Assembly: GCF_000621725.1 (NCBI RefSeq)
Contig: NZ_JHXM01000007.1
Coordinates: 124,001-188,000 of the forward strand
Direction: 5' to 3'
Length of the DNA stretch: 64,000 nt
DNA from: Xylanibacter brevis ATCC 19188
GTDB taxonomy: Bacteria; Bacteroidota; Bacteroidia; Bacteroidales; Bacteroidaceae
In this document: positions 1 through 64,000 of the stretch, in pieces
Layout of the letters: each line of letters begins with the position of its first letter
Numbering within the stretch: position 1 is the stretch's first letter
Translations under genes and position numbers: made by a program
The notes under the pieces: generated by a model
Seen by the model: the letters and a program-made list of their open reading frames with translations, nothing else
What the model was told of the DNA's origin: nothing
Database searches by the model: none

Positions 1-2
1 AG

Positions 3-440
3 TTTCCTACTTACTACAAGAAGGAACCTTCACTTGTTACAGACACCCTTCTCATGGCAGCAACATATCGTTGCTTGTTTAGACATAGCCCGACACTGGA
101 GATACATGAGCGTCCGTTCTTTGATACGTTCCCATCGACGTGGAGTGAATTCTATGCCGTGATGATATCAGATGAGTATGGAAATAACGGTTTTCGTAGC
201 AAAGCCGATGCATACATTCATGCTTTCGAGTTGTTGAGTTGTATTCCTGTACGTGAGAAGCTCCGCAAGATGGTAGGTATCTCTATTGGTGCGATGGCGC
301 AAGACCCCACCTCAGAACTGTGGCGTACGGTAGTAATTAATCTCAGCAATAAATACAAGGATGAACTGAACAGTGTGCTTCGGGAATTCGAGCCTTGGCA
401 ACAAACCTCATTCCGACAATTCGTGGAGAATAAGGAGTGA
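3..440 (+). CDS. C-terminal part of a duplicated exported partner protein (5' end outside window)
   Basis: The reading frame is open from the left edge, so this is the end of a gene whose start lies outside the window. Its residues match the last third of the protein at 1370-2899 almost exactly, including FPSTWSEFYAVMISDEYGNN, REKLRKMVGISIGAMAQDP and the ending SFRQFVENKE. The two genes are therefore tandem paralogues. No enzyme motif is visible and I do not recognise the family. It lies directly upstream of a GG-leader cysteine hydrolase, the same position its paralogue holds relative to the next one. That alternation suggests a dedicated partner or immunity protein, which is inference. Confidence 0.75.
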   Translation, partial: FPTYYKKEPSLVTDTLLMAATYRCLFRHSPTLEIHERPFFDTFPSTWSEFYAVMISDEYGNNGFRSKADAYIHAFELLSCIPVREKLRKMVGISIGAMAQDPTSELWRTVVINLSNKYKDELNSVLREFEPWQQTSFRQFVENKE

Positions 441-456
441 TCGAATGAATGAAAGG

Positions 457-489
457 GGATGGCTCTTCAGACCTCTGCAAGAGCCATCC
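457..489 (+). other. Perfect 11-bp hairpin between two genes
   Basis: GGATGGCTCTT at 457-467 is exactly complementary to AAGAGCCATCC at 479-489, with an 11-nt loop. It lies just after the stop codon of the upstream gene, where a terminator would sit. No T-run follows on the + strand, so it could equally be an RNA-stabilising or processing hairpin. Confidence 0.6.
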
Positions 490-530
490 GTTATAAAAAC
501 ATTAATTAAATAATTCATTATCTTGTAACT

Positions 531-1328
531 ATGAAACGAAAACTAACCAAAGCAACGCTCTCCGAATTGGAGTTGCATGCAGAGATCATGAAACTGTTTG
601 AACAGAAAAGAATTGTGGGTGGTGGAAATGGCACCTACCAGGATCCATTTACGTATTCTGAATGGCTGCAATATAGTGCAAGGGATGAGGTTTATTATTA
701 TGACCAAATGGGTCATCTCTGCTGGTCTGGTGTAATATATTCTGGTTATATTCCTGGTAAAGATTATGGTTATAGTTCAGGTTATGATTCTGGTTGTTGG
801 GGGTGTTCGTATAGTTGTGTAATTACCCATGAACCGACTTGCTTGGAGTCTGATGTCATACATAGTGGAGGTAGTACTTGCGATACGCAGGAGAAAAGAG
901 GTACTTGCGTACCACACGTGATGTCATGGGCCGCAACAATACTTGGACAAGATTGGAGGGATGAAGGATGGTTCGTAAAGGAATACCGGAATTGTTTTAA
1001 CAAAAACTTTGATATAAAAAAAGGAATTGACCGTAATGAATTAGACCCTTATTTAAAAGCATATTTTAGTGTTGAAGAATTGAATAATAGTGCAAATTCC
1101 ATTCAGCAGGCACTAACCTCAAAATTGCCCGTTATTGGAACTTTAAAAGATGGTGTTTGTCCATCAGTCAATGGACTACACGAGGTTCTGATTAACGATT
1201 GTGATGCATCTGGAAAGATAGTGTGTACAAATCCTGGCAACGACAAAAAAGAAACTTACTCTTTAGATGATTTCGAAGGAAACTATTTTTATAGGATAAA
1301 TAGTATATTGCCGTATTATGGTATGTGA
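531..1328 (+). CDS. GG-leader secreted cysteine-peptidase-like protein (C39/papain fold)
   Basis: Residues 1-32 form a leader with SELELHAEIMKLFEQKRIV followed by GGG, as in double-glycine leaders that C39-type ABC exporters cleave. The leader is nearly identical to that of the gene at 2979. Residues 35-115 are a Tyr/Gly/Cys-rich linker. The C-terminal domain shows a candidate nucleophile in GTCVPHVMSWA (Cys126), a histidine in GLHEVLIND (His217) and a third polar element in TNPGND (Asn234). This is the layout of C39_2/papain-like peptidases. There is no ordinary Sec signal peptide. The likely role is an exported hydrolase toxin or processing protease, which is inference. The partner genes on both sides are paralogues of each other. 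No exporter lies in the window. Confidence 0.7.
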   Translation: MKRKLTKATLSELELHAEIMKLFEQKRIVGGGNGTYQDPFTYSEWLQYSARDEVYYYDQMGHLCWSGVIYSGYIPGKDYGYSSGYDSGCWGCSYSCVITHEPTCLESDVIHSGGSTCDTQEKRGTCVPHVMSWAATILGQDWRDEGWFVKEYRNCFNKNFDIKKGIDRNELDPYLKAYFSVEELNNSANSIQQALTSKLPVIGTLKDGVCPSVNGLHEVLINDCDASGKIVCTNPGNDKKETYSLDDFEGNYFYRINSILPYYGM

Positions 1329-1369
1329 TAAACAATTAGATTAGTTTTCTTTTAATCGTTATATTGACT

Positions 1370-2899
1370 ATGAAAAAGAAATATTGTATTTTGTTTTTAG
1401 CACTGATAATTTCTTCAGTAAATAATGCTCAGGAAGTAACCATGGATTTCCTAAAGTCCAGTTCGTGGCTCTGGAAACGACTCGACCTTAGATATGCATT
1501 CACTGATGATAGTATATACAGGGACTATAACTCCGTGAGTTATGGCACAATGTCCCAAGCTTATTATCTTGCATCTGAGCCACATCGCAGGTTCCGTGAT
1601 GAATTGGTTGGGAAAAACAAAGAAGGAAACTATGTCATTGTAAAGAGTTTTAGTACGGGTGAGCCTTACAGCTATAGGATATTGTCTGTTTCTAATAAAG
1701 AAATTATTTTCGATTTTGAATATCCTAAAATGACTCTCTCGAAAAACGATAGTGAGAAATATGATACACTGTGTCTTTCTAGCTCTTATAAGGAACTGGC
1801 TTATAAGCATGGCAAACAATATCAGCAAGCGTTCTTTGATAGGTTCCCATCTACATGGTATGATTTTGAGCGCACGTTCAATGGTGCTTTCTTCAAAAAC
1901 GATATAAAGGCGATCTACAAACAGGACTTCTCGCACGACTTTGAGAAGTATCTCAATGCGTTTAGCAACCTAAAGGACATTGATGCCAAGGAGTATTATC
2001 GTAAACTCATTGGCATCACCATTGGTATGCCGATACAAAACACCCCGGCATCGGACATGTGGCAGAAGATAGTGGCAACCAAGATTTCCGAAAACAACGA
2101 ACTGGTTTTGCAATTGTTGAAAGAGAAGAGCGAACTCCAACAGGCTCGTTTCTGGCAGTTCGTAAAGAAAGACAACATGCGATTAAAGGCGGGTAGTGTA
2201 ACCGGTGAAAAGCGAAGTTGTATAAAGGAGATATGGAGAGTACCAGCTTCCTATATAGATATAGAACGTATTTACTTGACAGACTCTCTTTGCTATGTCA
2301 TCAAAAATTGCGTACCTCGTAAGACACCGGAAATCACGATCATAGCTCCTTACCAGATGTCAGATAGTGGAAACAAAGTTGATGGTGCCATTGTGTTTTC
2401 TCATATTCAGGATGGGAAGCATACGAAACTACAGATGCACCTACCTGGAGCCGATGGTAAATTTCCTACTTACTTCAAGAAGGAACCTTCACTTGTTACT
2501 GACACCCTTCTCATGGCAGCAACATATCGTTGCATATTCAGACAGAGTCAAGCACTGGAGATACATGAGCGCCCATTCTTCGATACGTTCCCATCGACTT
2601 GGAGTGAATTCTATGCCGTGATGATATCAGATGAGTATGGCAATAACGGTTTTCGTAGCAATGCCGATAGATACATTTATACTTTCAAGCATTTGAGTTG
2701 TATTCCTGTACGCGAGAAGCTCCGTAAGATGGTAGGTATCTCTATTGGTGCCATGGCCCAAGACCCCACCTCTGAACTGTGGCGTACGGTAGTAAGCGAT
2801 CTCTCTACTCGTTACAAAGAGGAACTGAACAGCGTGCTTCAGGAATTCGAGCCTTGGCAGCAAACCTCATTCCGACAATTCGTGGAGAATAAGGAGTGA
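1370..2899 (+). CDS. Exported partner protein with internal duplication (possible immunity protein)
   Basis: The start was moved to the ATG at 1370 because it begins a clear signal peptide (MKKKYCILFLALIISS, ending near NNAQ); the TTG two codons upstream is less likely. The protein contains two related halves. Each has an FPSTW motif, an IGITIG or VGISIG motif, a W-containing helix, and an ending of the type FWQFVKKDN or FRQFVENKE. The second half is almost identical to the gene fragment at 3-440. I know no family for it. It is exported and sits between two leader-bearing hydrolases, so a periplasmic immunity or adaptor role is plausible but unproven. Confidence 0.7.
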   Translation: MKKKYCILFLALIISSVNNAQEVTMDFLKSSSWLWKRLDLRYAFTDDSIYRDYNSVSYGTMSQAYYLASEPHRRFRDELVGKNKEGNYVIVKSFSTGEPYSYRILSVSNKEIIFDFEYPKMTLSKNDSEKYDTLCLSSSYKELAYKHGKQYQQAFFDRFPSTWYDFERTFNGAFFKNDIKAIYKQDFSHDFEKYLNAFSNLKDIDAKEYYRKLIGITIGMPIQNTPASDMWQKIVATKISENNELVLQLLKEKSELQQARFWQFVKKDNMRLKAGSVTGEKRSCIKEIWRVPASYIDIERIYLTDSLCYVIKNCVPRKTPEITIIAPYQMSDSGNKVDGAIVFSHIQDGKHTKLQMHLPGADGKFPTYFKKEPSLVTDTLLMAATYRCIFRQSQALEIHERPFFDTFPSTWSEFYAVMISDEYGNNGFRSNADRYIYTFKHLSCIPVREKLRKMVGISIGAMAQDPTSELWRTVVSDLSTRYKEELNSVLQEFEPWQQTSFRQFVENKE

Positions 2900-2978
2900 C
2901 GATGAATAGACATAATAACCTCTTTTTAAAGACATACAAACAAACGAACATACCTGATTTTACAAACAGACTTATTAT

Positions 2979-3734
2979 ATGAAACGAAAGTTAACACGTG
3001 CAACGCTCTCCGAATTGGAGTTGCATGCAGAGATCATGAAACTGTTTGAACAGAAAAGAATTGTGGGAGGGGGAGATGGTTCGATTAATAACCCCTATAC
3101 CTATGAACAATTCCTTGGGACATTAAATTTCCCTGGAGGATGGGTAGATATTGGGGGTGAATTAACATATTGTTATCCAGAAGTTGTTGTTGTGCCAAAT
3201 GGATCAGATTGTGGCAGCGGTACGTGGGATGACGAAGGTTATCTCTCTGGTGGAAATAATTATGGATCTCCAGCTCAAGATTATACACTAACAGATAGCA
3301 CTTATATCTCAACAGGAAGTGTTGGCTCTTCAACATATTCTAGCAGTGGCTCGTCGCTATCAGGCTCGATAATTCTTGAAAATGCACGAAAATATGAGGG
3401 AACGAAGTATGTTTATGGTGGTATTTCTGCTACTGGTATAGATTGTAGTGGACTCATCATGAGGGCTTGTAATCTAAATATAAGATGGACAACTTCTTCG
3501 AGGCTCCCTTCTGAACAGTTTGAGATTATAAAACCAAGCACATCTTCACATGATTCTTTTGTTTCATCATTACACAAAGGTGATATTTTAGTTTGGCCTG
3601 GTCAGCATGCAGTTATATATGTGGATGGTTATAATATATATCACGCACATTCATCTGGAGTTAATCAGACGGGAGATTTATCCTCATATTGGATAAAGAC
3701 AAAAGGTTATCCAGTTGTTTATAGAGTAAAATAA
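2979..3734 (+). CDS. GG-leader secreted NlpC/P60 cysteine hydrolase
   Basis: Residues 1-32 repeat the leader of the gene at 531 with only three or so changes (T-R-A-T-L-S-E-L-E-L-H, then KLFEQKRIVGGG). The cargo is unrelated: a Ser/Gly-rich linker to about residue 130, then an NlpC/P60 domain. That domain has the nucleophile in GIDCSGLIM (Cys156), the histidine in GQHAVIYVDG (His210) and a third polar site in YHAHSSG (His222 or His224). NlpC/P60 enzymes cut peptidoglycan peptide bonds, so the protein is probably an exported wall hydrolase or toxin. The next gene starts 7 bp downstream and may be co-transcribed. Confidence 0.8.
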   Translation: MKRKLTRATLSELELHAEIMKLFEQKRIVGGGDGSINNPYTYEQFLGTLNFPGGWVDIGGELTYCYPEVVVVPNGSDCGSGTWDDEGYLSGGNNYGSPAQDYTLTDSTYISTGSVGSSTYSSSGSSLSGSIILENARKYEGTKYVYGGISATGIDCSGLIMRACNLNIRWTTSSRLPSEQFEIIKPSTSSHDSFVSSLHKGDILVWPGQHAVIYVDGYNIYHAHSSGVNQTGDLSSYWIKTKGYPVVYRVK

Positions 3735-3741
3735 GATATCT

Positions 3742-4734
3742 ATGATTAGATTATTAATAAGTGTTCTTCTCTTACAATTATCATTTTCGGCTTTTGCAGG
3801 TGATGATATTATAAGACGATGGGAGTTTGAGATAAATACACAAGATGGTGTGTCTTGTACTTATGATTCTGAGAGCAACAAATTGTTACTATCGGGTTTT
3901 GAGGCTTCGGATGACAGCTTGTTCTATTTCGCAGGGGGAACCCCGCTTCGCCTTGTTTGTTTCGATGGTACGAAAATAGTGTTCAGTAGAACCATTGGTG
4001 ATATAAATTCTGCTTCTGCTTTCCTAAAGCTAAGAGGCGATAGTATCTACTTATTCAATAATGAAACTGTAAGCCTTCTTCGAGTTCATAAAACAGGTAC
4101 GGGACCTGTGAACAGACTGCCTATCATGATATCTGAGAGTCATTCTTCGACTGAAACCGCATTTGTTCCTACTGACTGTTATATGAGTGATGACGATGTC
4201 GTCTTGCTGAGACAGCGAAACACCATAACGGTAAATGATACTTATGTATTTCCTGGGTATGATGTCATACATGTTGGCTATGATGGTCGTTTTGTCAAAT
4301 GGAAGTGGGTGGGGGATAATGAAAGTACTATTGGTAACTGTTATTTCAACAACGACATCCTTAATCAGTATCTATATCCATCGAAAACACTAAAGTTGAA
4401 GGATTTCGTAGGTCTTTATAAGGGCGACTGGAATGGATATGGCATTTATTGGGGGGAAACTCTTCATGCTGATAAGGCTTCGTGGACCGTTGTTTTTACG
4501 AACAAAGACAATGATGTAATTGACTCCTATCATATTTCATATCATGTTGATGATAAGTATGCAGTTATTCCCCTGCCTGTATTAACCCATCGGATAGATG
4601 ACGAGACGGCATACACATCCCCCTCTTATTGTATCCTTCGTGGACGCTATCTGTACATGGTGGGCTATCAGGGCGAAAAAGGAAGAATCATAGTTTGCAG
4701 AGTAGATTTGCAAAAAATAAAGGAAGGGAATTAA
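3742..4734 (+). CDS. Exported protein of unknown function, 330 aa
   Basis: A signal peptide is visible (MIRLLISVLLLQLSFSAFAG). The mature part is rich in short beta-type segments such as YDSESNKLLLSGF, DSIYLFNNETVSLLRV and VILHVGYDG-like stretches, which could form a propeller, but I recognise no named domain. It starts 7 bp after the NlpC/P60 gene. It could be an immunity protein for that hydrolase in place of the duplicated partner type seen upstream, but nothing in the sequence tests this. Confidence 0.6.
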   Translation: MIRLLISVLLLQLSFSAFAGDDIIRRWEFEINTQDGVSCTYDSESNKLLLSGFEASDDSLFYFAGGTPLRLVCFDGTKIVFSRTIGDINSASAFLKLRGDSIYLFNNETVSLLRVHKTGTGPVNRLPIMISESHSSTETAFVPTDCYMSDDDVVLLRQRNTITVNDTYVFPGYDVIHVGYDGRFVKWKWVGDNESTIGNCYFNNDILNQYLYPSKTLKLKDFVGLYKGDWNGYGIYWGETLHADKASWTVVFTNKDNDVIDSYHISYHVDDKYAVIPLPVLTHRIDDETAYTSPSYCILRGRYLYMVGYQGEKGRIIVCRVDLQKIKEGN

Positions 4735-4793
4735 GTGACACTAGTAAACAAATAATCGTAGGTCGATAAGAAAAAAACTAAATGACTATAAAT

Positions 4794-6200
4794 ATGAAAA
4801 AATTTCTTTTAGCATCGTTGCTTGCATTGCCATTAACAGTGAGCGCAGATAATGAAAAGGTAATAGCCCAAACAAAGGGTAGCATTACTTTTGTGGTCGA
4901 TGAGAATCTGGAGGCTATTCCGGATTGTGATCCGTATGATACCGGTGAAATGTCTGCCAGCTTCTTGCTTGGTAATAAAAATATAAAACTAGAGGACCGA
5001 CATATCATTGCCACCAGCTTTGCTGATGCCCAATGCATGAGAAATGCTTTCGAGGATGCCTTCTATTGTAGTGTTGTTGATGCATACGCTAAACACAAGT
5101 CGCTGACGCTTTCACCCGATATGATGTGGCTGCTCATCAGCCAAGGCTTCGCTCGCTATGTGAACGCTCATCCAGAGGAGTTGCGCCATCAGCTGGTTAA
5201 TCATAAAAAAAAGAAGACGCTGGTGGTGATAACTTCTGAGGACCTGCTCACAGGCCATCCCGACTGGCCAGAGCTTATAGATAACTTTGCATCGCAGATT
5301 GACCAATGTACCAAGGGTGACATTGCAAAGACCATTACGGCCGACTTTTCAACAACAGGTTCTGCAGAGCGGGTGGCTTCGCAGATTACACTGATGGAGA
5401 GTGTGAAGTCTTACTTCAACTATCTGATTATCTACATGAGTTGTGGCATTCCGACAATCACACTGAAAGGAACGCCCGATGACTGGCGTCAGGTGATGGA
5501 AAAGAGCAAGAGATTAGAAAAGTACGGCCTTGGCGAGTGGACCAAGAGTCTGGAGCCCATACTCGCAGAGTTCGTTTGTGCAGCGGAAGGCCGACCTAAC
5601 CAGAGCTTTTGGCAGGACATCCTGAAGAAGAATAGGTTGAAAGAACTACAGAGTGGTGGTGGTTGTATTCCTGGAGAACCAACACATTTTGATGGTTGGA
5701 TACTCAAATTCTTTCCCGATGAGAACGGAAAGACGCTCGATGTGATTGATTATGGAGAAAGAATGCCTGCAGAACAGGTGAGCGTGGGCTTCAAATACCA
5801 AGTTGTTGATCCATTTAATAATTCTGTAGTGAGTGAGACTCCCATGGAATTATGGGCAGGATTCGTTGGTGTAGATGTAGATACGCTCACCAATACCTAT
5901 ACACCAAAAATTGGCTGGCTCGTGCGCAAGTCTCCTAGCGATGAGGATCAGATTAAAGAACTACGAAAGCAGGATGATGCATATGCTATTAATCTCACTG
6001 TTGATGAGGTTCCCGAGATACTTTCTCGCATGGAACACATTAAGAGATTAGGCCTTTCTTTCAAAGGTGATGTAAAGCTGCCAGACTGGTTCTTTAAATT
6101 GAAGATTGACAGATTGACTATCGATGGAAAAATGACCGATAAGCAGAGAGCTCTTATCAAGAAGCACTTCCCACAAGTGGCATTCGAAGCTGTCTATTAG
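4794..6200 (+). CDS. Exported DUF4419 protein
   Basis: The start at 4794 gives a clean signal peptide (MKKFLLASLLALPLTVSA); an in-frame ATG four codons upstream is less likely. The central part carries the hallmark of DUF4419: LTLSPDMMWLLISQGFARYV followed by HPEELRHQLVNHKKKK. Then come PDWPELIDNFASQI and a GGGCIPGEPTHFDGWILKFFP stretch that is typical of the family's second half. The C-terminal 120 residues resemble a leucine-rich add-on (EILSRMEHIKRLGLSFKGDVKLPDWFFKLKIDRLTIDGKM). The function of DUF4419 is not known to me. It lies in a run of exported proteins. Confidence 0.75.
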   Translation: MKKFLLASLLALPLTVSADNEKVIAQTKGSITFVVDENLEAIPDCDPYDTGEMSASFLLGNKNIKLEDRHIIATSFADAQCMRNAFEDAFYCSVVDAYAKHKSLTLSPDMMWLLISQGFARYVNAHPEELRHQLVNHKKKKTLVVITSEDLLTGHPDWPELIDNFASQIDQCTKGDIAKTITADFSTTGSAERVASQITLMESVKSYFNYLIIYMSCGIPTITLKGTPDDWRQVMEKSKRLEKYGLGEWTKSLEPILAEFVCAAEGRPNQSFWQDILKKNRLKELQSGGGCIPGEPTHFDGWILKFFPDENGKTLDVIDYGERMPAEQVSVGFKYQVVDPFNNSVVSETPMELWAGFVGVDVDTLTNTYTPKIGWLVRKSPSDEDQIKELRKQDDAYAINLTVDEVPEILSRMEHIKRLGLSFKGDVKLPDWFFKLKIDRLTIDGKMTDKQRALIKKHFPQVAFEAVY

Positions 6201-6237
6201 TTTCGAAGTGACAGACTGTATTTAAATGATAGCGATT

Positions 6238-7158
6238 ATGAAAAAGAAAACGATTATTATCACATTGTGTTTAATTGTGGCTGTAGTCACTGGCGCCGCC
6301 TGTATGCTGTACGTCCATTCAGTTGTTAAGTCCGATGAGGAGGTGGTGACACTCTTGTCCAAGCTAAAGGCCGACGAGATGTTTCCTCTGTATGCCATTC
6401 ATTCAGAATGTGACAGCGTGTTTGTTATTAAGCCTTATGCTACGGACTTTGCAGAACGCCATGCTCATATTGTGATGTCTGATAAATTGAAGAACCAAAT
6501 AATAAATGTAGCAATAGGTAATGAGGAGTGTTGTCAGCTTCTGTTTGTCAGAAACAATGAGGTGGTGTCTTATGCTAAAGTAGAAAGAGCGGTTGCAGAC
6601 TTTGCGCATTTGGAATCTGATGCGTATGGTGTGGAGGATAAGCTGTTTCTTGACCAGAAAAGGGATGTAAAAGAGAATAAACCAGAGGCACCCATTTCAG
6701 CGGAGCGTCAAGCAGCTATAGATTTTAAGAATAAGAACGCTGGTCGCTTGCGTAGCTATCTGGGAACCGGGAATTATGTTCATGCCAAGCAATTGTTGGA
6801 TTCCATTCTGGTGAACTATCCCAACGACCCCCAGTCAAATTTCGCGTATGGCTATATAGCGGAGATGGAAGGAGACGACAGTAGTGCCAAGAGGTACTAT
6901 CAGAAATCTATTTCGATCTATGATTCCATTATCGTTTCAAAACTTGATGTATGGAATGATATTAATCGTGCATATACCATTCTGTATATGTCTGGAAGGA
7001 ATGCATACTTAGCAACGTTGGATTCCGTCAGCGAACTGAGAAAGTACTCCTCTGATAGAAGAAATTGGGAAGTCATCGAAAATATGAGGCAACTGGGGCT
7101 CTCTATAGAACACAAAGGTGTAAGCTTCGGTGCAGAAGAGGGTAAGCCATTCGACTGA
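6238..7158 (+). CDS. Membrane-anchored or exported protein with a TPR-like segment
   Basis: The start at the ATG of MKKKTIIITL is preferred because it begins a hydrophobic N-terminal anchor or signal (about residues 4-24). The middle has no known motif. Around residues 170-235 the pattern HAKQLLDSILVNYPNDPQSNFAYG and then AKRYYQKSISIYDSI reads as one or two TPR-like helical pairs, which usually serve protein contacts. No catalytic motif is visible. It follows the DUF4419 gene by about 37 bp and precedes an M16 peptidase gene, so it may share their transcript. Confidence 0.6.
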   Translation: MKKKTIIITLCLIVAVVTGAACMLYVHSVVKSDEEVVTLLSKLKADEMFPLYAIHSECDSVFVIKPYATDFAERHAHIVMSDKLKNQIINVAIGNEECCQLLFVRNNEVVSYAKVERAVADFAHLESDAYGVEDKLFLDQKRDVKENKPEAPISAERQAAIDFKNKNAGRLRSYLGTGNYVHAKQLLDSILVNYPNDPQSNFAYGYIAEMEGDDSSAKRYYQKSISIYDSIIVSKLDVWNDINRAYTILYMSGRNAYLATLDSVSELRKYSSDRRNWEVIENMRQLGLSIEHKGVSFGAEEGKPFD

Positions 7159-7298
7159 AATCCCATAAAACATGAATTTTGTTAATAGGCTATATAGCTT
7201 AATAACTTATAATTAACCAAAACAACGTTATTTTGTAAAACCGCATCAAGAACGATATACTGAGCTATCTAGTGTTCAGATATTATAATTATACTTTT

Positions 7299-10043
7299 AT
7301 GAATAAAAAGAGAGTGTTTGTTATTGGTCTTTTAGCCTTCTTGTGCATACCTTTATCTGGCCTTGCTCTGGATTTGACGCAGCCGATACCAGAGTCTAAG
7401 GCAGTGAAGAAAGGGGTGTTGAAGAATGGCATGACGTATTATATCTGTAAGACGGCAAAGAACGAAAAGGCCAGCTTCTACATCATACAACCAACGGGAT
7501 CGTTGGCGGAGCGGGAAGGCGAATACGGTCTTGCCCATTTCGTGGAACATCTTGTGTTTTGCGGCACAAAACACTATAAGAATAACGAAATCGTAAATCG
7601 GATTCAAAGAATGGGTCTGCAATTTGGACCAGACCTCAATGCCGGGACTAGTTTCGAGATGACATTCTTTAGCTTCAAGAATATTCCTTCAGGAAACGAT
7701 CGGATGACAACAGACTGTCTGCTGATGTTACGCGACATGATGTATGATGCGGAGCTCAATGATAGTGACATAGAGAAAGAACGGAATGTCATCATTGAAG
7801 AAGGACTGCTGCGTCAGGAAAGCAATGAGGAACTTGCAGGCACTCCGTTCTCCCGACCTATCATAGGCGACACCAGTACGATTCTTCATTGCTCGCCACA
7901 GACCATACGTGATTTCTATCATCGCTGGTATCAGCCACAGATGCAGGCTGTTGTGGTAGTGGGGCCTTTCGACGTGGAACGGATGTATGAAAAGATACGG
8001 GCTATCTTTGAACCAGTTCCGGCTGGGACAAGTGTGGTTCCTGCACGAGCCGTGATTCCACCCTACAGTGAGCCAAGAGTATTTGTCGAGCGTCTGGATA
8101 AAACAGATGAAACGATGAATATCGAATTGACTATCCGTCAGAAAATGCTGGCGGATAGTCTGAAAAACACGGTTGAAAGCGTTCTGCCGAGTACTGCTGT
8201 TTTAAGCCTGATCAGCCCTATCGTTGAAACATTTAAAAGACTGTATGGCAAAGATATCAGTTGCTTTACCTCTTATAGGAAAGATATAGATAATGTGCCA
8301 ATTCTGCATTTTGATATCAGGTCAGATAAATATGGTCCCAAAGAGCTGCTGTCAAAATCAATAAAAACGATTAGAAGTATTGCCGATTATGGATTTCCAG
8401 AGGAAATAGCCGATGAATATCGTGCGGAGATGACGGACACATTGGAGATGACGGGCTCACAGGTATGGGAGTCTAATGATTCCGTGGTTGTATATCCTTC
8501 CAGTATATTTAAATATTGCTTATCAAACTTTCTCTACGGAACTCCGATTGTGGACAATGATGTGAATGTCAAAATGAGCCAGATATTAACGAATGACTGT
8601 GGCTTTGATGGATTCGCCAAGCAGTTCAGACAGTTGTTCCATGCTTCCGCCCCGAGCTTTCAACTCTCTGTCTCGAAAAGATGCGAGATTACCAAGGACG
8701 AGCTTCAAGAAGTAATTGACAATACTTATCAAGCGGCTGTAGAGCCGATACGTTTGCCATTAAAGAAAGATAGCACAGAGAAAGTCAAGGAATCTCTGAC
8801 ACTTAACGTTGATCCCATACCAGGAAGGGTTGTGAAAGAGAAAAAGTTGAAAGATAGTGATGTATGGAAACTTACTCTTTCAAATGGTGTCACTGTGTTG
8901 ATGCATGAGGTTGATAGTTTGGAGCGAAAAGAGATGGGGAAAAACAACAGAATTGAGTATAGCCTTTTGTCTGCTTACCGTGTGGGTGGAGATAGTAAAC
9001 TGGACGAATTACAGCATGAGGGACTTTCCTGTATTACGAAATATGATTTTGCTTATCCAATCGGTTATTCTTGTGATGGGGCTAATGCGGAGTGGACTAA
9101 GCATGATGATGTTGAGGGGAAGTTCAAAGAGATCTACCACGAATTAACCAATTATGAAATTAATAGTGAAGATTCTATTCAGCTTGATAAGAAATGGAGA
9201 GAAAACTATAACGCTAAGCATAACAACGCTAGTCAACTATTTAGAAAGACAATCTTTGCGCCCCAAATGAACCCTAATAAATATGTACCTGACAGTATAA
9301 TAACTGCCGATGAATATAAAAAAATATGTGAAGGGTTGAAAATATATAAGTCGAATTATAATGGTATGGTCGTTGCCATAGACTATGTGGATAAGAAGGA
9401 CTCAATCATGCCGCTTGTTCTGAAATACATTGGTGGCTTGCCTTCAAAGAACGAGCCGACGAAGCAGAACAATAAGAATTATTACATTAATAAGGATTCC
9501 ATATTGGTAGAGCCTTCTGTTGACCCCGAAAGTGATTATTACTCCATGATTCTGTTCCAAGAACATGGCTTGGCATTCACGGCAGAGAACTATATGCTGC
9601 ATAAGGCACTCGAAGCGGCATTCAGTACTGCCGTAATCAATAGAATACGCCTGGAGAATGGTGATGTCTATTCACCATATGTACGTGCAAACATTGAGCT
9701 TCTTCCAGTAACTCATCAGACGTATTGTATCTTCTTCTCGTGTGCTCATGGAAAGAGCAACAAAATAGAGAATGATATGAAACAGCTCTTGCAGGAAATG
9801 GCTTATGGTAATGCCATCACCCAACAGATGATTGATGATTACATTAAGTCGGTCTATGTCAGCGGTGGAATATATCCGCAGGGTGGGGCAGCTTCTCTGG
9901 AGTTGGAGAAGATAATAAATAAAGGTGTAGTCGTTGACACGCGAACAATGAAACTGGAGAAGGTCATCACGCTGAACCGTGTGAGAAAGTATCTTCGTTC
10001 GTTGTTGAAGCATGGTCATCGCTATGAATATAAAAATGTATAA
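7299..10043 (+). CDS. Exported M16 family zinc metallopeptidase (pitrilysin type)
   Basis: Starting at the ATG at 7299 gives a signal peptide (MNKKRVFVIGLLAFLCIPLSG); the GTG nine codons upstream is unlikely. The inverted zinc motif HxxEH is at residues 80-84 (GLAHFVEHLVF), followed by an acidic stretch (DIEKERNVIIEE) that supplies the third ligand in this family. At 914 residues it has the two-lobed layout of pitrilysin-type enzymes, with the C-terminal lobe lacking its own HxxEH. It probably acts in the periplasm on peptides. It is flanked by small exported proteins of unknown role. Confidence 0.88.
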   Translation: MNKKRVFVIGLLAFLCIPLSGLALDLTQPIPESKAVKKGVLKNGMTYYICKTAKNEKASFYIIQPTGSLAEREGEYGLAHFVEHLVFCGTKHYKNNEIVNRIQRMGLQFGPDLNAGTSFEMTFFSFKNIPSGNDRMTTDCLLMLRDMMYDAELNDSDIEKERNVIIEEGLLRQESNEELAGTPFSRPIIGDTSTILHCSPQTIRDFYHRWYQPQMQAVVVVGPFDVERMYEKIRAIFEPVPAGTSVVPARAVIPPYSEPRVFVERLDKTDETMNIELTIRQKMLADSLKNTVESVLPSTAVLSLISPIVETFKRLYGKDISCFTSYRKDIDNVPILHFDIRSDKYGPKELLSKSIKTIRSIADYGFPEEIADEYRAEMTDTLEMTGSQVWESNDSVVVYPSSIFKYCLSNFLYGTPIVDNDVNVKMSQILTNDCGFDGFAKQFRQLFHASAPSFQLSVSKRCEITKDELQEVIDNTYQAAVEPIRLPLKKDSTEKVKESLTLNVDPIPGRVVKEKKLKDSDVWKLTLSNGVTVLMHEVDSLERKEMGKNNRIEYSLLSAYRVGGDSKLDELQHEGLSCITKYDFAYPIGYSCDGANAEWTKHDDVEGKFKEIYHELTNYEINSEDSIQLDKKWRENYNAKHNNASQLFRKTIFAPQMNPNKYVPDSIITADEYKKICEGLKIYKSNYNGMVVAIDYVDKKDSIMPLVLKYIGGLPSKNEPTKQNNKNYYINKDSILVEPSVDPESDYYSMILFQEHGLAFTAENYMLHKALEAAFSTAVINRIRLENGDVYSPYVRANIELLPVTHQTYCIFFSCAHGKSNKIENDMKQLLQEMAYGNAITQQMIDDYIKSVYVSGGIYPQGGAASLELEKIINKGVVVDTRTMKLEKVITLNRVRKYLRSLLKHGHRYEYKNV

Positions 10044-10088
10044 TGAATGCAGTCAATTAAACGTAAATCAATTACAGCAATGATAATT

Positions 10089-10619
10089 ATGAAAAAACTA
10101 TTATTTGCAGCGATGCTGCTTCTTTCAACTGTGGCTAATGCCCAGAAGATTTGTGGCGTGTATGTCAATCAGGTGGAAGATATGTATGAAGACCAGTATC
10201 TGGTAATAGAGCAAGATGAGAAAGGAAAATTGTCTGGCTACTATTATGGTACCACTGATGATTTCGATGAAGTGCGTGAAGGTTATAGACCAGGTTTCTT
10301 CGTGGCAGAATTAAAAGATATAAAGTCAGATGCGAAGTCGCTGGATTTCTCAGTAGAAGTTCAAACGGAAGACCTCTTTTCTTTACCAGTTCCACTTAAT
10401 GTACGATCTTCCAGAGTGGCAAGTAAATTTTTGAAGCCATGGACGGTTTATCTAAGTGGGGTAAAGAAGCGTATTTCGTTTCATTGCTTATTTAACAACG
10501 GCAGCTTGATTTATCAAGCAGGAGATAAATATTCATCAAAAACGTTTGTGAAGGTAACAGATGTCCGCATCTTGAACGTTGTGTCTGAAGGTAAGGTGAT
10601 TAACTGGAACAACAATTAA
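10089..10619 (+). CDS. Exported protein of unknown function, 176 aa
   Basis: The ATG at 10089 begins an obvious signal peptide (MKKLLFAAMLLLSTVANAQ); the longer frame from 10047 would place charged residues before it. The mature protein begins KICGVYVNQ and contains alternating beta-type stretches (QYLVIEQDEKGKLSGYYYG), reminiscent of small secreted beta proteins, with no motif I can name. It lies 46 bp after the M16 peptidase gene and directly before a scar of the GG-leader cassette. Confidence 0.6.
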   Translation: MKKLLFAAMLLLSTVANAQKICGVYVNQVEDMYEDQYLVIEQDEKGKLSGYYYGTTDDFDEVREGYRPGFFVAELKDIKSDAKSLDFSVEVQTEDLFSLPVPLNVRSSRVASKFLKPWTVYLSGVKKRISFHCLFNNGSLIYQAGDKYSSKTFVKVTDVRILNVVSEGKVINWNNN

Positions 10620-10640
10620 ATAATTCATTATTTTGTAACT

Positions 10641-10685
10641 ATGAAACGAAAGTTAACACGCGCAACGCTCAAATTTTTTGGTTAG
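10641..10685 (+). pseudogene. Truncated third copy of the GG-leader cassette
   Basis: The frame reads MKRKLTRATLKFFG and then stops. The first ten codons match the leaders at 531 and 2979 (closest to the latter). The 20 bp before it (TAATTCATTATTTTGTAAC) match the 20 bp before 531 except for one base. After codon 10 the sequence diverges completely, so a leader-cargo gene has been lost by deletion or recombination. Confidence 0.75.
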
Positions 10686-10700
10686 AGAAGATACAAAAGA

Positions 10701-10733
10701 AATGGCGAGTCTCCATAAGGATGACTCGCCATT
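10701..10733 (-). terminator. Hairpin downstream of the ferredoxin gene
   Basis: AATGGCGAGTC at 10701-10711 pairs perfectly with GACTCGCCATT at 10723-10733. It lies 27 bp past the stop codon of the - strand ferredoxin, and the next bases on that strand include TCTTTTGTATC, a short T-rich stretch. It could also serve + strand transcripts reading out of the scarred leader copy. Confidence 0.6.
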
Positions 10734-10759
10734 AGTGGTTTATGAAAAGCTAAATTGAA

Positions 10760-10927
10760 TTAGCCCAGGTGGATGGCCTCAGAAGGACAAACACTAGCGC
10801 AAGTACCGCACTCGGTGCAAGCATCAGCATCGATTGAATACTTCTCGCCCTCAGAGATTGCCTCTACGGGGCACTCACCCTGACATGTACCGCATGCGAT
10901 ACAGTCGTCACCAATTACATATGCCAT
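10760..10927 (-). CDS. Small 2[4Fe-4S] ferredoxin, 55 aa
   Basis: The - strand frame reads MAYVIGDDCIACGTCQGECP and continues to a second cluster motif, ACTECGTCASVCPSEAI, before stopping. Two CxxCxxCxxxCP motifs in 55 residues define a clostridial-type bacterial ferredoxin that binds two [4Fe-4S] clusters and carries low-potential electrons in the cytoplasm. It is a single-gene unit with its own promoter just upstream and a hairpin downstream. It is complete and well conserved. Confidence 0.93.
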   Translation of the reverse strand: MAYVIGDDCIACGTCQGECPVEAISEGEKYSIDADACTECGTCASVCPSEAIHLG

Positions 10928-10971
10928 AATCTTTCTAAATTTTGATTAGTTAATACTCAAATATTGTGATG

Positions 10972-11004
10972 CAAAGATACATAGTTTTTCCGAATAATAC
11001 CAAA
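10972..11004 (-). promoter_or_regulatory. Bacteroidetes-type promoter of the ferredoxin gene
   Basis: On the - strand TTTG (11001-11004) is followed after 21 bp by TATCTTTG (10972-10979). This fits the phylum consensus TTTG / TAnnTTTG. The expected start is about 40 bp upstream of the ATG. Confidence 0.7.
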
Positions 11005-11102
11005 CTTTTGGTATCTTTTTTCTCCAATTTATACGGTGTCGAAATTGTGATTTGCAAGCGGGATATATAATAATAGCGCGCATTCTGCGTTATAAATAAA
11101 CA

Positions 11103-11849
11103 ATGAAACGACTATTCTTGATACTCATCATACTGGCCGTGGCCGTGGCCAATGGCGCCGCCCAGAAGCGCAAAGTGCAGAACAGACCCTATGTGGATCT
11201 GCGACCCATGCACTTTGGCATCAGCATAGGCATGAACATGCAGGATGTGAAGATGAAGAACGTGGGGCCGCAACTGGTGTCGCTGCCCGACGTGGGCGAC
11301 ACGGAGCGCACGGTGTATTGCGATGCCGACACGTGGAATCCGGGCTTCAGCGTGGGTGTGGTGGGCGATCTCAGACTGAACCAGTACCTCTCGTTGCGCG
11401 TCACGCCTTCGATGCACTTCGGTTCGAAGCGCCTGGTGTTTCGCGACATGGACAACCTGAGCGAGAACGGTACGCCGCGCGAGACGACACAGGACATGAA
11501 GAATACCTATGTGTCGGTGCCCGTGGATGTGAAGTTTGCTGCCGAGCGCTTCAACAACTACCGCCCTTACATGCTGGCTGGCGTGAGCCCCATGCTGAAC
11601 CTCTCGGGCAAGGATCAGGACTATAGTCATCTGAAGCCATTCGACGTGATGGTAGAGGTGGGCATGGGCTGCGACCTCTATCTGCCTTTCTTCAAACTGA
11701 TACCCGAGATTAAGTTCTGCTACGGCCTGACCAACGCCTACGACAAGAGCCACGCCAGCGAGTTGCGCGACGTGGGACAGCGCGTATTCTCCAATGCCGT
11801 GCAGTCGGCACGTAGCAGTATGTTTGTGTTTACGCTTTACTTCGAGTAG
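11103..11849 (+). CDS. porT: PorT-family outer-membrane protein (type IX secretion/gliding)
   Basis: The protein has a signal peptide (MKRLFLILIILAVAVANGAAQ). It then has the family opening RPMHFGISIGMNMQDVKMKN, amphipathic beta strands such as YLSLRVTPSMHFGSKRLVF and TYVSVPVDVKF, and the aromatic C-terminal strand SSMFVFTLYFE. Length (248 aa) and pattern fit the PorT family of 8-stranded outer-membrane barrels needed for type IX secretion. T9SS-type cargo is encoded nearby (GH38 and GLUG proteins) and gldH lies at 51.7 kb, so the system is expected in this organism. Other small OmpW/PorT-like barrels are possible. Confidence 0.72.
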   Translation: MKRLFLILIILAVAVANGAAQKRKVQNRPYVDLRPMHFGISIGMNMQDVKMKNVGPQLVSLPDVGDTERTVYCDADTWNPGFSVGVVGDLRLNQYLSLRVTPSMHFGSKRLVFRDMDNLSENGTPRETTQDMKNTYVSVPVDVKFAAERFNNYRPYMLAGVSPMLNLSGKDQDYSHLKPFDVMVEVGMGCDLYLPFFKLIPEIKFCYGLTNAYDKSHASELRDVGQRVFSNAVQSARSSMFVFTLYFE

Positions 11850-11874
11850 CCGCATTCTCGGCTCTCTCTTGCCA

Positions 11875-11912
11875 TTTGTGCCAGAAAAACATCATTTTGG
11901 CACAAACGGAAA
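11875..11912 (+). promoter_or_regulatory. Putative operator of the mannosidase regulon, GH92 copy
   Basis: TTTGGCACAAACGGAAA lies at 11896-11912, reading towards GH92. It is identical to two boxes upstream of GH38 and ends 22 bp before the -7 element, exactly as there. A degenerate version (9 of 17 bases) starts at 11875, 21 bp upstream. A 21-bp direct-repeat spacing suits an AraC-type dimer. Confidence 0.72.
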
Positions 11913-11934
11913 GCCCTTTTTAAAATATAATGGC

Positions 11935-11942
11935 TATCTTTG
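11935..11942 (+). promoter_or_regulatory. -7 element of the GH92 promoter
   Basis: TATCTTTG matches TAnnTTTG. I see no good TTTG at the usual -33 distance, which fits a promoter that depends on an activator bound at the box immediately upstream. Confidence 0.65.
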
Positions 11943-12013
11943 CACCGCGTTTCTGCCGCTGTGGTAGCGACAGGGCGTGATTGAGACATTACCATCAACT
12001 AAAAATAGTAATA

Positions 12014-14302
12014 ATGATTATGAGACGAAAACTTTTAATGCTTGTTGCAAGTACCTGTATGGCATTTGCTGCACAGGCCAAAGGCAACTATGCCGACTAC
12101 GTGAGTACGCTGGTGGGAACAGACTCGAACTTCGAGCTTTCTACCGGTAACACCTATCCCGCCACAGCCATGCCGTGGGGCATGAACTTCTGGACACCGC
12201 AGACCGGAAATATGGGTGACGGATGGGTGTATAGCTACAGGGCCAACCGCATTCGCGGTTTTAAGCAGACGCATCAGCCTAGCCCGTGGATGAACGACTA
12301 CGGACAGTTTGCGCTGATGCCTACCACCGGCACCCCTGTGTTTGCCGAGGCCGACCGCGCCAGCTTCTTCAACCACAAGGCTGAGACCGCCCTGCCTTAC
12401 TACTACCAGGTGTATCTGGCCGACTACGACATCAACACCGAACTGGTGCCGACGGAACGTGCCGCCATGTTTCGCTTCACGTTCCCCGAGAACGAGCAGT
12501 CGTGCGTGGTCATCGATGCGCTGGACCGCGGTTCGGCCGTGACCATCATCCCCGCTGAACGTAAGATCGTGGGCTACTCGACCAAGAACAGTGGGGGCGT
12601 GCCGGGCAACTTCAAGAACTATTTCGTGATTGTCTTCGACAAGCCGTTCACCTATACCGCTGCCGTTCCTAATGGCGACATCCGCCAAGGCGAACTGGAA
12701 GCCAGCGGCAACCATGCCGGTGCCATCATTGGCTTTGCCACGAAGAAGGGCGAGCAGGTGCATGCACGCGTGGCGTCATCGTTTATCAGCACCGAACAGG
12801 CCGAGCTGAACCTGAAAGAGCTGGGCAAGCTGTCGTTCGACCAGCTGAAACAGAAAGGACGCGAGCGCTGGAACGAGGTGCTGGGACGCATTGAAGTAGA
12901 GAGCAGCGATGTGAACGAGTTGCGCACATTCTATAGTTGTCTGTATCGCAGCACACTGTTCCCACGCATGTTCCACGAGAAGAATGCCAAGGGACAGATT
13001 GTGCACTACAGCCCCCACACGGGCGAGGTGCTGCCAGGCTATCTGTTCACCGATACCGGCTTCTGGGACTCGTTTCGCGGACTGATGCCACTGGTGAACC
13101 TGATCTATCCCGAGATGAGCGCACAGATGGAAGAGGGCTTTTATAATTCCTATAAGGAGAGCGGCTTCTATCCCGAGTGGGCTACGCCCGGTCACCGCGG
13201 TTGCATGGTGGGCAACAACTCAGCCTCGGTGGTGGCCGACGCCTTTGTAAAGGGCAATATCAAGAAGGATGCCCTCGAGATGTATCAGGGACTGCTGAAG
13301 GGCGCCAATGCCGTTCACCCCACGGTGTCGTCGTCGGGCCGACTGGCTTTCAAGGAATACAACGAGCTGGGCTATGTGCCTTCTGACGTGGTGGGGCAGA
13401 GTGCCTCGCGCACGCTGGAGTATGCCTACGACGACTGGTGCATCTACCAGATGGGCAAGAAGTTGGGCCGCCCTGCCAGCGAGACAGACATCTACAAGCA
13501 GCGCTGCCTGAACTACAAGAATATCTATCATCCCAAATACGGCATGATGAGCGGACGCGACTCGAAGGGCAACTTCCCCGACGACTTCAAGGCTGATGAG
13601 TGGTGGGGCCCCTTCACCGAGGGCAACAGCTGGCACTGGACCTGGTGTGTGTTCCACGACATTCGCGGACTCATCTCGCTGATGGGTGGCGACCAGGCCT
13701 TCATCAACAAGCTAGACGCTGTATTCACCACACCTCCCACCTTTGGCGGCGCGGTGGACACACGCAAGCAGCTGATTCACGAGATGCGCGAAATGCAGGT
13801 GGTCAACATGGGACAGTATGCCCACGGCAACCAGCCCATACAGCACATGATCTACCTCTATAACTATGCCGGCGAGCCCTGGAAGACGCAGTACTGGGTG
13901 CGCGAGGCCATGCGCCGCCTCTACTTCGCCACGCCCGACGGCTACTGCGGCGACGAAGACAACGGACAGACCTCGGCATGGTATATCATGTCGGCACTGG
14001 GCTTCTACTCCGTTTGCCCCGCCACCGACCAGTATGTGCTGGGTGCCCCCCTGTTTAAGAAAGCCCGCGTGAACCTGGCCAACGGCAAGACCATCGACCT
14101 GTCGGCCCCCGCCAACAGCGACGCCAACCGCTACGTGCAGAAGCTCACGGTGAACGGCAAGGCGTACGACAAGAACTACTTCACCCACGAGCAGCTGATG
14201 CGCGGCGTGAAGCTGAACTACCAGATGGGCAGCACTCCCAACAAGCGTCGTGGCACCACCCCCTCTGCCTATCCCTATTCATTCTCAGATAACAACGAGT
14301 AA
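12014..14302 (+). CDS. GH92 exo-acting alpha-mannosidase
   Basis: The frame from 12014 (or 12020) starts a signal peptide (MRRKLLMLVASTCMAFAAQA). Family GH92 is recognised from VSTLVGTDSNFELSTGNTYP and GFKQTHQPSPWMNDYGQF in the N-terminal beta-sandwich. In the (alpha/alpha)6 domain there are GHRGCMVGNNSASVVADAF, EGNSWHWTWCVFHD, GNQPIQHMIYLYNYAG and GDEDNGQTSAWY. The last acidic stretch and the Glu of EGNSW are where the catalytic acids lie in this family. GH92 enzymes are calcium-dependent and release alpha-linked mannose from N-glycans or mannan. The gene is on the opposite strand to the SusC/SusD operon and 3.4 kb from its end, but it shares its operator. Confidence 0.93.
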   Translation: MIMRRKLLMLVASTCMAFAAQAKGNYADYVSTLVGTDSNFELSTGNTYPATAMPWGMNFWTPQTGNMGDGWVYSYRANRIRGFKQTHQPSPWMNDYGQFALMPTTGTPVFAEADRASFFNHKAETALPYYYQVYLADYDINTELVPTERAAMFRFTFPENEQSCVVIDALDRGSAVTIIPAERKIVGYSTKNSGGVPGNFKNYFVIVFDKPFTYTAAVPNGDIRQGELEASGNHAGAIIGFATKKGEQVHARVASSFISTEQAELNLKELGKLSFDQLKQKGRERWNEVLGRIEVESSDVNELRTFYSCLYRSTLFPRMFHEKNAKGQIVHYSPHTGEVLPGYLFTDTGFWDSFRGLMPLVNLIYPEMSAQMEEGFYNSYKESGFYPEWATPGHRGCMVGNNSASVVADAFVKGNIKKDALEMYQGLLKGANAVHPTVSSSGRLAFKEYNELGYVPSDVVGQSASRTLEYAYDDWCIYQMGKKLGRPASETDIYKQRCLNYKNIYHPKYGMMSGRDSKGNFPDDFKADEWWGPFTEGNSWHWTWCVFHDIRGLISLMGGDQAFINKLDAVFTTPPTFGGAVDTRKQLIHEMREMQVVNMGQYAHGNQPIQHMIYLYNYAGEPWKTQYWVREAMRRLYFATPDGYCGDEDNGQTSAWYIMSALGFYSVCPATDQYVLGAPLFKKARVNLANGKTIDLSAPANSDANRYVQKLTVNGKAYDKNYFTHEQLMRGVKLNYQMGSTPNKRRGTTPSAYPYSFSDNNE

Positions 14303-14338
14303 CTCCAAAGGCTCCGCCCTTTGCCCCATAACAAAACC

Positions 14339-14377
14339 AATGCCGGTTTGAACCATCACATAGTTCAAACCGGCATT
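14339..14377 (+). terminator. Intrinsic terminator after GH92
   Basis: AATGCCGGTTTGAAC (14339-14353) and GTTCAAACCGGCATT (14363-14377) form a perfect 15-bp stem with a 9-nt loop, followed by CTTTACC. It lies 37 bp after the GH92 stop. Confidence 0.8.
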
Positions 14378-14434
14378 CTTTACCTCTCGCCTCTCAGTTC
14401 TCACCTTCAAAGTTTGTCTTCTTGTCTTTCATTT

Positions 14435-15595
14435 CTAAGCAAAAAGAATCTTATTCAACATGCTGATGCTTTCATCTACCCAGTCGGAAACGCCATCCAA
14501 ATCGTTGCCGCTAAGCATAGGAATATCGTTATCCATGATGTTCTGGAAAGTACCTTTCTCATCGATAAAGTATCCAGAGATGTTCTTCGAGGGGATAATG
14601 TATTCCTTGCTGATAATATCCTGCTTCAGCTTTTTCTCCTCTATTATGGCAGCTGCCAGTAAGACATTCACCACTGACATTACATACGGACTGTGGGTAG
14701 TTACGACGATCATGCTTTGTTCAGAACCGTTCTCCAACGCCTTCTTCAGCGAACGAACAAGGCTCATGACTACAAGCTTCTGTGATTCGGGATATAGATT
14801 CTGCTCGGGCTCTTCAATAAACAACTGAGCAGACTGATATTCGAGCCTTCTGTGTGAGTGACCGTTATCAGTATTGCTTATCTCATTACGTTCACGCATA
14901 GACAGTGAAGCATTCTTTCCGACACGTTCTGTGATGTAGTTGACCATCACATCCAGGGGCATCACACTCTGCATACCACTAGAGGCATAGAAGGCTGGCG
15001 TCTCTGTACCGTCCTCACGTAAGAGAACATCGGCACCTGACCTGTTAACATAGCTAAAGCCACCGGTTGCTGACAACCGGAATGGGTGTTCGCTGGTATA
15101 AGGACTCTTGGCTTCGTCCCACTCGTAAATGAAATTAAACAAGACGTCCCTTTCTGTGGCCTTATAGGTCTGGTCCACATTCTGAATAGCTGAAATCAGA
15201 TTTCTCTCGGCAGGGATGTAGCTCAACTTGGTGTTAAACCTATTCTCTGCAAATGATTTCTTTCGCACAATCTTTACGTTGCCATTCTCGCCTTTGTACT
15301 CTATAGTCAGGTTGTCGCCATCATACAGCAACTCTGTCTCTTGGGTAAAGTACTCGTCGTTTAAGCGATGGAATTGCTTCAATTCTTTAATAAACCGATT
15401 GTCGTGAGTGAACAAGTCTATCATGTCGTCGGTAGAGACCATGATCTTCTTCTCTAGCCAGCGGCAAAAACAAAGCACCTTCATGAAAGTACTCTTACCG
15501 GCACTCTGACGGCCTATAAGAACAATCAGGGGTGTCAGCTCAATTTTTGTCGAGTCCACTATCGGACCAAAAGATTTAATATGCAACGACGTCAT
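14435..15595 (-). CDS. Orphan AAA ATPase of the SMC/OLD-like (AAA_21) type
   Basis: The 386-aa protein begins MTSLHIKSFGPIVDSTKIEL and has a Walker A motif GRQSAGKST near residue 33. A Walker B/D-loop follows late in the sequence (AQLFIEEPEQNLYPESQKLV), and then VVTTHSPYVMSVVNVLL, the typical switch histidine region. This is the ABC-ATPase fold of stand-alone RecF/SMC-like or OLD-type ATPases. No TOPRIM nuclease domain is fused, and no TOPRIM or HNH partner is adjacent, so the role (defence or DNA maintenance) is open. It lies between the GH92 gene and the PUL regulator, an odd place for it. Confidence 0.8.
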   Translation of the reverse strand: MTSLHIKSFGPIVDSTKIELTPLIVLIGRQSAGKSTFMKVLCFCRWLEKKIMVSTDDMIDLFTHDNRFIKELKQFHRLNDEYFTQETELLYDGDNLTIEYKGENGNVKIVRKKSFAENRFNTKLSYIPAERNLISAIQNVDQTYKATERDVLFNFIYEWDEAKSPYTSEHPFRLSATGGFSYVNRSGADVLLREDGTETPAFYASSGMQSVMPLDVMVNYITERVGKNASLSMRERNEISNTDNGHSHRRLEYQSAQLFIEEPEQNLYPESQKLVVMSLVRSLKKALENGSEQSMIVVTTHSPYVMSVVNVLLAAAIIEEKKLKQDIISKEYIIPSKNISGYFIDEKGTFQNIMDNDIPMLSGNDLDGVSDWVDESISMLNKILFA

Positions 15596-15645
15596 ACGAT
15601 AGTATCGCTTGATGTGAGATCTTTGAGAATTAGAAATATGTTTTG

Positions 15646-15653
15646 CAAAAATA
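15646..15653 (-). promoter_or_regulatory. -7 promoter element for the AAA ATPase gene
   Basis: On the - strand TATTTTTG fits TAnnTTTG and lies about 50 bp upstream of the ATG. No clear -33 element is visible, so the call is tentative. Confidence 0.4.
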
Positions 15654-15793
15654 CTAATTTTATTTAGATATGAAAGAAAAAGATTGTGACATTCTCTTTA
15701 TTTTATGCATTTTTAGCGGAAATGGTGGCTTCGGTTTTCAAAAAGAAGTATATCGTGGGAACAGAGGTATAGAGCAATAAAGTTGCGACTTAC

Positions 15794-18631
15794 TCAGCAC
15801 TTGGAAGAAAAACTCTCATCTTGCGGCAAAGCCGCACCCCTCTCACTTTTCCTTCTCTCCCGATAGCTCTTTGGTGTCTCATCGAAATGTTTGCGAAACT
15901 CCTTGTAGAAGGTGGACTGCGTATCATAGCCCGTTTTGTACATCACCTCAGAGATGGTCATGTGGGTAGAGGCGAGCAGGCGTGCCGCCGTTTTGACACG
16001 ATAGTCCTTGATGAACTCCTTGACGGGTGGCAACTGGGCTGTCTCAAACTTGCGGTAGAGGTTGCGACGACTAATCTTTAGGATGTTGGCCAGCATCTCG
16101 GCATCCAGGTGCGAGTTGCCGATATGCTTATCGACGGCCTCGGTGACCTCTTCGAGGAAATCGTGTTGCTCTTTTTCGATGAGTGATTCCGTAAAACTGC
16201 CGTTGACCATTTGCGACTTTTCGCTGTTGATGATCATCTGCTGCAGTTGTGCTGCTTCCACCTCTTGCTTGCGACGCTGCTGTTGCCACCAGCGATGCAG
16301 CAGATAGCCGACGACAGCTGCACAACACAAATAGAGGGCGTAGGCCCACCACGTGCGGTACCAGGGTGGGGTGATGATGATATGAAGCAGAGCTTCGCCA
16401 CTTTCCTTGCCGGTGCTGATGTTGCGTGTCTTCACATACAGCGTGTAGTGGCCCGGTTGCATATCGCTAAAGGTAAACTGGTTGCTATGGCCGTTGGCTG
16501 TCCACTCGTCGCTGGCAGACAGACGATAATAGTAGTCTAGCATGGAACCGCCCAGATAGTCGTAGGTAGCTACGCCAATGGTGAAGAAGTTCTGCCGATG
16601 GTCCAGACGTAGGGTGCTGACCGCTGCTTCTGGATCCATAAAGTCGTTGATGTCCTGTTGGATGCCTTGAATGCTCAGGCGGTTGAAGTCTATCTGCAAC
16701 TTGTTGGCGCAGGGCGTTGCATGGGCATTGTAGCTAATGGCTGCAAGACCATTGATGGAGCCGAAAAGCAGCGTGTTGCCTGCATGGTAGGCTGCGCCGT
16801 CGCAATATTCCTTGAACCCTGGGATGGTGTTGCTGTCAACGACCTTGATAACGTCGCCTTGCAGACTAAGGGCAGCCAGACCAGCACTTGTTGAGGCCCA
16901 CACCTCGCCATGACTGCTCAATGTGAAGGCATGGATGGTGTTGGAGGGGAGACCGTGGCTGGTGTCTATATGTTTGACGGTGCCTTTATGGTCCAGGATG
17001 ATGATGCCGGCACTGGTGCCTATCCATAGGTTGTTGGCAATGTTTCTCAGAGCGAAGACGTCGTTGATGTTGGGTGTCTTCTCGGTATCGCCGAAGGGCA
17101 CATGCTCCAAGATGTCGCCCTTCAGTTTGTAGAGTCCCTTTCCGCGATTGCCGAAAAGCAGATAGCCCTGTGGCCCTTCGGCCATGCAGAAGAAGTAGTT
17201 GGACGACATGCTGCCGCCGTCAAGACGGTAGGACTTCACATCGCTGAGTTCCGGTTGTCCGTTCTTCTCGTCGATGTGTGCACTCACGATGCCGTTGCCC
17301 AGTGCTGCCAGCCATAGCCTACCGTCGCGCTCGGCCATGGCCATCACGTTGGCGGCATAGCCCGGCAGTGACATTCTGATAAAACGCTGGCTCTTTCTGT
17401 CGTAGCAACTCACGCCACGGTCGTGACCTATCCAGATGTGCTGTCCGTCTTTGCTGTCCAGTATGCTGAAGATGTTGCGACTCTCCAAGCCCGGCGTAGC
17501 GTCGTTGAAGTGGGTGCCCTGTGGCAGCGACTGACTGTTGGCGGTGCTGAAGTGCGGAACACGGAGCAGACCATCGCCCTTAGAACCAACCCACAGCGTG
17601 TTGTCGGCATCGAGCAGCAGGGCGCGGATGGCCTGTTGCTGCTTGGTGAAGATGCTTTTGCCCGTGTAGGTGCAGTAGGTATATGCCTCGTCGCTCAGCA
17701 TCATGGCGCCTTCGCCATCGGTGCCTATCCAGACGATGTCGTTATAGCGGTCTTTGGTCAGGCAGAACACGCCTGTGTTGATGTTCAGGTCGGTGATCTT
17801 CGGTGTGTCGTCAGGACCTTTCGGCAGCACAACGCTGATCATGCCGCCCGTGCCAAAGGCCATCAGCAGTTCGCCGTTGAACTCCACAATGTCGTTGATG
17901 CTGCCTCGCGTGGCCAGTTCGTGGCTCAGTGAGAACAGTTTCTGAAAGCGTCGGGTGGCGTAAGAGTAGGTCAACAGCATGCCCTGATCGTCGATGATAT
18001 ACTCTCTGTCGCCAACCTCTACGGCAGTACGGATGTTGGCAGCCCGCTGGTGGTATCGCCCTATCTGATACGTGCCGTCGGCATGGCGCAGCAGTTCGTA
18101 GGTCATGATACGGTTGTTTTGGAATACCAGCACTTGGTGGTTGGTCACCACATAGTCGCATGGCCAGGGTACATTGTCGCCCAATCCTAAAGAAAGAGAG
18201 TGGAAGTTGCCGTCGGATCCCATGTAGCAAAGACGTCCGTTGTCAAGAATGAAGCCGTCGCCCTTGGGGTTGCGCTTCATCTTTCTCAGTCCGGCAAACT
18301 GAGAGAAGAATTTATTCTCCTTCTTGTATCGTGTGAACACGTTAAGACCATAGTTGGTCAGCACCCATGTCTGGTTGCCATTGACGCACATCACGTTCTC
18401 GACAACACGTCCACGGATGCTATTCTTGCCATGGGTGTCGGCACTCCACACGCGTACACCATCGTAGCCATCGAGCCCGTCGAGGGTGCCAAAGAGCATC
18501 TCGCCACAGGGTTTTTGTTCTACGGACAATACAAAACTATTGGTCAGTCCTTGGATGTGCTTGATATTATAGGCACAGGTTGACTTTAGGACGCATGCCA
18601 ATAGGAATAAACCATACAGCCTTCGTCGCAT
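15794..18631 (-). CDS. Membrane-spanning sensor fused directly to an AraC-type regulator (kinase-less HTCS variant)
   Basis: A signal peptide (MRRRLYGLFLLACVLKSTCA) precedes a long periplasmic region of Reg_prop beta-propeller blades; repeats such as DIVWIGTDGEGAM, NTLWVGSKGDGLL, HIWIGHDRGVS and LWIGTSAGI are visible. A YYY-type domain follows (YLGGSMLDYYYRLSASDEW), then one membrane helix near residues 757-778 and a short coiled stretch. The last 120 residues are an AraC helix-turn-helix pair (MLANILKISRRNLYRKF and ISEVMYKTGYDTQSTFYKEF). Hybrid two-component regulators of Bacteroidota normally carry kinase and receiver modules before the AraC part, and both are absent here. It probably senses a mannose-rich oligosaccharide and activates the flanking mannosidase genes. 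Confidence 0.9.
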   Translation of the reverse strand: MRRRLYGLFLLACVLKSTCAYNIKHIQGLTNSFVLSVEQKPCGEMLFGTLDGLDGYDGVRVWSADTHGKNSIRGRVVENVMCVNGNQTWVLTNYGLNVFTRYKKENKFFSQFAGLRKMKRNPKGDGFILDNGRLCYMGSDGNFHSLSLGLGDNVPWPCDYVVTNHQVLVFQNNRIMTYELLRHADGTYQIGRYHQRAANIRTAVEVGDREYIIDDQGMLLTYSYATRRFQKLFSLSHELATRGSINDIVEFNGELLMAFGTGGMISVVLPKGPDDTPKITDLNINTGVFCLTKDRYNDIVWIGTDGEGAMMLSDEAYTYCTYTGKSIFTKQQQAIRALLLDADNTLWVGSKGDGLLRVPHFSTANSQSLPQGTHFNDATPGLESRNIFSILDSKDGQHIWIGHDRGVSCYDRKSQRFIRMSLPGYAANVMAMAERDGRLWLAALGNGIVSAHIDEKNGQPELSDVKSYRLDGGSMSSNYFFCMAEGPQGYLLFGNRGKGLYKLKGDILEHVPFGDTEKTPNINDVFALRNIANNLWIGTSAGIIILDHKGTVKHIDTSHGLPSNTIHAFTLSSHGEVWASTSAGLAALSLQGDVIKVVDSNTIPGFKEYCDGAAYHAGNTLLFGSINGLAAISYNAHATPCANKLQIDFNRLSIQGIQQDINDFMDPEAAVSTLRLDHRQNFFTIGVATYDYLGGSMLDYYYRLSASDEWTANGHSNQFTFSDMQPGHYTLYVKTRNISTGKESGEALLHIIITPPWYRTWWAYALYLCCAAVVGYLLHRWWQQQRRKQEVEAAQLQQMIINSEKSQMVNGSFTESLIEKEQHDFLEEVTEAVDKHIGNSHLDAEMLANILKISRRNLYRKFETAQLPPVKEFIKDYRVKTAARLLASTHMTISEVMYKTGYDTQSTFYKEFRKHFDETPKSYRERRKSERGAALPQDESFSSKC

Positions 18632-18841
18632 CTTACTATTTAGTTCAAGCTTTATGTATTTAGCTTTGCAAAATTAAACATTGTTTTTCGGTTGTACGAA
18701 TACTCCGGGTTTATTTAACTTTATTTAGATTGCTATCAGTCCTACAGGCCGTTCTTTGTCATATAAAGATGTCAAAGGATGATAGACCTGTGTTGAAGAC
18801 GTATGGCGCATGACCACCAGAAGAGCGGTGGGACATAAAGA

Positions 18842-18879
18842 AAGAGCGTGCACCGCTAACAAATGCGGCACACGCTCTT
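18842..18879 (-). terminator. Terminator of the SusC/SusD operon
   Basis: AAGAGCGTGCACCGC (18842-18856) pairs with GCGGCACACGCTCTT (18865-18879) with two mismatches. It lies 22 bp beyond the SusD stop on the - strand, and the following - strand bases are T-rich (CTTTCTTTATG). Confidence 0.75.
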
Positions 18880-18901
18880 GATATAGGATTATGGATGATG
18901 A

Positions 18902-20989
18902 TTACTGTTTGTTGTGCTCGTCAACCGTGCTCTCCCAACCCTTGTTCTGAACACAGAGATGGTTGCGGTTCAGCTCCTCCTGAGGAATGGGCAGCAGCGA
19001 CATGCGCTTAGCAAAGATACGGTGCTGCTGTACTACGCGCTTGTAGAACTTTAGGTCGGTAGCGGTGTTGCTGCCATAGAGGTTGTAGCCATACAGGTCG
19101 CCACCTTCACCACCCTTGTGGTAAGGAGCGTAGATCCAACCGTCGGTGAGTTCCTCGCCATTGGTGCGCCACTTACCTTCGGCCACACCCCAACGACGAA
19201 CGTCGTAGTAGTACTTGTTCTCGAATGCCATCTCGATGAGGCGCTCGCGATAGACTGCCTTCAGCACCGTGGTCTGGTCGTAGGCAGGCAGCGCGATGCG
19301 GTCTTCGCCACGAGCACCCTTGGTGTCGTCGCTGGCATTGACCTTATACTCTGCCACACCGGCACGTGCACGGATGGCATTGACGGCCGTCAGTGCTTCC
19401 TCCAGTTCGCCCAGCTCGGCGCAAGCCTCGGCATAGTTCAGGTAAACTTCGCCCAGACGCAGCAGCACACAGTAGCTCCAGCCGCCCAGTGCGCTACCAT
19501 ACTGACAGCTCTTGCGGCAGATGGTACCGAAGACGGGATAGTCGTGTGTACCAGATGAGTTAGGACCAGAGTTGCCCGAGTAGTTCATCTCGCTGGGAGC
19601 GTTTTTACCATTGCCAATGTTCCAAGGACGATTCTGGAAGGTGATGCCCAGATAGAAACGAGCCTCACGGTCGTAGAACTGCTTCATGATAGGATGTGCG
19701 TTCTGCATGGTGAAGTAGTTGTAGCCAGAATAGGGATCGTTGTAGGTGGTCTTACGCAGGTTCACCAGTGCGTTGGTGTATTGAGTCTCGTCGCCATACT
19801 CGTCATACGTGAAGTAGTCGGGGTCTTCCTCGATGCGCAGACCCTTGTTGGTGAAGTAGAGGTCCACGAACTCCAGGGGCACGGTGTAGGCACCGGCACC
19901 GCCGTCAACAGTTCCGTAGGGAGCGGGCAGCGAACCACCATTGTTGCGCGGCACCATGGGATAGGTGTCGGTAGAGTTCTTGGTGGTGCCTACGATCATC
20001 TCCTCGTTGTCGCTGTTGCCGATGCAGGCATAGAGAACAGAGTTGTAGGGACATGACTGATCAACCGAGTTGACCAGCTCGCCACTGCTGTTGCGCAGCA
20101 CCAGTCGCCACTGGCCGTCGTCGATCAGTTCCTTGGCAGCATCGCGGGCGTCAATCCATTTCTGGTTGTCGCGAGCTTGGGGGAACAGCTTCTTGCCGTC
20201 GGGATTAGTAACGTCGGCATAGAAGGGATCGCCATTGAACAGATAGCTGGCGCGGAACAACAGCACCTCAGAACGGATACCGCGAACAGTCTCTTCGGTG
20301 AAGTTGCCGGCATACTGACGAATGAAGGTGTTCTCGCTGTCGTACTTGGTCAGCAGGTCGCCACTGCTCAGCACATCGTCGAACTCGCTGAGAATGTAGT
20401 CGAAGCACTCGTCCACGGTGCTACGCTCTTCCATCATGTTGCCCAGGTCGTCTTCTACACCGTTCACACGGTCGCCAATGATTGCCACAGGACCGAAGTG
20501 CTTCATCAGACAGAAGTAGAAATAAGCTCTCAGTGCACGGCACTCGGCTTTGGTGGTAGCCTTCTCAGCATCGCTCAGAGGGTCGCACTCGTCCACATGC
20601 TGCAGGTACACGTTGGCATACTGAATGCCACGATAATAGTTGGTGAACATGTCGGCCACCCAACCAGTAGAAGGCGACAGCGTACCGTTGATGATGTTCA
20701 GATGCTTACCATTACCACCATCGCTCCAAGGCTGATAGCCCGAGAGTGAGGCATGTAGCATCATACCGTTGCTGGTACCTCCCTGATAGCGGGTCTGCAG
20801 GGTGTTGGGGATATAAGAATAAACGTTGGACAACCAACTGAGAGTCTGCCCACGGTTAGAGAAGACATCCTCGAGCGAAGTGGCGTTGTTGGGCACGTCG
20901 TCGAAGTAGTCGTCGCATGAGCTGAGTGTGAACGCAGTCATGGCGGTCAGCAAGACTCCAAAGCAATATTTCTTTGTTTTATTAATCAT
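18902..20989 (-). CDS. SusD/RagB-family glycan-binding lipoprotein
   Basis: The N-terminus is a lipoprotein signal with lipobox LSSC followed by acidic residues (CDDYFDD), the pattern for surface-exported lipoproteins in Bacteroidota. SusD signatures include TTKAECRALRAYFYFCLMKHFG, the C-terminal RLGEVYLNYAEACAELGELEEALTAVNAIRARAG, and RERLIEMAFENKYYYDVRRWG. At 695 aa it is longer than the usual 500-600. It caps the SusC porin and binds the oligosaccharide at the cell surface. Its start lies 19 bp after the SusC stop, so the two are co-transcribed. It is the last gene of the operon, before a terminator. Confidence 0.95.
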   Translation of the reverse strand: MINKTKKYCFGVLLTAMTAFTLSSCDDYFDDVPNNATSLEDVFSNRGQTLSWLSNVYSYIPNTLQTRYQGGTSNGMMLHASLSGYQPWSDGGNGKHLNIINGTLSPSTGWVADMFTNYYRGIQYANVYLQHVDECDPLSDAEKATTKAECRALRAYFYFCLMKHFGPVAIIGDRVNGVEDDLGNMMEERSTVDECFDYILSEFDDVLSSGDLLTKYDSENTFIRQYAGNFTEETVRGIRSEVLLFRASYLFNGDPFYADVTNPDGKKLFPQARDNQKWIDARDAAKELIDDGQWRLVLRNSSGELVNSVDQSCPYNSVLYACIGNSDNEEMIVGTTKNSTDTYPMVPRNNGGSLPAPYGTVDGGAGAYTVPLEFVDLYFTNKGLRIEEDPDYFTYDEYGDETQYTNALVNLRKTTYNDPYSGYNYFTMQNAHPIMKQFYDREARFYLGITFQNRPWNIGNGKNAPSEMNYSGNSGPNSSGTHDYPVFGTICRKSCQYGSALGGWSYCVLLRLGEVYLNYAEACAELGELEEALTAVNAIRARAGVAEYKVNASDDTKGARGEDRIALPAYDQTTVLKAVYRERLIEMAFENKYYYDVRRWGVAEGKWRTNGEELTDGWIYAPYHKGGEGGDLYGYNLYGSNTATDLKFYKRVVQQHRIFAKRMSLLPIPQEELNRNHLCVQNKGWESTVDEHNKQ

Positions 20990-21008
20990 GATTATCTATA
21001 TTATACTG

Positions 21009-24000
21009 TTAGAGGTTGAAGTTGACACCAATAGAGAATGTGCGTACGTTGGGATAAGAGATACCATTGTCGGTATTCAACTCGGGATCCCACAGCTTGA
21101 ATTTGCTGAAGGTGAGCACGTTCTCGCCCATCAGGTAGAAACGACCACCGCTGATGAAGGTGTTGCGAGTCCATGACTTGGGGAAGTAGTACGAAATGGT
21201 GAACTGCTTCAGGCGCATGAAGCTGAAATCGCGTTTCCACCAGGTGCTGGTCTTGAAGTTGTTGATGTTGTGAGGGTCATTCTCACCCCATGCCAGTAAT
21301 GGATAGAAGACATCAGTATTCTCGGGATCGTCTGCACTCCAGCGGTCGGCAATGTTTGAGTAGAGTGTACCACCGCCCGAGGTAGAGGTGAACGGACGGA
21401 TACCGTTGCCGCGCAAGATGCGTTCGGCGTCAGCCACACCCTGGAACAGGATGCCAAGACCAACGTTCTTCCAGCGCAGGTCGCCACCGAAACCGTAGTA
21501 GATGCGTGGCACGTCGCCACGGCTGATGCATACCTGGTCGTATTCGTCAATGTGGCCATCGCCGTTCATATCCTTATACATGATGTCGCCAGGAGCCACC
21601 AGCTCGCCGGGATAGGTCTCACCGAACTGGGTGATGTTGCGATCCTTGATCTGCTGGTCGCTGGTGTAAAGACCTTCGGCTACGTAGCCCCATTCAGCCA
21701 GCACGTTGTGACCGCGGCGGTCCAGCCAGGGATGTGCGGGATCGGCCTGAGCATTCTCGATGACTTTGTCGTCGTTCATGGCCATGTTGCCACGCAATGA
21801 CATGTACAGGTCCTTGCCAAACTGATGGTGGTATTCGAACGATGCCTCCATACCCTTATTCTCTACCTTACCTACGTTGGCCGAGATATTGGTGGCGAAA
21901 CCTGCAGAGAGGGGCACGTTGTCGCGCGATACGAAGATCTTAGAACGGTTCTCCTTGAAGAGGTCCACGATGAAGGTCAGCTCATTGTCCAGGAAGTTGA
22001 TCTCGATACCCAGGTCCTGCTTGTGAACCACAGACCACTGTGGGGTGTAGCCGTAGCGGTTGAAGCCCAGACCATCGTTGCCCCAGTAGCTGCTATACTT
22101 ACCGCCGTCGCCCGTTCCACCAATCTGTGTGAAGTAGGTGAAGCGACCGTCGGTAGAAGAGTTACCTACTTTACCGTTAGAATAACGAATCTTGAAGAAC
22201 GAGATGTACTTAGAGATGGGATCCCACCATTTCTCGTTAGAGGGTACCCAACCGAATGCCACAGCAGGGAAGAAGCCGAAGCGATGGCCTGGCTCGAAGT
22301 TCTCAGAACCGGTGTAACCACCGTTGAGCTCTACGAAGTAACGGTTGTCGTAGTCGTAGGTCAGACGTGTAGAAAGGCTCTGCTGTTTGTAGGGCAGAGT
22401 CTGCAACAGGTCGTTGTTGTTGGCATCCAGATAGCTGCGCATGTTGAACAGCAATAGACCGGTGACGTTGTGGTAGCGGTTGAATGTGCGACGATAGTCG
22501 AGAGCACCTTCAAAGTAGAATGTACGATACACCCACTTGTCGGCTGTCACGTTCATGGAGTTGTTACCACGATATTGCTCGGTGAGCAGCAGCATCTCTG
22601 GACGAGTGTCCAGCAGTGGCGTGGTGGTATCGTTGCCGTTGCCATCTTTCACCCACAACAGGTTGCCGTTCTCGTCGGTAAGCTGAGGATAGAGGCTGGT
22701 GTCTTCAACCCACACACCATTCTGCTGACGACCGGTGGGCTTCCAGCTTGAGTTGCGCACCTGGTACTTCAATGCCTGAGTGGCACGGAAGTCGAAGGCC
22801 ACCAGTGCACGGGCTGTCAGACCCTTGCTCCAGTCAAAGAAGCCTAAGTCTTGCGTCAGCTTCAGGTTGGTGTTAATCTGTGTTTGGTGCTGCGTCTGAT
22901 AACCACGGCGCGTCAGTGTCTCCCAAGGAGAGTCCAGGCTGTAGTCGTGGGGTGACGAGCCAGGGCTGCGACCATCGGCATACTGCACGGGGAAGATGAC
23001 GGGGTTGGTGGTCATGGCACGGCTGAAGATGTCTTTCAGCGACTCGTGAGGATAGTTGCCGCTGGCCAACCATCCGCTGACACCCACGTCCAGATTGGTG
23101 GTCTTGGTGGCCTTCAGGTTGACGTTGGTCAGGAAGTTATAACGGTTGTAGTCAATCTCAGAGCTGAAGTCCTGTGAAGGATCGTCTTTGGTCAGACCCT
23201 TCTCGGTATAGTACGACAGAGAGATGTAGTAGCTGGCGTTGGGCGCACCACCACGGATGTTGACGTTGGCACGACGGTTCCATCCATACTTGTGATACAT
23301 CTCGCGCATCCAGTCCACATTAGGATACAGGTACTTGTTGATAGAAGCGGGCAGCTTGCCGCCATTGCCGTCAATCAGTCCCTGTTTGTAGGTCAGCTCA
23401 TCGGCAGTCAGAGGCATGCCGTTGGCAATCTTTGTGTTGATAATCTGGTTAGCACCATAGTAGTCGTAGCCACGGCTGGTCTGATAGGCCTCGTTCACGG
23501 CATGCATGTATTCAATACCATCGACCAGGTCGGGCACCTTGGTCAGCGAGGTGATACCCTGGAACACGTCGAAAGAGAACTTAGGCTTGCTCACCTCACC
23601 AGGCTTCGTGGTGATGATGATGACACCGTTACCACCACGTACACCATAGACAGCCGTAGAGGCTGCGTCCTTCAGCACGGTGATAGACTCGATGTCCTCG
23701 GGCGACAGGTTGTTCCAGCTACGCTCGATACCGTCCACCAGCACCAGAGGACCCTCGTTGCGGTTGGTCAGCGTAGAGATACCACGAATCCAGATGTCTG
23801 AGTCGTCTTGTCCGGGCACACCGGTACGCTGTACCGATACCACACCAGCCACACGACCGGCCAGCACAGAGGTCATGTTGGCAACAGGTGCCTTCACATC
23901 GTCCATCTTCAGTGTGGTCTGTGCACCCAGCACCGAGATCTTCTTACGCGTAGAGTAACCTACTACGGTTACCTCGTCGATGTCGTTGACTTGCTCGTGA

Positions 24001-24293
24001 AGGATGATATCAATCAGGGTCTTGTTGGCCTTGCGCTCTTCAGCCTTATAGCCCACATAGGTGGTGGTAATGATGTCACCCTCAGAACAATTGATGGTGT
24101 ACTGGCCGTTGACGTCGGTCATTACACCATTTGATGTGCCTTTCACTTGTACGGTGACGCCAATGAGCGGTTCGCCGTTGACGTCTTGTACGCGTCCCGT
24201 CACTTTGATGGGACCTGCGAGTGCGCAGGTCACCATCATTGTGGCAAAGAACGATAGCAGCGTTTTTTTGATACAATCTGCTGTTATTCTCAT
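21009..24293 (-). CDS. SusC/RagA-family TonB-dependent outer-membrane transporter
   Basis: After a signal peptide comes a carboxypeptidase-like domain (VTGRVQDVNGEPLIGVTVQV, then GQYTINCSEGDIITTTYVGY). A TonB-box region (DEVTVVGYST) follows, then the plug with SVLAGRVAGVVSVQRTGVPG, IRGISTLTN and ESITVLKDAASTAVYGVRG, and a long beta-barrel to a terminal aromatic strand (FSIGVNFNL). At 1094 aa the length is normal. It imports oligosaccharides, presumably mannose-containing given the GH38 and GH92 partners. It is third in the operon, after the GLUG protein (30-bp gap) and before SusD. Confidence 0.96.
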   Translation of the reverse strand: MRITADCIKKTLLSFFATMMVTCALAGPIKVTGRVQDVNGEPLIGVTVQVKGTSNGVMTDVNGQYTINCSEGDIITTTYVGYKAEERKANKTLIDIILHEQVNDIDEVTVVGYSTRKKISVLGAQTTLKMDDVKAPVANMTSVLAGRVAGVVSVQRTGVPGQDDSDIWIRGISTLTNRNEGPLVLVDGIERSWNNLSPEDIESITVLKDAASTAVYGVRGGNGVIIITTKPGEVSKPKFSFDVFQGITSLTKVPDLVDGIEYMHAVNEAYQTSRGYDYYGANQIINTKIANGMPLTADELTYKQGLIDGNGGKLPASINKYLYPNVDWMREMYHKYGWNRRANVNIRGGAPNASYYISLSYYTEKGLTKDDPSQDFSSEIDYNRYNFLTNVNLKATKTTNLDVGVSGWLASGNYPHESLKDIFSRAMTTNPVIFPVQYADGRSPGSSPHDYSLDSPWETLTRRGYQTQHQTQINTNLKLTQDLGFFDWSKGLTARALVAFDFRATQALKYQVRNSSWKPTGRQQNGVWVEDTSLYPQLTDENGNLLWVKDGNGNDTTTPLLDTRPEMLLLTEQYRGNNSMNVTADKWVYRTFYFEGALDYRRTFNRYHNVTGLLLFNMRSYLDANNNDLLQTLPYKQQSLSTRLTYDYDNRYFVELNGGYTGSENFEPGHRFGFFPAVAFGWVPSNEKWWDPISKYISFFKIRYSNGKVGNSSTDGRFTYFTQIGGTGDGGKYSSYWGNDGLGFNRYGYTPQWSVVHKQDLGIEINFLDNELTFIVDLFKENRSKIFVSRDNVPLSAGFATNISANVGKVENKGMEASFEYHHQFGKDLYMSLRGNMAMNDDKVIENAQADPAHPWLDRRGHNVLAEWGYVAEGLYTSDQQIKDRNITQFGETYPGELVAPGDIMYKDMNGDGHIDEYDQVCISRGDVPRIYYGFGGDLRWKNVGLGILFQGVADAERILRGNGIRPFTSTSGGGTLYSNIADRWSADDPENTDVFYPLLAWGENDPHNINNFKTSTWWKRDFSFMRLKQFTISYYFPKSWTRNTFISGGRFYLMGENVLTFSKFKLWDPELNTDNGISYPNVRTFSIGVNFNL

Positions 24294-24323
24294 ATTTACT
24301 TACTGTTTTTCAAGTATAAATTA

Positions 24324-27300
24324 TTATTTAATCACTACCTTGTTGCCATTCACAACATAGACACCCTTCTTCAGGTTGCCCTTCATCTGGCGTCCGTTCA
24401 GGTCGTAGATGTGCTTCTTGGCAACAGTTGTTTGCTGTCCGTTCAGTTCAACAATGCCGTCGGGGTTGTTGTTCTCCTCTGACAGGGTGAAAGGAACGTA
24501 GCCGATGTTCTTCAGAACAGGATACTTGTAACCAGATTTGGTGTCGAAGGTCCAGATGTTCTCGAAGTCCCATCCAATGTTTGTGTAGGTGCTCTGCTCC
24601 TCCAACGTCTGTGTGGGAACGTCGGTCTGATATTCTACAAAACCACCCTCGGCAGTCTCGTTGCTGAAGGGCCAAGGATTCTCGGGTACACCTACGAGGT
24701 CCTGGAACTGGTTGGCAATGTTGTTGGTGAAGGTAATCTTACCGTTAGGCGTGTCGCCAGCACCATTCTTTCCGATGAACGAACCAGCGTGGCTCCAGTT
24801 GTTGGAAGAAGACCAGATGTCGCCGATAGATACACAACCCTCGATGGTGATTTCGCTGTTGGCTACATCGACCAAACCAATGAAACCACCGGCGCAACCG
24901 CGGAACACGGCATCCATCTTACCATTGTAGTATGTGTTGCGGATGGTTGCACCCTTGTCAAGTGTACATCCGAAGATACCGCCAATCTGCTGGTTAGCAG
25001 TCACCTCACCCCATACATAGCAGTTCTCAACGGTAGCATTCACACCGTCGCCGGCCAGCAGAGCAACGTGGTCGTTACCCATAACCTTACCAGTCAGTGC
25101 TACGTTCTCGATGGTGCAGTTCTCTGCACGGCCGATGAAGCCGATGTGGTTGGCACTCTTATTGGGCGAGATAACCTGGAAGTCCTCGAAGGCTACGTTT
25201 TTGATGATACCACCGTTCACGTTGCCAAAGATACCCTTGTTGTCGCCGCTGGCTACGTTTACGGTAGCGTTCTTGATGCGGTGTCCCTGTCCGTCGAAGG
25301 TACCAGAGAAGGCATTGCCATCGTTGAAGAGACCCTCGAACTCAACGTCCTTCATGTCTATGTCGGCAGTCAGGAGAAACTTGCCTGAAGGCATCTTCTT
25401 CATGTCCTTCAGATCTTCTACTGTAGAGATCTCGGTAACAATATCGTTGGCAGTTACGGGGATAGAGAAGCTGTTCTCACCAACCACGGTGAACAGTTCG
25501 GCCAGGCCGCTAGGCATGTTGGCCTGGATGGTCAGTGTACCCATGCCGAGGAATACGCCATTCTCGTCAGAGCAGTAGAGCTTGGTGCCGTCAACCACGT
25601 CAACCAGGTTCTCACCTTCAGTGATTTTGATGTCAAGAGCCTGACCCCATGAGGCGTGAACCTTGGTCAGATCCTTGAACTCAGAACCGGCCTCATAGAC
25701 CAGTGCAGAGTTGAACTCGTCGTCGATGATGCGAGTCTTCAGTGGGGTCTTCATGATCTTCAGTATGGGGAACATCTTTCCTTCGGCGTTAGGCAGGAAG
25801 GTCCAGGTGTTCTCGAAGTCCCATCCCAGTGTAGTGGTATAGAAAGCCTTGGTGCGTGCGGTGTTGTCGTCGATCATTGCGCCCTGCTCGTTGTCTGCGC
25901 TGCCGGAAACAGTGCTGAACGAACCGTTGCAAACGGTAGAAGCCATCACGTAGTTGTTAGAGAGCACGGTGTTGTTGCGCTTAGACTGTGCAATACGTGG
26001 GGTGTTGGGATCGCCACCATTGATGTGGGCAGCTCCAGAGAAGCAGTTCGTGATGGTGGTGGGATAGGTGTCAGAGTCGATCAGAGAGATGAAGCCATTA
26101 TTGCAAGAGTTGTTTCGCAAGTCTTCGGCGGTACCGCTGAACAGACAGTTCTTCAGTACGCCACCGTTGGCCACACCAACCATACCGCCCGACTGGTACT
26201 GACGGGTCTTTACCTGTGCATCAGAGATACAGTCAGAGATTTCGCTCAGAGCGCCGAAGTCGTTGCTCATGTCGCCGGTGAAAGAACCTACGTGGTCGCG
26301 ACCTTCGATGTATGAGTTCATGACGAAGATGCGACGAACGATACCGCCATAGACGTGACCGGCTACGGCACCTACGTTCTCGTTACCTACCAAGTAGGCA
26401 TCCTCGAAGCCCAGGTCCTCGACAAGGGCGCTGCGGGTGGTAGAGAAGAGACCCACGTTGGCCTGACCGGAATTGTCGAAGCGCATGCCACGAATCACGT
26501 GACCGTTACCATGCAGCTTACCGGTGAACTCGGGCAGTGGGGTGAACTCAACGTCTGTCAGGTCGATGTCGGCCACGATGTCGAACTCGCCACTGGGGTT
26601 CTGTTTCAGTTTGGTCAGCAGGTCGTCGGCCGTCTTGATGTCGGTATCCATGCTGTTGACAGTGATGGTGTAGCTCTTGCTGAAGCCTTTGATGTAGTCG
26701 TCGCCCTCGGTAGAGATGGTAACGACGGCCTCGCCGGTGGTCAGAGCTGTTATTTTTGTACCATCAACGGCAATCACATTGGGGTTGCTGCTGCTGATGG
26801 TCACCTGACGGTCTAAGGTAGAGAAGGGAGCCAGATCCACAGAGGTGCCCTTGAAGAACTCAGGCAGGCTGTTGTGAACCACGTAGTCTCCATCGAAAGG
26901 CACTGACATACCCTGCAGTATAGGGAAGCGGCCGTCGGCCATATCCCAGGCGTCCTCGTTCCAACCAATGGCTGTGTAAGTGGCTTTTTGCTTCAGTTCA
27001 GCCTCGGTCTTGGGAATACCATTATATTGACTCTGCTTGATGGTGTCCAGTTTGCCACCGGTGATGTCTGCACCTGTGCGGATACTACCAACATAGTAGC
27101 GTGTGGGCTCAAGAACCAAGCAGTTGTTCAATACTGATTTGGGGTCTGGGTCATTGTTACCAACAATGGCATGAATGTGATAGTTGGCAACACCGTCAGC
27201 TACACCCAGAGAGACAGGTGCAGCCACACAGCCATTGATAGTACAGCTGCCAGGACCTTCCTGCAGACCAACGATGGCGCCGCAACCATTCCAGCTGTTG

Positions 27301-27902
27301 CCGGCATACACCTGACCCAGGAACAGGTTGTTGGTGTAGCTACCATCGTAGTTGTCGCCAGCAATACCGCCAGCCTGATAGCCTGAGCTATAGACCGCCA
27401 TGGTGCTCAGACAGTTGATGATCTCTGTGCCGTTGCGCACGTCACCAGCGATACCACCCACGTGGTCGTGGCCATAGGCTACACCCGACGTGAAGCAGCT
27501 TTTGATGGTGACGCCCTGGGCGTTACCCACGATGGTACCTACGGCCTTGCCGTTGCCGTATTGTCCAACTTCAGCGTTGGTCAGTCGAACATTCTCGATG
27601 ATGGCACCGCTAGCCGTACCGAACAGGCCAAGGTTCTCACCGCCGCCGATACGGAGACCGTTGATGGTGTGGCCCTGTCCGTTGAATGTTCCGCAGAATG
27701 GATTTTGGGCATTGCCGATAGGTGTCCATTCTTCACTCAGGGTGATGTCGCTTGTCAGCACGTATTCACCCGTTAAATCATTAGCCATTGCCTTCAGACC
27801 TTCAGCGGTGCTGATTTCGGTCTGTGCGCTGGTTCCCAGTGATGCCAGCAAGACAAGTGCTAAACCAAAGGATTTTTTTAGTCCATGTAATGATTTACAC
27901 AT
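24324..27902 (-). CDS. Large exported GLUG-repeat/Ig-like surface protein with a type IX-type C-terminus
   Basis: A signal peptide (KKSFGLALVLLASLGTSAQ) is followed by three long units. Each opens with a segment like ISTAEGLKAMANDLTGEYVLTSDI and then has FCGTFNGQGHTINGLRI- and GIAGDVRNGTEIINC-type repeats. These are GLUG-type beta-helix repeats. Bacterial Ig-like (BIG_2) segments lie between them (TISSSNPNVIAVDGTKITALTTGEAVVTIST). The C-terminus (HIYDLNGRQMKGNLKKGVYVVNGNKVVIK in pattern) is a sorting-type domain of T9SS cargo. No catalytic motif is seen. Placed between GH38 and SusC in the same operon, it may serve as a surface glycan-binding protein. Confidence 0.82.
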   Translation of the reverse strand: MCKSLHGLKKSFGLALVLLASLGTSAQTEISTAEGLKAMANDLTGEYVLTSDITLSEEWTPIGNAQNPFCGTFNGQGHTINGLRIGGGENLGLFGTASGAIIENVRLTNAEVGQYGNGKAVGTIVGNAQGVTIKSCFTSGVAYGHDHVGGIAGDVRNGTEIINCLSTMAVYSSGYQAGGIAGDNYDGSYTNNLFLGQVYAGNSWNGCGAIVGLQEGPGSCTINGCVAAPVSLGVADGVANYHIHAIVGNNDPDPKSVLNNCLVLEPTRYYVGSIRTGADITGGKLDTIKQSQYNGIPKTEAELKQKATYTAIGWNEDAWDMADGRFPILQGMSVPFDGDYVVHNSLPEFFKGTSVDLAPFSTLDRQVTISSSNPNVIAVDGTKITALTTGEAVVTISTEGDDYIKGFSKSYTITVNSMDTDIKTADDLLTKLKQNPSGEFDIVADIDLTDVEFTPLPEFTGKLHGNGHVIRGMRFDNSGQANVGLFSTTRSALVEDLGFEDAYLVGNENVGAVAGHVYGGIVRRIFVMNSYIEGRDHVGSFTGDMSNDFGALSEISDCISDAQVKTRQYQSGGMVGVANGGVLKNCLFSGTAEDLRNNSCNNGFISLIDSDTYPTTITNCFSGAAHINGGDPNTPRIAQSKRNNTVLSNNYVMASTVCNGSFSTVSGSADNEQGAMIDDNTARTKAFYTTTLGWDFENTWTFLPNAEGKMFPILKIMKTPLKTRIIDDEFNSALVYEAGSEFKDLTKVHASWGQALDIKITEGENLVDVVDGTKLYCSDENGVFLGMGTLTIQANMPSGLAELFTVVGENSFSIPVTANDIVTEISTVEDLKDMKKMPSGKFLLTADIDMKDVEFEGLFNDGNAFSGTFDGQGHRIKNATVNVASGDNKGIFGNVNGGIIKNVAFEDFQVISPNKSANHIGFIGRAENCTIENVALTGKVMGNDHVALLAGDGVNATVENCYVWGEVTANQQIGGIFGCTLDKGATIRNTYYNGKMDAVFRGCAGGFIGLVDVANSEITIEGCVSIGDIWSSSNNWSHAGSFIGKNGAGDTPNGKITFTNNIANQFQDLVGVPENPWPFSNETAEGGFVEYQTDVPTQTLEEQSTYTNIGWDFENIWTFDTKSGYKYPVLKNIGYVPFTLSEENNNPDGIVELNGQQTTVAKKHIYDLNGRQMKGNLKKGVYVVNGNKVVIK

Positions 27903-27923
27903 AGTTTAAAGATTAATAATTAA

Positions 27924-30900
27924 TTAATGATATGAAGCAAAAAGTCGCTTTGCGTTGGTATGTAATGTTCCGTTCTTGCTTTGAGCGGTCAGGTAGTAGA
28001 GATAGATGCCTTCTGGCAGCATGCCTCGCCAAGTGAGCTGTTGGTCGCCGGGGCCGACGCAGTAGTCTTGTTGACAGACCTGCCTACCGTCTATGGTGGT
28101 CAGGTGCAGCGTCAGCTTGTCAACGCCTGGCGGCACCTGACAGTGGATGTGTGTCATGCCGGCGCAGGGGTTGGGGGTGTTGCCATATAGCAATAGGGAG
28201 CGGCGGTGGTTGGTGTCCGCCACTGTTAAGTCTTCTATGCTGAGTGTGCTTGCGGGTGTGCCAAAAACGGCAAACTCGTTGATGCGTGTGGTAAAGTTCT
28301 GCTGTTCGCCCTGTGTAATCTGCAGGCGCACGCGACTGGTGGTGAATGGTGTCACGCCGCGCACTATCTTGTTCTCGCGGTTGGCCGTCACTACATCCAC
28401 GTCTACCCATCTGCCGCCCTCGTAGCGCTGCAACTTGCAGGCCTTGGTGATGTAGTCGCCAGCCTCGTTGCCGGCATTCAGCACCATCCATTGGCAGATC
28501 TGCATGGGTTCACTGAATCGATATTCCAGATAGGGCGTTTGATTCTGGTTGCCGCTGACGCACCATTTGGTCATCTCGTCGTTGTCGGCAGCCATCTTGC
28601 CTGCTTCGTTGTTGTTGATTTGCTGACTGGCTGCAATGGTCTGTGGCTCCAGTCGTTGACCACAGTGACCTTCTTCCAAGTAGTCCAGCTCCTGATAATT
28701 AATATAGGTGTTGAGTGCTGTCAGCGGTGTGATGTCGTCGCTGGGGTTGTCTGACGTGGTGGCAGCCAACAAGTAGAGGGTGTTGTTGGTGGGCAACTGC
28801 AGTGTCTGGGCGTGTTCGGACAGGGCCAGTGCGTACTTGTAGATGTATAGGAAACGATAGGCCTCGTTGCTGTTGCCGCTTATGTTGTGGCTGTGTGTGG
28901 TGCAGAGGGCTACGTCTTGTTGGCGATAGTGGGTGCCGGTATTGTAGGGCGAAGCCAGCTGACCTGTCACGCCACCATAGTAGGGCACTTCGATGTGGTA
29001 GGTTTGACCGTCAATCTTTATCTCGGCCATTGCACCGTTCTTGTTGGTTGAGGCCATGAGCAGGTATAGCTTGCGCCCTTTAGCCGTTGTGAGGTCGATG
29101 GTCTGCTGGTTGCAGCGCACCGCATTCTTATCGCCACCTGCGCGACTGCCCATGGTGAATGCCACACCACCCGTGGTCAGCACATCGGGTATCTGCTCGG
29201 CAGGATAGGCCTGGTCGCTGATGCCCAGCACGTCGTTCTTCTTCGAGTCGTAGCTCATCACGTCGGCATTGTAGGGCAGGGCGATGGCTGTTGAGGTCTC
29301 GTCGGTTGACGAGGGCTGCACGCTGGTCGTCTGCAACTTCACGGCAAAGGTCTTAGGTTGGTATTTCTCGATGTTGAAGACCAGCGTACGACCGTCGTAG
29401 GTGGCTTCGCCAAGTGATTCTTCCAGTCCGTTGACCTCACGAGCCGAGAGGATGTCGGCGGGGAATGTCATGCTGACGCGGTCGTGGTGCTGTCCGCTCC
29501 ATTCATAGACGCGTACAATCAGCTCGTCGCTCTCCTCGGCTTTCTTCACAGCCTTCACCGATACCTGGTCGGTGCTCAGCGAGACGAGGCTGGCCTCGGT
29601 ATTCAGCGTACCGTCGTGTTTCGGCGCAGTGAACGCCAGCAATGGCTGGTTGAGCTGTGCAGCCGCCATCTGTGTCTGCTGGCTCCATGCCCCGTCGTGG
29701 GGGAAAAGGGCGTAGGTGAATAGGTTCACACCTAAGTCCTGATCGGCCTGGTAGGTGTAGTTGTTGCCTGTAGATGGCGTGTGAATCAGGGTCAGTCGAA
29801 GGGTGTAGTCGTCGGGCTTGTCCCAACCATATTTACAGTCGTTGAGAATAGACAGGCCATAACTGCCGTCGGTGGTCGAAAGGTCGGCCCACTGGTGGCC
29901 TTGCACCTCGTATTGGTTGCTGTTGCGGTTGCCACGCTCGATGGTGCCCAGCGAGAGGTCGTAGGTGGCTTTCGGGGTGCCGAAGGGTGTCTTGAAACAG
30001 GCTTTCAGCATACGTCCACGCGACTGCCAGTCGGCCTCGGTGTCGATGTCTATGCGGTTGTTCAGCGCGTTCATGCGCACATACTGCACAAACGTAGAAC
30101 CGTTTTTCTCTCTGACCACGCGGAAACTCTTGCGCAGCGGACCGTCTTCGGCCAGTTCGATGGTGACATTCTCGTCGACAAGCTCTGGTTGGCGCTGTAT
30201 GTCGGTATAGGAGATTTCCCACGAGGGCCATGCGTCTTCATGGTCGTAGATCATCTGCAATTGCGAGCTGGCGAGCAGGTTGGTGCCTGTGGCCATGTTG
30301 ATAAGCTGCATGGGGTTGCCCGTGCTAGAGAGTGTCAAGCGGTATTGGCCGTTGGACAACTGGCGGGTGCGCTTGCTGGCCTGCAGGTCGGATGTCATGG
30401 ACGAGGCTTCGCCCAGTCTGACGTCGTAGGTGGCGTAGCCCAGCGAAGGTACGGTGGCGGCAAAGATGAACGTCAGTTCGCCGGTGGTCTCGTCGTAGTG
30501 GCTTATCTGTGAAAGAACCTCGGTGCCGTCTTTGCAGAAAACGGCGATTCCATCGGGTTTCTCGTCGGTTTTTAGCTTGCCTTCCACAATGTCTGTACGG
30601 GCGAACGACAGAGGGTTGAAGACAACCACTGGTAGTCCTTCTGTCTGTGTGTTCATCCTGCTGACGATGCTGCCTGCTGTTGTGGCCATGGTCTGTGCCA
30701 GCGATTTGTTGACCAGCACGTAGTCGCCTACGGAGTAATAGTAGGCGTTGGGGATGCTGGTGCCCGTGATGCCGTCGTGGTGCGACTGCCATAGATTGCG
30801 CACCCAAGCCTCGTTGATCTCTGTCTGTGGGTAGGCTTGAACGCCCAACCACTGGGCCAGCGAGGCAGCCTTTTCACAGGCGTCAGCCAACAGCTCGTTC

Positions 30901-31892
30901 TTGCGGTTCCAACGTTTCAGCATGGTGCGCGAGGTATAGGCACCTACACCGTGCGTGCGCATGGGCAACTCACCATTCTTTACGTGATATTTACTGTTTT
31001 TGTGCAGGTCAAGGAAGTCGAAGATCTCATCGGGTGTAGCCATCTTGACGGTGGTGGCACCCTCGGTCTTGGCGCTGAGGTTCAGCCAATAGGGGGTGTT
31101 CTCACCTTGCTGCGAGGCATTGTCTTGCAGACCGCCGCCACGGTCGCTTCGCGGACCGACATAGCGAATCTCGGCAGCCACACCATATTTATTATAGTTG
31201 TTGGCAATGATGCTTGCCATCTCGCTGTCGGTGGCCATGTTCTTGTTGTATTGCTCGTGACTATCGTAGGCACCGGGCTTATAGATGGCATACACCTGCG
31301 AGCCATCCACGCCTTGCCAGATGCCGAAGGGCGGCAGCTGGTCGTAGTCGGCCGAGCCCCATGCCAGCTTAGCGGTGTGGAAACCTTTGAAGCCACAGTG
31401 GTGCATCAGCGAGGGTAGGGCGTATGAGAAACCGAAACAGTCGGGCAGCATCACGTCGTAGCCACCGCGCACGCCAAACTCTTTCTTAAAGAATTGGTTG
31501 GCATAGAGCCAGTTGCGCATCACGGACTCGGCCGACGGCACCATCACGTCGTTGGCATCCACCGCGCAACCGCTGATGTGCCAGCGCCCTTGGGCCACCT
31601 GCTCTTTCAGTTGTGCATAGAGATCGGGGTAGTATTCTTTCATCCACATGTAGCGGATGGCTCCTTCGTGATTGAAAACAAGATTGGGATATTTGTCTAG
31701 TAGTGTGAAGTTCTGTTGCAACGTGTTGCGCACGTACTCATTAATAGTGGTTCGCACGTCCCAGTTCCACTGCGTATCTAGGTGCGCATTGGAAATGAAG
31801 AAGAGCGTGCCATTAGTAGTCTGACCCAACATGCCTTGGGGTATGGCCAATAGAAACAATAATAACCTAATTAAGGTTTTGTGTTGACTCAT
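27924..31892 (-). CDS. GH38 alpha-mannosidase with C-terminal discoidin-like and sorting domains
   Basis: A signal peptide (residues 1-24) precedes the GH38 catalytic domain. The zinc motif is SNAHLDTQWNW (His37, Asp39), the probable nucleophile is in MLPDCFGFSYALPSL (Asp151), and a further zinc histidine is in SHHDGITGTSIPNAYYY. Middle and C-terminal beta domains follow (QLSNGQYRLTLSSTGNPMQL). Near residue 1120-1240 a discoidin-like module appears (YLEYRFSEPMQICQWMVLNAG, then SRVRLQITQGEQQN). The final 90 residues resemble a T9SS sorting domain (LTLHLTTIDGRQVC, LPEGIYLYYLTA). At 1322 aa it is longer than most bacterial GH38 enzymes. It is first in the operon. Confidence 0.92.
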   Translation of the reverse strand: MSQHKTLIRLLLFLLAIPQGMLGQTTNGTLFFISNAHLDTQWNWDVRTTINEYVRNTLQQNFTLLDKYPNLVFNHEGAIRYMWMKEYYPDLYAQLKEQVAQGRWHISGCAVDANDVMVPSAESVMRNWLYANQFFKKEFGVRGGYDVMLPDCFGFSYALPSLMHHCGFKGFHTAKLAWGSADYDQLPPFGIWQGVDGSQVYAIYKPGAYDSHEQYNKNMATDSEMASIIANNYNKYGVAAEIRYVGPRSDRGGGLQDNASQQGENTPYWLNLSAKTEGATTVKMATPDEIFDFLDLHKNSKYHVKNGELPMRTHGVGAYTSRTMLKRWNRKNELLADACEKAASLAQWLGVQAYPQTEINEAWVRNLWQSHHDGITGTSIPNAYYYSVGDYVLVNKSLAQTMATTAGSIVSRMNTQTEGLPVVVFNPLSFARTDIVEGKLKTDEKPDGIAVFCKDGTEVLSQISHYDETTGELTFIFAATVPSLGYATYDVRLGEASSMTSDLQASKRTRQLSNGQYRLTLSSTGNPMQLINMATGTNLLASSQLQMIYDHEDAWPSWEISYTDIQRQPELVDENVTIELAEDGPLRKSFRVVREKNGSTFVQYVRMNALNNRIDIDTEADWQSRGRMLKACFKTPFGTPKATYDLSLGTIERGNRNSNQYEVQGHQWADLSTTDGSYGLSILNDCKYGWDKPDDYTLRLTLIHTPSTGNNYTYQADQDLGVNLFTYALFPHDGAWSQQTQMAAAQLNQPLLAFTAPKHDGTLNTEASLVSLSTDQVSVKAVKKAEESDELIVRVYEWSGQHHDRVSMTFPADILSAREVNGLEESLGEATYDGRTLVFNIEKYQPKTFAVKLQTTSVQPSSTDETSTAIALPYNADVMSYDSKKNDVLGISDQAYPAEQIPDVLTTGGVAFTMGSRAGGDKNAVRCNQQTIDLTTAKGRKLYLLMASTNKNGAMAEIKIDGQTYHIEVPYYGGVTGQLASPYNTGTHYRQQDVALCTTHSHNISGNSNEAYRFLYIYKYALALSEHAQTLQLPTNNTLYLLAATTSDNPSDDITPLTALNTYINYQELDYLEEGHCGQRLEPQTIAASQQINNNEAGKMAADNDEMTKWCVSGNQNQTPYLEYRFSEPMQICQWMVLNAGNEAGDYITKACKLQRYEGGRWVDVDVVTANRENKIVRGVTPFTTSRVRLQITQGEQQNFTTRINEFAVFGTPASTLSIEDLTVADTNHRRSLLLYGNTPNPCAGMTHIHCQVPPGVDKLTLHLTTIDGRQVCQQDYCVGPGDQQLTWRGMLPEGIYLYYLTAQSKNGTLHTNAKRLFASYH

Positions 31893-31929
31893 TATTACTA
31901 TTTAGCGATTTTTAGTTTTTTTTCGACCG

Positions 31930-31937
31930 CAAAGTTA
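31930..31937 (-). promoter_or_regulatory. -7 element of the GH38-GLUG-SusC-SusD operon
   Basis: TAACTTTG on the - strand fits TAnnTTTG, about 38 bp upstream of the GH38 ATG. There is no TTTG at -33; two operator boxes lie directly upstream instead. Confidence 0.68.
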
Positions 31938-31959
31938 TGCGATTAGGAATTAATTCGAC

Positions 31960-31997
31960 TTTCCGTTTGTGCCAAAGTTGTTTCCGTTTGTGCCAAA
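31960..31997 (-). promoter_or_regulatory. Putative operator of the mannosidase regulon, GH38 copies
   Basis: Two identical 17-bp boxes, TTTGGCACAAACGGAAA in the direction of transcription, occupy 31960-31976 and 31981-31997, a 21-bp period. The proximal box ends 22 bp before the -7 element. The same box at the same distance precedes GH92. AraC activators often bind direct half-sites about 21 bp apart. Confidence 0.78.
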
Positions 31998-32180
31998 CGC
32001 GAAAAATTGCGATATTTCTGACCTGTAATTTTTGTTTTTCGCCCATTTTATCGCTAAATTTCCATTTTCCATTTCTAACGTCTTTGTTGAGGAAAATAGC
32101 CCTTTTGGTGGGCTTAAACCTACACTTTTCCTCACTTAAAGCATCCGTTTTATCTTGCAATACCTTTACTTTTAGTTTGA

Positions 32181-32326
32181 TTCTAGACCCTAGATTACCC
32201 AATTCTAGGCCCTAGATGAGTCCATTCTAGCCCCTAGATCAATCATTTCTAAACTCTAGAATGGTCAATTCTAGACTCTAGAATCATTTCATCTAGACTC
32301 TAGATTTATCATTTCTAGACTCTAGA
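32181..32326. repeat. Seven-unit CTAG-rich array with an exact 22-bp period
   Basis: Units start at 32181, 32203, 32225, 32247, 32269, 32291 and 32313. Each is 14 bp of the type TTCTAGACTCTAGA, separated by 8-bp spacers that share no sequence. The right half (YCTAGA) is invariant; the left half varies in units 2-4. Units 1-3 have CCTAGA and units 4-7 have TCTAGA in the right half, as if two lineages had been joined. Each unit is a near-palindrome. It lies in the otherwise gene-free stretch 31998-32436. The geometry suggests side-by-side protein binding. Confidence 0.9.
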
Positions 32327-32436
32327 TTGCCACCAAAAGTAATACTATTGCACGCCTATTCCTTAACTCTTATCTAATAATAGTTGTCCTTTTATGCCTT
32401 AAAACTGCCACTTTTTCCTATTATTTCTTTTGTTCT

Positions 32437-32835
32437 TCACTTCTTTTTTTTCGTCGCTTGGCCTTTTTGAATAAATTCAAGCGAATGAATAGTGGCCCAC
32501 TGACGGAAACGAGTAGCCCGGATGCTATTGACACGATATCCCACACTTATGATGGCATCGAGGTTGTAAAACTGAGTCATATAGTTCTTCCCATCAGAGG
32601 CAGTTGCCGAGATTTTCTCGGTAACTGAATCCTTAACCAGTTCACCGCTTTTAAATATGTTCTTCAGATGAAGTCCCACATTGTCCGTTGAGCAGTCAAA
32701 CAGCATACCCATTGTTTTCTGGGTACACCACACTGTTTTGTCCTTATAGTACACCTCTACGCCTTGTCCCTTCCCTTCTATCTGAAAGATAAGGAACTCA
32801 GCCGTGCTATTTCTTATTTCCTTACGTTTTGCCAT
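32437..32835 (-). pseudogene. Truncated RhuM-family protein
   Basis: The frame from the ATG at 32835 reads MAKRKEIRNSTAEFLIFQIEG and then the RhuM core: VWCTQKTMGMLFDCSTDNVGLHLKNIF, DGKNYMTQFYNLDAIISVGYRVNS and RATRFRQWAT. RhuM proteins usually continue for about 150 more residues, but this one ends after 132 with a lysine run (QATKKKK) and a stop. An upstream ATG at 32874 would add 13 residues. RhuM proteins often sit in restriction-modification islands and their function is uncertain. It is probably a decayed remnant, although a short functional form cannot be excluded. Confidence 0.65.
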
Positions 32836-32880
32836 ATTTACATAACGTGTTATTCCTATTCTAAAGTTTTTCAAACATAA

Positions 32881-33297
32881 TCAGCAGAAATCCCCATGAT
32901 TTAGAAAGGCATCTAATGTCTCCGGAGGTAATTCGTCCGTTGTCAATGGACGAATTTCGATATGTTCTTTGCCGCCTACAGGAATGATGCTGTTTTGTAA
33001 ATCGTCCGCTGACAATGGACGATTCTCGAACATACTGCACCATGCCTCATAGAAGATGCGCATACGTTTGATGCTGGTCTCAGAGAAACCCCTTAGTCCA
33101 GGTAGTTCCTGTTGCAGCAATTCTGAGATAGTGCCAATAGCATTGCTGCCCCATCTTGCAGCTCTGCTTTGGGCGGAAATATACCCGCCAATAGCATAGT
33201 AAAGAGCCAACACTTCCTTGTTTACTAAGCGTGCTGCACGATAGCGACTTTCCAATATCGCCTCTTTAATTGCTTTTACTGCCTCAGCATACGTCAC
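32881..33297 (-). pseudogene. DUF1016 (YhcG-type) N-terminal fragment
   Basis: The 138-aa frame carries the DUF1016 N-terminal domain: AIKEAILESRYRAARLVNKEVLALYYAIGGYI, ARWGSNAIGTISELLQQELPGLRGFSETSIKRMRIFYEAW in pattern. It then runs into a degenerate stretch and stops. Full-length family members are about 330-370 aa with a C-terminal PD-(D/E)xK nuclease domain, and that half is missing here. It is followed 45 bp later by the truncated RhuM gene, so both look like remains of a defence-type island. Confidence 0.72.
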
Positions 33298-33306
33298 TGT
33301 TATTTG

Positions 33307-33337
33307 TTTGTATTTCTCTCGACTTTTCGTAACTTTG
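33307..33337 (+). promoter_or_regulatory. Orphan Bacteroidetes-type promoter
   Basis: TTTG (33307-33310), 19 bp, then TAACTTTG (33330-33337) is a near-ideal promoter on the + strand. The 200 bp downstream contain no convincing gene, so it is either a relic or drives a small RNA. Confidence 0.5.
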
Positions 33338-33545
33338 CAAGAATTCTCAGCTTTTCTTTATATAAAGGCAATTTGGTGGATTGAAGAAAATCTGGGTTAC
33401 GAATTGGCAACCGTACTCAACTCCACATTTTGCTACTTGCTTAACACATTTGAACTGACTGCGGCATCTTTTGTGGCACCTGCCAAAAAGGTGCGTATTA
33501 GGCTACGTTCTATTACCCAATGACAATGTGGTTTCAAGTTTTCTT

Positions 33546-33716
33546 CTATCCTAAATTATCCCATTCTCCTTTGTCACCACCCTTGCGACGTATCCTTTTA
33601 TCACGCAAGACATCGATAGCCTTTCTCACCAGACGCCCACTTCTTCCAAGTGCCTTAGCCAGTGCTGCCCTGGATATAGAATGATTCTCTTGCCGCTCCA
33701 AAAGTATGGATTTTCC
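33546..33716 (-). pseudogene. Winged-helix C-terminal remnant of a regulator
   Basis: A - strand frame of about 56 codons reads GKSILLERQENHSISRAALA, then KALGRSGRLVRKAIDVLRDK, RIRRKGGDKGEWDNLG and a stop. This is the winged helix-turn-helix ending typical of AlbA_2/ATPase-type transcriptional regulators (recognition helix, then wing with a GDKG turn). The rest of the gene is absent: an in-frame stop precedes it and no start codon is available. It is another gene remnant in the decayed stretch between the RhuM-like gene and the Abi gene. Confidence 0.5.
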
Positions 33717-33745
33717 TTAAAACATGCAAATAATTCAATGATTTC

Positions 33746-33776
33746 TTTGGAAGTTCGGAAATTATTCGTATCTTTG
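33746..33776 (+). promoter_or_regulatory. Promoter of the small RNA/Abi_2 locus
   Basis: TTTG (33746-33749), 19 bp, TATCTTTG (33769-33776): an ideal match to the phylum consensus. The predicted start is about 33783, 65 nt before the Abi ATG. Confidence 0.8.
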
Positions 33777-33782
33777 CACTCA

Positions 33783-33836
33783 ACAAGCTCACCCCGCTTC
33801 TCGTCAGATCAGCGCGCTCAGGGTGAGCCTTTTTAT
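33783..33836 (+). ncRNA. Small terminator-ended RNA in the Abi_2/AbiF leader
   Basis: Starting just after a strong promoter, the sequence folds GCTCACCC (33787-33794) against GGGTGAGC (33821-33828) around a 26-nt loop, followed by CCTTTTTATTT. This is a complete 50-nt transcript ending in an intrinsic terminator, and the HEPN gene starts 12-13 nt later. It may be a separate regulatory or antitoxin RNA, or an attenuator that limits read-through into the gene. Confidence 0.65.
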
Positions 33837-33847
33837 TTAATAGAATT

Positions 33848-34744
33848 ATGCCCAAGGTTCCCTATCCGAAACAAATCCAGACTTTTGTCAGTCAGATTGG
33901 CATCCTGAAGCAACGTGGTTTGGCGTTCGCTGACGAGGCGGCAGCCGAAACATGGCTGCACCGTGTGAGCTACTATCGCATGAGCGGTTACTGGTATCCA
34001 TTGTTAGCTGATCGTGTAAACCACACTTTTAAGCCGGGTGCTACATTTGAGCAGGCCGTTAGCCTCTATGAGTTTGATAGTCGTTTGCGCGAGCTTGTAT
34101 TTCGAAATATCGGACGGATTGAGGTGGCAGTGCGTACGCAGATGGCTTATGTGATGTCGATGGCTAAAGGCGGCACGTGGTTCGCTGATGCATCACTATT
34201 TAACAATACCGCGCAACACGCCAAAATGCTTCAAAGCATCGCTGATGAATACCATCGCAGTGACGAGCAATTTGTACGGGCCTTCAAACGGAAATACAGT
34301 GACCCCTTGCCACCAAGTTGGATGACGCTCGAAGTGACATCGTTTGGTACCATGTCTATACTCTATCAGTATTTGAAGCCAGGTATTCCCAAGCGCGACG
34401 TGGCGGCTGTTTTTGGTGTAAGCGATACGGTGTTTGCCTCGTGGCTTCATACTCTGGTCTATGTACGTAACATTTGTGCTCACCATGCGCGTCTGTGGAA
34501 CCGCACACTTGGCATTCGTCCACTGATGCCGCGTCATCCTCATGGAACCTTTATTGCGCAGCCTGCAACAGGTACACAGCGTGTCTATTTTGTACTTGCC
34601 ATCATTCGCTATTGGCTGAACGTCATAGACCCTCAGAATACGCTGACGCAGGATTTGCAGCTACTCTTCTCCAAATTCCCGAGTGTTCATGCGGGCGCCC
34701 TTGGTTTCCCGCAGAACTGGGAGCAGGAACCATTATGGCAATAA
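33848..34744 (+). CDS. Abi_2/AbiF-type HEPN ribonuclease (abortive infection)
   Basis: The 298-aa protein has the Abi_2 (AbiD/AbiF) layout: an N-terminal KQIQTFVSQIGILKQRGLAF segment, then ETWLHRVSYYRMSGYWYPLL, FDSRLRELVFRNIGRIEVAVR, PSWMTLEVTSFGTMSILYQYL, and the catalytic HEPN motif VRNICAHHARLWNR, with the RxxxxH pair at Arg207 and His212. HEPN proteins with intact RxxxxH are RNases. Length and motifs are complete, unlike the broken neighbours. It sits behind a small terminator-ended RNA and its own promoter and is followed by a terminator, so it forms a self-contained unit. A toxin or anti-phage role is the most likely. Confidence 0.88.
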   Translation: MPKVPYPKQIQTFVSQIGILKQRGLAFADEAAAETWLHRVSYYRMSGYWYPLLADRVNHTFKPGATFEQAVSLYEFDSRLRELVFRNIGRIEVAVRTQMAYVMSMAKGGTWFADASLFNNTAQHAKMLQSIADEYHRSDEQFVRAFKRKYSDPLPPSWMTLEVTSFGTMSILYQYLKPGIPKRDVAAVFGVSDTVFASWLHTLVYVRNICAHHARLWNRTLGIRPLMPRHPHGTFIAQPATGTQRVYFVLAIIRYWLNVIDPQNTLTQDLQLLFSKFPSVHAGALGFPQNWEQEPLWQ

Positions 34745-34776
34745 TCTCCATTTAGGGCGGAAGGTAATACAATAAT

Positions 34777-34807
34777 TAGGCGGCGTTTGGCTCTCAAATG
34801 CCGCCTA
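34777..34807 (+). terminator. Terminator after the Abi_2 gene
   Basis: TAGGCGGCGTTTG and CAAATGCCGCCTA pair over 13 bp (one G-T pair) around a 5-nt loop, followed by TTTG. It begins 33 bp after the Abi stop. A second short perfect palindrome, TTAAGAAAGATTTCTTAA, lies at 34861-34878. Confidence 0.75.
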
Positions 34808-35060
34808 TTTGACTCTAAATGTTTAAAAATTCTTAAAAAGTTCCACCTTATTATTTATCATTAAGAAAGATTTCTTAATTTTACAGAAGACTATGCCAGT
34901 CCATGCAGCCTTGGTTATACAATGACTGGGGCAGAAAGGACAAGGGCGGGTCGAAATAACATCGATGGAATCCTGAGGCCGACGATGCCGTTTCTTGCTT
35001 AGGCAAGCGACCATAGGTCGAGCGGTAGGGCAGGCTGATGGGAAAGGACGTTTTCTGAAC
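34808..35060. other. Gene-free stretch with several hairpins
   Basis: I see no credible gene. Short inverted repeats are clustered: TTAAGAAA/TTTCTTAA (34861-34878), CCAGTC/GACTGG around 34896-34930, and CGACC/GGTCG near 35010-35020. The only - strand frame (34823-35014, 63 aa, with CPFCPSHC) has no upstream signals. The stretch could hold part of a structured RNA. Confidence 0.35.
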
Positions 35061-35099
35061 GTTACCTGTTTGTGATCTTCAAACTTCGCAACTTTGAAA

Positions 35100-35316
35100 C
35101 CACTTCACAGAGGTAATGCAACGAAGCGTTCGCGTGGGTGTATTATATCCCGGCTATTCGTTGCTATCATTTTATTTTTGATGGAAACGTCTACGCTGAA
35201 CTATATAATCACTCGGCGTGGGCTGGCTTGCGTTGCTTATCCTTGAAGTGGGGGCAATGCGAAGGCCTGAAGATCAGGGATAGGCGCGGAGGAACAAACT
35301 CCCACGTCTTTTTTTG
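35100..35316 (+). ncRNA. Structured RNA of about 200 nt with terminator, possibly 6S-like
   Basis: Outer stem: GCGTGGGTGT (35132-35141) with ACTCCCACGT (35298-35307), followed directly by a T7 run (35309-35315). Inner stems: TATCCC (35146-35151) with GGGATA (35277-35282); GGC-TTCG-TTGC (35152-35164) with GCAA-CGAA-GCC (35254-35267). An apical hairpin is ACGC/GCGT (35193-35219). This nested rod with internal bubbles and about 190-nt length resembles 6S RNA and the Bacteroidales-1 motif. A possible promoter is TTTG near 35065 with CAACTTTG near 35087. No protein is encoded. Confidence 0.6.
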
Positions 35317-35387
35317 TTTCCAAACCTAAACATAAGTATTAACGCTGAATTGGGGATGTTATAGGCTTACAATTAAAGGCTTGTGCA

Positions 35388-35975
35388 ATGTGGGCACTCT
35401 ATGACATTCTTTATTACTCTTTTAGTAGTGTAATCTGGGGATTACTGATAGCTATTGCTTGTATGGCTTTATTTGTATTCCTCATCAAGGGTTGGTATAA
35501 GGATGCCACATTCTCACCTGTCAGTTACATCGTAGGTACAGTCTTATTCCTGCTCCTTAGCTTCCAGTGCGTCTTGATTGTTGGCTCACTAAAGATACTC
35601 GACACTACAGACGTTTATGAACAGGAGATTTCGAACATTGTGAATAGTACTTATGATGCAACAGACGAAATCACCATGGGACAGGCCGACGATATCATTC
35701 AAGTATTCATCGAGCGTTTTCCTCTCCTACAATATTATATAGGCGGAGGCGAGTTCTCTGGCTATACAGCCAAAGAACTGCCCCATGCTATGGCAGATAC
35801 TCTCCGCTCTTTTATGCGATGGTACATTTTCCGTCGCATACTGTGGTGTCTTGGCTTTGTAATTGTGGGTGCCATTTGTGTCATTCGTAGCATGTCAAAA
35901 CAATATAAGGGCATTCGCTCAAGGCCTGCTATCAGCACAGAGAGGAGACGTGTTAGTAGGAGACCAAGAAGATAA
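35388..35975 (+). CDS. Small integral membrane protein at the head of the tubulin-like operon
   Basis: The 195-aa protein has hydrophobic helices at about residues 12-34 (VIWGLLIAIACMALFVFLI), 45-68 (YIVGTVLFLLLSFQCVLIVG) and 155-175 (ILWCLGFVIVGAICVI), and a basic tail rich in arginine. The segment between the second and third helices (about 85 residues, with several acidic positions) would lie on one face of the membrane. I know no family for it. Its stop lies 22 bp before the tubulin-like start, so it is probably its membrane partner. Confidence 0.72.
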   Translation: MWALYDILYYSFSSVIWGLLIAIACMALFVFLIKGWYKDATFSPVSYIVGTVLFLLLSFQCVLIVGSLKILDTTDVYEQEISNIVNSTYDATDEITMGQADDIIQVFIERFPLLQYYIGGGEFSGYTAKELPHAMADTLRSFMRWYIFRRILWCLGFVIVGAICVIRSMSKQYKGIRSRPAISTERRRVSRRPRR

Positions 35976-35997
35976 TAATACTAAAACAAAAATCAAT

Positions 35998-38900
35998 ATG
36001 AGTACAACAAGTTTTTGCAACAGCAACCACATTTTGGTTGGATTAGGTGGAACGGGAGGTAAAATACTCCGTGCCTTCAAGATGAGAATGTTCGAAGAGT
36101 TCCCTACAGATGAAGAGCGTAAGAAGCAACCAGTAGCTCTTCTCTATGTTGACTCTACTGAAGAGATGATGCCACAAGATGGCAAAGCACGTCCTGACTT
36201 CCGCGTAATGGGCCAGGATGCTTCATTTACTCGAAATGAGTTTTTGAACATTAAGGCAGTAGACGTAGAGCACATCTTAGATCATATAGGAAACTACCCC
36301 TCTGTAAAGGGTATCGTTAACAATGTGTCGGCCGTGAAGTCTGCTATCGGCTCTTTGGGTCAGGCTGCAGGTCAGAAGCGTAGGGCTGGTCGTTTGCTTT
36401 TTGCAGCAAATGCTGTAGGCTATGTAAACAGCCTTCGCGACGCATACGCACGTTGTGAGAAGATATCAGGCGATGCCAGCAACACCAATGTCCACATCTT
36501 TGCAGGACTTTGTGGTGGTACAGGTTCTGGTTCTATCATAGACGTGATAGTTCAGAGTCGTAAGGCATTCCCCGATGCCAAGATTTCTGTGTATGCCATG
36601 ATTCCTGAGATGAATCTCCCCAAGAGCGATATGGATCAGGGACGCTATTACCAGAATGGTTATGCTGCTATGAATGAACTGAATGCCTTACAGGCTGGAC
36701 GTTGGTTCCCGCAGGATGTTACCGGTGGTGGAGAGGCCAACTATTACAATGATCGCGTAAAGGGCGTAGCTGATGGATTGACAATTTATAGTAATGTTAA
36801 CGAGAATGGCCTTACAATAAACTCTCTTCAGGAACTGCCTAAAATTGTAAGTGATTACATATTCGCTCGTTTATTCTTCATCAACGAAGAGGATCAGGTG
36901 AACAGTGATATGATTCGAGCTTACAATTTTGAGAATATGGATGATTTCGCACTAGAATATGACGAAACCGCCAATCCCGGGCCTGATGGTCGTATTCCTG
37001 TGGCTCGTACGAAGAAGGTTAATTCCTTTGGAATTAAGCGAGTCATGTATCCTGAGCTTCGTGTTTTAAAGCATATCACATATACTGTAGGAGAAAGTGT
37101 GCTATATCAGTTCAAATATAACAACTGGCGTGAGAATCAAGGTTATATTAACGAAGAACGCAACAAGGACTATCGTAAAGACTATCTGAACAGTGATAAT
37201 ATTCAGAAATGGATGCTTGATGATCTTCATCTCACCTATGAACTGAAAGTACTGGAGTCGGACACAGACTATCCTCGTTTCAATGATTACTGGCATGATA
37301 AGGCTATAGGCTATGCTGAAGAAGCCAAGAAGGCTGACAATCCGCTCAACGAGCTTGACAATATCATGGGAGAGTTCTATACAAATCATTTCCGTGAAGA
37401 AGGTGTGGAAACATTCTTTACTGGCAAGGAAAGAGCAATACCCGAAATTGCCAAAGAGATTCGCCATAACGTTGAGAACGAACTCTATGAAAAATGGAAG
37501 GTTGGTGATGTTTCTATTGTGGAACTTCAGAAAGTATCAAAGCTCTTACTAGAGAAAGTAACAGAGATTCGTGCCGATTTAGAGTCAAAATCCAAGGAAG
37601 AGAAAGAGAATTTCGAGGCTGTTGATCAAGACAGAAGCGACAACGTAACAGAATGGAGCCGCTTAGGCATCCTTCAAAGAATGGTGGGTGCAGGTGCTCG
37701 CAGATATGCAGAGCATCAGGAGATTTTGACAGACTACTACACTTCGAAGACAATGCTTGTCGCTTGGGAGTTCGCCAAGAAACTGGCAGCCCGTATTTAT
37801 GTGGAATTAGGCAAGATGGATGCAGACATCTCGGCATTTGGCCAGAAGATTAACGATGCCATCGATGAAACTGAGCGTTTGGTGACTGCACAGCGAAAGT
37901 TCAACAAAGGTTTGGAAGACATGAAGGGAGCCATCATCGAAGTAAGTGAGGATGAGACTATGAGCGAATTTGAGGTTGAACTCAAGGTGGATAAAGTTGA
38001 TATGCCAAATATTGCCCGTCAGATTCGCGAGAGTGTTTTGCCAGAAGGTGATTTTGTTAATTTTGGAAGACTGGCTACTGATATTAGCGTAGATGATATC
38101 AAGGATGCATTCGACATCAAGTTATCACAGATAGTTAAGACAAAGCATGATGAGAAAGCTGAAAGCGACAAGAAGGTGCTTGGTCTCAACATCCTTACTC
38201 AATTGCAGCAGAAGTTAAAGACTGAGGATGATATTAAAGCATTTGCATCCAAGATTGTTAATCAGAGCGGTGTATATCTGAAACTTAACAACGACCAGAT
38301 CCAGCTCCATCTCCGTAATAATGAAGGCAATCTGAGTCCTACCAACCCGGCAAGTATCAATAAGAAGACCATACTGGTTTCTATCCCATCACCAGATGAC
38401 AATGAAGGACTCAAGAAATTTGCAGATAAGCTTGAAGACGCATTTAAGAACTCGTTTAATCAGAGCACAGCGCGTACAACGATTGTTGTTAATCGTAAAA
38501 GTCCACGAAAAGATGAGTTATCTATTATAACGGTAGCATATTGCTTCCCAATCCGAGCCATTGATTGGATGAAACCATACAAAGAGCGTTATGAAAGATT
38601 CCTGAATACGGGTAACCCTGCAACAGATGCAGGCAATGCCATCCTTCTTCACAGTGAAGGCGACGGTTCACAACTCCCATCGTTGTTTGCAGTTGATAAT
38701 GCAGAAGAGATTGCAGCTAAAGCTGCACAAGAGGCAATGGCTGCACAGGCTGCAACAACTCAGCCCCAGGCTGGCCCTGCCGTACCGCCACCAATGCCTG
38801 GTGCTGCCCCTGTACCACCACCCATTGCACCACAGCCCGAAATAAAACTCTTCATCGCAGTTGCAGGACAGCAGTATGGTCCTTATAATATGGATATGTG

Positions 38901-39078
38901 TAAACAGATGGTTCAAGGTGGTCAACTGACGCCTCAGAGTATGGTATGGATGGAAGGAATGCCTGCATGGGCTCCCGCAAACCAGGTTCCTGCATTGCAA
39001 GCTCTATTTGCTCCTGCTGCCCCAGCCATGCCACCATTGCCTCCAACAGGTGGCCCGACCCCTCCACCAATGATGTAA
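35998..39078 (+). CDS. Tubulin/FtsZ-like GTPase with C-terminal GYF_2-like domain
   Basis: I chose the ATG at 35998 because the nucleotide-binding fold begins right after it: HILVGLGGTGGKILRAF (residues 11-27). The tubulin signature GGTGSGS is at residues 173-179 (FAGLCGGTGSGSIIDVI). This fits the Tubulin_2 family, FtsZ-related bacterial proteins for which membrane remodelling has been proposed. A long helical region follows (about 430-800). A Pro/Ala-rich linker then leads to a GYF_2-like module (KLFIAVAGQQYGPYNMDMCK, then LTPQSMVWMEGMPAWAPA), which usually binds proline-rich partners. It is 1026 aa long. The neighbours upstream and downstream are membrane proteins. Confidence 0.88.
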   Translation: MSTTSFCNSNHILVGLGGTGGKILRAFKMRMFEEFPTDEERKKQPVALLYVDSTEEMMPQDGKARPDFRVMGQDASFTRNEFLNIKAVDVEHILDHIGNYPSVKGIVNNVSAVKSAIGSLGQAAGQKRRAGRLLFAANAVGYVNSLRDAYARCEKISGDASNTNVHIFAGLCGGTGSGSIIDVIVQSRKAFPDAKISVYAMIPEMNLPKSDMDQGRYYQNGYAAMNELNALQAGRWFPQDVTGGGEANYYNDRVKGVADGLTIYSNVNENGLTINSLQELPKIVSDYIFARLFFINEEDQVNSDMIRAYNFENMDDFALEYDETANPGPDGRIPVARTKKVNSFGIKRVMYPELRVLKHITYTVGESVLYQFKYNNWRENQGYINEERNKDYRKDYLNSDNIQKWMLDDLHLTYELKVLESDTDYPRFNDYWHDKAIGYAEEAKKADNPLNELDNIMGEFYTNHFREEGVETFFTGKERAIPEIAKEIRHNVENELYEKWKVGDVSIVELQKVSKLLLEKVTEIRADLESKSKEEKENFEAVDQDRSDNVTEWSRLGILQRMVGAGARRYAEHQEILTDYYTSKTMLVAWEFAKKLAARIYVELGKMDADISAFGQKINDAIDETERLVTAQRKFNKGLEDMKGAIIEVSEDETMSEFEVELKVDKVDMPNIARQIRESVLPEGDFVNFGRLATDISVDDIKDAFDIKLSQIVKTKHDEKAESDKKVLGLNILTQLQQKLKTEDDIKAFASKIVNQSGVYLKLNNDQIQLHLRNNEGNLSPTNPASINKKTILVSIPSPDDNEGLKKFADKLEDAFKNSFNQSTARTTIVVNRKSPRKDELSIITVAYCFPIRAIDWMKPYKERYERFLNTGNPATDAGNAILLHSEGDGSQLPSLFAVDNAEEIAAKAAQEAMAAQAATTQPQAGPAVPPPMPGAAPVPPPIAPQPEIKLFIAVAGQQYGPYNMDMCKQMVQGGQLTPQSMVWMEGMPAWAPANQVPALQALFAPAAPAMPPLPPTGGPTPPPMM

Positions 39079-39116
39079 TAAAGTATAATGTATAACAGAA
39101 TAAAAAGAATACGATT

Positions 39117-39800
39117 ATGGCAGAAAGAAATACAGACCGTATACGTTACAGATATGGTATTTGTCTGAACGACAATTGTGAGAAATGTAAGTCAAAAGAA
39201 GTACAGGAAATACCTGCACGTAAGGAATTCGTTTGCCCTGAGTGCGGTAAGCCTTTGCGCGAATGTCCTCCTCCAAAGAAAGGCGGCAACACTAAACTTA
39301 TCGGCATCATTGTAGGTGTCGTAATCTTGCTGGCTATCATTGGGTGTATTATCGCCTTTAGCGGAGGTAGTGAGGAAAAGCCTGTTCCAGCACCTGTACC
39401 TGAGGTAAAGGAGAATACTGACAGCATCAAGGCTGCTCAGGAAGCTGCAGAACAGCAGCGCATCAAGGACAGCCTCGACGCAGTTGCTGCAGCAGAAGCT
39501 GCTAAGAAGCAGGAGGCGGAGAAGAAAACCGAGCCCGCCCCTGCAACACAAAAGCCAGCTAAATCTGCTTCAGGTTCAAAGAACCTTGGCTATGCAACCT
39601 TCAAGGGTTCTTGGCCTAATGATGTGAATGGCCGCATGGTGTTCACCTCTTCACATGTCATTGACAGCAAAGACCCCAAAAAGCGTGTGGCAGAGGCTGG
39701 TGACTATGTGATTGGCGAATGGGCTGACGGGCACCTGGTTCAGGGTATCTGGTATGGCTCCGACAATCAGGTAAAGGGTAGTGTAATTATAGGAAGATAA
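39117..39800 (+). CDS. Zinc-ribbon, single-pass membrane protein with MORN-like C-terminus
   Basis: The N-terminus has two cysteine pairs (CLNDNCEKC and FVCPECGKPL), forming a zinc ribbon of about residues 15-45. A Pro/Lys patch (PPPKKGG) and one membrane helix (LIGIIVGVVILLAIIGCIIAF, about 60-80) follow, then a charged Ala/Glu/Lys linker. The C-terminal domain includes NGRMVFTSSHVIDSKDP and GDYVIGEWADGHLVQGIWYG, similar to MORN repeats. The proline patch could be a ligand for the GYF_2-like domain encoded just upstream, which is inference. It starts 38 bp after that gene. Confidence 0.72.
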   Translation: MAERNTDRIRYRYGICLNDNCEKCKSKEVQEIPARKEFVCPECGKPLRECPPPKKGGNTKLIGIIVGVVILLAIIGCIIAFSGGSEEKPVPAPVPEVKENTDSIKAAQEAAEQQRIKDSLDAVAAAEAAKKQEAEKKTEPAPATQKPAKSASGSKNLGYATFKGSWPNDVNGRMVFTSSHVIDSKDPKKRVAEAGDYVIGEWADGHLVQGIWYGSDNQVKGSVIIGR

Positions 39801-39804
39801 TAAT

Positions 39805-40776
39805 ATGCAAGTCTTAAACCGCAGCATCATAGTATTTGTTATGACAGCGTGGACAATGTTCTCGCCTGCTCAACAATTGAAGTTGTTCAATCCGGAAATA
39901 CGTGATGCTGCGGCCTATCCTCATCGGGTTGTAATGGATTTCGTAGAACGATATTTTAACATAGACCTTCCTAATCAGCGACAGACAACGCGAGAACACA
40001 AGATGGCTGATGACAAAGTCTATTTTAGGAAAGGCAAACCTGCCGACTTGTATCAAGTCACAGATAGCATGCCTTTCTCGATAAATCTACTTGATCGTTA
40101 CTACGAGATACAGTGGATGAAGAATGAAGAACCTATTATAACATTAGTATTTCCTGCCCAGTATGATTTGCTGATGGGAATGCAGCAGAATGAATCGCAA
40201 CTAAAACTAAAGGAGAGAATTCTGGCAGCACCAGAGCGTCTAGACTCCATTGAAGAACCTGTGAATTTGACGATACTTGAAGATAGTATCTACATGATGA
40301 AGACAGACATGTTTGAATTGGAAAGTCTGAATGATGCTACATATTATAGTAAGGTACGCGAAGATTACATCCCTGTTTTCAATGATTCACTCTTGGACTA
40401 TTCGGCAGCCAATCTGTTTCATGGATTGATCGCAGATGCCAACTATCGTATGTACATTGAGCAGTCTGTCTATGGCATGAAGACGATTAATTATTCTATT
40501 ACGTTGAAACAATGGCTCAATTACTGTTCAAGATGCAACATGAATATATTCTTTGCCGTTGAGGAGGAACGTGAGGATGGTATTTTGGCAATTGTTGTTG
40601 CCCAATGTAAAGAACTGGGCTTCAATCATTTGCTGTCAGTGGTGATTCCTGATAAGTTCGTAAACGATCAGAATGCAGTCCTGAAAGTTCGACTGACGCC
40701 CTACATACCCACACATAACGTGAAAACGCTTTATCAGCAAGAGACAGAGAATCATAAAAAAGTAATCTGGCAATGA
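39805..40776 (+). CDS. Exported protein of unknown function, 323 aa
   Basis: An N-terminal hydrophobic stretch (IIVFVMTAWTMFSPAQQ) looks like a signal peptide. The mature protein begins with LKLFNPEIRDAAAYPHRVVMDFVERYF and has no motif I can name. It starts 4 bp after the zinc-ribbon gene and overlaps the next by 4 bp (ATGA), so it is tightly coupled in the operon. Confidence 0.68.
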   Translation: MQVLNRSIIVFVMTAWTMFSPAQQLKLFNPEIRDAAAYPHRVVMDFVERYFNIDLPNQRQTTREHKMADDKVYFRKGKPADLYQVTDSMPFSINLLDRYYEIQWMKNEEPIITLVFPAQYDLLMGMQQNESQLKLKERILAAPERLDSIEEPVNLTILEDSIYMMKTDMFELESLNDATYYSKVREDYIPVFNDSLLDYSAANLFHGLIADANYRMYIEQSVYGMKTINYSITLKQWLNYCSRCNMNIFFAVEEEREDGILAIVVAQCKELGFNHLLSVVIPDKFVNDQNAVLKVRLTPYIPTHNVKTLYQQETENHKKVIWQ

Positions 40777-41513
40777 AGAAAATATTTCTTACTCTGTTTT
40801 TGACCTTTTCTCTTGTAACCATTTCTAATGCCCAAACGGCAGCAGAAGTTAACAAGAGTATTAACAAGGTGAAACGAGATACGATGTATATCTACGCAGA
40901 GTCCACCACCAAGGATTTAAACGAGGCATACACTAATGCTCGCGCTATTTTGGAAATGCAGGTTGGAGAATGGGTGCAGAAGCAACATCCTTCAGATGGC
41001 ATTGAATTGTGTATCGTAAAAGCTAAAGAGCATTTCATGCAACTTGACACTCGTAGAGGTGAGCTGTATCGTGCCTTTGTCTATGTCAAGAAGAGCGATA
41101 TTATGCCTGTTACAGACAAAAGTGAAGTGACCGTTTTCGAGGTGGCTCCTTCCACACGTCAGAGTCAAGTTGAAGTTGCTCCAGCCATCATTGTGACAGA
41201 AGAAGCTCCTAAAGAGGAAAAAGCTATTGTTCAATTGACATCTGAGGAAATACAGATGAAACAGGTAAAAAGCTTCTACGAAGTGGAGCCATATATCAAA
41301 GGACTGAAGAGTAAAGGAAAACTGAATGGCTATGGTAAATATGCCACAATGCCTCAAGGGCAAGACTGCCACCTCTTTGTATATGACAAACAAGGAAACA
41401 TTTCCGCATTGATTCGAAAAAGCGGTAATTTGCAGTACAATTTGAATACACTCAAAGAAGATAACGTTAAGAATTACAAGAATTGTGGAGCCATCTGGTT
41501 CCAGCTAAAATAA
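40773..41513 (+). CDS. Exported protein of unknown function, 246 aa
   Basis: A clear signal peptide is present (MKKIFLTLFLTFSLVTISNAQ). The next 100 residues (ESTTKDLNEAYTNARAILEMQVGEWV, then GELYRAFVYVKKSDI) have the look of LPP20/SHS2-type domains, which recur in outer-membrane lipoproteins. The C-terminal half contains VEPYIKGLKSKGKLNGYGKYATMP and ends with FQLK. No lipobox is seen. The start overlaps the previous gene by 4 bp, and the next follows 7 bp later. Confidence 0.65.
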   Translation: MKKIFLTLFLTFSLVTISNAQTAAEVNKSINKVKRDTMYIYAESTTKDLNEAYTNARAILEMQVGEWVQKQHPSDGIELCIVKAKEHFMQLDTRRGELYRAFVYVKKSDIMPVTDKSEVTVFEVAPSTRQSQVEVAPAIIVTEEAPKEEKAIVQLTSEEIQMKQVKSFYEVEPYIKGLKSKGKLNGYGKYATMPQGQDCHLFVYDKQGNISALIRKSGNLQYNLNTLKEDNVKNYKNCGAIWFQLK

Positions 41514-41520
41514 TAAAGGA

Positions 41521-42486
41521 ATGAGAAAGCTACTTTTATTTGTTATAGTGGCTCTGTTTGCCATTCAGAGTCAAGCAGACAATGTTAAATTTACAGTTTC
41601 TGACGGCATCGACAATGCAGGCATCAAATCCAAGATTGAGAGTGGAGTTAGTCGTATGCTGACAGAAATTAATGCAGCCCAAGACGCTGGTCGCAGTCTC
41701 AATTTCTCTGCTATGGGCAATATTGGTACTCGTGTTCAGCAATCAATGGCGATGTTGTGGGAAAATTGTCCTTTTGAGTGTACAGACGAAGAGATTATCG
41801 AACATTGTATCACAACAGGTTCTGGCTATCAGGTCCGTAATATCCCCCTGATGATGAAGCCAACTGGCGAACGTGAGTTTGGCGAAGATGAATATCAGGA
41901 GGCTGTTATCAGTTTTGATAAACAGGGTAATGTGGAGAGCTTCTATCTTAGTATCTCCATGAACCTCTACATGAACGTTATCAAAAGTAATCTGGAACTG
42001 ACAGACCTCCGCCGTCGTCAGCTGATTCTTGACTATGTGGAGCAATTCCGCACGGCCTATAATCAGAAAGACATCAACTTCCTCAATCAGGTGTTTAGTG
42101 AAGATGCTCTGATTATCACAGGTAAGGTCATCACCACAAAGCATGCAGAGGGCTTCACTTCTCAGAAAATCCTGTATAACAAGCAGAGCAAGGAACAGTA
42201 CATCAAGAATCTTCGTGGAGTATTCCAGCGTAACAGCTATATCAAGGTGACATTTGATGAGATTGAAGTGATGCGCCATCCTGTCAATCCTAATTTCTAT
42301 GGTGTTACCCTTCTGCAAGGTTGGACCAGCGGTAAGTATCATGATGACGGTTATTTGTTCCTCCTGTGGGACTTTACCAATGAAAGTTCTCCTCAGATTC
42401 ACGTTCGTACTTGGCAGCCAGACAAAATTGGTGGCAAACCTTTACCAAAGGATGAAGTCTTTAGTTTAAGTGATTTTGATATCTAA
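41521..42486 (+). CDS. Exported protein with an NTF2/SnoaL-like domain
   Basis: After a signal peptide (MRKLLLFVIVALFAIQSQA) come about 150 unassigned residues. An NTF2-like fold follows: LILDYVEQFRTAYNQKDINFLNQVFSEDALIITG, then VFQRNSYIKVTFDEIEVMRHPVNPNFYGVTL and YHDDGYLFLLWDFTNE. Such domains bind small molecules or dimerise. The last 31 codons recur as a degenerate copy at 44966-45058, so this gene was once duplicated with its downstream neighbour. It is spaced 7 bp and 11 bp from its neighbours. Confidence 0.75.
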   Translation: MRKLLLFVIVALFAIQSQADNVKFTVSDGIDNAGIKSKIESGVSRMLTEINAAQDAGRSLNFSAMGNIGTRVQQSMAMLWENCPFECTDEEIIEHCITTGSGYQVRNIPLMMKPTGEREFGEDEYQEAVISFDKQGNVESFYLSISMNLYMNVIKSNLELTDLRRRQLILDYVEQFRTAYNQKDINFLNQVFSEDALIITGKVITTKHAEGFTSQKILYNKQSKEQYIKNLRGVFQRNSYIKVTFDEIEVMRHPVNPNFYGVTLLQGWTSGKYHDDGYLFLLWDFTNESSPQIHVRTWQPDKIGGKPLPKDEVFSLSDFDI

Positions 42487-42497
42487 TAACAAGAAAC

Positions 42498-43916
42498 ATG
42501 AAAAAAAAAATATTAATCTTTTTGATGATTTGTGCATCTTTATCAACATATGCACAGCAGTTAACTGTAAAGAGTGTTAATTTGAGGCCTCAGGATGCAC
42601 GAGCAAGAACGAATCCTCGCGATGATGCTAAAGGTAAAAAATGCGCAATCATTCGTGTAGGAGTTGTGGGAGTTGAGAATCTGGTTTTTCCTGATGCTGT
42701 AGGAAATGTAGAACGTTCTCTGAGTGAATATGTAGTATATGTTCCTGATGGACTTAAATCTTTGAATTACAAAAATAAATCTGGACAAGAACAAGGTTCA
42801 ATAAACTTTGATGACTATGGGCTTGAAATAAACTCTTTAGCATCATATGATGTAGTTTTTGAATCTGAAGATCGACTCCGTTCTGCTATTTTCTCCATAC
42901 AACCGGCAAATGCAACTCTGGCGTTTGATGGTAAGAAAGTCGATGTCAATAAAGATGGAATCGCGATGATCAACAAGCCTGTTGGAGAGTATTCATATAT
43001 GGTAATGGCTGACGGCTATTTAGGTCAAAGTGGCACGGTAACGTTAACAGAGGATGATATTTCAACTGTCACCGATATTATTCTGGAACAACAGTTATAC
43101 CCTGTCACAATTAATGTATTTCCACAAGAATCAACTGTGTTTATTGATAATGTTCCATATTCGAATGAGCTACTATCTAATTTAAAATTGTCTGAAGGGA
43201 AACATTCTGTTAGAGTGACTGCATCGAACTATCAGGATGACGAACGCTCTATTACAGTCAAATCTTCAATGGATCCTGTCTATGTGGTACTGAAAGAGGC
43301 CAAACATGAGGTCATAAAGCATAAGGAAGAAAGGTCAAGAACCAATATAAGTATCCGAAATGCATTTTATATTACTGGTGGTTTTGCTTTTACGAGTGCA
43401 TCAAATGTTGGTAATTTGTTTGATGGAAAGAATGCTTTTGATTTTGGATTAGAGTTTTCTGCTGTCCAGCATTTTGGTGGAATCTTTGCCCTTCGTGAAG
43501 GTGCAAGCATAGGAGCAATCAAATCAAATAAGAATGAAAGCTATATAGATTTTGCATATGATATTGAATCAGATAGTTTAAAATGGATGTGGCGAGTAGA
43601 TGTACCTCTGCAATTTGGAGTAAGTTTGCCTTTTGGCTCATATAATAAACATTTATTCAGTATATTTGGTGGAGGATATGCTAGGTATATTGGGCTGACC
43701 GATATCTCTGAGTCTGAATATAAATTTCCTGATGGATATGCAAAGAGAGGAGATGTTGATGATTATATTTTCGATTATGGTATCCGGTTAAGTGCTAAAT
43801 TAGATTTTTCATCTTTTACCATTGGAGCCGATTTTAGCCAAAGTTTAAATGACTTGGGATTTTCTGCGGGAGTTAATGTAGGCGTAAAATTGTATTCATT
43901 AGGAAAGAAAGATTAG
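42498..43916 (+). CDS. PEGA-type repeat protein with a C-terminal outer-membrane-like domain
   Basis: The signal peptide is KILIFLMICASLSTYAQ. A first domain (LTVKSVNLRPQDARARTNPR, then CAIIRVGVVGVENLVFP) is shared with the next gene and with the broken gene at 45832. Two PEGA-like beta units follow: NATLAFDGKKVDVNKDG...GEYSYMVMADGYLG and ESTVFIDNVPYSNELL...GKHSVRVTASNYQDDE. From about residue 285 on, alternating strands (AFYITGGFAFTSASNVG, FDYGIRLSAKLDFSSF) and the ending GVNVGVKLYSLGKKD resemble a small beta-barrel. It may anchor the complex to the outer membrane or peptidoglycan. Confidence 0.75.
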   Translation: MKKKILIFLMICASLSTYAQQLTVKSVNLRPQDARARTNPRDDAKGKKCAIIRVGVVGVENLVFPDAVGNVERSLSEYVVYVPDGLKSLNYKNKSGQEQGSINFDDYGLEINSLASYDVVFESEDRLRSAIFSIQPANATLAFDGKKVDVNKDGIAMINKPVGEYSYMVMADGYLGQSGTVTLTEDDISTVTDIILEQQLYPVTINVFPQESTVFIDNVPYSNELLSNLKLSEGKHSVRVTASNYQDDERSITVKSSMDPVYVVLKEAKHEVIKHKEERSRTNISIRNAFYITGGFAFTSASNVGNLFDGKNAFDFGLEFSAVQHFGGIFALREGASIGAIKSNKNESYIDFAYDIESDSLKWMWRVDVPLQFGVSLPFGSYNKHLFSIFGGGYARYIGLTDISESEYKFPDGYAKRGDVDDYIFDYGIRLSAKLDFSSFTIGADFSQSLNDLGFSAGVNVGVKLYSLGKKD

Positions 43917-43920
43917 AGAT

Positions 43921-44949
43921 ATGAAAAAAAAACAATTGAATCTCCAACTGGTATTGACAGCACTCTTTTGCTCTTGTTTTCTTATTTCTAAAGGGCAGAA
44001 CATGACAGTAAAGAGTGTCGCACTACAGCCAAGCGATCAGACTGCGATACAATATCCATGTCTAGACAATAATGGTGATACCTGTGTCTTATTGAAAATA
44101 AAGACCGATCGTTTAGAAGGCATTGAATTCTCAAATCCGAATCAGTATATTAAGGTGGACTACAGTGAAGGAATTTATTCTGTATACGTGCCGACAGTAA
44201 CTCGGAAATTGGATTTTCTGCATAAGGATTTCATGCCTGTTCAACTTGATATGGCAGAATATGGATACAGAAGACTTAGGGCGGGCAGGACTTATCTGAT
44301 AACTCTTGATGCTCATCGCATTAGTGAGCTAAAAAGTTCTGTTCTTATTAAAGTGGAGCCGAAAAGCTCTAAAATCATTATAGATGAACAAAATTATAAT
44401 CCCAATTCAAACGGTACCATAGAGTTGCCTATTGCCTTTGGAAAACATCATTATACTGTTTTAGCAGATAATTATTCATCGCAAAAAGGTGACTTTACAA
44501 TAGGCAAATCAGAAGCGAAGACTTTAACAATCAAGTTACAACCTATCATACATGAAGTGTTGGTGGGTAGTAATGTTGGAAATGCACGTGTTTTTGTAGA
44601 CAATTTGGATTATGGAGGGGTTGGTAAATTGTTGATCCCACAGGGTAATCATACCATACGCGTGCAGGCAGAAGGATATGTTGATGAAGAAAAAGAAGTG
44701 AGTATTAACTCCTATACTGGTAGCCTTTCTTTTATTCTTAAAGAAAACAAGCGAATTACTCATATTCATGCGACTCCTGTTACCATTCGTTCTTCTTCAT
44801 CATGTATATACAAAGATAACAAAAAGATTAAGGAATGGGAAGATGGCGCAACCATTATGTTCATGCCTGGTAAATATTTGCTTTCAGATGATGACGGGAA
44901 TACAAAGAAAATTGTAGTGGGAAGAGAGCCAATGGAAGTGCGACTATAG
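43921..44949 (+). CDS. PEGA-type repeat protein, paralogue of the preceding gene
   Basis: The protein is exported (LNLQLVLTALFCSCFLISKGQ). The opening domain (MTVKSVALQPSDQTAIQYPC, then CVLLKIKTDRLEGIEF) is homologous to that of the gene at 42498. PEGA-like units follow: SSKIIIDEQNYNPNSNG...FGKHHYTVLADNYSSQKG, NARVFVDNLDYGGVG...GNHTIRVQAEGYVDEEK, and a looser third ending near GKYLLSDDDGN. There is no barrel part. It starts 4 bp after its paralogue. A third, disrupted member of the same family lies at 45832. Confidence 0.75.
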   Translation: MKKKQLNLQLVLTALFCSCFLISKGQNMTVKSVALQPSDQTAIQYPCLDNNGDTCVLLKIKTDRLEGIEFSNPNQYIKVDYSEGIYSVYVPTVTRKLDFLHKDFMPVQLDMAEYGYRRLRAGRTYLITLDAHRISELKSSVLIKVEPKSSKIIIDEQNYNPNSNGTIELPIAFGKHHYTVLADNYSSQKGDFTIGKSEAKTLTIKLQPIIHEVLVGSNVGNARVFVDNLDYGGVGKLLIPQGNHTIRVQAEGYVDEEKEVSINSYTGSLSFILKENKRITHIHATPVTIRSSSSCIYKDNKKIKEWEDGATIMFMPGKYLLSDDDGNTKKIVVGREPMEVRL

Positions 44950-44965
44950 ATGATGACATTTTCTT

Positions 44966-45058
44966 TAGATTTACGTCCGCACCTAGCAGCCCGACAAAAT
45001 CGGTGGCAAGCCATTACCAAAGGATGAAGTGTTTAATTTAAGTGATTTTGATATTTAA
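44966..45058 (+). pseudogene. Duplicated 3' end of the NTF2-like gene
   Basis: Read in frame, this gives (stop) IYVRT (stop) QPDKIGGKPLPKDEVFNLSDFDI (stop). It corresponds codon for codon to the end of the gene at 41521 (QIHVRTWQPDKIGGKPLPKDEVFSLSDFDI). Two codons (CAG and TGG) have become TAG. It is therefore a decayed copy of the last 31 codons and marks one edge of an old tandem duplication. Confidence 0.85.
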
Positions 45059-45068
45059 TAGTTTGGTT

Positions 45069-45275
45069 ATGACTTTTGAAAGATTTATGCGTGCCATCCT
45101 AACAGCAATACCATATATTGGTAGTCCTTTAGAACAATTGTTATTCGGCACAAAAGATGATGAAAAAGCAAGTAAAATAGTGAATAACATTGAAAAGAGT
45201 GACAAAGCTTTACGTATTAAAAGAGATAAAGAAGGTAATGTGATAAATAACCCATACGATTTTGGTGAAATATGA
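45069..45275 (+). CDS. Small protein preceding the PD-(D/E)xK-like gene, 68 aa
   Basis: The ATG at 45069 (MTFERFMRAILTAIPYIG) is a better start than the one at 45042, which overlaps the pseudogene. The first 25 residues are amphipathic and hydrophobic; the rest is charged (DDEKASKIVNNIEKSDKALR). Its end overlaps the next start by 4 bp (ATGA), so the two genes form one unit. No family is recognised. Confidence 0.5.
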   Translation: MTFERFMRAILTAIPYIGSPLEQLLFGTKDDEKASKIVNNIEKSDKALRIKRDKEGNVINNPYDFGEI

Positions 45276-45835
45276 ATGAAATAAGAAAGATTGTGCTAAG
45301 TCTTTTGCATAACTCCGTTGAGGATGTATATACACTCGATGAAGTCAATTTGAATGATGGGGTTTCTGAATGGAATATTTGTGCACGTGTGGCTATGTAT
45401 ATGGAAAAAAGAATGAGGGCTTATGATTTTGTGCACAGGACTTCATTGTTTAAGGATTATTATGTTGATGTTGAATATAATAGAAGTTATGGAGGAAATC
45501 CGAAAATTGTAGATGGGCATAATGTTAGGGTTGATTTAATAGTTCAAACGCGTGAAGAAACAAAGCCTAATTATTTGGTGTTAGAAATGAAGAAACCAGA
45601 AAATCCAGAGAAACGAGTTGATGATGAAAGAGAATTAAATAGAATGGTAAGACCACGAGAAGAAGGAACTCCAGATTGTTATAATTGTGGTTCGTATGTA
45701 GGTGTGTTTATTGATTACAATAAAGATAAATATTGGGGGAAGTTCTTTTGGTACGATGATCTAAAGAAAGATGTCGAAATTAGGGACTTCGATAGAAATG
45801 ATATGTTAAATATAATTGAAGAGTTGTTCGGATGA
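45272..45835 (+). CDS. PD-(D/E)xK nuclease-like protein
   Basis: The 187-aa protein has the spacing of a PD-(D/E)xK fold: a Glu in YVDVEYNRSY, an Asp in GHNVRVDLIVQ, and ExK in YLVLEMKKPEN (Glu and Lys two apart after a hydrophobic strand). A cysteine pair follows (DCYNCGSYVGVFID). The gene overlaps its small partner by 4 bp at the start and the broken PEGA gene by 4 bp at the end. It was apparently placed inside a duplicated segment. A restriction-like or toxin role is possible. The fold assignment rests on motifs alone. Confidence 0.6.
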   Translation: MNEIRKIVLSLLHNSVEDVYTLDEVNLNDGVSEWNICARVAMYMEKRMRAYDFVHRTSLFKDYYVDVEYNRSYGGNPKIVDGHNVRVDLIVQTREETKPNYLVLEMKKPENPEKRVDDERELNRMVRPREEGTPDCYNCGSYVGVFIDYNKDKYWGKFFWYDDLKKDVEIRDFDRNDMLNIIEELFG

Positions 45836-46080
45836 AAACAGGTTTCTTTTTGACAATACTCATTTTTTGCACAGTTTCAATGTATGCCCAAGACATTGAG
45901 GTAAAGAAGTTCGAGCCGTTGGAGAAAGACCAGACGGCGGCATTGAGTCCTCGAAAGGATATCAATGGAGTGACATGTGGGTTGGTGAAGGTCGCTTTGA
46001 AGGAGCCTGGAGCCAGGTTTGAAAGAAGTATGATGGGCGATGTGTAGTTCAGGGAGAGTCAGTATTTGGTATATAGATGA
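45832..46080 (+). pseudogene. Disrupted PEGA-family gene (N-terminal fragment)
   Basis: A signal peptide (MKTGFFLTILIFCTVSMYAQ) and the family opening (IEVKKFEPLEKDQTAALSPR, then GVTCGLVKVALKEPGARFE) are intact and match the genes at 42498 and 43921. After GDV comes TAG, and the same frame then continues with FRESQYLVYR, which matches the paralogues (SLSEYVVYVPDG), before a second stop. One CAG-to-TAG change plus loss of the remainder explains it. The first stop gives a 71-aa product that might still be made. Confidence 0.75.
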
Positions 46081-46490
46081 AGAGATCATTATTGGTGCTC
46101 ATGACATTGCAAATGTCTTGCATGGCAAGTTACTCACAGGACTTGCGGAATAGTTCGAATATGCTCATTGGTAAGATTGAGTCAGATGGTATTGTGCGTG
46201 ACCAATCAAACATGATGATTGGGAATATTCGTTCGGATGGTACCATTGCGAACCGGAACAACATGACAGTGGGGAAGATTGAAAAAGACGGTTCTATAAG
46301 AGACCGCTCGAACATGAAGATAGGGAAGGTGGATAGTGATGGAGAAGTGAAGGACAGTAACAATATGCAGATAGGACGGGTGAAAGCCGATGGAACGGTT
46401 GTTGACCGCAATAATATGACTATCAGCTATGCTAAAGGCATTCCGACGACTTATGCTGCCGTGTTTTTCTTCTTCAAACTATTTGAATAA
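46077..46490 (+). CDS. Exported protein built of five 17-residue repeats
   Basis: A signal peptide (MKRSLLVLMTLQMSCMASYSQ) is followed by five tandem units of the form SNMxIGKIxxDGxVRDx: NMLIGKIESDG, NMMIGNIRSDG, NMTVGKIEKDG, NMKIGKVDSDG, NMQIGRVKADG, then a partial sixth. The tail is hydrophobic (TTYAAVFFFFKLFE). The strict period and the DG turn suggest a beta-solenoid. The start overlaps the second stop of the broken PEGA gene by 4 bp, so translation may be coupled. Confidence 0.78.
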   Translation: MKRSLLVLMTLQMSCMASYSQDLRNSSNMLIGKIESDGIVRDQSNMMIGNIRSDGTIANRNNMTVGKIEKDGSIRDRSNMKIGKVDSDGEVKDSNNMQIGRVKADGTVVDRNNMTISYAKGIPTTYAAVFFFFKLFE

Positions 46491-46532
46491 AAAAGTGATA
46501 GTCATATTTGGAAATAAGTAATAAAAAAGGTT

Positions 46533-46808
46533 ATGAATACAGTAAAATCAGAAGAACAGTCGCAACTGATTGTGCCAGAGAGTGTTTTGCCAAAAGTAAT
46601 GAATATCATAAACGGCTATAATAAGAAAGCTGCGAAATGGGGTTATGAGCTATTGACATACAATGCCAGCAATCACACTATTTCGGGCAAGTTCACACCT
46701 AAGGATGATTCTATTGGAGACTTTATGAAGCAAATGAAAGATGCCTATAAGAAAGGTGATTTAGGTGAAGGGTGGAAGAAAATACTCAAACTGTGCGGCA
46801 AAGATTAG
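46533..46808 (+). CDS. Small cytoplasmic protein of unknown function, 91 aa
   Basis: The protein has no signal peptide. The sequence begins MNTVKSEEQSQLIVPESVLP and contains a helix-rich middle (VMNIINGYNKKAAKWGYELL) and a charged end (GWKKILKLCGKD). I recognise no domain. It lies 42 bp after the repeat protein and 13 bp before the next gene, so it is probably co-transcribed. Confidence 0.55.
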   Translation: MNTVKSEEQSQLIVPESVLPKVMNIINGYNKKAAKWGYELLTYNASNHTISGKFTPKDDSIGDFMKQMKDAYKKGDLGEGWKKILKLCGKD

Positions 46809-46821
46809 ACATACTCTTTTT

Positions 46822-47349
46822 ATGCGACGATTGAAGATTATGTCTGACGACGTGCCGATGGCATGTGGGGATGTTTTTGGAATAAATGACATGCTGGACA
46901 GACTGAAGGTGTTTTGCAGGGCACAGGGGATAGAGGTGCCTATCATGAGATTGATAGAGGTGGATGGTGTCCTCATACCATACGCCGTGGCGCTGCATTT
47001 AATAAGGAATGACCAGATGTGTCAGTATGATGTAGAGGTTGTTTTCTTGTTGGTTGATTTTCCCGACAAAGAGGACAGGGAGGCGGAAGCGTGTCGGTTG
47101 AGGGTGATGGCAGAGGAATTCGAAATGCCTTGCCTGCTGACGACGAGGGCGGCTTTCTCGCCTCGGCAGGATAGCTTCTACAAGAATCTGGGTTTCATGA
47201 AGATGCCTGTCACATGGTCGGACGAGGCGCAACGTGACTACGAGGTGTATGTGAAGGGCGACATCCTGATGGACACCTTTGCTTACGCGATGGAACAAAT
47301 GAAGTATATCGGACGGGAAATTGTATATCTGGAAGATGGTGGAAAGTGA
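46822..47349 (+). CDS. Uncharacterised protein, faintly GNAT-like, 175 aa
   Basis: I chose the ATG at 46822 (MRRLKIMSDDVPMACGDVFG); one at 46840 is also possible. Features are GVLIPYAVALHLIRNDQMCQ and a strand-like VEVVFLLVDFPDKED. A C-terminal DSFYKNLGFMKMPVTW recalls the last motif of GNAT acetyltransferases, but the acetyl-CoA-binding loop (Q/RxxGxG/A) is missing. The 3' end overlaps the next gene by 14 bp. Confidence 0.5.
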   Translation: MRRLKIMSDDVPMACGDVFGINDMLDRLKVFCRAQGIEVPIMRLIEVDGVLIPYAVALHLIRNDQMCQYDVEVVFLLVDFPDKEDREAEACRLRVMAEEFEMPCLLTTRAAFSPRQDSFYKNLGFMKMPVTWSDEAQRDYEVYVKGDILMDTFAYAMEQMKYIGREIVYLEDGGK

Positions 47350-47890
47350 CCAGTTGTGGATGGACAGTTATGGCTTCATTTATTCAGCAGACGGGAAACG
47401 GTTGCTGAAAGGGGCCAATGTGGAGGGAGCTTATTGGATACCTGAGGGTGTGGAGGAGATTGAAGATGGTGCATTGATAGGATGCCGGATAGGTACACTA
47501 CACATTCCTTGGACGGCTCATGTACATGAATATGATCAGTTGAAGTTTAGCAAGGATCCAGAAGAAAATGAGAATCTGATGCCTTGTGTATATTTCTGGC
47601 AGAAAGACTATTCCTGTCGCGATGAGCAGACGGATGCCTTTGAGGATGATGGAGAGTACCGCATGGATGAACATGACATTGCTTATAGTCTCGACAGGCA
47701 TCGGTTATTGTTCGCAAGGGCTGGATTCAAAGATAACGAATACCATGTACCGGAAGGTGTAGTGACGATATGTTCTATGGCATTCGCTACATGCCGCCAA
47801 TTTGTTACGCTGTATATCCCTCGATCAGTCCGTCTGATTGGCGACTATATTTTTGGTCCAGGTGGAGGAAAGATAATTATAAGAGATTAA
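47336..47890 (+). CDS. BspA-like leucine-rich repeat protein, 184 aa
   Basis: The ATG at 47336 (MVESDQLWMDSYGFIYSADG) is preferred over one five codons upstream. Two copies of a unit are seen: an opening YSADGKRLLKG or YSLDRHRLLFA, then AYWIPEGVEEIEDGALIGC or EYHVPEGVVTICSMAFATC. Then comes TLHIPWTAHV or TLYIPRSVRLIGDYIF. This is the BspA/LRR_5 pattern common in Prevotella surface proteins, although no signal peptide is visible here. It overlaps the upstream gene. Confidence 0.65.
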   Translation: MVESDQLWMDSYGFIYSADGKRLLKGANVEGAYWIPEGVEEIEDGALIGCRIGTLHIPWTAHVHEYDQLKFSKDPEENENLMPCVYFWQKDYSCRDEQTDAFEDDGEYRMDEHDIAYSLDRHRLLFARAGFKDNEYHVPEGVVTICSMAFATCRQFVTLYIPRSVRLIGDYIFGPGGGKIIIRD

Positions 47891-48456
47891 TGCTTTCGAG
47901 ACAATGAGAGAAGAATTTATAAGATAGATGTGATGGACTGACGATCGTGATGTCGTAATGAATAAAGCTAAGGTGCTTGCAGCATGTTACAATAGAGGGA
48001 AGTTGTCTACCCCAGATAGCTTGCAAAACCACAAATAGATTCCGTAGAAAGGTGTAGCCTAATACACAGTTTTCTGTGGAGTGCCACACAAAGATGCTTG
48101 TCTGCTTTCTGATGAGCAAGTTCGGCAGACATTAGGTCTTCGTTTCCTTGAATTGAGCGCAGTGCCTACGAGGTAATCGGCTTGCCGCTTCGCTCGTCGA
48201 AGAACTGCTGACAAGTTTCAACAGTTTCGTCACAAAGATGAAGGAGATGGCTAAATGAGGTTACGATTTAGAAGCCTAACTTCTTCACCGATTCTCCCCA
48301 ATTTGCATATCCCTGCATTATAGCCGCCCCTTATCAAGGGGCTCTAAATCCCTGTCTTTCCTATATTTTAGGCCGAATTCTTGCTTTGGCAAGCGTTTCT
48401 TAGAAACGGTTAGCGTTAATCTTCCAAAATCGCTTCGCTTTTACAAGTTTTTTTCG
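47891..48456. other. Gene-free stretch before metF
   Basis: No convincing gene is seen on either strand in about 570 bp. One + strand frame near 48175-48255 reads GNRLAASLVEELLTSFNSFV then a stop and might be a remnant. The composition changes from AT-rich accessory to core type towards its right end. Confidence 0.4.
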
Positions 48457-48464
48457 TAACTTTG
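48457..48464 (+). promoter_or_regulatory. -7 promoter element of the metF operon
   Basis: TAACTTTG fits TAnnTTTG and lies 28 bp upstream of the metF ATG. No good TTTG is found at -33. Confidence 0.6.
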
Positions 48465-48492
48465 CACCAAAATGTGCTAAGAATAACAAAGA

Positions 48493-49449
48493 ATGGCAGT
48501 AGCAAAGATTATCAACCAGGAAAGCCAACAGCGGCAGTTCTCATTCGAGGTGCTTCCACCACTGAAAGGAACAGGCACCGATAAGCTGTTTGGGGACATC
48601 GCTAAACTGTGCGAGCTGAACCCCGCCTTTATCAATATCACTACACATCATAGTGAATATGTATATAAAGAACTGAGCGATGGACGCTTCGAGCGTCAGA
48701 GACAGCGTCGACGTCCCGGAACGATAGCTGTTGCAGCCGCCATTCAACAGCGCTTTAATGTGCCCGTACAGCCACACGTGATCTGTAGCGGTGCGACGAT
48801 AGAGGATATTGAATATGAGTTGCTGGACCTGCAGTTCTTGGGTATCACAGACCTGCTGTTGTTGCGTGGAGATAAGGCTAAAGAGGATAGTATCTTTAAG
48901 CCAACACCCGGTGGACATGCACATACCACAGACCTGATACAGCAGGTGATGCGCTTCAACGAGGGTTTCTTTGCAGACGGGACGCCTATCAAGAACCCCG
49001 GAAAGAGGTTTGATATTGGTGTGGCTTGCTACCCCGAGAAGCATGAAGAGGCTCCCAACCTGGAGATGGATATGCAGTATCTGAAGCAGAAGCAGGACCT
49101 GGGCGCACAGTATGCGGTGACGCAGCTGTTCTACGACAACGAGAAATACTTCCAGTTTGTGGAGAAGGCCAGAACCATGGGTATCACCATACCCATCATC
49201 CCCGGTATTAAGCCACTGGCCAAGTTGACGCAGTTGACCGTGGTGCCACGCACCTTCCACTGCGACATCCCCGAGGCGCTGGCCCGCGAGATAGTGAAAT
49301 GTAAGACCGACGAGGACGCCCGACAGTTGGGTATAGAATGGACCACCCAGCAATGTCGAGAGTTGTATGCACACGGTGTGAACGACATTCATTTCTACAC
49401 CATCAGTGCCGTTGACTCGGTCGTGGAGATAGTTAAGCAGTTGGCATAA
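48493..49449 (+). CDS. metF: 5,10-methylenetetrahydrofolate reductase
   Basis: The 318-aa protein matches MetF. It has FSFEVLPPLKGTGTDKLF at the start (the FEFFPPK-type FAD/folate motif), FINITTHHSEYV, QPHVICSGATIEDIEYELLDLQFLGITDLLLLRGD (substrate barrel strands), FDIGVACYPEKHEEAPN and AQYAVTQLFYDNEKYFQFV. It reduces methylene-THF to methyl-THF for methionine synthesis in the cytoplasm. Its stop overlaps the start of the DNA polymerase delta-prime gene (TAATG). Confidence 0.94.
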   Translation: MAVAKIINQESQQRQFSFEVLPPLKGTGTDKLFGDIAKLCELNPAFINITTHHSEYVYKELSDGRFERQRQRRRPGTIAVAAAIQQRFNVPVQPHVICSGATIEDIEYELLDLQFLGITDLLLLRGDKAKEDSIFKPTPGGHAHTTDLIQQVMRFNEGFFADGTPIKNPGKRFDIGVACYPEKHEEAPNLEMDMQYLKQKQDLGAQYAVTQLFYDNEKYFQFVEKARTMGITIPIIPGIKPLAKLTQLTVVPRTFHCDIPEALAREIVKCKTDEDARQLGIEWTTQQCRELYAHGVNDIHFYTISAVDSVVEIVKQLA

Positions 49450-50576
49450 TGAGACTGAGTGAGGTCATAGGACAACAGGAGTGCAAGGCGCGCTTGAAAC
49501 AGATGGTGGCAGAAGACCGTCTGCCGCATGCCATCATGCTGTGCGGTCCGCAAGGTGTGGGCAAGCTGGCGCTGGCCGTGGCCTTTGGCTGTTACCTGTT
49601 GGAAGGCAATGACGACGACAGCGTCGCAGAGCCACCGATGCTAGCAAAGCTGGAGCACCCCGACCTGCACTTCACCTTCCCCACCATCAAGTTGCCCTCG
49701 ATGAGTAGTGATCACAAGCCCGTGAGCGATGACTTTGCACGCGAGTGGCACGAGCTAATCATGCAGGGACCCTACTTCTCGATGGACCAATGGATGACGG
49801 CCATGGGCGGCGAGAACCAGCAGGCTATCATCACGGCAGGCGAGAGTGACGAACTGGTGCGCAAACTCAGTTTGAAGTCAAGTCAGGGCGGCTATAAGGT
49901 GTCTGTCATCTGGTTGCCTGAGCGTATGAACATTGAGTGTGCCAACAAGTTGCTGAAACTTATTGAGGAACCACCCACGCAGACGGTGTTCCTGATGGTG
50001 TGCGAAGAGCCCGACAAGCTGTTGGAGACCATCCGCAGTCGTGTGCAGCGCATCGACGTGAAGCGACTGGCCAACGAAGATGTGCAGCAGGCACTGGCCG
50101 AGCGATATGGCATGGATGCCGATAAGGCCACACGCATCAGCCGACTGTGTGGCGGCTCGTGGCTGAAAGCCCTGCAGGAGATGCAGGTGGGCACAGAGAA
50201 TGAGCAGTTTCTGGACCTCTTCAAGATGCTGATGCGACTGGCATATAAGCGCAATGTGAAGGACTTGCGCAAATGGAGCGAGACGCTGAGCGCCTTCGGA
50301 CGCGAGAAGCAAAAGCGCTTCCTGCAGTTCTTTATGCGCATGCTGCGCGAGAACTTTATGTATAACTTCCAACAGCAAGAGCTATGCTACATGACGCAGG
50401 AAGAGGAAGAGTTTGCCCGCAACTTTGCACGTTTTATCAACGAAAACAATATATTACAGCTTTACGACCTGGCCAACGTGGCCATCCGTGACATCGGACA
50501 GAATGCCAATGCGAAGATTGTGTTCTTCGACTTCGTGCTGAGAATCATCGTACTGCTGATACCGCCTAAACAATAG
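49449..50576 (+). CDS. holB: DNA polymerase III delta-prime subunit (clamp loader)
   Basis: The sequence begins MRLSEVIGQQECKARLKQMV and has a Walker A-like GPQGVGKLALA at about residues 34-44. It also has IWLPERMNIECANKLLKLIEEPP (the Walker B region of the family) and TIRSRVQRIDVKRL (SRC-like sensor motif with the cysteine replaced). The zinc-binding cysteines found in many delta-prime proteins are missing here. It is a 375-aa AAA+ clamp-loader subunit. The start overlaps metF by one base, and ricT begins 8 bp downstream. Confidence 0.88.
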   Translation: MRLSEVIGQQECKARLKQMVAEDRLPHAIMLCGPQGVGKLALAVAFGCYLLEGNDDDSVAEPPMLAKLEHPDLHFTFPTIKLPSMSSDHKPVSDDFAREWHELIMQGPYFSMDQWMTAMGGENQQAIITAGESDELVRKLSLKSSQGGYKVSVIWLPERMNIECANKLLKLIEEPPTQTVFLMVCEEPDKLLETIRSRVQRIDVKRLANEDVQQALAERYGMDADKATRISRLCGGSWLKALQEMQVGTENEQFLDLFKMLMRLAYKRNVKDLRKWSETLSAFGREKQKRFLQFFMRMLRENFMYNFQQQELCYMTQEEEEFARNFARFINENNILQLYDLANVAIRDIGQNANAKIVFFDFVLRIIVLLIPPKQ

Positions 50577-50584
50577 AAAGTGAA

Positions 50585-51718
50585 ATGGAAAAAGAATTAG
50601 AAATACGTACAGGCTGTGACCGCGGACTCTGTCATCAGGCTATCGGCCGACAGGATCGCCAGTTGAACACCTATGACTGGCTGGCCGACGTGCCAGGCAA
50701 TGCCGACTCGACCGATCTGGTGGAGGTGCAGTTCAAACATACACGTAAGGGCTACTACCACAACATCAACCGTCTGCCCCTGAAGAAAGGCGACATCGTG
50801 GCTGTTGAGGCTAGTCCTGGTCATGACATCGGCGTGGTGACACTGACAGGACGACTGGTGGCACTGCAGATCAAGAAGGCTAACCTGAAGTCGGCCGACG
50901 ACATCAAGCGCATCTATCGCTTGGCTCGCCAGGTGGACATGGACAAGTATCATGAGGCAAAGGCCCTGGAGCATCAGACCATGATTGAGAGTCGTAAGAT
51001 AGCGAAGGGACTGGGACTTGACATGAAAATCGGTGATGTGGAGTATCAGGGCGATGGCAACAAGGCCATCTTCTACTATATCGCTGACGAGCGTGTGGAC
51101 TTCCGCCAGCTGATTAAGGACTTGGCTGCCGCTTTCCACGTGCGCATCGAGATGAAGCAGATTGGTGCCCGTCAGGAAGCCGGACGTATCGGTGGTACGG
51201 GACCCTGCGGACGTGAGCTGTGCTGCGCCACATGGATGAAGAACTTCATCAGCGTGTCAACGGGTGCTGCGCGTCATCAGGATATCTCGCTGAACCCACA
51301 GAAGCTGGCCGGCATGTGCGCCAAGCTGAAATGCTGCCTGAACTACGAGGTGGACGAGTATATGGAGGCAGGACGTCAGTTGCCTAGTCGTGAGATAGTG
51401 CTGCAGACGCTCGATTCGGACTACTATTACTTCAAGGCCGACATCCTGGCCGGACTGGTCACTTACTCTACCGATAAGCGCATCGCTGCCAACCTAGAGA
51501 CGATCACGGCGGCACGCGCCAAGGAGGTGATAGAGATGAACCGACGTGGTGAGAAGCCTGAAAGCTTGCAGGAGGCCGGCAACCAGAAGAAGGAGAACGG
51601 ACCTGTTGACCTGTTGGCAGGCGACAGCATCACGCGCTTTGACAAGTCTAAGAAGAAAAAGAAGAAAAAGAAGAAGCCGTCTGACAGACGCAACAACAAT
51701 AATGAGCAACAGCAATAA
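50585..51718 (+). CDS. ricT: RicT/PSP1-domain protein
   Basis: An N-terminal part (RTGCDRGLCHQAIG) is followed by the PSP1 core: FKHTRKGYYHNINRLPLKKGDIVAVE and GHDIGVVTLTG. The cysteine-rich signature is GGTGPCGRELCCATWMKNF and MCAKLKCCLNYEVDEY. In Bacillus, RicT (YaaT) acts with RicA and RicF in RNA processing; the cysteines may bind an Fe-S cluster. The last 30 residues are very basic (KKKKKKKKPSDRR). Its end overlaps gldH by 17 bp. Confidence 0.88.
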   Translation: MEKELEIRTGCDRGLCHQAIGRQDRQLNTYDWLADVPGNADSTDLVEVQFKHTRKGYYHNINRLPLKKGDIVAVEASPGHDIGVVTLTGRLVALQIKKANLKSADDIKRIYRLARQVDMDKYHEAKALEHQTMIESRKIAKGLGLDMKIGDVEYQGDGNKAIFYYIADERVDFRQLIKDLAAAFHVRIEMKQIGARQEAGRIGGTGPCGRELCCATWMKNFISVSTGAARHQDISLNPQKLAGMCAKLKCCLNYEVDEYMEAGRQLPSREIVLQTLDSDYYYFKADILAGLVTYSTDKRIAANLETITAARAKEVIEMNRRGEKPESLQEAGNQKKENGPVDLLAGDSITRFDKSKKKKKKKKKPSDRRNNNNEQQQ

Positions 51719-52169
51719 AGGGCTCATCCTGATAATGCTTACGATTGCGCTGACACTTGTCGGGTGCAATCGTAAGACTGTTTTCAGCCATTACGAACAT
51801 GTGGAACTGGATGGCTGGGAACAGGCAGACACATTGTTTTTCAAGATTGCGGGCATACCTGCCGGTACCTATGAGGAGGAGCTGGGCATACGCAACAGCG
51901 TGGAGTATCCGTATATGCAGTTGACAGTGGTGGCCTATCAACAGTCGGTGTCGGGCATGCAGCGCACCGACACGCTGGAAGTGGACATGGCCAACCGTGC
52001 CGGTAAACTGACGGGTACGGGCATCAGCCGCTATTACCACGCCTTGCCGCTGGGACAGGTGACGCTGTGTGACAGCGATACACTATATGTACGCGTACAC
52101 CATTATATGATAAATAATGATTTGCCCGGTATCTCGGATATCGGTGTCACGCTGAAGAAACTGAAGTAG
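51702..52169 (+). CDS. gldH: Gliding-motility lipoprotein GldH
   Basis: The ATG at 51702 begins a lipoprotein signal with lipobox TLVGC near residue 22 (MSNSNKGLILIMLTIALTLV precedes it). The mature part shows the GldH pattern: VFSHYEHVELDGWEQADTLFF, EELGIRNSVEYPYMQLTVV and YYHALPLGQVTLCDSDTLYV. GldH belongs to the gliding/type IX secretion set of Bacteroidota and is often kept in non-gliding members. It is translated from within the end of ricT. Only 2 bp separate its stop from that of convergent rodA. Confidence 0.85.
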   Translation: MSNSNKGLILIMLTIALTLVGCNRKTVFSHYEHVELDGWEQADTLFFKIAGIPAGTYEEELGIRNSVEYPYMQLTVVAYQQSVSGMQRTDTLEVDMANRAGKLTGTGISRYYHALPLGQVTLCDSDTLYVRVHHYMINNDLPGISDIGVTLKKLK

Positions 52170-52171
52170 GA

Positions 52172-53641
52172 TTAACGATGGGCCATGTTTCTGCCGGCAT
52201 CAATACGTAGGAAGATGAACAGCAGGAAGGTGAAGCCCCATAGCGACGAACCGCCGTAAGAGAAGAAGGGCAGGGGAATGCCAATGACAGGGGTCAGTCC
52301 TAACACCATGCCCACGTTGATGAACACGTGGAAAAGGAATATAGATACCACACAATAGCCATAGACACGACCATAGGCTGTTGATTGACGTTCGGCCAAT
52401 TGTATCAAACGTAGAATCAACGCCAGAAACAGAAGCAGCACGCTGGCTGCACCAACAAAACCTTCCTCTTCACCCACTGTGCAGAAAATGAAGTCGGTGT
52501 CTTGTTCGGGCACATACTTCAGCTTGGTCTGCGTGCCGTTCAGGAACCCCTTGCCTCGCAGTCCGCCAGAACCAATAGCAATCTCACTCTGATGCACGTT
52601 GTAGCCCGCACCCTTGAGGTCTTCTTCAAGGCCTAGCAGCACATTGATACGTGTGCGCTGATGAGGCTCGAGGATATTGTTGAGCGCATAGTCGGCCGAG
52701 CTAAAGAACAGAATGGAACCCATGGCAAACAGGGCTATCCAAAGGTAGTTCTGAAAACGGGTGAACAGTGCCTGCCACAACAGATAACCCACGAGAATGA
52801 GGCTGAGAGCCATCTGAACCCAGAAAAGGTCGAAGGGAATGACGTAAACAGAGAACAGCAGACAGATCAGGGTGGTGCCCAGGCACAGTCCCAGACAGTG
52901 AAGGGCTTGTTTCTGATTGCGACAGTAGATGCCAATGAGGGCAGAGGAGAATATCTGGATGAGCAGCAGGACAATGAACCTGCCAATGGATGTGGGTGTA
53001 TCGAACAGCAACGGTTCGGCATAGCGGATGCCAATGACAAAGTAGATCACCATTGCAGCACCGGTGAACAAGACGCTGCCGGTCATGCCTTCACGATAGA
53101 GCATGAGGAAGAATGACAGATAGACCAGGGCGGAACCCGTCTCGCGCTGCATGATGATGAAGAACATGGGCACGAAGATGATGGTCAGCGTCAGCAGGAA
53201 GTCCTTGGTGTCGTGGATGTTATAGCGGAAGCGCCCCATGAACTTGGCCAGCGCCAGTGCTGTGGCAAACTTGGCAAACTCTGCTGGTTGCAGTCGTAGC
53301 GGACCTAACACGAGCCAGGAATGCGAGCCTTTGATGCTATGCGGATTGAAGATGGTGCCAAACAGCAGGAGTAGTAAGACACCATAGATGACAAAGGCAA
53401 AGGTGTCGTAGAACCTGTCGTCGAGCAGCAGCAGTACCAGACCCAGAAACAGTGAGGTGCCAATCCACACAATCTGCATGCCGGAACGAGCGGACAACGA
53501 GAAGAGGTTGGGTTCTTCAAAGCTGTAGCTGGCACCACAGACACTCAGCCAACCAAAGGTGAGCAGCGCCATGTAGATGGCGATGGTCCACCAGTCAATA
53601 GACCGCAATACACCGGGATGTTTATCTGTCGCCTGCTCCAT
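52172..53641 (-). CDS. rodA: Rod-shape SEDS glycosyltransferase RodA
   Basis: The ATG at 53641 (MEQATDKHPGVLRSIDWWTI) is chosen; upstream in-frame codons lie within mrdA. SEDS motifs are WLVLGPLRLQPAEFAKFATALALAKFMG and the C-terminal AGYNVHQSEIAIGSGGLRGKGFLNGTQTKLKYVPEQDTDFIF in pattern, then IGIPLPFFSYGGSS. About ten membrane helices are visible. It polymerises lipid II together with PBP2. It overlaps mrdA by 20 bp and converges on gldH, with no terminator visible between them. Confidence 0.94.
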   Translation of the reverse strand: MEQATDKHPGVLRSIDWWTIAIYMALLTFGWLSVCGASYSFEEPNLFSLSARSGMQIVWIGTSLFLGLVLLLLDDRFYDTFAFVIYGVLLLLLFGTIFNPHSIKGSHSWLVLGPLRLQPAEFAKFATALALAKFMGRFRYNIHDTKDFLLTLTIIFVPMFFIIMQRETGSALVYLSFFLMLYREGMTGSVLFTGAAMVIYFVIGIRYAEPLLFDTPTSIGRFIVLLLIQIFSSALIGIYCRNQKQALHCLGLCLGTTLICLLFSVYVIPFDLFWVQMALSLILVGYLLWQALFTRFQNYLWIALFAMGSILFFSSADYALNNILEPHQRTRINVLLGLEEDLKGAGYNVHQSEIAIGSGGLRGKGFLNGTQTKLKYVPEQDTDFIFCTVGEEEGFVGAASVLLLFLALILRLIQLAERQSTAYGRVYGYCVVSIFLFHVFINVGMVLGLTPVIGIPLPFFSYGGSSLWGFTFLLFIFLRIDAGRNMAHR

Positions 53642-55472
53642 AGTCAATACGTTTATGTTGTATCTCGTTGGCTTTGCTCTGAGATGCAGCCGAGAGCTCG
53701 CCATTGATAAATTGTTCCATGATAAGTCCGCCGATGGGCACACCATAAGTGGCACCCCATCCACCATTCTCTACATAGACAGCCACGGCTATCTTAGGCT
53801 CGTCCATCGGTGCAAAGCCCATAAACACGGAGTGGTCGTGGCCACGGTTCTGGGCTGTACCTGTTTTACCGCATGCCATGAAGTCGTAGCCGGCTAAGGC
53901 CTTACATGTACCTCCGAGAACGGCAGAGCGCATACCCTGTACCACATAGTCGTAGGCTTGCTTGTTGGCCTTGGTGTAGCGCTTGTTGGTATAGAGCGTG
54001 TCCAGCTTTTCGCCCTTGATCTTCTTGACCACGTGGGGGGTGATGAAATAGCCACGGTTGGCAATTGTGGCACCCAGATTTGCAATCTGCAGTGGCGTGG
54101 CGTTCACCTCGCCCTGACCAATGGAGATACTGATGATGGTGAGTCCGTTCCACGAGCCCTTATAGGCTTTGTCGTAGAACTGTGCGTTGGGGATGAGGCC
54201 TCGTTTCTCGCCGGGGAGGTCGATGCCCAGTTGATAGCCAAAGCCCATAGACACCATATAGTCGCGCCAGGTGTTCATGGCATCCTGTACGGTGTGGTAT
54301 TTCTGGCGGTTGCCTATCATGTGATAGAGTCCCCAACAGAAATAGCCGTTGCACGAGGTGGAGATGGCTGGCACCAGGGGTAGGGGAGATGCATGACCAT
54401 GACAACCCACGCGAAGACCCTTGAAGACAAATCCGTGGTAGCAGGGGTAGGCTGTCTGGGCGGTGATGATGCCCTCGCTCAAGAAGGTGAGTGCCTGGGT
54501 GGTCTTGAAGGTAGAACCGGGAGGATACTGCCCCATGATACTGCGGTTGAGCAGGGGTTTCCAAGTATTTCGACTCAGTTGGTTGTGACTCTTGGAACGC
54601 TTGCGACCTACCATCATGCGTGGGTCATAGCTGGGAGAGCTGACCATACAGAGCACCTCGCCCGTTTTGGGCTCGATGGCTACGATAGAGCCGATCTTGC
54701 CTTCCAACAGTCTTTCGCCCAGTTCCTGCAACTTATAGTCGATGCTGAGCGTTAGGTTCTTGCCGGCCACAGGCTTTCGGTCGTAAAGACCGTTTTGATA
54801 GCTGCCTTGGATGCGTCCATGAGCATCGCGCAGCAGAATCTGCACGCCTTTCTTGCCACGCAGCTGCTGTTCGTAGGAGCGTTCCACGCCTAACTTGCCA
54901 ATATAGTCGCCAGGCTGATAATAGTCGTCGTTCTCGATATCGGCAGGCGATACCTCGGCAACGTCGCCCAAGACATGGGCGGCGAAGGGATAGCGATACT
55001 GGCGGATGCTACGTTTCTGTACGTAGAAGCCAGGGAAACGATATTTCTTTTCCTGGAAGATGCTGAACTCCTGATCGGACAGCTGACTCATGAACATCTG
55101 TTGGGTGAAACGTGAGTAACCGGGGTTCTTGTTGCGGTCTTTCATCATCTCCATGCGCTGGTCGAACTCTTCGCGGGTGATGTTCAGCGACTGGCAGAGC
55201 TCCAGTGTGTCGAACTGATCCTTGGCTTCGTTGACCACCACCATAATATCATAGGCGGGCTGATTGTAAACCAGCAGTTCGCCATTGCGGTCGGTGATGA
55301 TGCCGCGAGCGGGATATTCGATACGTTTCAGAAAGGCGTTAGAGTCGGCATTCTTCTTATAGTCGTCGCTCATCAGCTGAAGTGAAAACAGACGAAGGAT
55401 ATAGATGGTGACGATTGCGACGGCCACCATAGCAATGACAAGCTTTCTATATTCGGCTGAGTTATCTTTCAC
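53622..55472 (-). CDS. mrdA: Penicillin-binding protein 2
   Basis: It has an N-terminal membrane helix (LVIAMVAVAIVTIYILRLFSL), a dimerisation domain starting ARGIITDRNGELLVYNQPAYDI, and a transpeptidase domain with PGSTFKTTQ (active serine in STFK), SCN in ISTSCNGYF, and KTG in ACGKTGTAQNRG. At 616 aa it is a class B PBP of the elongasome. It lies 12 bp after mreD and overlaps rodA, its enzymatic partner. Confidence 0.95.
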   Translation of the reverse strand: MKDNSAEYRKLVIAMVAVAIVTIYILRLFSLQLMSDDYKKNADSNAFLKRIEYPARGIITDRNGELLVYNQPAYDIMVVVNEAKDQFDTLELCQSLNITREEFDQRMEMMKDRNKNPGYSRFTQQMFMSQLSDQEFSIFQEKKYRFPGFYVQKRSIRQYRYPFAAHVLGDVAEVSPADIENDDYYQPGDYIGKLGVERSYEQQLRGKKGVQILLRDAHGRIQGSYQNGLYDRKPVAGKNLTLSIDYKLQELGERLLEGKIGSIVAIEPKTGEVLCMVSSPSYDPRMMVGRKRSKSHNQLSRNTWKPLLNRSIMGQYPPGSTFKTTQALTFLSEGIITAQTAYPCYHGFVFKGLRVGCHGHASPLPLVPAISTSCNGYFCWGLYHMIGNRQKYHTVQDAMNTWRDYMVSMGFGYQLGIDLPGEKRGLIPNAQFYDKAYKGSWNGLTIISISIGQGEVNATPLQIANLGATIANRGYFITPHVVKKIKGEKLDTLYTNKRYTKANKQAYDYVVQGMRSAVLGGTCKALAGYDFMACGKTGTAQNRGHDHSVFMGFAPMDEPKIAVAVYVENGGWGATYGVPIGGLIMEQFINGELSAASQSKANEIQHKRIDYGAGDR

Positions 55473-55484
55473 TTTACTCTCCTT

Positions 55485-55985
55485 TTATTTCTTTCTGAGA
55501 CTCTCTAAGGCCAGAATCAACATGGTCGTCAGTATGCTGCTTCCAAAGATGCACATGAGCCAATGGAAGAAGTTGAAGAAGCTGAATGCTTCGATGGTGT
55601 AGAATGCCACACAGTAGATGAGCAGCAGGATGTATGTCAGCGATAGGAACTTACCAAAGCCTAGTGTGCGGCTGGAAGTCTTGATGTAGTCGTCGGCATT
55701 GCGGGGCAAGAACAGCTCCAGCAGGTAGGGCTGCAGTGCGCCAATCAGCGTGAGTGACATGGCAGCCACACCGGGCGTGTTGGTGAACATGTCCATGGTG
55801 AGGCCCATGGCAAAGCTCCACAGCAAGATGGCCCATTTAGGGTAGTTGCGTGGAAACATGATGACGAAGTAAACATAGATAAGGGGAATGGCGCCATAAA
55901 GAATGTCCATGCCGTTGAATACCAGAACCTGTGACAGCCCCAGCAGCACGAATTGCATCACCCGTTTTAATAGATCGTATATCAT
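55485..55985 (-). CDS. mreD: Rod-shape protein MreD
   Basis: A 166-aa protein of five to six membrane helices (FVLLGLSQVLVFNGMDILYGAIPLIYVYFVIMF, AILLWSFAMGLTMDMFTNTPGVAAMSLTLIGAL in pattern). The position between mreC (3-bp gap) and mrdA identifies it. The GLTMDMFTNTPGVAA segment is the best-conserved part of the family. Confidence 0.9.
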   Translation of the reverse strand: MIYDLLKRVMQFVLLGLSQVLVFNGMDILYGAIPLIYVYFVIMFPRNYPKWAILLWSFAMGLTMDMFTNTPGVAAMSLTLIGALQPYLLELFLPRNADDYIKTSSRTLGFGKFLSLTYILLLIYCVAFYTIEAFSFFNFFHWLMCIFGSSILTTMLILALESLRKK

Positions 55986-55988
55986 AGC

Positions 55989-56849
55989 TTACTTCAGTTT
56001 TGATAGTGAGTCAGTGGCTGCCGTGTTCAGGCGTGCACGCTCGGCGATTGAAGGGTCGTCGAACACGCAGACATCGCGCAGCTTACCAAAATCTGTAGAG
56101 AGACGGACTTTCACTCGATAAGAAAGACCGTCGGGCGAGTTATAGATGGCCAGAATCCTGCCCACAGAGATGCCTGGAGGGAAGATGGTAGAGAAACCAC
56201 TGGTCTCTACCCAATAGCCTTTCTTGATGATGGCATGACGAGGCACATCTTCCAGATAGGCAATGGCAGGATCCGTACCGTCCCATACCAGATAACCGAA
56301 ATAGTCGCTCTCGCGGATGGTGCAGCTGATGTGTGAATGGCGGTTCAATACAGGCAGTACCACAGAATAGTGGTCGTTGACCATATAGACAACACCCACT
56401 ATGCCTTTACCACAGATTACACCCATATCGCGTTTAATGCCATCGGCACTGCCACGATCAATGGTTATCAAGTTGTCGGGATTGTTTATGGAATTGTCAA
56501 CCACCTTGGCGGGAATCCATCTTACCTGGCTCAACACTTGTTTTTCGTCGGGCAAGAACATGGTGGTATCTCCTCGTAGTCTGGCATTCTCCTTTCTGAG
56601 TTCGTGCAGTTTTTCTTCCAAGTAGATGTTGCGCTGCGTCAATTGTTCGCTGCGCTGGGTTAGAGAGAAAAACTGCCAGAAGCTGGACTGCCATTCATAT
56701 ACTTTTCCTGCTATAGCATTCGACGAGGATACCCACATGCTACCCTGGTAGTTGTTGTATCCAAACAACATCACACCACTGACGATTTCCAATATGAGGA
56801 AAATCAGCCAGTGGTAGTATTTGATGATGAATGCGAGCAGGTTATTCAC
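55989..56849 (-). CDS. mreC: Rod-shape protein MreC
   Basis: One N-terminal membrane helix (HWLIFLILEIVSGVMLFGY) is followed by a coiled coil (QRSEQLTQRNIYLEEKLHELRKENARL in pattern) and two beta domains (WIPAKVVDNSINNPDNLITIDRGSADGIKRDMGVICGKGIVG in pattern). This is the MreC layout. It is a periplasmic scaffold joining MreB, PBP2 and RodA. The start overlaps the mreB stop by one base. Confidence 0.94.
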   Translation of the reverse strand: MNNLLAFIIKYYHWLIFLILEIVSGVMLFGYNNYQGSMWVSSSNAIAGKVYEWQSSFWQFFSLTQRSEQLTQRNIYLEEKLHELRKENARLRGDTTMFLPDEKQVLSQVRWIPAKVVDNSINNPDNLITIDRGSADGIKRDMGVICGKGIVGVVYMVNDHYSVVLPVLNRHSHISCTIRESDYFGYLVWDGTDPAIAYLEDVPRHAIIKKGYWVETSGFSTIFPPGISVGRILAIYNSPDGLSYRVKVRLSTDFGKLRDVCVFDDPSIAERARLNTAATDSLSKLK

Positions 56850-57871
56850 TATCGCATCAGGAACGAGAATCGGTCAACATTCTTAAGTGCAATACCTGCA
56901 CCCTTAGCAACAGAGCGGAGAGGATCTTCAGGAACGTGGAACTGAATGTTCATCTTGTCCGTCAGACGCTGGTCAAGACCGCGCAGCAATGCGCCACCGC
57001 CGCTGAGGTAGATACCGTTCTTGACGATATCTGCATACAACTCGGGAGGTGTGCTCTCCAGTGCAGAGAGAACGGCATTCTCAATTTTGGCAATGGTCTT
57101 GTCCAAGCAGTGAGCAATCTCCTGATAGCATACGGGCACTTCCATAGGCAGTGCAGTGATACGGTTAGGACCGCGTACGATGTAGTCCTCGGGAGCCTCA
57201 TCGCCAAGGTCGGTCAGTGCAGAACCTACGTGAATCTTGATACGCTCGGCCATGCGCTCAGAAACCTTGATGTTGTGCTGGCGAAGCATGTATTCCTGAA
57301 TATCGGTAGTCAGATCGTCACCAGCCGTGCGAATGGAGTTGTTGGATACGATGCCACCCAGTGAGATGACGGCAATCTCGGTAGAACCACCACCGATGTC
57401 AACAATCATGTTTCCTTCGGGGGCTTCAACGTCAACGCCAATACCGATGGCTGCAGCCATGGGCTCGAAAATCAGATAGACATCGCGGCCGTTAGCATGC
57501 TCGGCAGAGTCGCGTACGGCACGCAACTCAACTTCGGTAGAACCAGAAGGAACGCCGATGACCATGCGAAGAGAAGGCGAGAAGAAATGATGTCCTGTGT
57601 GAACCATGTTGATGAGTCCACGCATCATTTGTTCGCAAGCAGAGAAGTCGGCAATCACGCCATCGCGCAAAGGACGGATGGTACGAATGCTATCGTGTGT
57701 CTTTTCGTACATCAACTTGGCCTTTTGTCCTACGGCAATCATCTTGTCCGTACGACGGTCGAGCGCTACGACAGAAGGCTCGTCTACCACAATCTTGTCA
57801 TCACTGATGATAATTGTGTTTGCTGTGCCAAGGTCCATGGCCAGCTCTTGTCTAAAACTGAAAAAACCCAT
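56849..57871 (-). CDS. mreB: Actin-like cell-shape protein MreB
   Basis: Actin-fold motifs are clear: MDLGTANTIIISDDKIVVDEP (phosphate 1), GHHFFSPSLRMVIGVPSGSTEVE, MIVDIGGGSTEIAVISLGGI (phosphate 2), and GIYLSGGGALLRGLDQRL (adenosine). It is 340 aa, the usual length. It directs rod-shaped wall growth on the inner membrane. The start is 19 bp after the purH stop. Confidence 0.97.
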   Translation of the reverse strand: MGFFSFRQELAMDLGTANTIIISDDKIVVDEPSVVALDRRTDKMIAVGQKAKLMYEKTHDSIRTIRPLRDGVIADFSACEQMMRGLINMVHTGHHFFSPSLRMVIGVPSGSTEVELRAVRDSAEHANGRDVYLIFEPMAAAIGIGVDVEAPEGNMIVDIGGGSTEIAVISLGGIVSNNSIRTAGDDLTTDIQEYMLRQHNIKVSERMAERIKIHVGSALTDLGDEAPEDYIVRGPNRITALPMEVPVCYQEIAHCLDKTIAKIENAVLSALESTPPELYADIVKNGIYLSGGGALLRGLDQRLTDKMNIQFHVPEDPLRSVAKGAGIALKNVDRFSFLMR

Positions 57872-57890
57872 TAATGTTATTAATCAATTA

Positions 57891-58484
57891 TTATTTTTCA
57901 AACCAGCTGTGGATGGCTGTGTCGTAATGACTGCTGACGCCGAAGGCACGTGTGGCAAACATCTTACGGTCCTCGATGTCGGTCTGAGCACCCTTCTTGT
58001 TCAGGATGTCGAGCAATACGCTGTACTCTGCCTTTGAGGGAACGATAACGACGTCCTTGAAGTTCTTGGCAGCTGCGCGGATCAGTGAGATACCGCCAAT
58101 GTCAATCTTCTCGATGATGTCGGCTTCGCTAGCACCGCTTGCAACGGTCTGCTCGAAGGGATAGAGGTCAACAATGACCAGGTCAATCTCGGGAATCTCG
58201 TACTGAGCCATCTGCTCACGGTCGCCTTCGTTGTCGCGACGTGCCAGAATACCTCCGAATACTTTTGGATGTAATGTCTTTACGCGTCCACCCAGAATAG
58301 AAGGGTAGGTGGTAACATCTTCTACCTTCTGACAATTGTAACCCAGTTCTTCAATGAACTTCTGTGTGCCACCTGTTGACAGGAAGCTAACTCCCTCTGC
58401 ATTAAGCTTTTTTAGCAACTCGTCGAGTCCGTCTTTGTGGAAAACCGAAATCAAGGCAGTCTTAATCTTTTTTACTTCAGCCAT
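57891..58484 (-). CDS. purH: IMP cyclohydrolase domain of PurH as a stand-alone protein
   Basis: The 197-aa protein covers only the N-terminal MGS-like half of PurH: KTALISVFHKDGLDELLKKL, STGGTQKFIEELG, GGRVKTLHPKVFGGILARRD, IDLVIVDLYPFEQTV, IDIGGISLIRAAAKNFKDV. It ends cleanly with HYDTAIHSWFEK and a stop. Full-length PurH is about 510 aa with a C-terminal AICAR formyltransferase, and no trace of that half remains before mreB starts 19 bp later. The domain closes the purine ring to IMP; the formyltransferase must be encoded elsewhere. Confidence 0.88.
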   Translation of the reverse strand: MAEVKKIKTALISVFHKDGLDELLKKLNAEGVSFLSTGGTQKFIEELGYNCQKVEDVTTYPSILGGRVKTLHPKVFGGILARRDNEGDREQMAQYEIPEIDLVIVDLYPFEQTVASGASEADIIEKIDIGGISLIRAAAKNFKDVVIVPSKAEYSVLLDILNKKGAQTDIEDRKMFATRAFGVSSHYDTAIHSWFEK

Positions 58485-58516
58485 AGTATTTTTATGTGAT
58501 ATATTATAACGAGCTG

Positions 58517-58524
58517 CAAAGGTA
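58517..58524 (-). promoter_or_regulatory. -7 promoter element of the purH-mre-mrdA-rodA operon
   Basis: TACCTTTG on the - strand lies 32 bp upstream of the purH ATG and fits TAnnTTTG. All six genes downstream are within 20 bp of each other or overlap. Confidence 0.65.
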
Positions 58525-58595
58525 CAAAATAATTCGTAAAACGCGGGTCTTTCTTTTCAATAATTAACGGTGCTTACTCTTTTTTTTATTCAAAG

Positions 58596-59534
58596 TCAAG
58601 TGTTTAGCTTCTTGCGGAAGTAATCGATGATATAATCAAGTCCTTCGTCAAGCTTGACCTTGGGCTCCCAGCCAAGCTTTTCTTTGGCTAATGTGATGTC
58701 TGGACGGCGCATCTTTGGGTCGTCGCTGGGCAGGGGCTGGAAGACAATCTTGCTCTTGCCGCCAACCTTTTTCAGCACTTTCTCTGCCAGTTCCAGCATG
58801 GTAAATTCGCCTGGATTGCCCAAATTCACAGGGCCTAAGAACGAATCGTCGGTGGCCATGACTCTGATCATGCCTTCAATGAGGTCACTGACATATTGGA
58901 AAGAGCGTGTCTGCTGACCATCACCATAGATGGTAATGTCTTCTCCACGCAGCGCTTGAACCACGAAGTTGGAAACGACACGTCCGTCATTGGCGGCCAT
59001 GCGGGGGCCGTAAGTGTTGAAGATGCGTATCACCTTTGACCTCACACCATGCAAACGGTGATAGTCAAAGAATAATGTTTCAGCACAACGCTTGCCTTCG
59101 TCATAACAAGAGCGTCGGCCTATTGGGTTCACGTTGCCCCAATAGCTTTCTGGCTGTGGGTGCACATTGGGATCACCATAGACTTCACTTGTTGACGATT
59201 GCAATATCTTGCAGTGCGTTCGGCGAGCCAGGCCAAGCATGTGGTAGGCGCCGAATACAGATGTCTTGGTCGTTTGTATTGGATCGTTTTGGTAGTAGAT
59301 GGGGGATGCAGGACATGCTAGGTTGTAGATCTCGTCGACTTCTGCCCAATATGGATTAACGACATCGTGGCGTACTAATTCGAAGTTGGGCTTGCCAATC
59401 AGGTGCCACACGTTTTCTTTTGAACCAGAATAGAAGTTGTCTAGGCATATTACATCATTTCCTTCATTCACCAGACGTTCGCAGAGATGTGAGCCGATAA
59501 AGCCTGCACCTCCAGTAACTAGAATTTTCTTCAT
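58596..59534 (-). CDS. UDP-glucuronate decarboxylase (UDP-xylose synthase), extended SDR family
   Basis: The NAD-binding motif is [16 protein letters not shown]. The family-specific [39 protein letters not shown], the catalytic YxxxK in [13 protein letters not shown] and [10 protein letters not shown] follow, and then [14 protein letters not shown]. At 312 aa it matches bacterial UXS enzymes, which convert UDP-glucuronate to UDP-xylose for surface glycans. It has its own promoter and is divergent from the SLC13 gene. Confidence 0.92.
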
Positions 59535-59574
59535 AGTTTAATAGAACATTATTATATTATAGTATTTTCGCCTA

Positions 59575-59582
59575 CAAAGGTA
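59575..59582 (-). promoter_or_regulatory. -7 promoter element of the UDP-glucuronate decarboxylase gene
   Basis: TACCTTTG on the - strand, 40 bp upstream of the ATG, fits TAnnTTTG. It faces away from the promoter at 59640-59672. Confidence 0.65.
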
Positions 59583-59639
59583 AGAAAAAAATAGGTTATC
59601 ACAAAGAAAAAAGCTAACGAAAATAAAATGCGATAATAA

Positions 59640-59672
59640 TTTGTGTTTATAAACTTTTTTTTTGTACCTTTG
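59640..59672 (+). promoter_or_regulatory. Promoter of the SLC13-type transporter gene
   Basis: TTTG (59640-59643), 21 bp, TACCTTTG (59665-59672). The predicted leader is about 45 nt. The two divergent promoters share an AT-rich spacer of about 57 bp. Confidence 0.72.
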
Positions 59673-59724
59673 CGCTCGAATTTTAATAATCAAACTATAA
59701 AAATTACAAAAACAGTTAAACAAA

Positions 59725-61230
59725 ATGGTACACCAACACATAGGTACTCATCTCGTTGACGTGGCCAGAAGATGGCGACATGAACGTAAATATCACCCTG
59801 GTAATAAATGTAAGATAGCGGCAAAGATAGCCATCGTGGCTATCGTTACGCTGTTGCTTTGGTTTATGCCAGCCGACTGGTTCGGAATTGCGGGATTAAC
59901 AGTTATACAGCAGCGCATTATTGCTATCTTTGCTTTTGCAACGCTGATGTGGATTTTAGAGATTGTTTCTTCGTGGGCAACATCTATTGCTATCATCGTG
60001 TTGATGCTGCTATTCTGCTCTGACAGTGGTATTGCGCCGCTGGTAAATCCAGACGAAGTTGGTAGTGTTCTCTCTCACAAAGGTGTGATGGCTTCGTTTG
60101 CCGATCCTATTATCATGCTGTTTATCGGTGGTTTCGTTTTGGCTATTGCTGCCACAAAGACTGGTCTCGATGCACAGCTGGCAAAAGTGCTGCTCCGTCC
60201 ATTCGGCACACGTAGTGAGATGGTGCTTCTGGGTTTTCTGCTCATCACCGGTCTGTTCTCAATGTTCGTATCTAACACTGCTACGGCAGCTATGATGCTT
60301 ACATTCCTTGCACCTGTATTCCATCAGCTTCCTCCCGAGGGTAAGGGCCGTATTGCACTTGCAATGTCTATTCCTGTAGCAGCCAACCTTGGTGGTATGG
60401 GTACACCTATTGGTACGCCTCCTAACTCTATTGCCCTGAAGTACCTTAACGATCCAGAGGGACTGAATTTGGGTCTTGGTTTCGGACAGTGGATGATGTT
60501 CATGTTCCCACTTGTTATGTTGCTGCTGTTCATCAGCTGGCGTCTGTTGCTTAAGTTCTTCCCATTCAGTCAGAAAACGGTAGAGCTGAAGATTGATGGT
60601 GGTATGCAGAAGGGATTCCATTCGTGGGTAGTCATCATTACATTCATTATTACTGTAGTTCTTTGGCTTTCTGACCGTTTTACCGGTATCAATGCCAACA
60701 CAGTGGCCATGATTCCTTTCTGTATCTTCGCCCTCACAGGTGTTATCAATAAGCGCGACCTTGAACAGATCAACTGGAGCGTGATTTGGATGGTAGCCGG
60801 CGGTTTCGCACTTGGTTATGGTCTTAACTCGTCTGGTCTGGCAGCTAATGCCGTAGAGAGCATCCCCTTCGGTGAGTTCTCACCGCTGCTTATCCTGCTC
60901 ATCGGTGGTGCTATCTGCTATCTGCTGTCTAACTTCATCTCAAACTCTGCTACAGCAGCTCTGCTGATGCCTATTCTGGCAATGGTCTGCGGTGCAATGG
61001 GCGACAAGCTTGCACCTATCGGAGGTACACCAACCGTTCTTATCGGTGTGGCTATCGCAGCCTCATCAGCAATGATTCTGCCTATCTCAACCCCACCAAA
61101 TGCTCTTGCTTTTGCTACGGGCTATGTCAAGCAGAAGGAAATGTCGAAGATAGGTATCATCATGGGTGTCATTTCTATGGTATTGGGTTTCGGCTTGGTT
61201 TACATGATGGGTACACTTCATCTCATTTAA
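59725..61230 (+). CDS. SLC13/DASS-family sodium-coupled anion transporter
   Basis: The 501-aa protein has a basic N-terminus and about eleven membrane helices. The paired substrate/sodium motifs of the DASS family are present: FVSNTATAAMML with GTPIGTPPNSIALKYL in the first half, and FISNSATAALLMPIL with LPISTPPNALAFATGY in the second. Family members import di- or tricarboxylates or sulfate with sodium. The substrate cannot be read from the sequence. The gene has its own promoter and terminator. Confidence 0.92.
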   Translation: MVHQHIGTHLVDVARRWRHERKYHPGNKCKIAAKIAIVAIVTLLLWFMPADWFGIAGLTVIQQRIIAIFAFATLMWILEIVSSWATSIAIIVLMLLFCSDSGIAPLVNPDEVGSVLSHKGVMASFADPIIMLFIGGFVLAIAATKTGLDAQLAKVLLRPFGTRSEMVLLGFLLITGLFSMFVSNTATAAMMLTFLAPVFHQLPPEGKGRIALAMSIPVAANLGGMGTPIGTPPNSIALKYLNDPEGLNLGLGFGQWMMFMFPLVMLLLFISWRLLLKFFPFSQKTVELKIDGGMQKGFHSWVVIITFIITVVLWLSDRFTGINANTVAMIPFCIFALTGVINKRDLEQINWSVIWMVAGGFALGYGLNSSGLAANAVESIPFGEFSPLLILLIGGAICYLLSNFISNSATAALLMPILAMVCGAMGDKLAPIGGTPTVLIGVAIAASSAMILPISTPPNALAFATGYVKQKEMSKIGIIMGVISMVLGFGLVYMMGTLHLI

Positions 61231-61272
61231 TGAAGCAAGCTTTCGTATCGTAAGTCCTTAAAGAGATAAAAT

Positions 61273-61307
61273 AAATAGCGACCTCACTTCGAAGATGAGG
61301 TCGCTAT
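61273..61307 (+). terminator. Bidirectional terminator between converging genes
   Basis: AATAGCGACCTCA (61273-61285) and TGAGGTCGCTATT (61295-61307) form a perfect 13-bp stem, followed by CTTTTTG on the + strand. It separates the SLC13 gene from the convergent nucleotidyltransferase. Confidence 0.85.
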
Positions 61308-61334
61308 TCTTTTTGTTGTTATCTATGTGAAAGC

Positions 61335-62276
61335 TTAGAACAGCTTGTTGGGATATACACCATCGTCAACCAACTTCTTGATGCGTGCTACGGTAGCATC
61401 ACGGTCGGCAGCATAAGTGACGCCAAACCATACGCTGGTGGTGTCGAGTACCTCGCAGGTAGCGGTGCCTTCGTTGATGAGTTTGTTGACCATCAGAGGG
61501 ATGAAGAACTCAGCCTTCAGGTTCTCCATGTTCTTTGGATCGCTGAGGAATTCCTTGAAGTAAGCCTCAGAGTGCTCGAAGTAGTCGGGAGTGAAGCCCC
61601 ACATGTTCATAGACACGGGTACGTTCTCGCCGAGTGCCACCCACTTGCCGTTCTCGTCCTTGTAGCGGATGGGCTGGTTGGCATCGCCAGCATTAGAACC
61701 GTCTTCTGCGCAACGAACAATCTCTGTGCGCTCAACAACGTCAGTCAGGTGACGCTTGTCGTTATAAGCACATACGCCACGAGCTACAGTACCATTCTCA
61801 GAAAGTGTGTTGCTCACGCGGAAGCCAACCATGGCATACTGGTTCTTGGCGCCCTCGGGCAGGTTGCTCAGGTATTTGCCAATCTGCATGAAAGCATCAC
61901 GGCCATAGAAGTCGTCGCAGTTGATAACGCAGAAAGGCTCCTTGATAACGTCCTTACCCATCAACACTGCGTGGTTGGTACCCCAAGGCTTTACGCGTCC
62001 TTCGGGTACTTTGAAACCTTCGGGCAGTGCGTCGAGGGCCTGGAAACAAAGTTCGCAAGGTACCTGTCCTTCATATTTAGCCAGAATCTGTGTGCGGAAC
62101 TGCTCTTCGAAATCTTTACGGATGACCCATACGATTTTGCCGAATCCAGCCTGGATGGCATCGTAGATACTATAGTCCATGATAGTCTCACCATTGGGGC
62201 CCAGACCATCGAGCTGCTTCAGGCCACCGTAGCGGCTGCCCATGCCAGCAGCGAGCAAGAATAAAGTTGGCTTCAT
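61335..62276 (-). CDS. Sugar-1-phosphate nucleotidyltransferase-like protein
   Basis: The N-terminal motif LAAGMGSRYGGLKQLDGLGP is the nucleotide-binding loop of NTP_transferase enzymes. CVINCDDFYGRDAF supplies the metal-binding aspartate, and GTNHAVLMGKDVI and VERTEIVR fit the family. At 313 aa there is no left-handed helix domain. It probably activates a sugar phosphate for glycan synthesis; the specificity is not readable. It has its own -7 element upstream. Confidence 0.82.
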   Translation of the reverse strand: MKPTLFLLAAGMGSRYGGLKQLDGLGPNGETIMDYSIYDAIQAGFGKIVWVIRKDFEEQFRTQILAKYEGQVPCELCFQALDALPEGFKVPEGRVKPWGTNHAVLMGKDVIKEPFCVINCDDFYGRDAFMQIGKYLSNLPEGAKNQYAMVGFRVSNTLSENGTVARGVCAYNDKRHLTDVVERTEIVRCAEDGSNAGDANQPIRYKDENGKWVALGENVPVSMNMWGFTPDYFEHSEAYFKEFLSDPKNMENLKAEFFIPLMVNKLINEGTATCEVLDTTSVWFGVTYAADRDATVARIKKLVDDGVYPNKLF

Positions 62277-62316
62277 TGTTTCTTTTCTTTTTATAAAGTT
62301 GGAATTTTTAATGCTG

Positions 62317-62324
62317 CAAAGGTA
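62317..62324 (-). promoter_or_regulatory. -7 promoter element of the nucleotidyltransferase gene
   Basis: TACCTTTG on the - strand, 40 bp upstream of the ATG, fits TAnnTTTG. Confidence 0.62.
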
Positions 62325-62391
62325 CTATTTATTGTTGAAGTAACCAAATGATTTTTTGGAAAAGTGTCATATGCGTCTCTGTCTCACGCCT

Positions 62392-64000
62392 TTAGAATGG
62401 GTATCCAATGGCAAAATGCAGTGAGTGCATGTCCTTGAAACGTGGGATGTTGAAATAGCCCCCTTTCGATGTCTCGTAGGGCACGTGCAAACCGAATCCC
62501 CAGTCAATGCGTACCACCAGGAAGTCCAGGTCATAGCGTAAGCCCAGACCTGTGCCTGTGGCCAGTTGCTTCAGCAGGTTCTTCGCCTCGAATTTCGTCT
62601 CGCTGGTAGCCTTGTTCCATGTCTCAATGAATGATTCTTCCTCACTGGTTGTGGCAGCGCTTTTGTCAAGACTGTAGTCCGAACTGCTCCACACGTTGCC
62701 GGCGTCCAGGAAGACAGCGCCATAGAGGCTGCCGAACAGTTGACAACGGTATTCCAGGTTCATGACCAGTTTCGTATTACCGTTCTGCAGTAAGTATGAC
62801 ATCTGCTTGTTGACATTACCTCCAAAGCCACCAGGACCGATGCTGCGCACCGTGAAAGCACGGATGCTGTTAGCACCGCCCACGTAGAAGCGCTCGCTGA
62901 AAGGAGCTTCGTTCGAATTGCCAAAGCACCACATGTGGCCAGCGTTCAGATGACCCACCAACTGTGATTTGTTGTCTATCTTCCATGTCTTGGTCAGGTC
63001 TGTCTCTATTTTGACATACTGTGAATATGGATTTTTGAAGAGCTTTTTCCCCTTCTCGTTCCAGCTATGCCCTTTTACCAGCACGTCATAAAGAGCCACC
63101 GCATTACCTGATTCCTCGACGACGGTTTCCCAATGCACTGGTGAACGGTGCTTTTTCGACGACCCTTGATAGATGTGCGTATAGCGCATCTTCGGGATGA
63201 AGTAGTCATCCATCGAGGTCATCAAGTACGGATTCTGGCTCAGCATGTCGTCGAATCGCTGGGTACGCGTGTTGATAAACTGATATTTCAGTGTCAGGGG
63301 CGAGAACTCATGTCGGGTGCTCTCTCTCTTCTGCCATCGATAGGTCCATTCGCCGCTGACGATGTGCATCTTGTAGTAGTCAGGACGGTTCACAATGTCG
63401 GTAGAAATCTTGGCGATGGTCCATGGTGTGGCAAAGAAGCGGCGAGGGCGCTTGAAACGTCCGTTCTTGTCGCGCTTCAGTCGTTCGCTGACAAATGGCG
63501 CCACAATGCGTGGAAACTCGACCGAGGCATCGGCACCATATTGATACGTGTTCATGTTGCTTTCCTGCGAACTTGTCTGCCATTCATACGAGCCATGCAC
63601 GTTGATGTCTAGCTTTTCTCCGCCACGGAAGGCGTTTCTTCTCACAATACCAGCTTTTATGCCAGGTCCCATGCGCCCGATGGTGCGGTTGACGAAGTTA
63701 CCTTCCACGTACACATCCCATGGCTGGTCGAAAGTGCAGTTCAATGTCATGTCCAGCGTGTCGCGGTCGCGCGGTGCAAACTGAAGATCCACCGACGAGA
63801 AAACACCTGTGGCATTCAACTTCTGCACCGTTTGTATGTAGTCGTCGTAACTGAAAGCCTTGCGCGAACGCAGTTTCATGTCGCGGAAGATGACGCGCGG
63901 TCTGATGGGTGCATGCTTCTTGTCGCCGCCCCAAAACACCTTCAGAAAACTACGTCCTATGCTGTCTGTCATCTCCTCGCGGAAAGATTTCTTAAGGTTC
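62392..64000 (-). CDS. BamA/TamA-family outer-membrane protein, N-terminus outside window
   Basis: The - strand frame stays open to the right edge (codons before the internal ATG at 63972 read NLKKSFREE), so the gene begins beyond the window. A POTRA-like segment is visible (FSYDDYIQTVQKLNATGVFSSVDLQFAP in pattern), then a 16-strand-type barrel. The barrel includes NVHGSYEWQTS, RFYVGGANSIRAFTVRSIGPGGFGG (the conserved loop of the D15/BamA family), LEYRCQLFGSLYGAVFLDAGNVW and the ending SLHFAIGYPF with a terminal aromatic. It resembles the TamA-like members of Bacteroidota. Confidence 0.85.
   Translation of the reverse strand, partial: NLKKSFREEMTDSIGRSFLKVFWGGDKKHAPIRPRVIFRDMKLRSRKAFSYDDYIQTVQKLNATGVFSSVDLQFAPRDRDTLDMTLNCTFDQPWDVYVEGNFVNRTIGRMGPGIKAGIVRRNAFRGGEKLDINVHGSYEWQTSSQESNMNTYQYGADASVEFPRIVAPFVSERLKRDKNGRFKRPRRFFATPWTIAKISTDIVNRPDYYKMHIVSGEWTYRWQKRESTRHEFSPLTLKYQFINTRTQRFDDMLSQNPYLMTSMDDYFIPKMRYTHIYQGSSKKHRSPVHWETVVEESGNAVALYDVLVKGHSWNEKGKKLFKNPYSQYVKIETDLTKTWKIDNKSQLVGHLNAGHMWCFGNSNEAPFSERFYVGGANSIRAFTVRSIGPGGFGGNVNKQMSYLLQNGNTKLVMNLEYRCQLFGSLYGAVFLDAGNVWSSSDYSLDKSAATTSEEESFIETWNKATSETKFEAKNLLKQLATGTGLGLRYDLDFLVVRIDWGFGLHVPYETSKGGYFNIPRFKDMHSLHFAIGYPF

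What the first reader, a model, noticed from the sequence alone, without database searches (positions are those of the whole stretch)
11875..31997. Shared operator links GH92 and the SusC/SusD operon across 20 kb
The 17-bp box TTTGGCACAAACGGAAA occurs identically before GH92 (11896-11912) and twice before GH38 (31960-31976 and 31981-31997), always reading towards the gene. In both promoters it ends exactly 22 bp before the -7 element. The second box lies 21 bp upstream in both, perfect at GH38 and 9/17 at GH92. Neither promoter has a usual -33 element. The simplest reading is that the membrane-bound AraC regulator at 15.8-18.6 kb activates both.
Basis: partly seen in the sequence, partly recalled or inferred. 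Interest (0 to 1): 0.85.

Follow-up and report, generated by a model that had tools for sequence, protein, structure and literature searches.

The report
Shared operator of mannoside-use genes
Two promoters 20 kb apart in a Prevotella-type bacterium share the same DNA switch, very probably read by one membrane-bound sugar sensor that has lost the kinase relay kept by its closest relatives; switches of this kind are known, but the kept switch beside a lost relay is a testable variant.

Summary
TTTGGCACAAACGGAAA occurs exactly three times in the 3.49-Mb genome, all at the GH92 and GH38 promoters, ending 22 bp before the -7 element. One correction: the second GH92 half-site is an inverted copy (14/17, 11869-11885).

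Two close species keep both operators. Relatives whose regulators share 41-43% of the sensor and 51-59% of the DNA-binding domain carry TTTGGCA-N32-TANNTTTG, some with one mismatch, beside the regulator. In ten loci gap 32 has 13 hits; the 59 other gaps have 4 together. In six whole genomes 10 of 13 hits lie at the regulator's locus; three overlap ORFs. A pre-stated test on a further genome failed in strict form but gave one one-mismatch site at the predicted place.

[quoted passage not shown] Direct repeats about 21 bp apart are the published HTCS operator form, so the kind is known.

The parts
11869..11885 (-). distal half-site of the GH92 operator, inverted copy of the box (14/17)
   Evidence: conserved in G117 and RUI122
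11896..11912 (+). proximal box of the GH92 operator, exact
11935..11942 (+). -7 element TATCTTTG of the GH92 promoter, 22 bp after the box
11981..14302 (+). GH92 alpha-mannosidase (ORF as listed, TTG start; the G117 match starts at residue 14, so the true start is probably an ATG near 12014-12020)
15794..18631 (-). regulator: Reg_prop propeller, Y_Y_Y, membrane span near residues 760-778, HTH_18; no kinase or receiver
18669..18676 (-). TAATTTTG element before the regulator gene, without the box
18902..20989 (-). SusD-like protein
21009..24293 (-). SusC-like TonB-dependent importer
24324..27902 (-). 1,192-aa protein with M26_N match, no HExxH motif
27924..31892 (-). GH38 alpha-mannosidase with F5/8 type C domain, first gene of the operon
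31930..31937 (-). -7 element TAACTTTG of the GH38 promoter, 22 bp after the proximal box
31960..31976 (-). proximal box of the GH38 operator, exact
31981..31997 (-). distal box of the GH38 operator, exact, 21 bp upstream, direct repeat

Best explanation
The box is the operator of the neighbouring membrane regulator (15794-18631), which controls GH92 and the GH38-SusC-SusD operon together. Shown by sequence: two operators, each with a proximal box fixed 22 bp before the -7 element and a second half-site 21 bp further out (direct at GH38, inverted at GH92); a regulator with periplasmic propeller, one membrane span and AraC-type DNA-binding domain; absence of the kinase and receiver that its closest relatives have. 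Inferred: an alpha-mannoside oligosaccharide (from mannan or N-glycans) binds the propeller, the dimer rearranges across the membrane, and the two tethered DNA-binding domains settle on half-sites two helical turns apart; the proximal one stands about where the missing -33 element would be and recruits RNA polymerase, so importer and mannosidases are switched on together without a phosphorelay.
For: Three exact copies in the genome, all at these two promoters. Box pair in 2 of 398 genus genomes, the same two that hold the 95-100% identical regulator; a third close species, RUI122, has both operators. TTTGGCA to TANNTTTG at gap 32: 13 hits, all 59 other gaps 4. In six whole genomes with the regulator lineage, 10 of 13 pattern hits are at its locus and the control has 0; the other 3 overlap ORFs. 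Closest relatives are full-length HTCSs next to alpha-mannosidases. Period of 21 bp equals the mean published for HTCS operators (PMC3878776, section 8).
Against: No binding or expression data. The strict prediction for G751 failed; only a one-mismatch site was found. The distal half-site varies in orientation and distance and is weak in several relatives. G196 has an exact match before SusC without a close regulator. With one mismatch the longer pattern also occurs in genomes without the regulator: 43 such sites, so background is not zero. Several of the genomes are close kin and not independent. The seven unrelated HTCS-length proteins of the own genome were not tested as alternative readers.
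Confidence: 0.75

Rival explanations
1. The box is the operator of another, unlinked transcription factor (for example a Crp-like factor or a mannose-responsive regulator) and the neighbouring regulator acts elsewhere.
For: Binding is untested; G196 has the pattern without a close DNA-binding-domain relative.
Against: A global factor should have many sites; only three exact copies exist, all in this locus. Box and regulator lineage co-occur in 5 of the 6 genomes with the exact longer pattern, and the sites sit beside the regulator in each of these five.
Confidence: 0.12
2. The regulator uses the box, but as a repressor or in both directions, not as a simple activator.
For: Sign of control cannot be read from sequence; AraC-type proteins can do both (recalled).
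Against: Neither promoter has a TTG in the spacer where a -33 element would be expected, and the box lies just upstream of it at a fixed distance, which suits activation.
Confidence: 0.1
3. The repeats are recombination sites that flip GH92, and their place at promoters is secondary.
For: GH92 with its operator is inverted in the window relative to G117 and RUI122, and homology resumes at 11870, inside the first bases of the distal half-site.
Against: The box keeps its distance to the -7 element in all arrangements seen; recombination between the GH38 and GH92 boxes would flip about 20 kb, not GH92 alone.
Confidence: 0.03

Closest known systems
HTCS operators of Bacteroides thetaiotaomicron, above all HTCS_Man-1/2/3 (BT2628, BT3302, BT3786; predicted in PMC3878776)
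   Same: tandem half-sites about 21 bp apart (16-bp sites with a 5-bp spacer for HTCS_Man; 17-bp boxes with a 4-bp spacer here) before SusC/SusD and mannosidase genes; AraC-type reader
Full-length HTCS relatives in G249, G305, G269, G337, G751
   Same: 41-43% sensor identity, 51-59% DNA-binding-domain identity, loci with GH92 or GH125, TTTGGCA-N32-TANNTTTG promoters (one mismatch in G751)
   Different: they keep about 390 residues of kinase and receiver (Pfam-checked in G305 only); clear distal half-site in G249/G305/G106 is at 28 bp, not 21
SusR of the starch system
   Same: kinase-free, membrane-spanning regulator of Sus genes (PMC3878776 passages; membrane position partly recalled)
   Different: SusR's DNA-binding domain resembles no other known one and its predicted sites are 67 or 77 bp apart (PMC3878776 passages)

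Membership tests
[quoted passage not shown]
   match to solved HTCS sensors 4a2l and 3v9f
hybrid two-component system (HTCS) regulator | cytoplasmic histidine kinase domain | tested here: not met
   no HisKA or HATPase_c; gap in alignment with the G305 and G249 HTCSs
hybrid two-component system (HTCS) regulator | receiver domain | tested here: not met
   no Response_reg; gap in alignment
hybrid two-component system (HTCS) regulator | C-terminal AraC-type DNA-binding domain | tested here: met
   HTH_18, 1.2e-20
HTCS-type operator | two conserved sites in direct repeat, mean distance 21 bp | tested here: met
   GH38 operator: two exact copies, 21 bp
HTCS-type operator | same direct-repeat form at the second promoter (GH92) | tested here: not met
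   distance 21 bp, but the distal half-site is inverted
HTCS-type operator | bound by the regulator | not testable with these tools
   needs EMSA or footprint
SusR | sites 67 or 77 bp apart | tested here: not met
   21 bp here; SusR value from PMC3878776

The most novel reading that the evidence does not exclude
A hybrid two-component sugar sensor became a one-component membrane activator by clean loss of kinase and receiver, while its operator core and its distance to the promoter stayed fixed. If it is active, phosphorelay is dispensable for target choice and control, and loss of the receiver, reported to hold the DNA-binding domain inactive in Bacteroides HTCSs, has been made good by ligand-driven dimer geometry; the different distal half-site (28 bp in the G305 group, 21 bp here) could be part of that change.
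Probability: 0.45. Interest if true: 0.65.

Novelty: new variant of a known kind. Interest (0 to 1): 0.5.

Why it matters
It gives a defined operator, with a promoter distance kept down to about 50% identity of the DNA-binding domain, for a regulator lineage of polysaccharide-use loci outside Bacteroides, and a natural pair of regulators, with and without kinase and receiver, at the same kind of operator. That makes it testable what the phosphorelay adds in HTCS control. Co-regulation of the two promoters is itself what one would expect of such a locus.

Tried and rejected
Rejected: the box as a frequent genomic motif (three exact copies). Looser matches as further regulon members: 16 against 12 in the control; the one two-mismatch site, C1:151205, lies inside an ORF; the other 3-mismatch sites were not examined one by one. 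Over-reading avoided: of 14 relaxed-core hits at gap 49, 6 are distal half-sites of operators already listed and 8 are not. A box before the regulator's own gene: none found. G196 is left undecided: 43 one-mismatch sites over 18 specified bases suggest roughly one exact match by chance in 398 genomes (my estimate). Rfam had no match in L060 and L059. Paper searches listed nothing whose title or shown abstract describes a kinase-less HTCS regulator; 'HTCS-like' in the two papers checked by passages is used for the regulator of a B. ovatus mannan locus elsewhere called an HTCS. The library holds open-licence papers only. L024 (Flavobacterium alvei, 22% identity) was not followed. No structure was predicted and no tree was built; the order of domain loss rests on identities and on HTCS length in the five relatives.

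Full report
OBSERVATION. The box TTTGGCACAAACGGAAA is present exactly at 11896-11912 (+), 31960-31976 (-) and 31981-31997 (-). The window's genome (3,492,520 bases, 99.8% complete) holds no other exact copy; with up to 3 mismatches there are 16 matches against 12 for the reversed pattern. At both promoters the box ends 22 bp before a TANNTTTG element, the GH38 boxes start 21 bp apart, and neither spacer holds a TTG. At GH92 the upstream element is an inverted copy: 14 of 17 bases at 11869-11885 on the minus strand against 9 of 17 in direct reading. Both readings fall on the same element because the 11-base core TTTG-NNN-CAAA is nearly palindromic; core starts are 21 bp apart either way.

GENES. 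GH92 (11981-14302), the regulator (15794-18631), SusD, SusC, a 1,192-residue protein with an M26_N match and no HExxH, and GH38 with an F5/8 type C domain are present. An AAA ATPase gene (14435-15595) lies between GH92 and the regulator. The regulator has Reg_prop, Y_Y_Y, a hydrophobic span near residue 760 and HTH_18; Pfam finds neither histidine kinase nor receiver.

CLOSE RELATIVES. In 398 genomes drawn from the genus the box pair with up to 3 mismatches occurs in two, the window's own and G117; these are also the only two of the 398 with a regulator 95-100% identical. A third, Prevotella sp. RUI122 (JAILHK010000011.1; whole genome G398), came from the named-genome scan (2 loci, the other a distant Flavobacterium) and has both operators. 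In G117 and RUI122 GH92 is co-directional with the regulator and follows it; in the window GH92 with its operator is inverted, and the AAA gene lies in a stretch without a match in the 32 kb of G117 that I fetched. Homology resumes at 11870, one base inside the distal half-site, so what the promoter needs upstream probably ends there (inference).

MORE DISTANT RELATIVES. Four more of the 398 genomes (G249, G305, G269, G337) carry a 42-43% homologue over the sensor at E up to 1e-70; G751 came from a family sample (3 of 399 genomes match, the own genome and G337 included; 1 of 30 genera). In all five the open frame has HTCS length, 1,334-1,342 aa; Pfam on the G305 protein gives HisKA, HATPase_c, Response_reg and HTH_18. 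Their loci hold alpha-mannosidases: a GH92 86.9-88.0% identical to the window's in G249 and G305, GH125 in G305 and G269 and a 92.6% match to the latter in G751; in G337 a 485-aa frame stands at the same place (not scanned). G106 holds the C-terminal part of the same HTCS and the same GH92 on a 4.6-kb contig. Alignment of the window, G117, G305 and G249 proteins shows a gap of about 390 residues between membrane span and DNA-binding domain in the first two. In eight genomes searched, the closest DNA-binding domains outside the window's and G117's are 58-59% (G106, G249, G305) and 51-52% (G269, G337), the next 36%; G751 has 52%. The kinase-receiver part was therefore most likely lost in the window's lineage (inference; no tree). 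In the own genome 7 of 11 Y_Y_Y proteins have HTCS length (length only); of the other four, the window's and two more (717 and 727 aa) are sensor-AraC proteins without a kinase match and one has a different helix-turn-helix. So the kinase-less form is not unique.

OPERATOR IN THE RELATIVES. In ten loci (248,240 bases) TTTGGCA followed by TANNTTTG occurs 13 times at gap 32 and 4 times at the 59 other gaps from 10 to 69: three at gap 53, which is where the distal GH38 box falls in three species, and one at gap 19. With one mismatch allowed: 15 at gap 32, 39 over the other gaps, at most 5 at any one. The 15 sites stand before GH38 and GH92 in the window, G117 and G398; just after the HTCS in G249, G305 and G106; before GH92 and (one mismatch) GH125 in G305; before the GH125 or 485-aa gene in G269, G337 and (one mismatch) G751; and before SusC in G196. 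The sequences between box and -7 element differ, so the shared gap is not simply one promoter inherited. In whole genomes of six species the exact pattern occurs 13 times, 10 at the regulator locus, control 0; the other 3 overlap ORFs of 150 aa or more. The longer pattern (11-base core, 28 bp, TANNTTTGC) has 8 exact sites in 6 of 398 genomes (G000 and G117 two each; G249, G305, G106, G196 one each) and 43 one-mismatch sites; 44 of 398 genomes have a site of either kind; the reversed control has 7 sites up to one mismatch (my count of its rows). One-mismatch sites therefore carry little weight by themselves.

A PREDICTION AND ITS RESULT. Before reading G751 I wrote down that an exact TTTGGCA-N32-TANNTTTG should lie near the regulator, before a mannosidase or SusC gene. 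No exact match was found in 40 kb. With one mismatch there was exactly one, TTTGACA-N32-TATCTTTG, directly before the GH125 gene, in line with the G269 and G337 sites. The strict prediction failed; the relaxed result points the same way.

WEAK POINTS. The distal half-site is not constant: direct at 21 bp (GH38), inverted at 21 bp (GH92; G196 with 9 of 11), inverted at 28 bp (G305), weak elsewhere. G196 (89% complete) has no close DNA-binding-domain relative and its contig ends near the site, so it may be chance. Close species are not independent; the hypergeometric value of 2e-7 for 4 shared genomes (6 and 6 of 398) ignores kinship and leaves out G106, whose regulator was recognised only through the box. 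Binding and sign of control are not shown.

MECHANISM AND LITERATURE. Ravcheev et al. 2013 (PMC3878776; section 8 read, passages) predicted direct-repeat operators with a mean of 21 bp for 16 B. thetaiotaomicron HTCSs, the mannan-related ones with two 16-bp sites and a 5-bp spacer, and suggested dimers two helical turns apart. The GH38 operator fits this. The proximal box lies just upstream of where a -33 element would be, which suits class II activation (inference). A 2024 paper (PMC11253607, passages) reports that the receiver holds the DNA-binding domain of Bacteroides HTCSs inactive until phosphorylation; the window regulator has neither part, so if it is active another control, most simply ligand-driven dimer geometry across the membrane, must operate (inference). 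Sequence matches to the solved HTCS sensors 4a2l and 3v9f suggest oligosaccharide sensing; alpha-mannosides as signal follow from GH38, GH92 and, in relatives, GH125 (inference).

VERDICT. Real, conserved and very probably the operator of the local regulator; the kind is known, and the kinase-less regulator with a kept operator is the variant worth testing.

Noticed in passing
L060 (G305) 14658-14826; same in L059 (G249) and L097 (G106): In the three full-length-HTCS loci of this group the box promoter just after the HTCS gene leads into about 120 nt without an evident ORF, ending in a strong hairpin and T run (fold -33.1 kcal/mol, z -2.97), before the tail-to-tail GH92: a possible small RNA under the same operator, or a left-over leader. 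Rfam has no match.
   Followed up: partly
window 11850-15896: GH92 with its operator is inverted relative to G117 and RUI122, an AAA ATPase gene sits in the unmatched stretch beside it, and the last residues of the regulator differ from G117's.
   Followed up: partly
L101 115-2265 (+) and L105 946-3126 (-), own genome C6 and C1: Two more sensor-AraC proteins (717 and 727 aa) with Reg_prop, Y_Y_Y and HTH_18 but no kinase match.
   Followed up: no
window 24324-27902: Operon protein of 1,192 aa with an M26 peptidase N-terminal-region match but no HExxH motif; perhaps a surface or binding protein rather than a peptidase.
   Followed up: no
window 33848-34744 and 35863-39078: An Abi_2 protein and a 1,071-aa protein with tubulin-like and GYF_2 domains lie beside the locus.
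   Followed up: no
L098 (G196) 13062, minus strand: Exact core, 28 bp and -7 element before a SusC/SusD operon with a TTTGTGACATA half-site 21 bp upstream, in a genome without a close regulator relative.
   Followed up: partly
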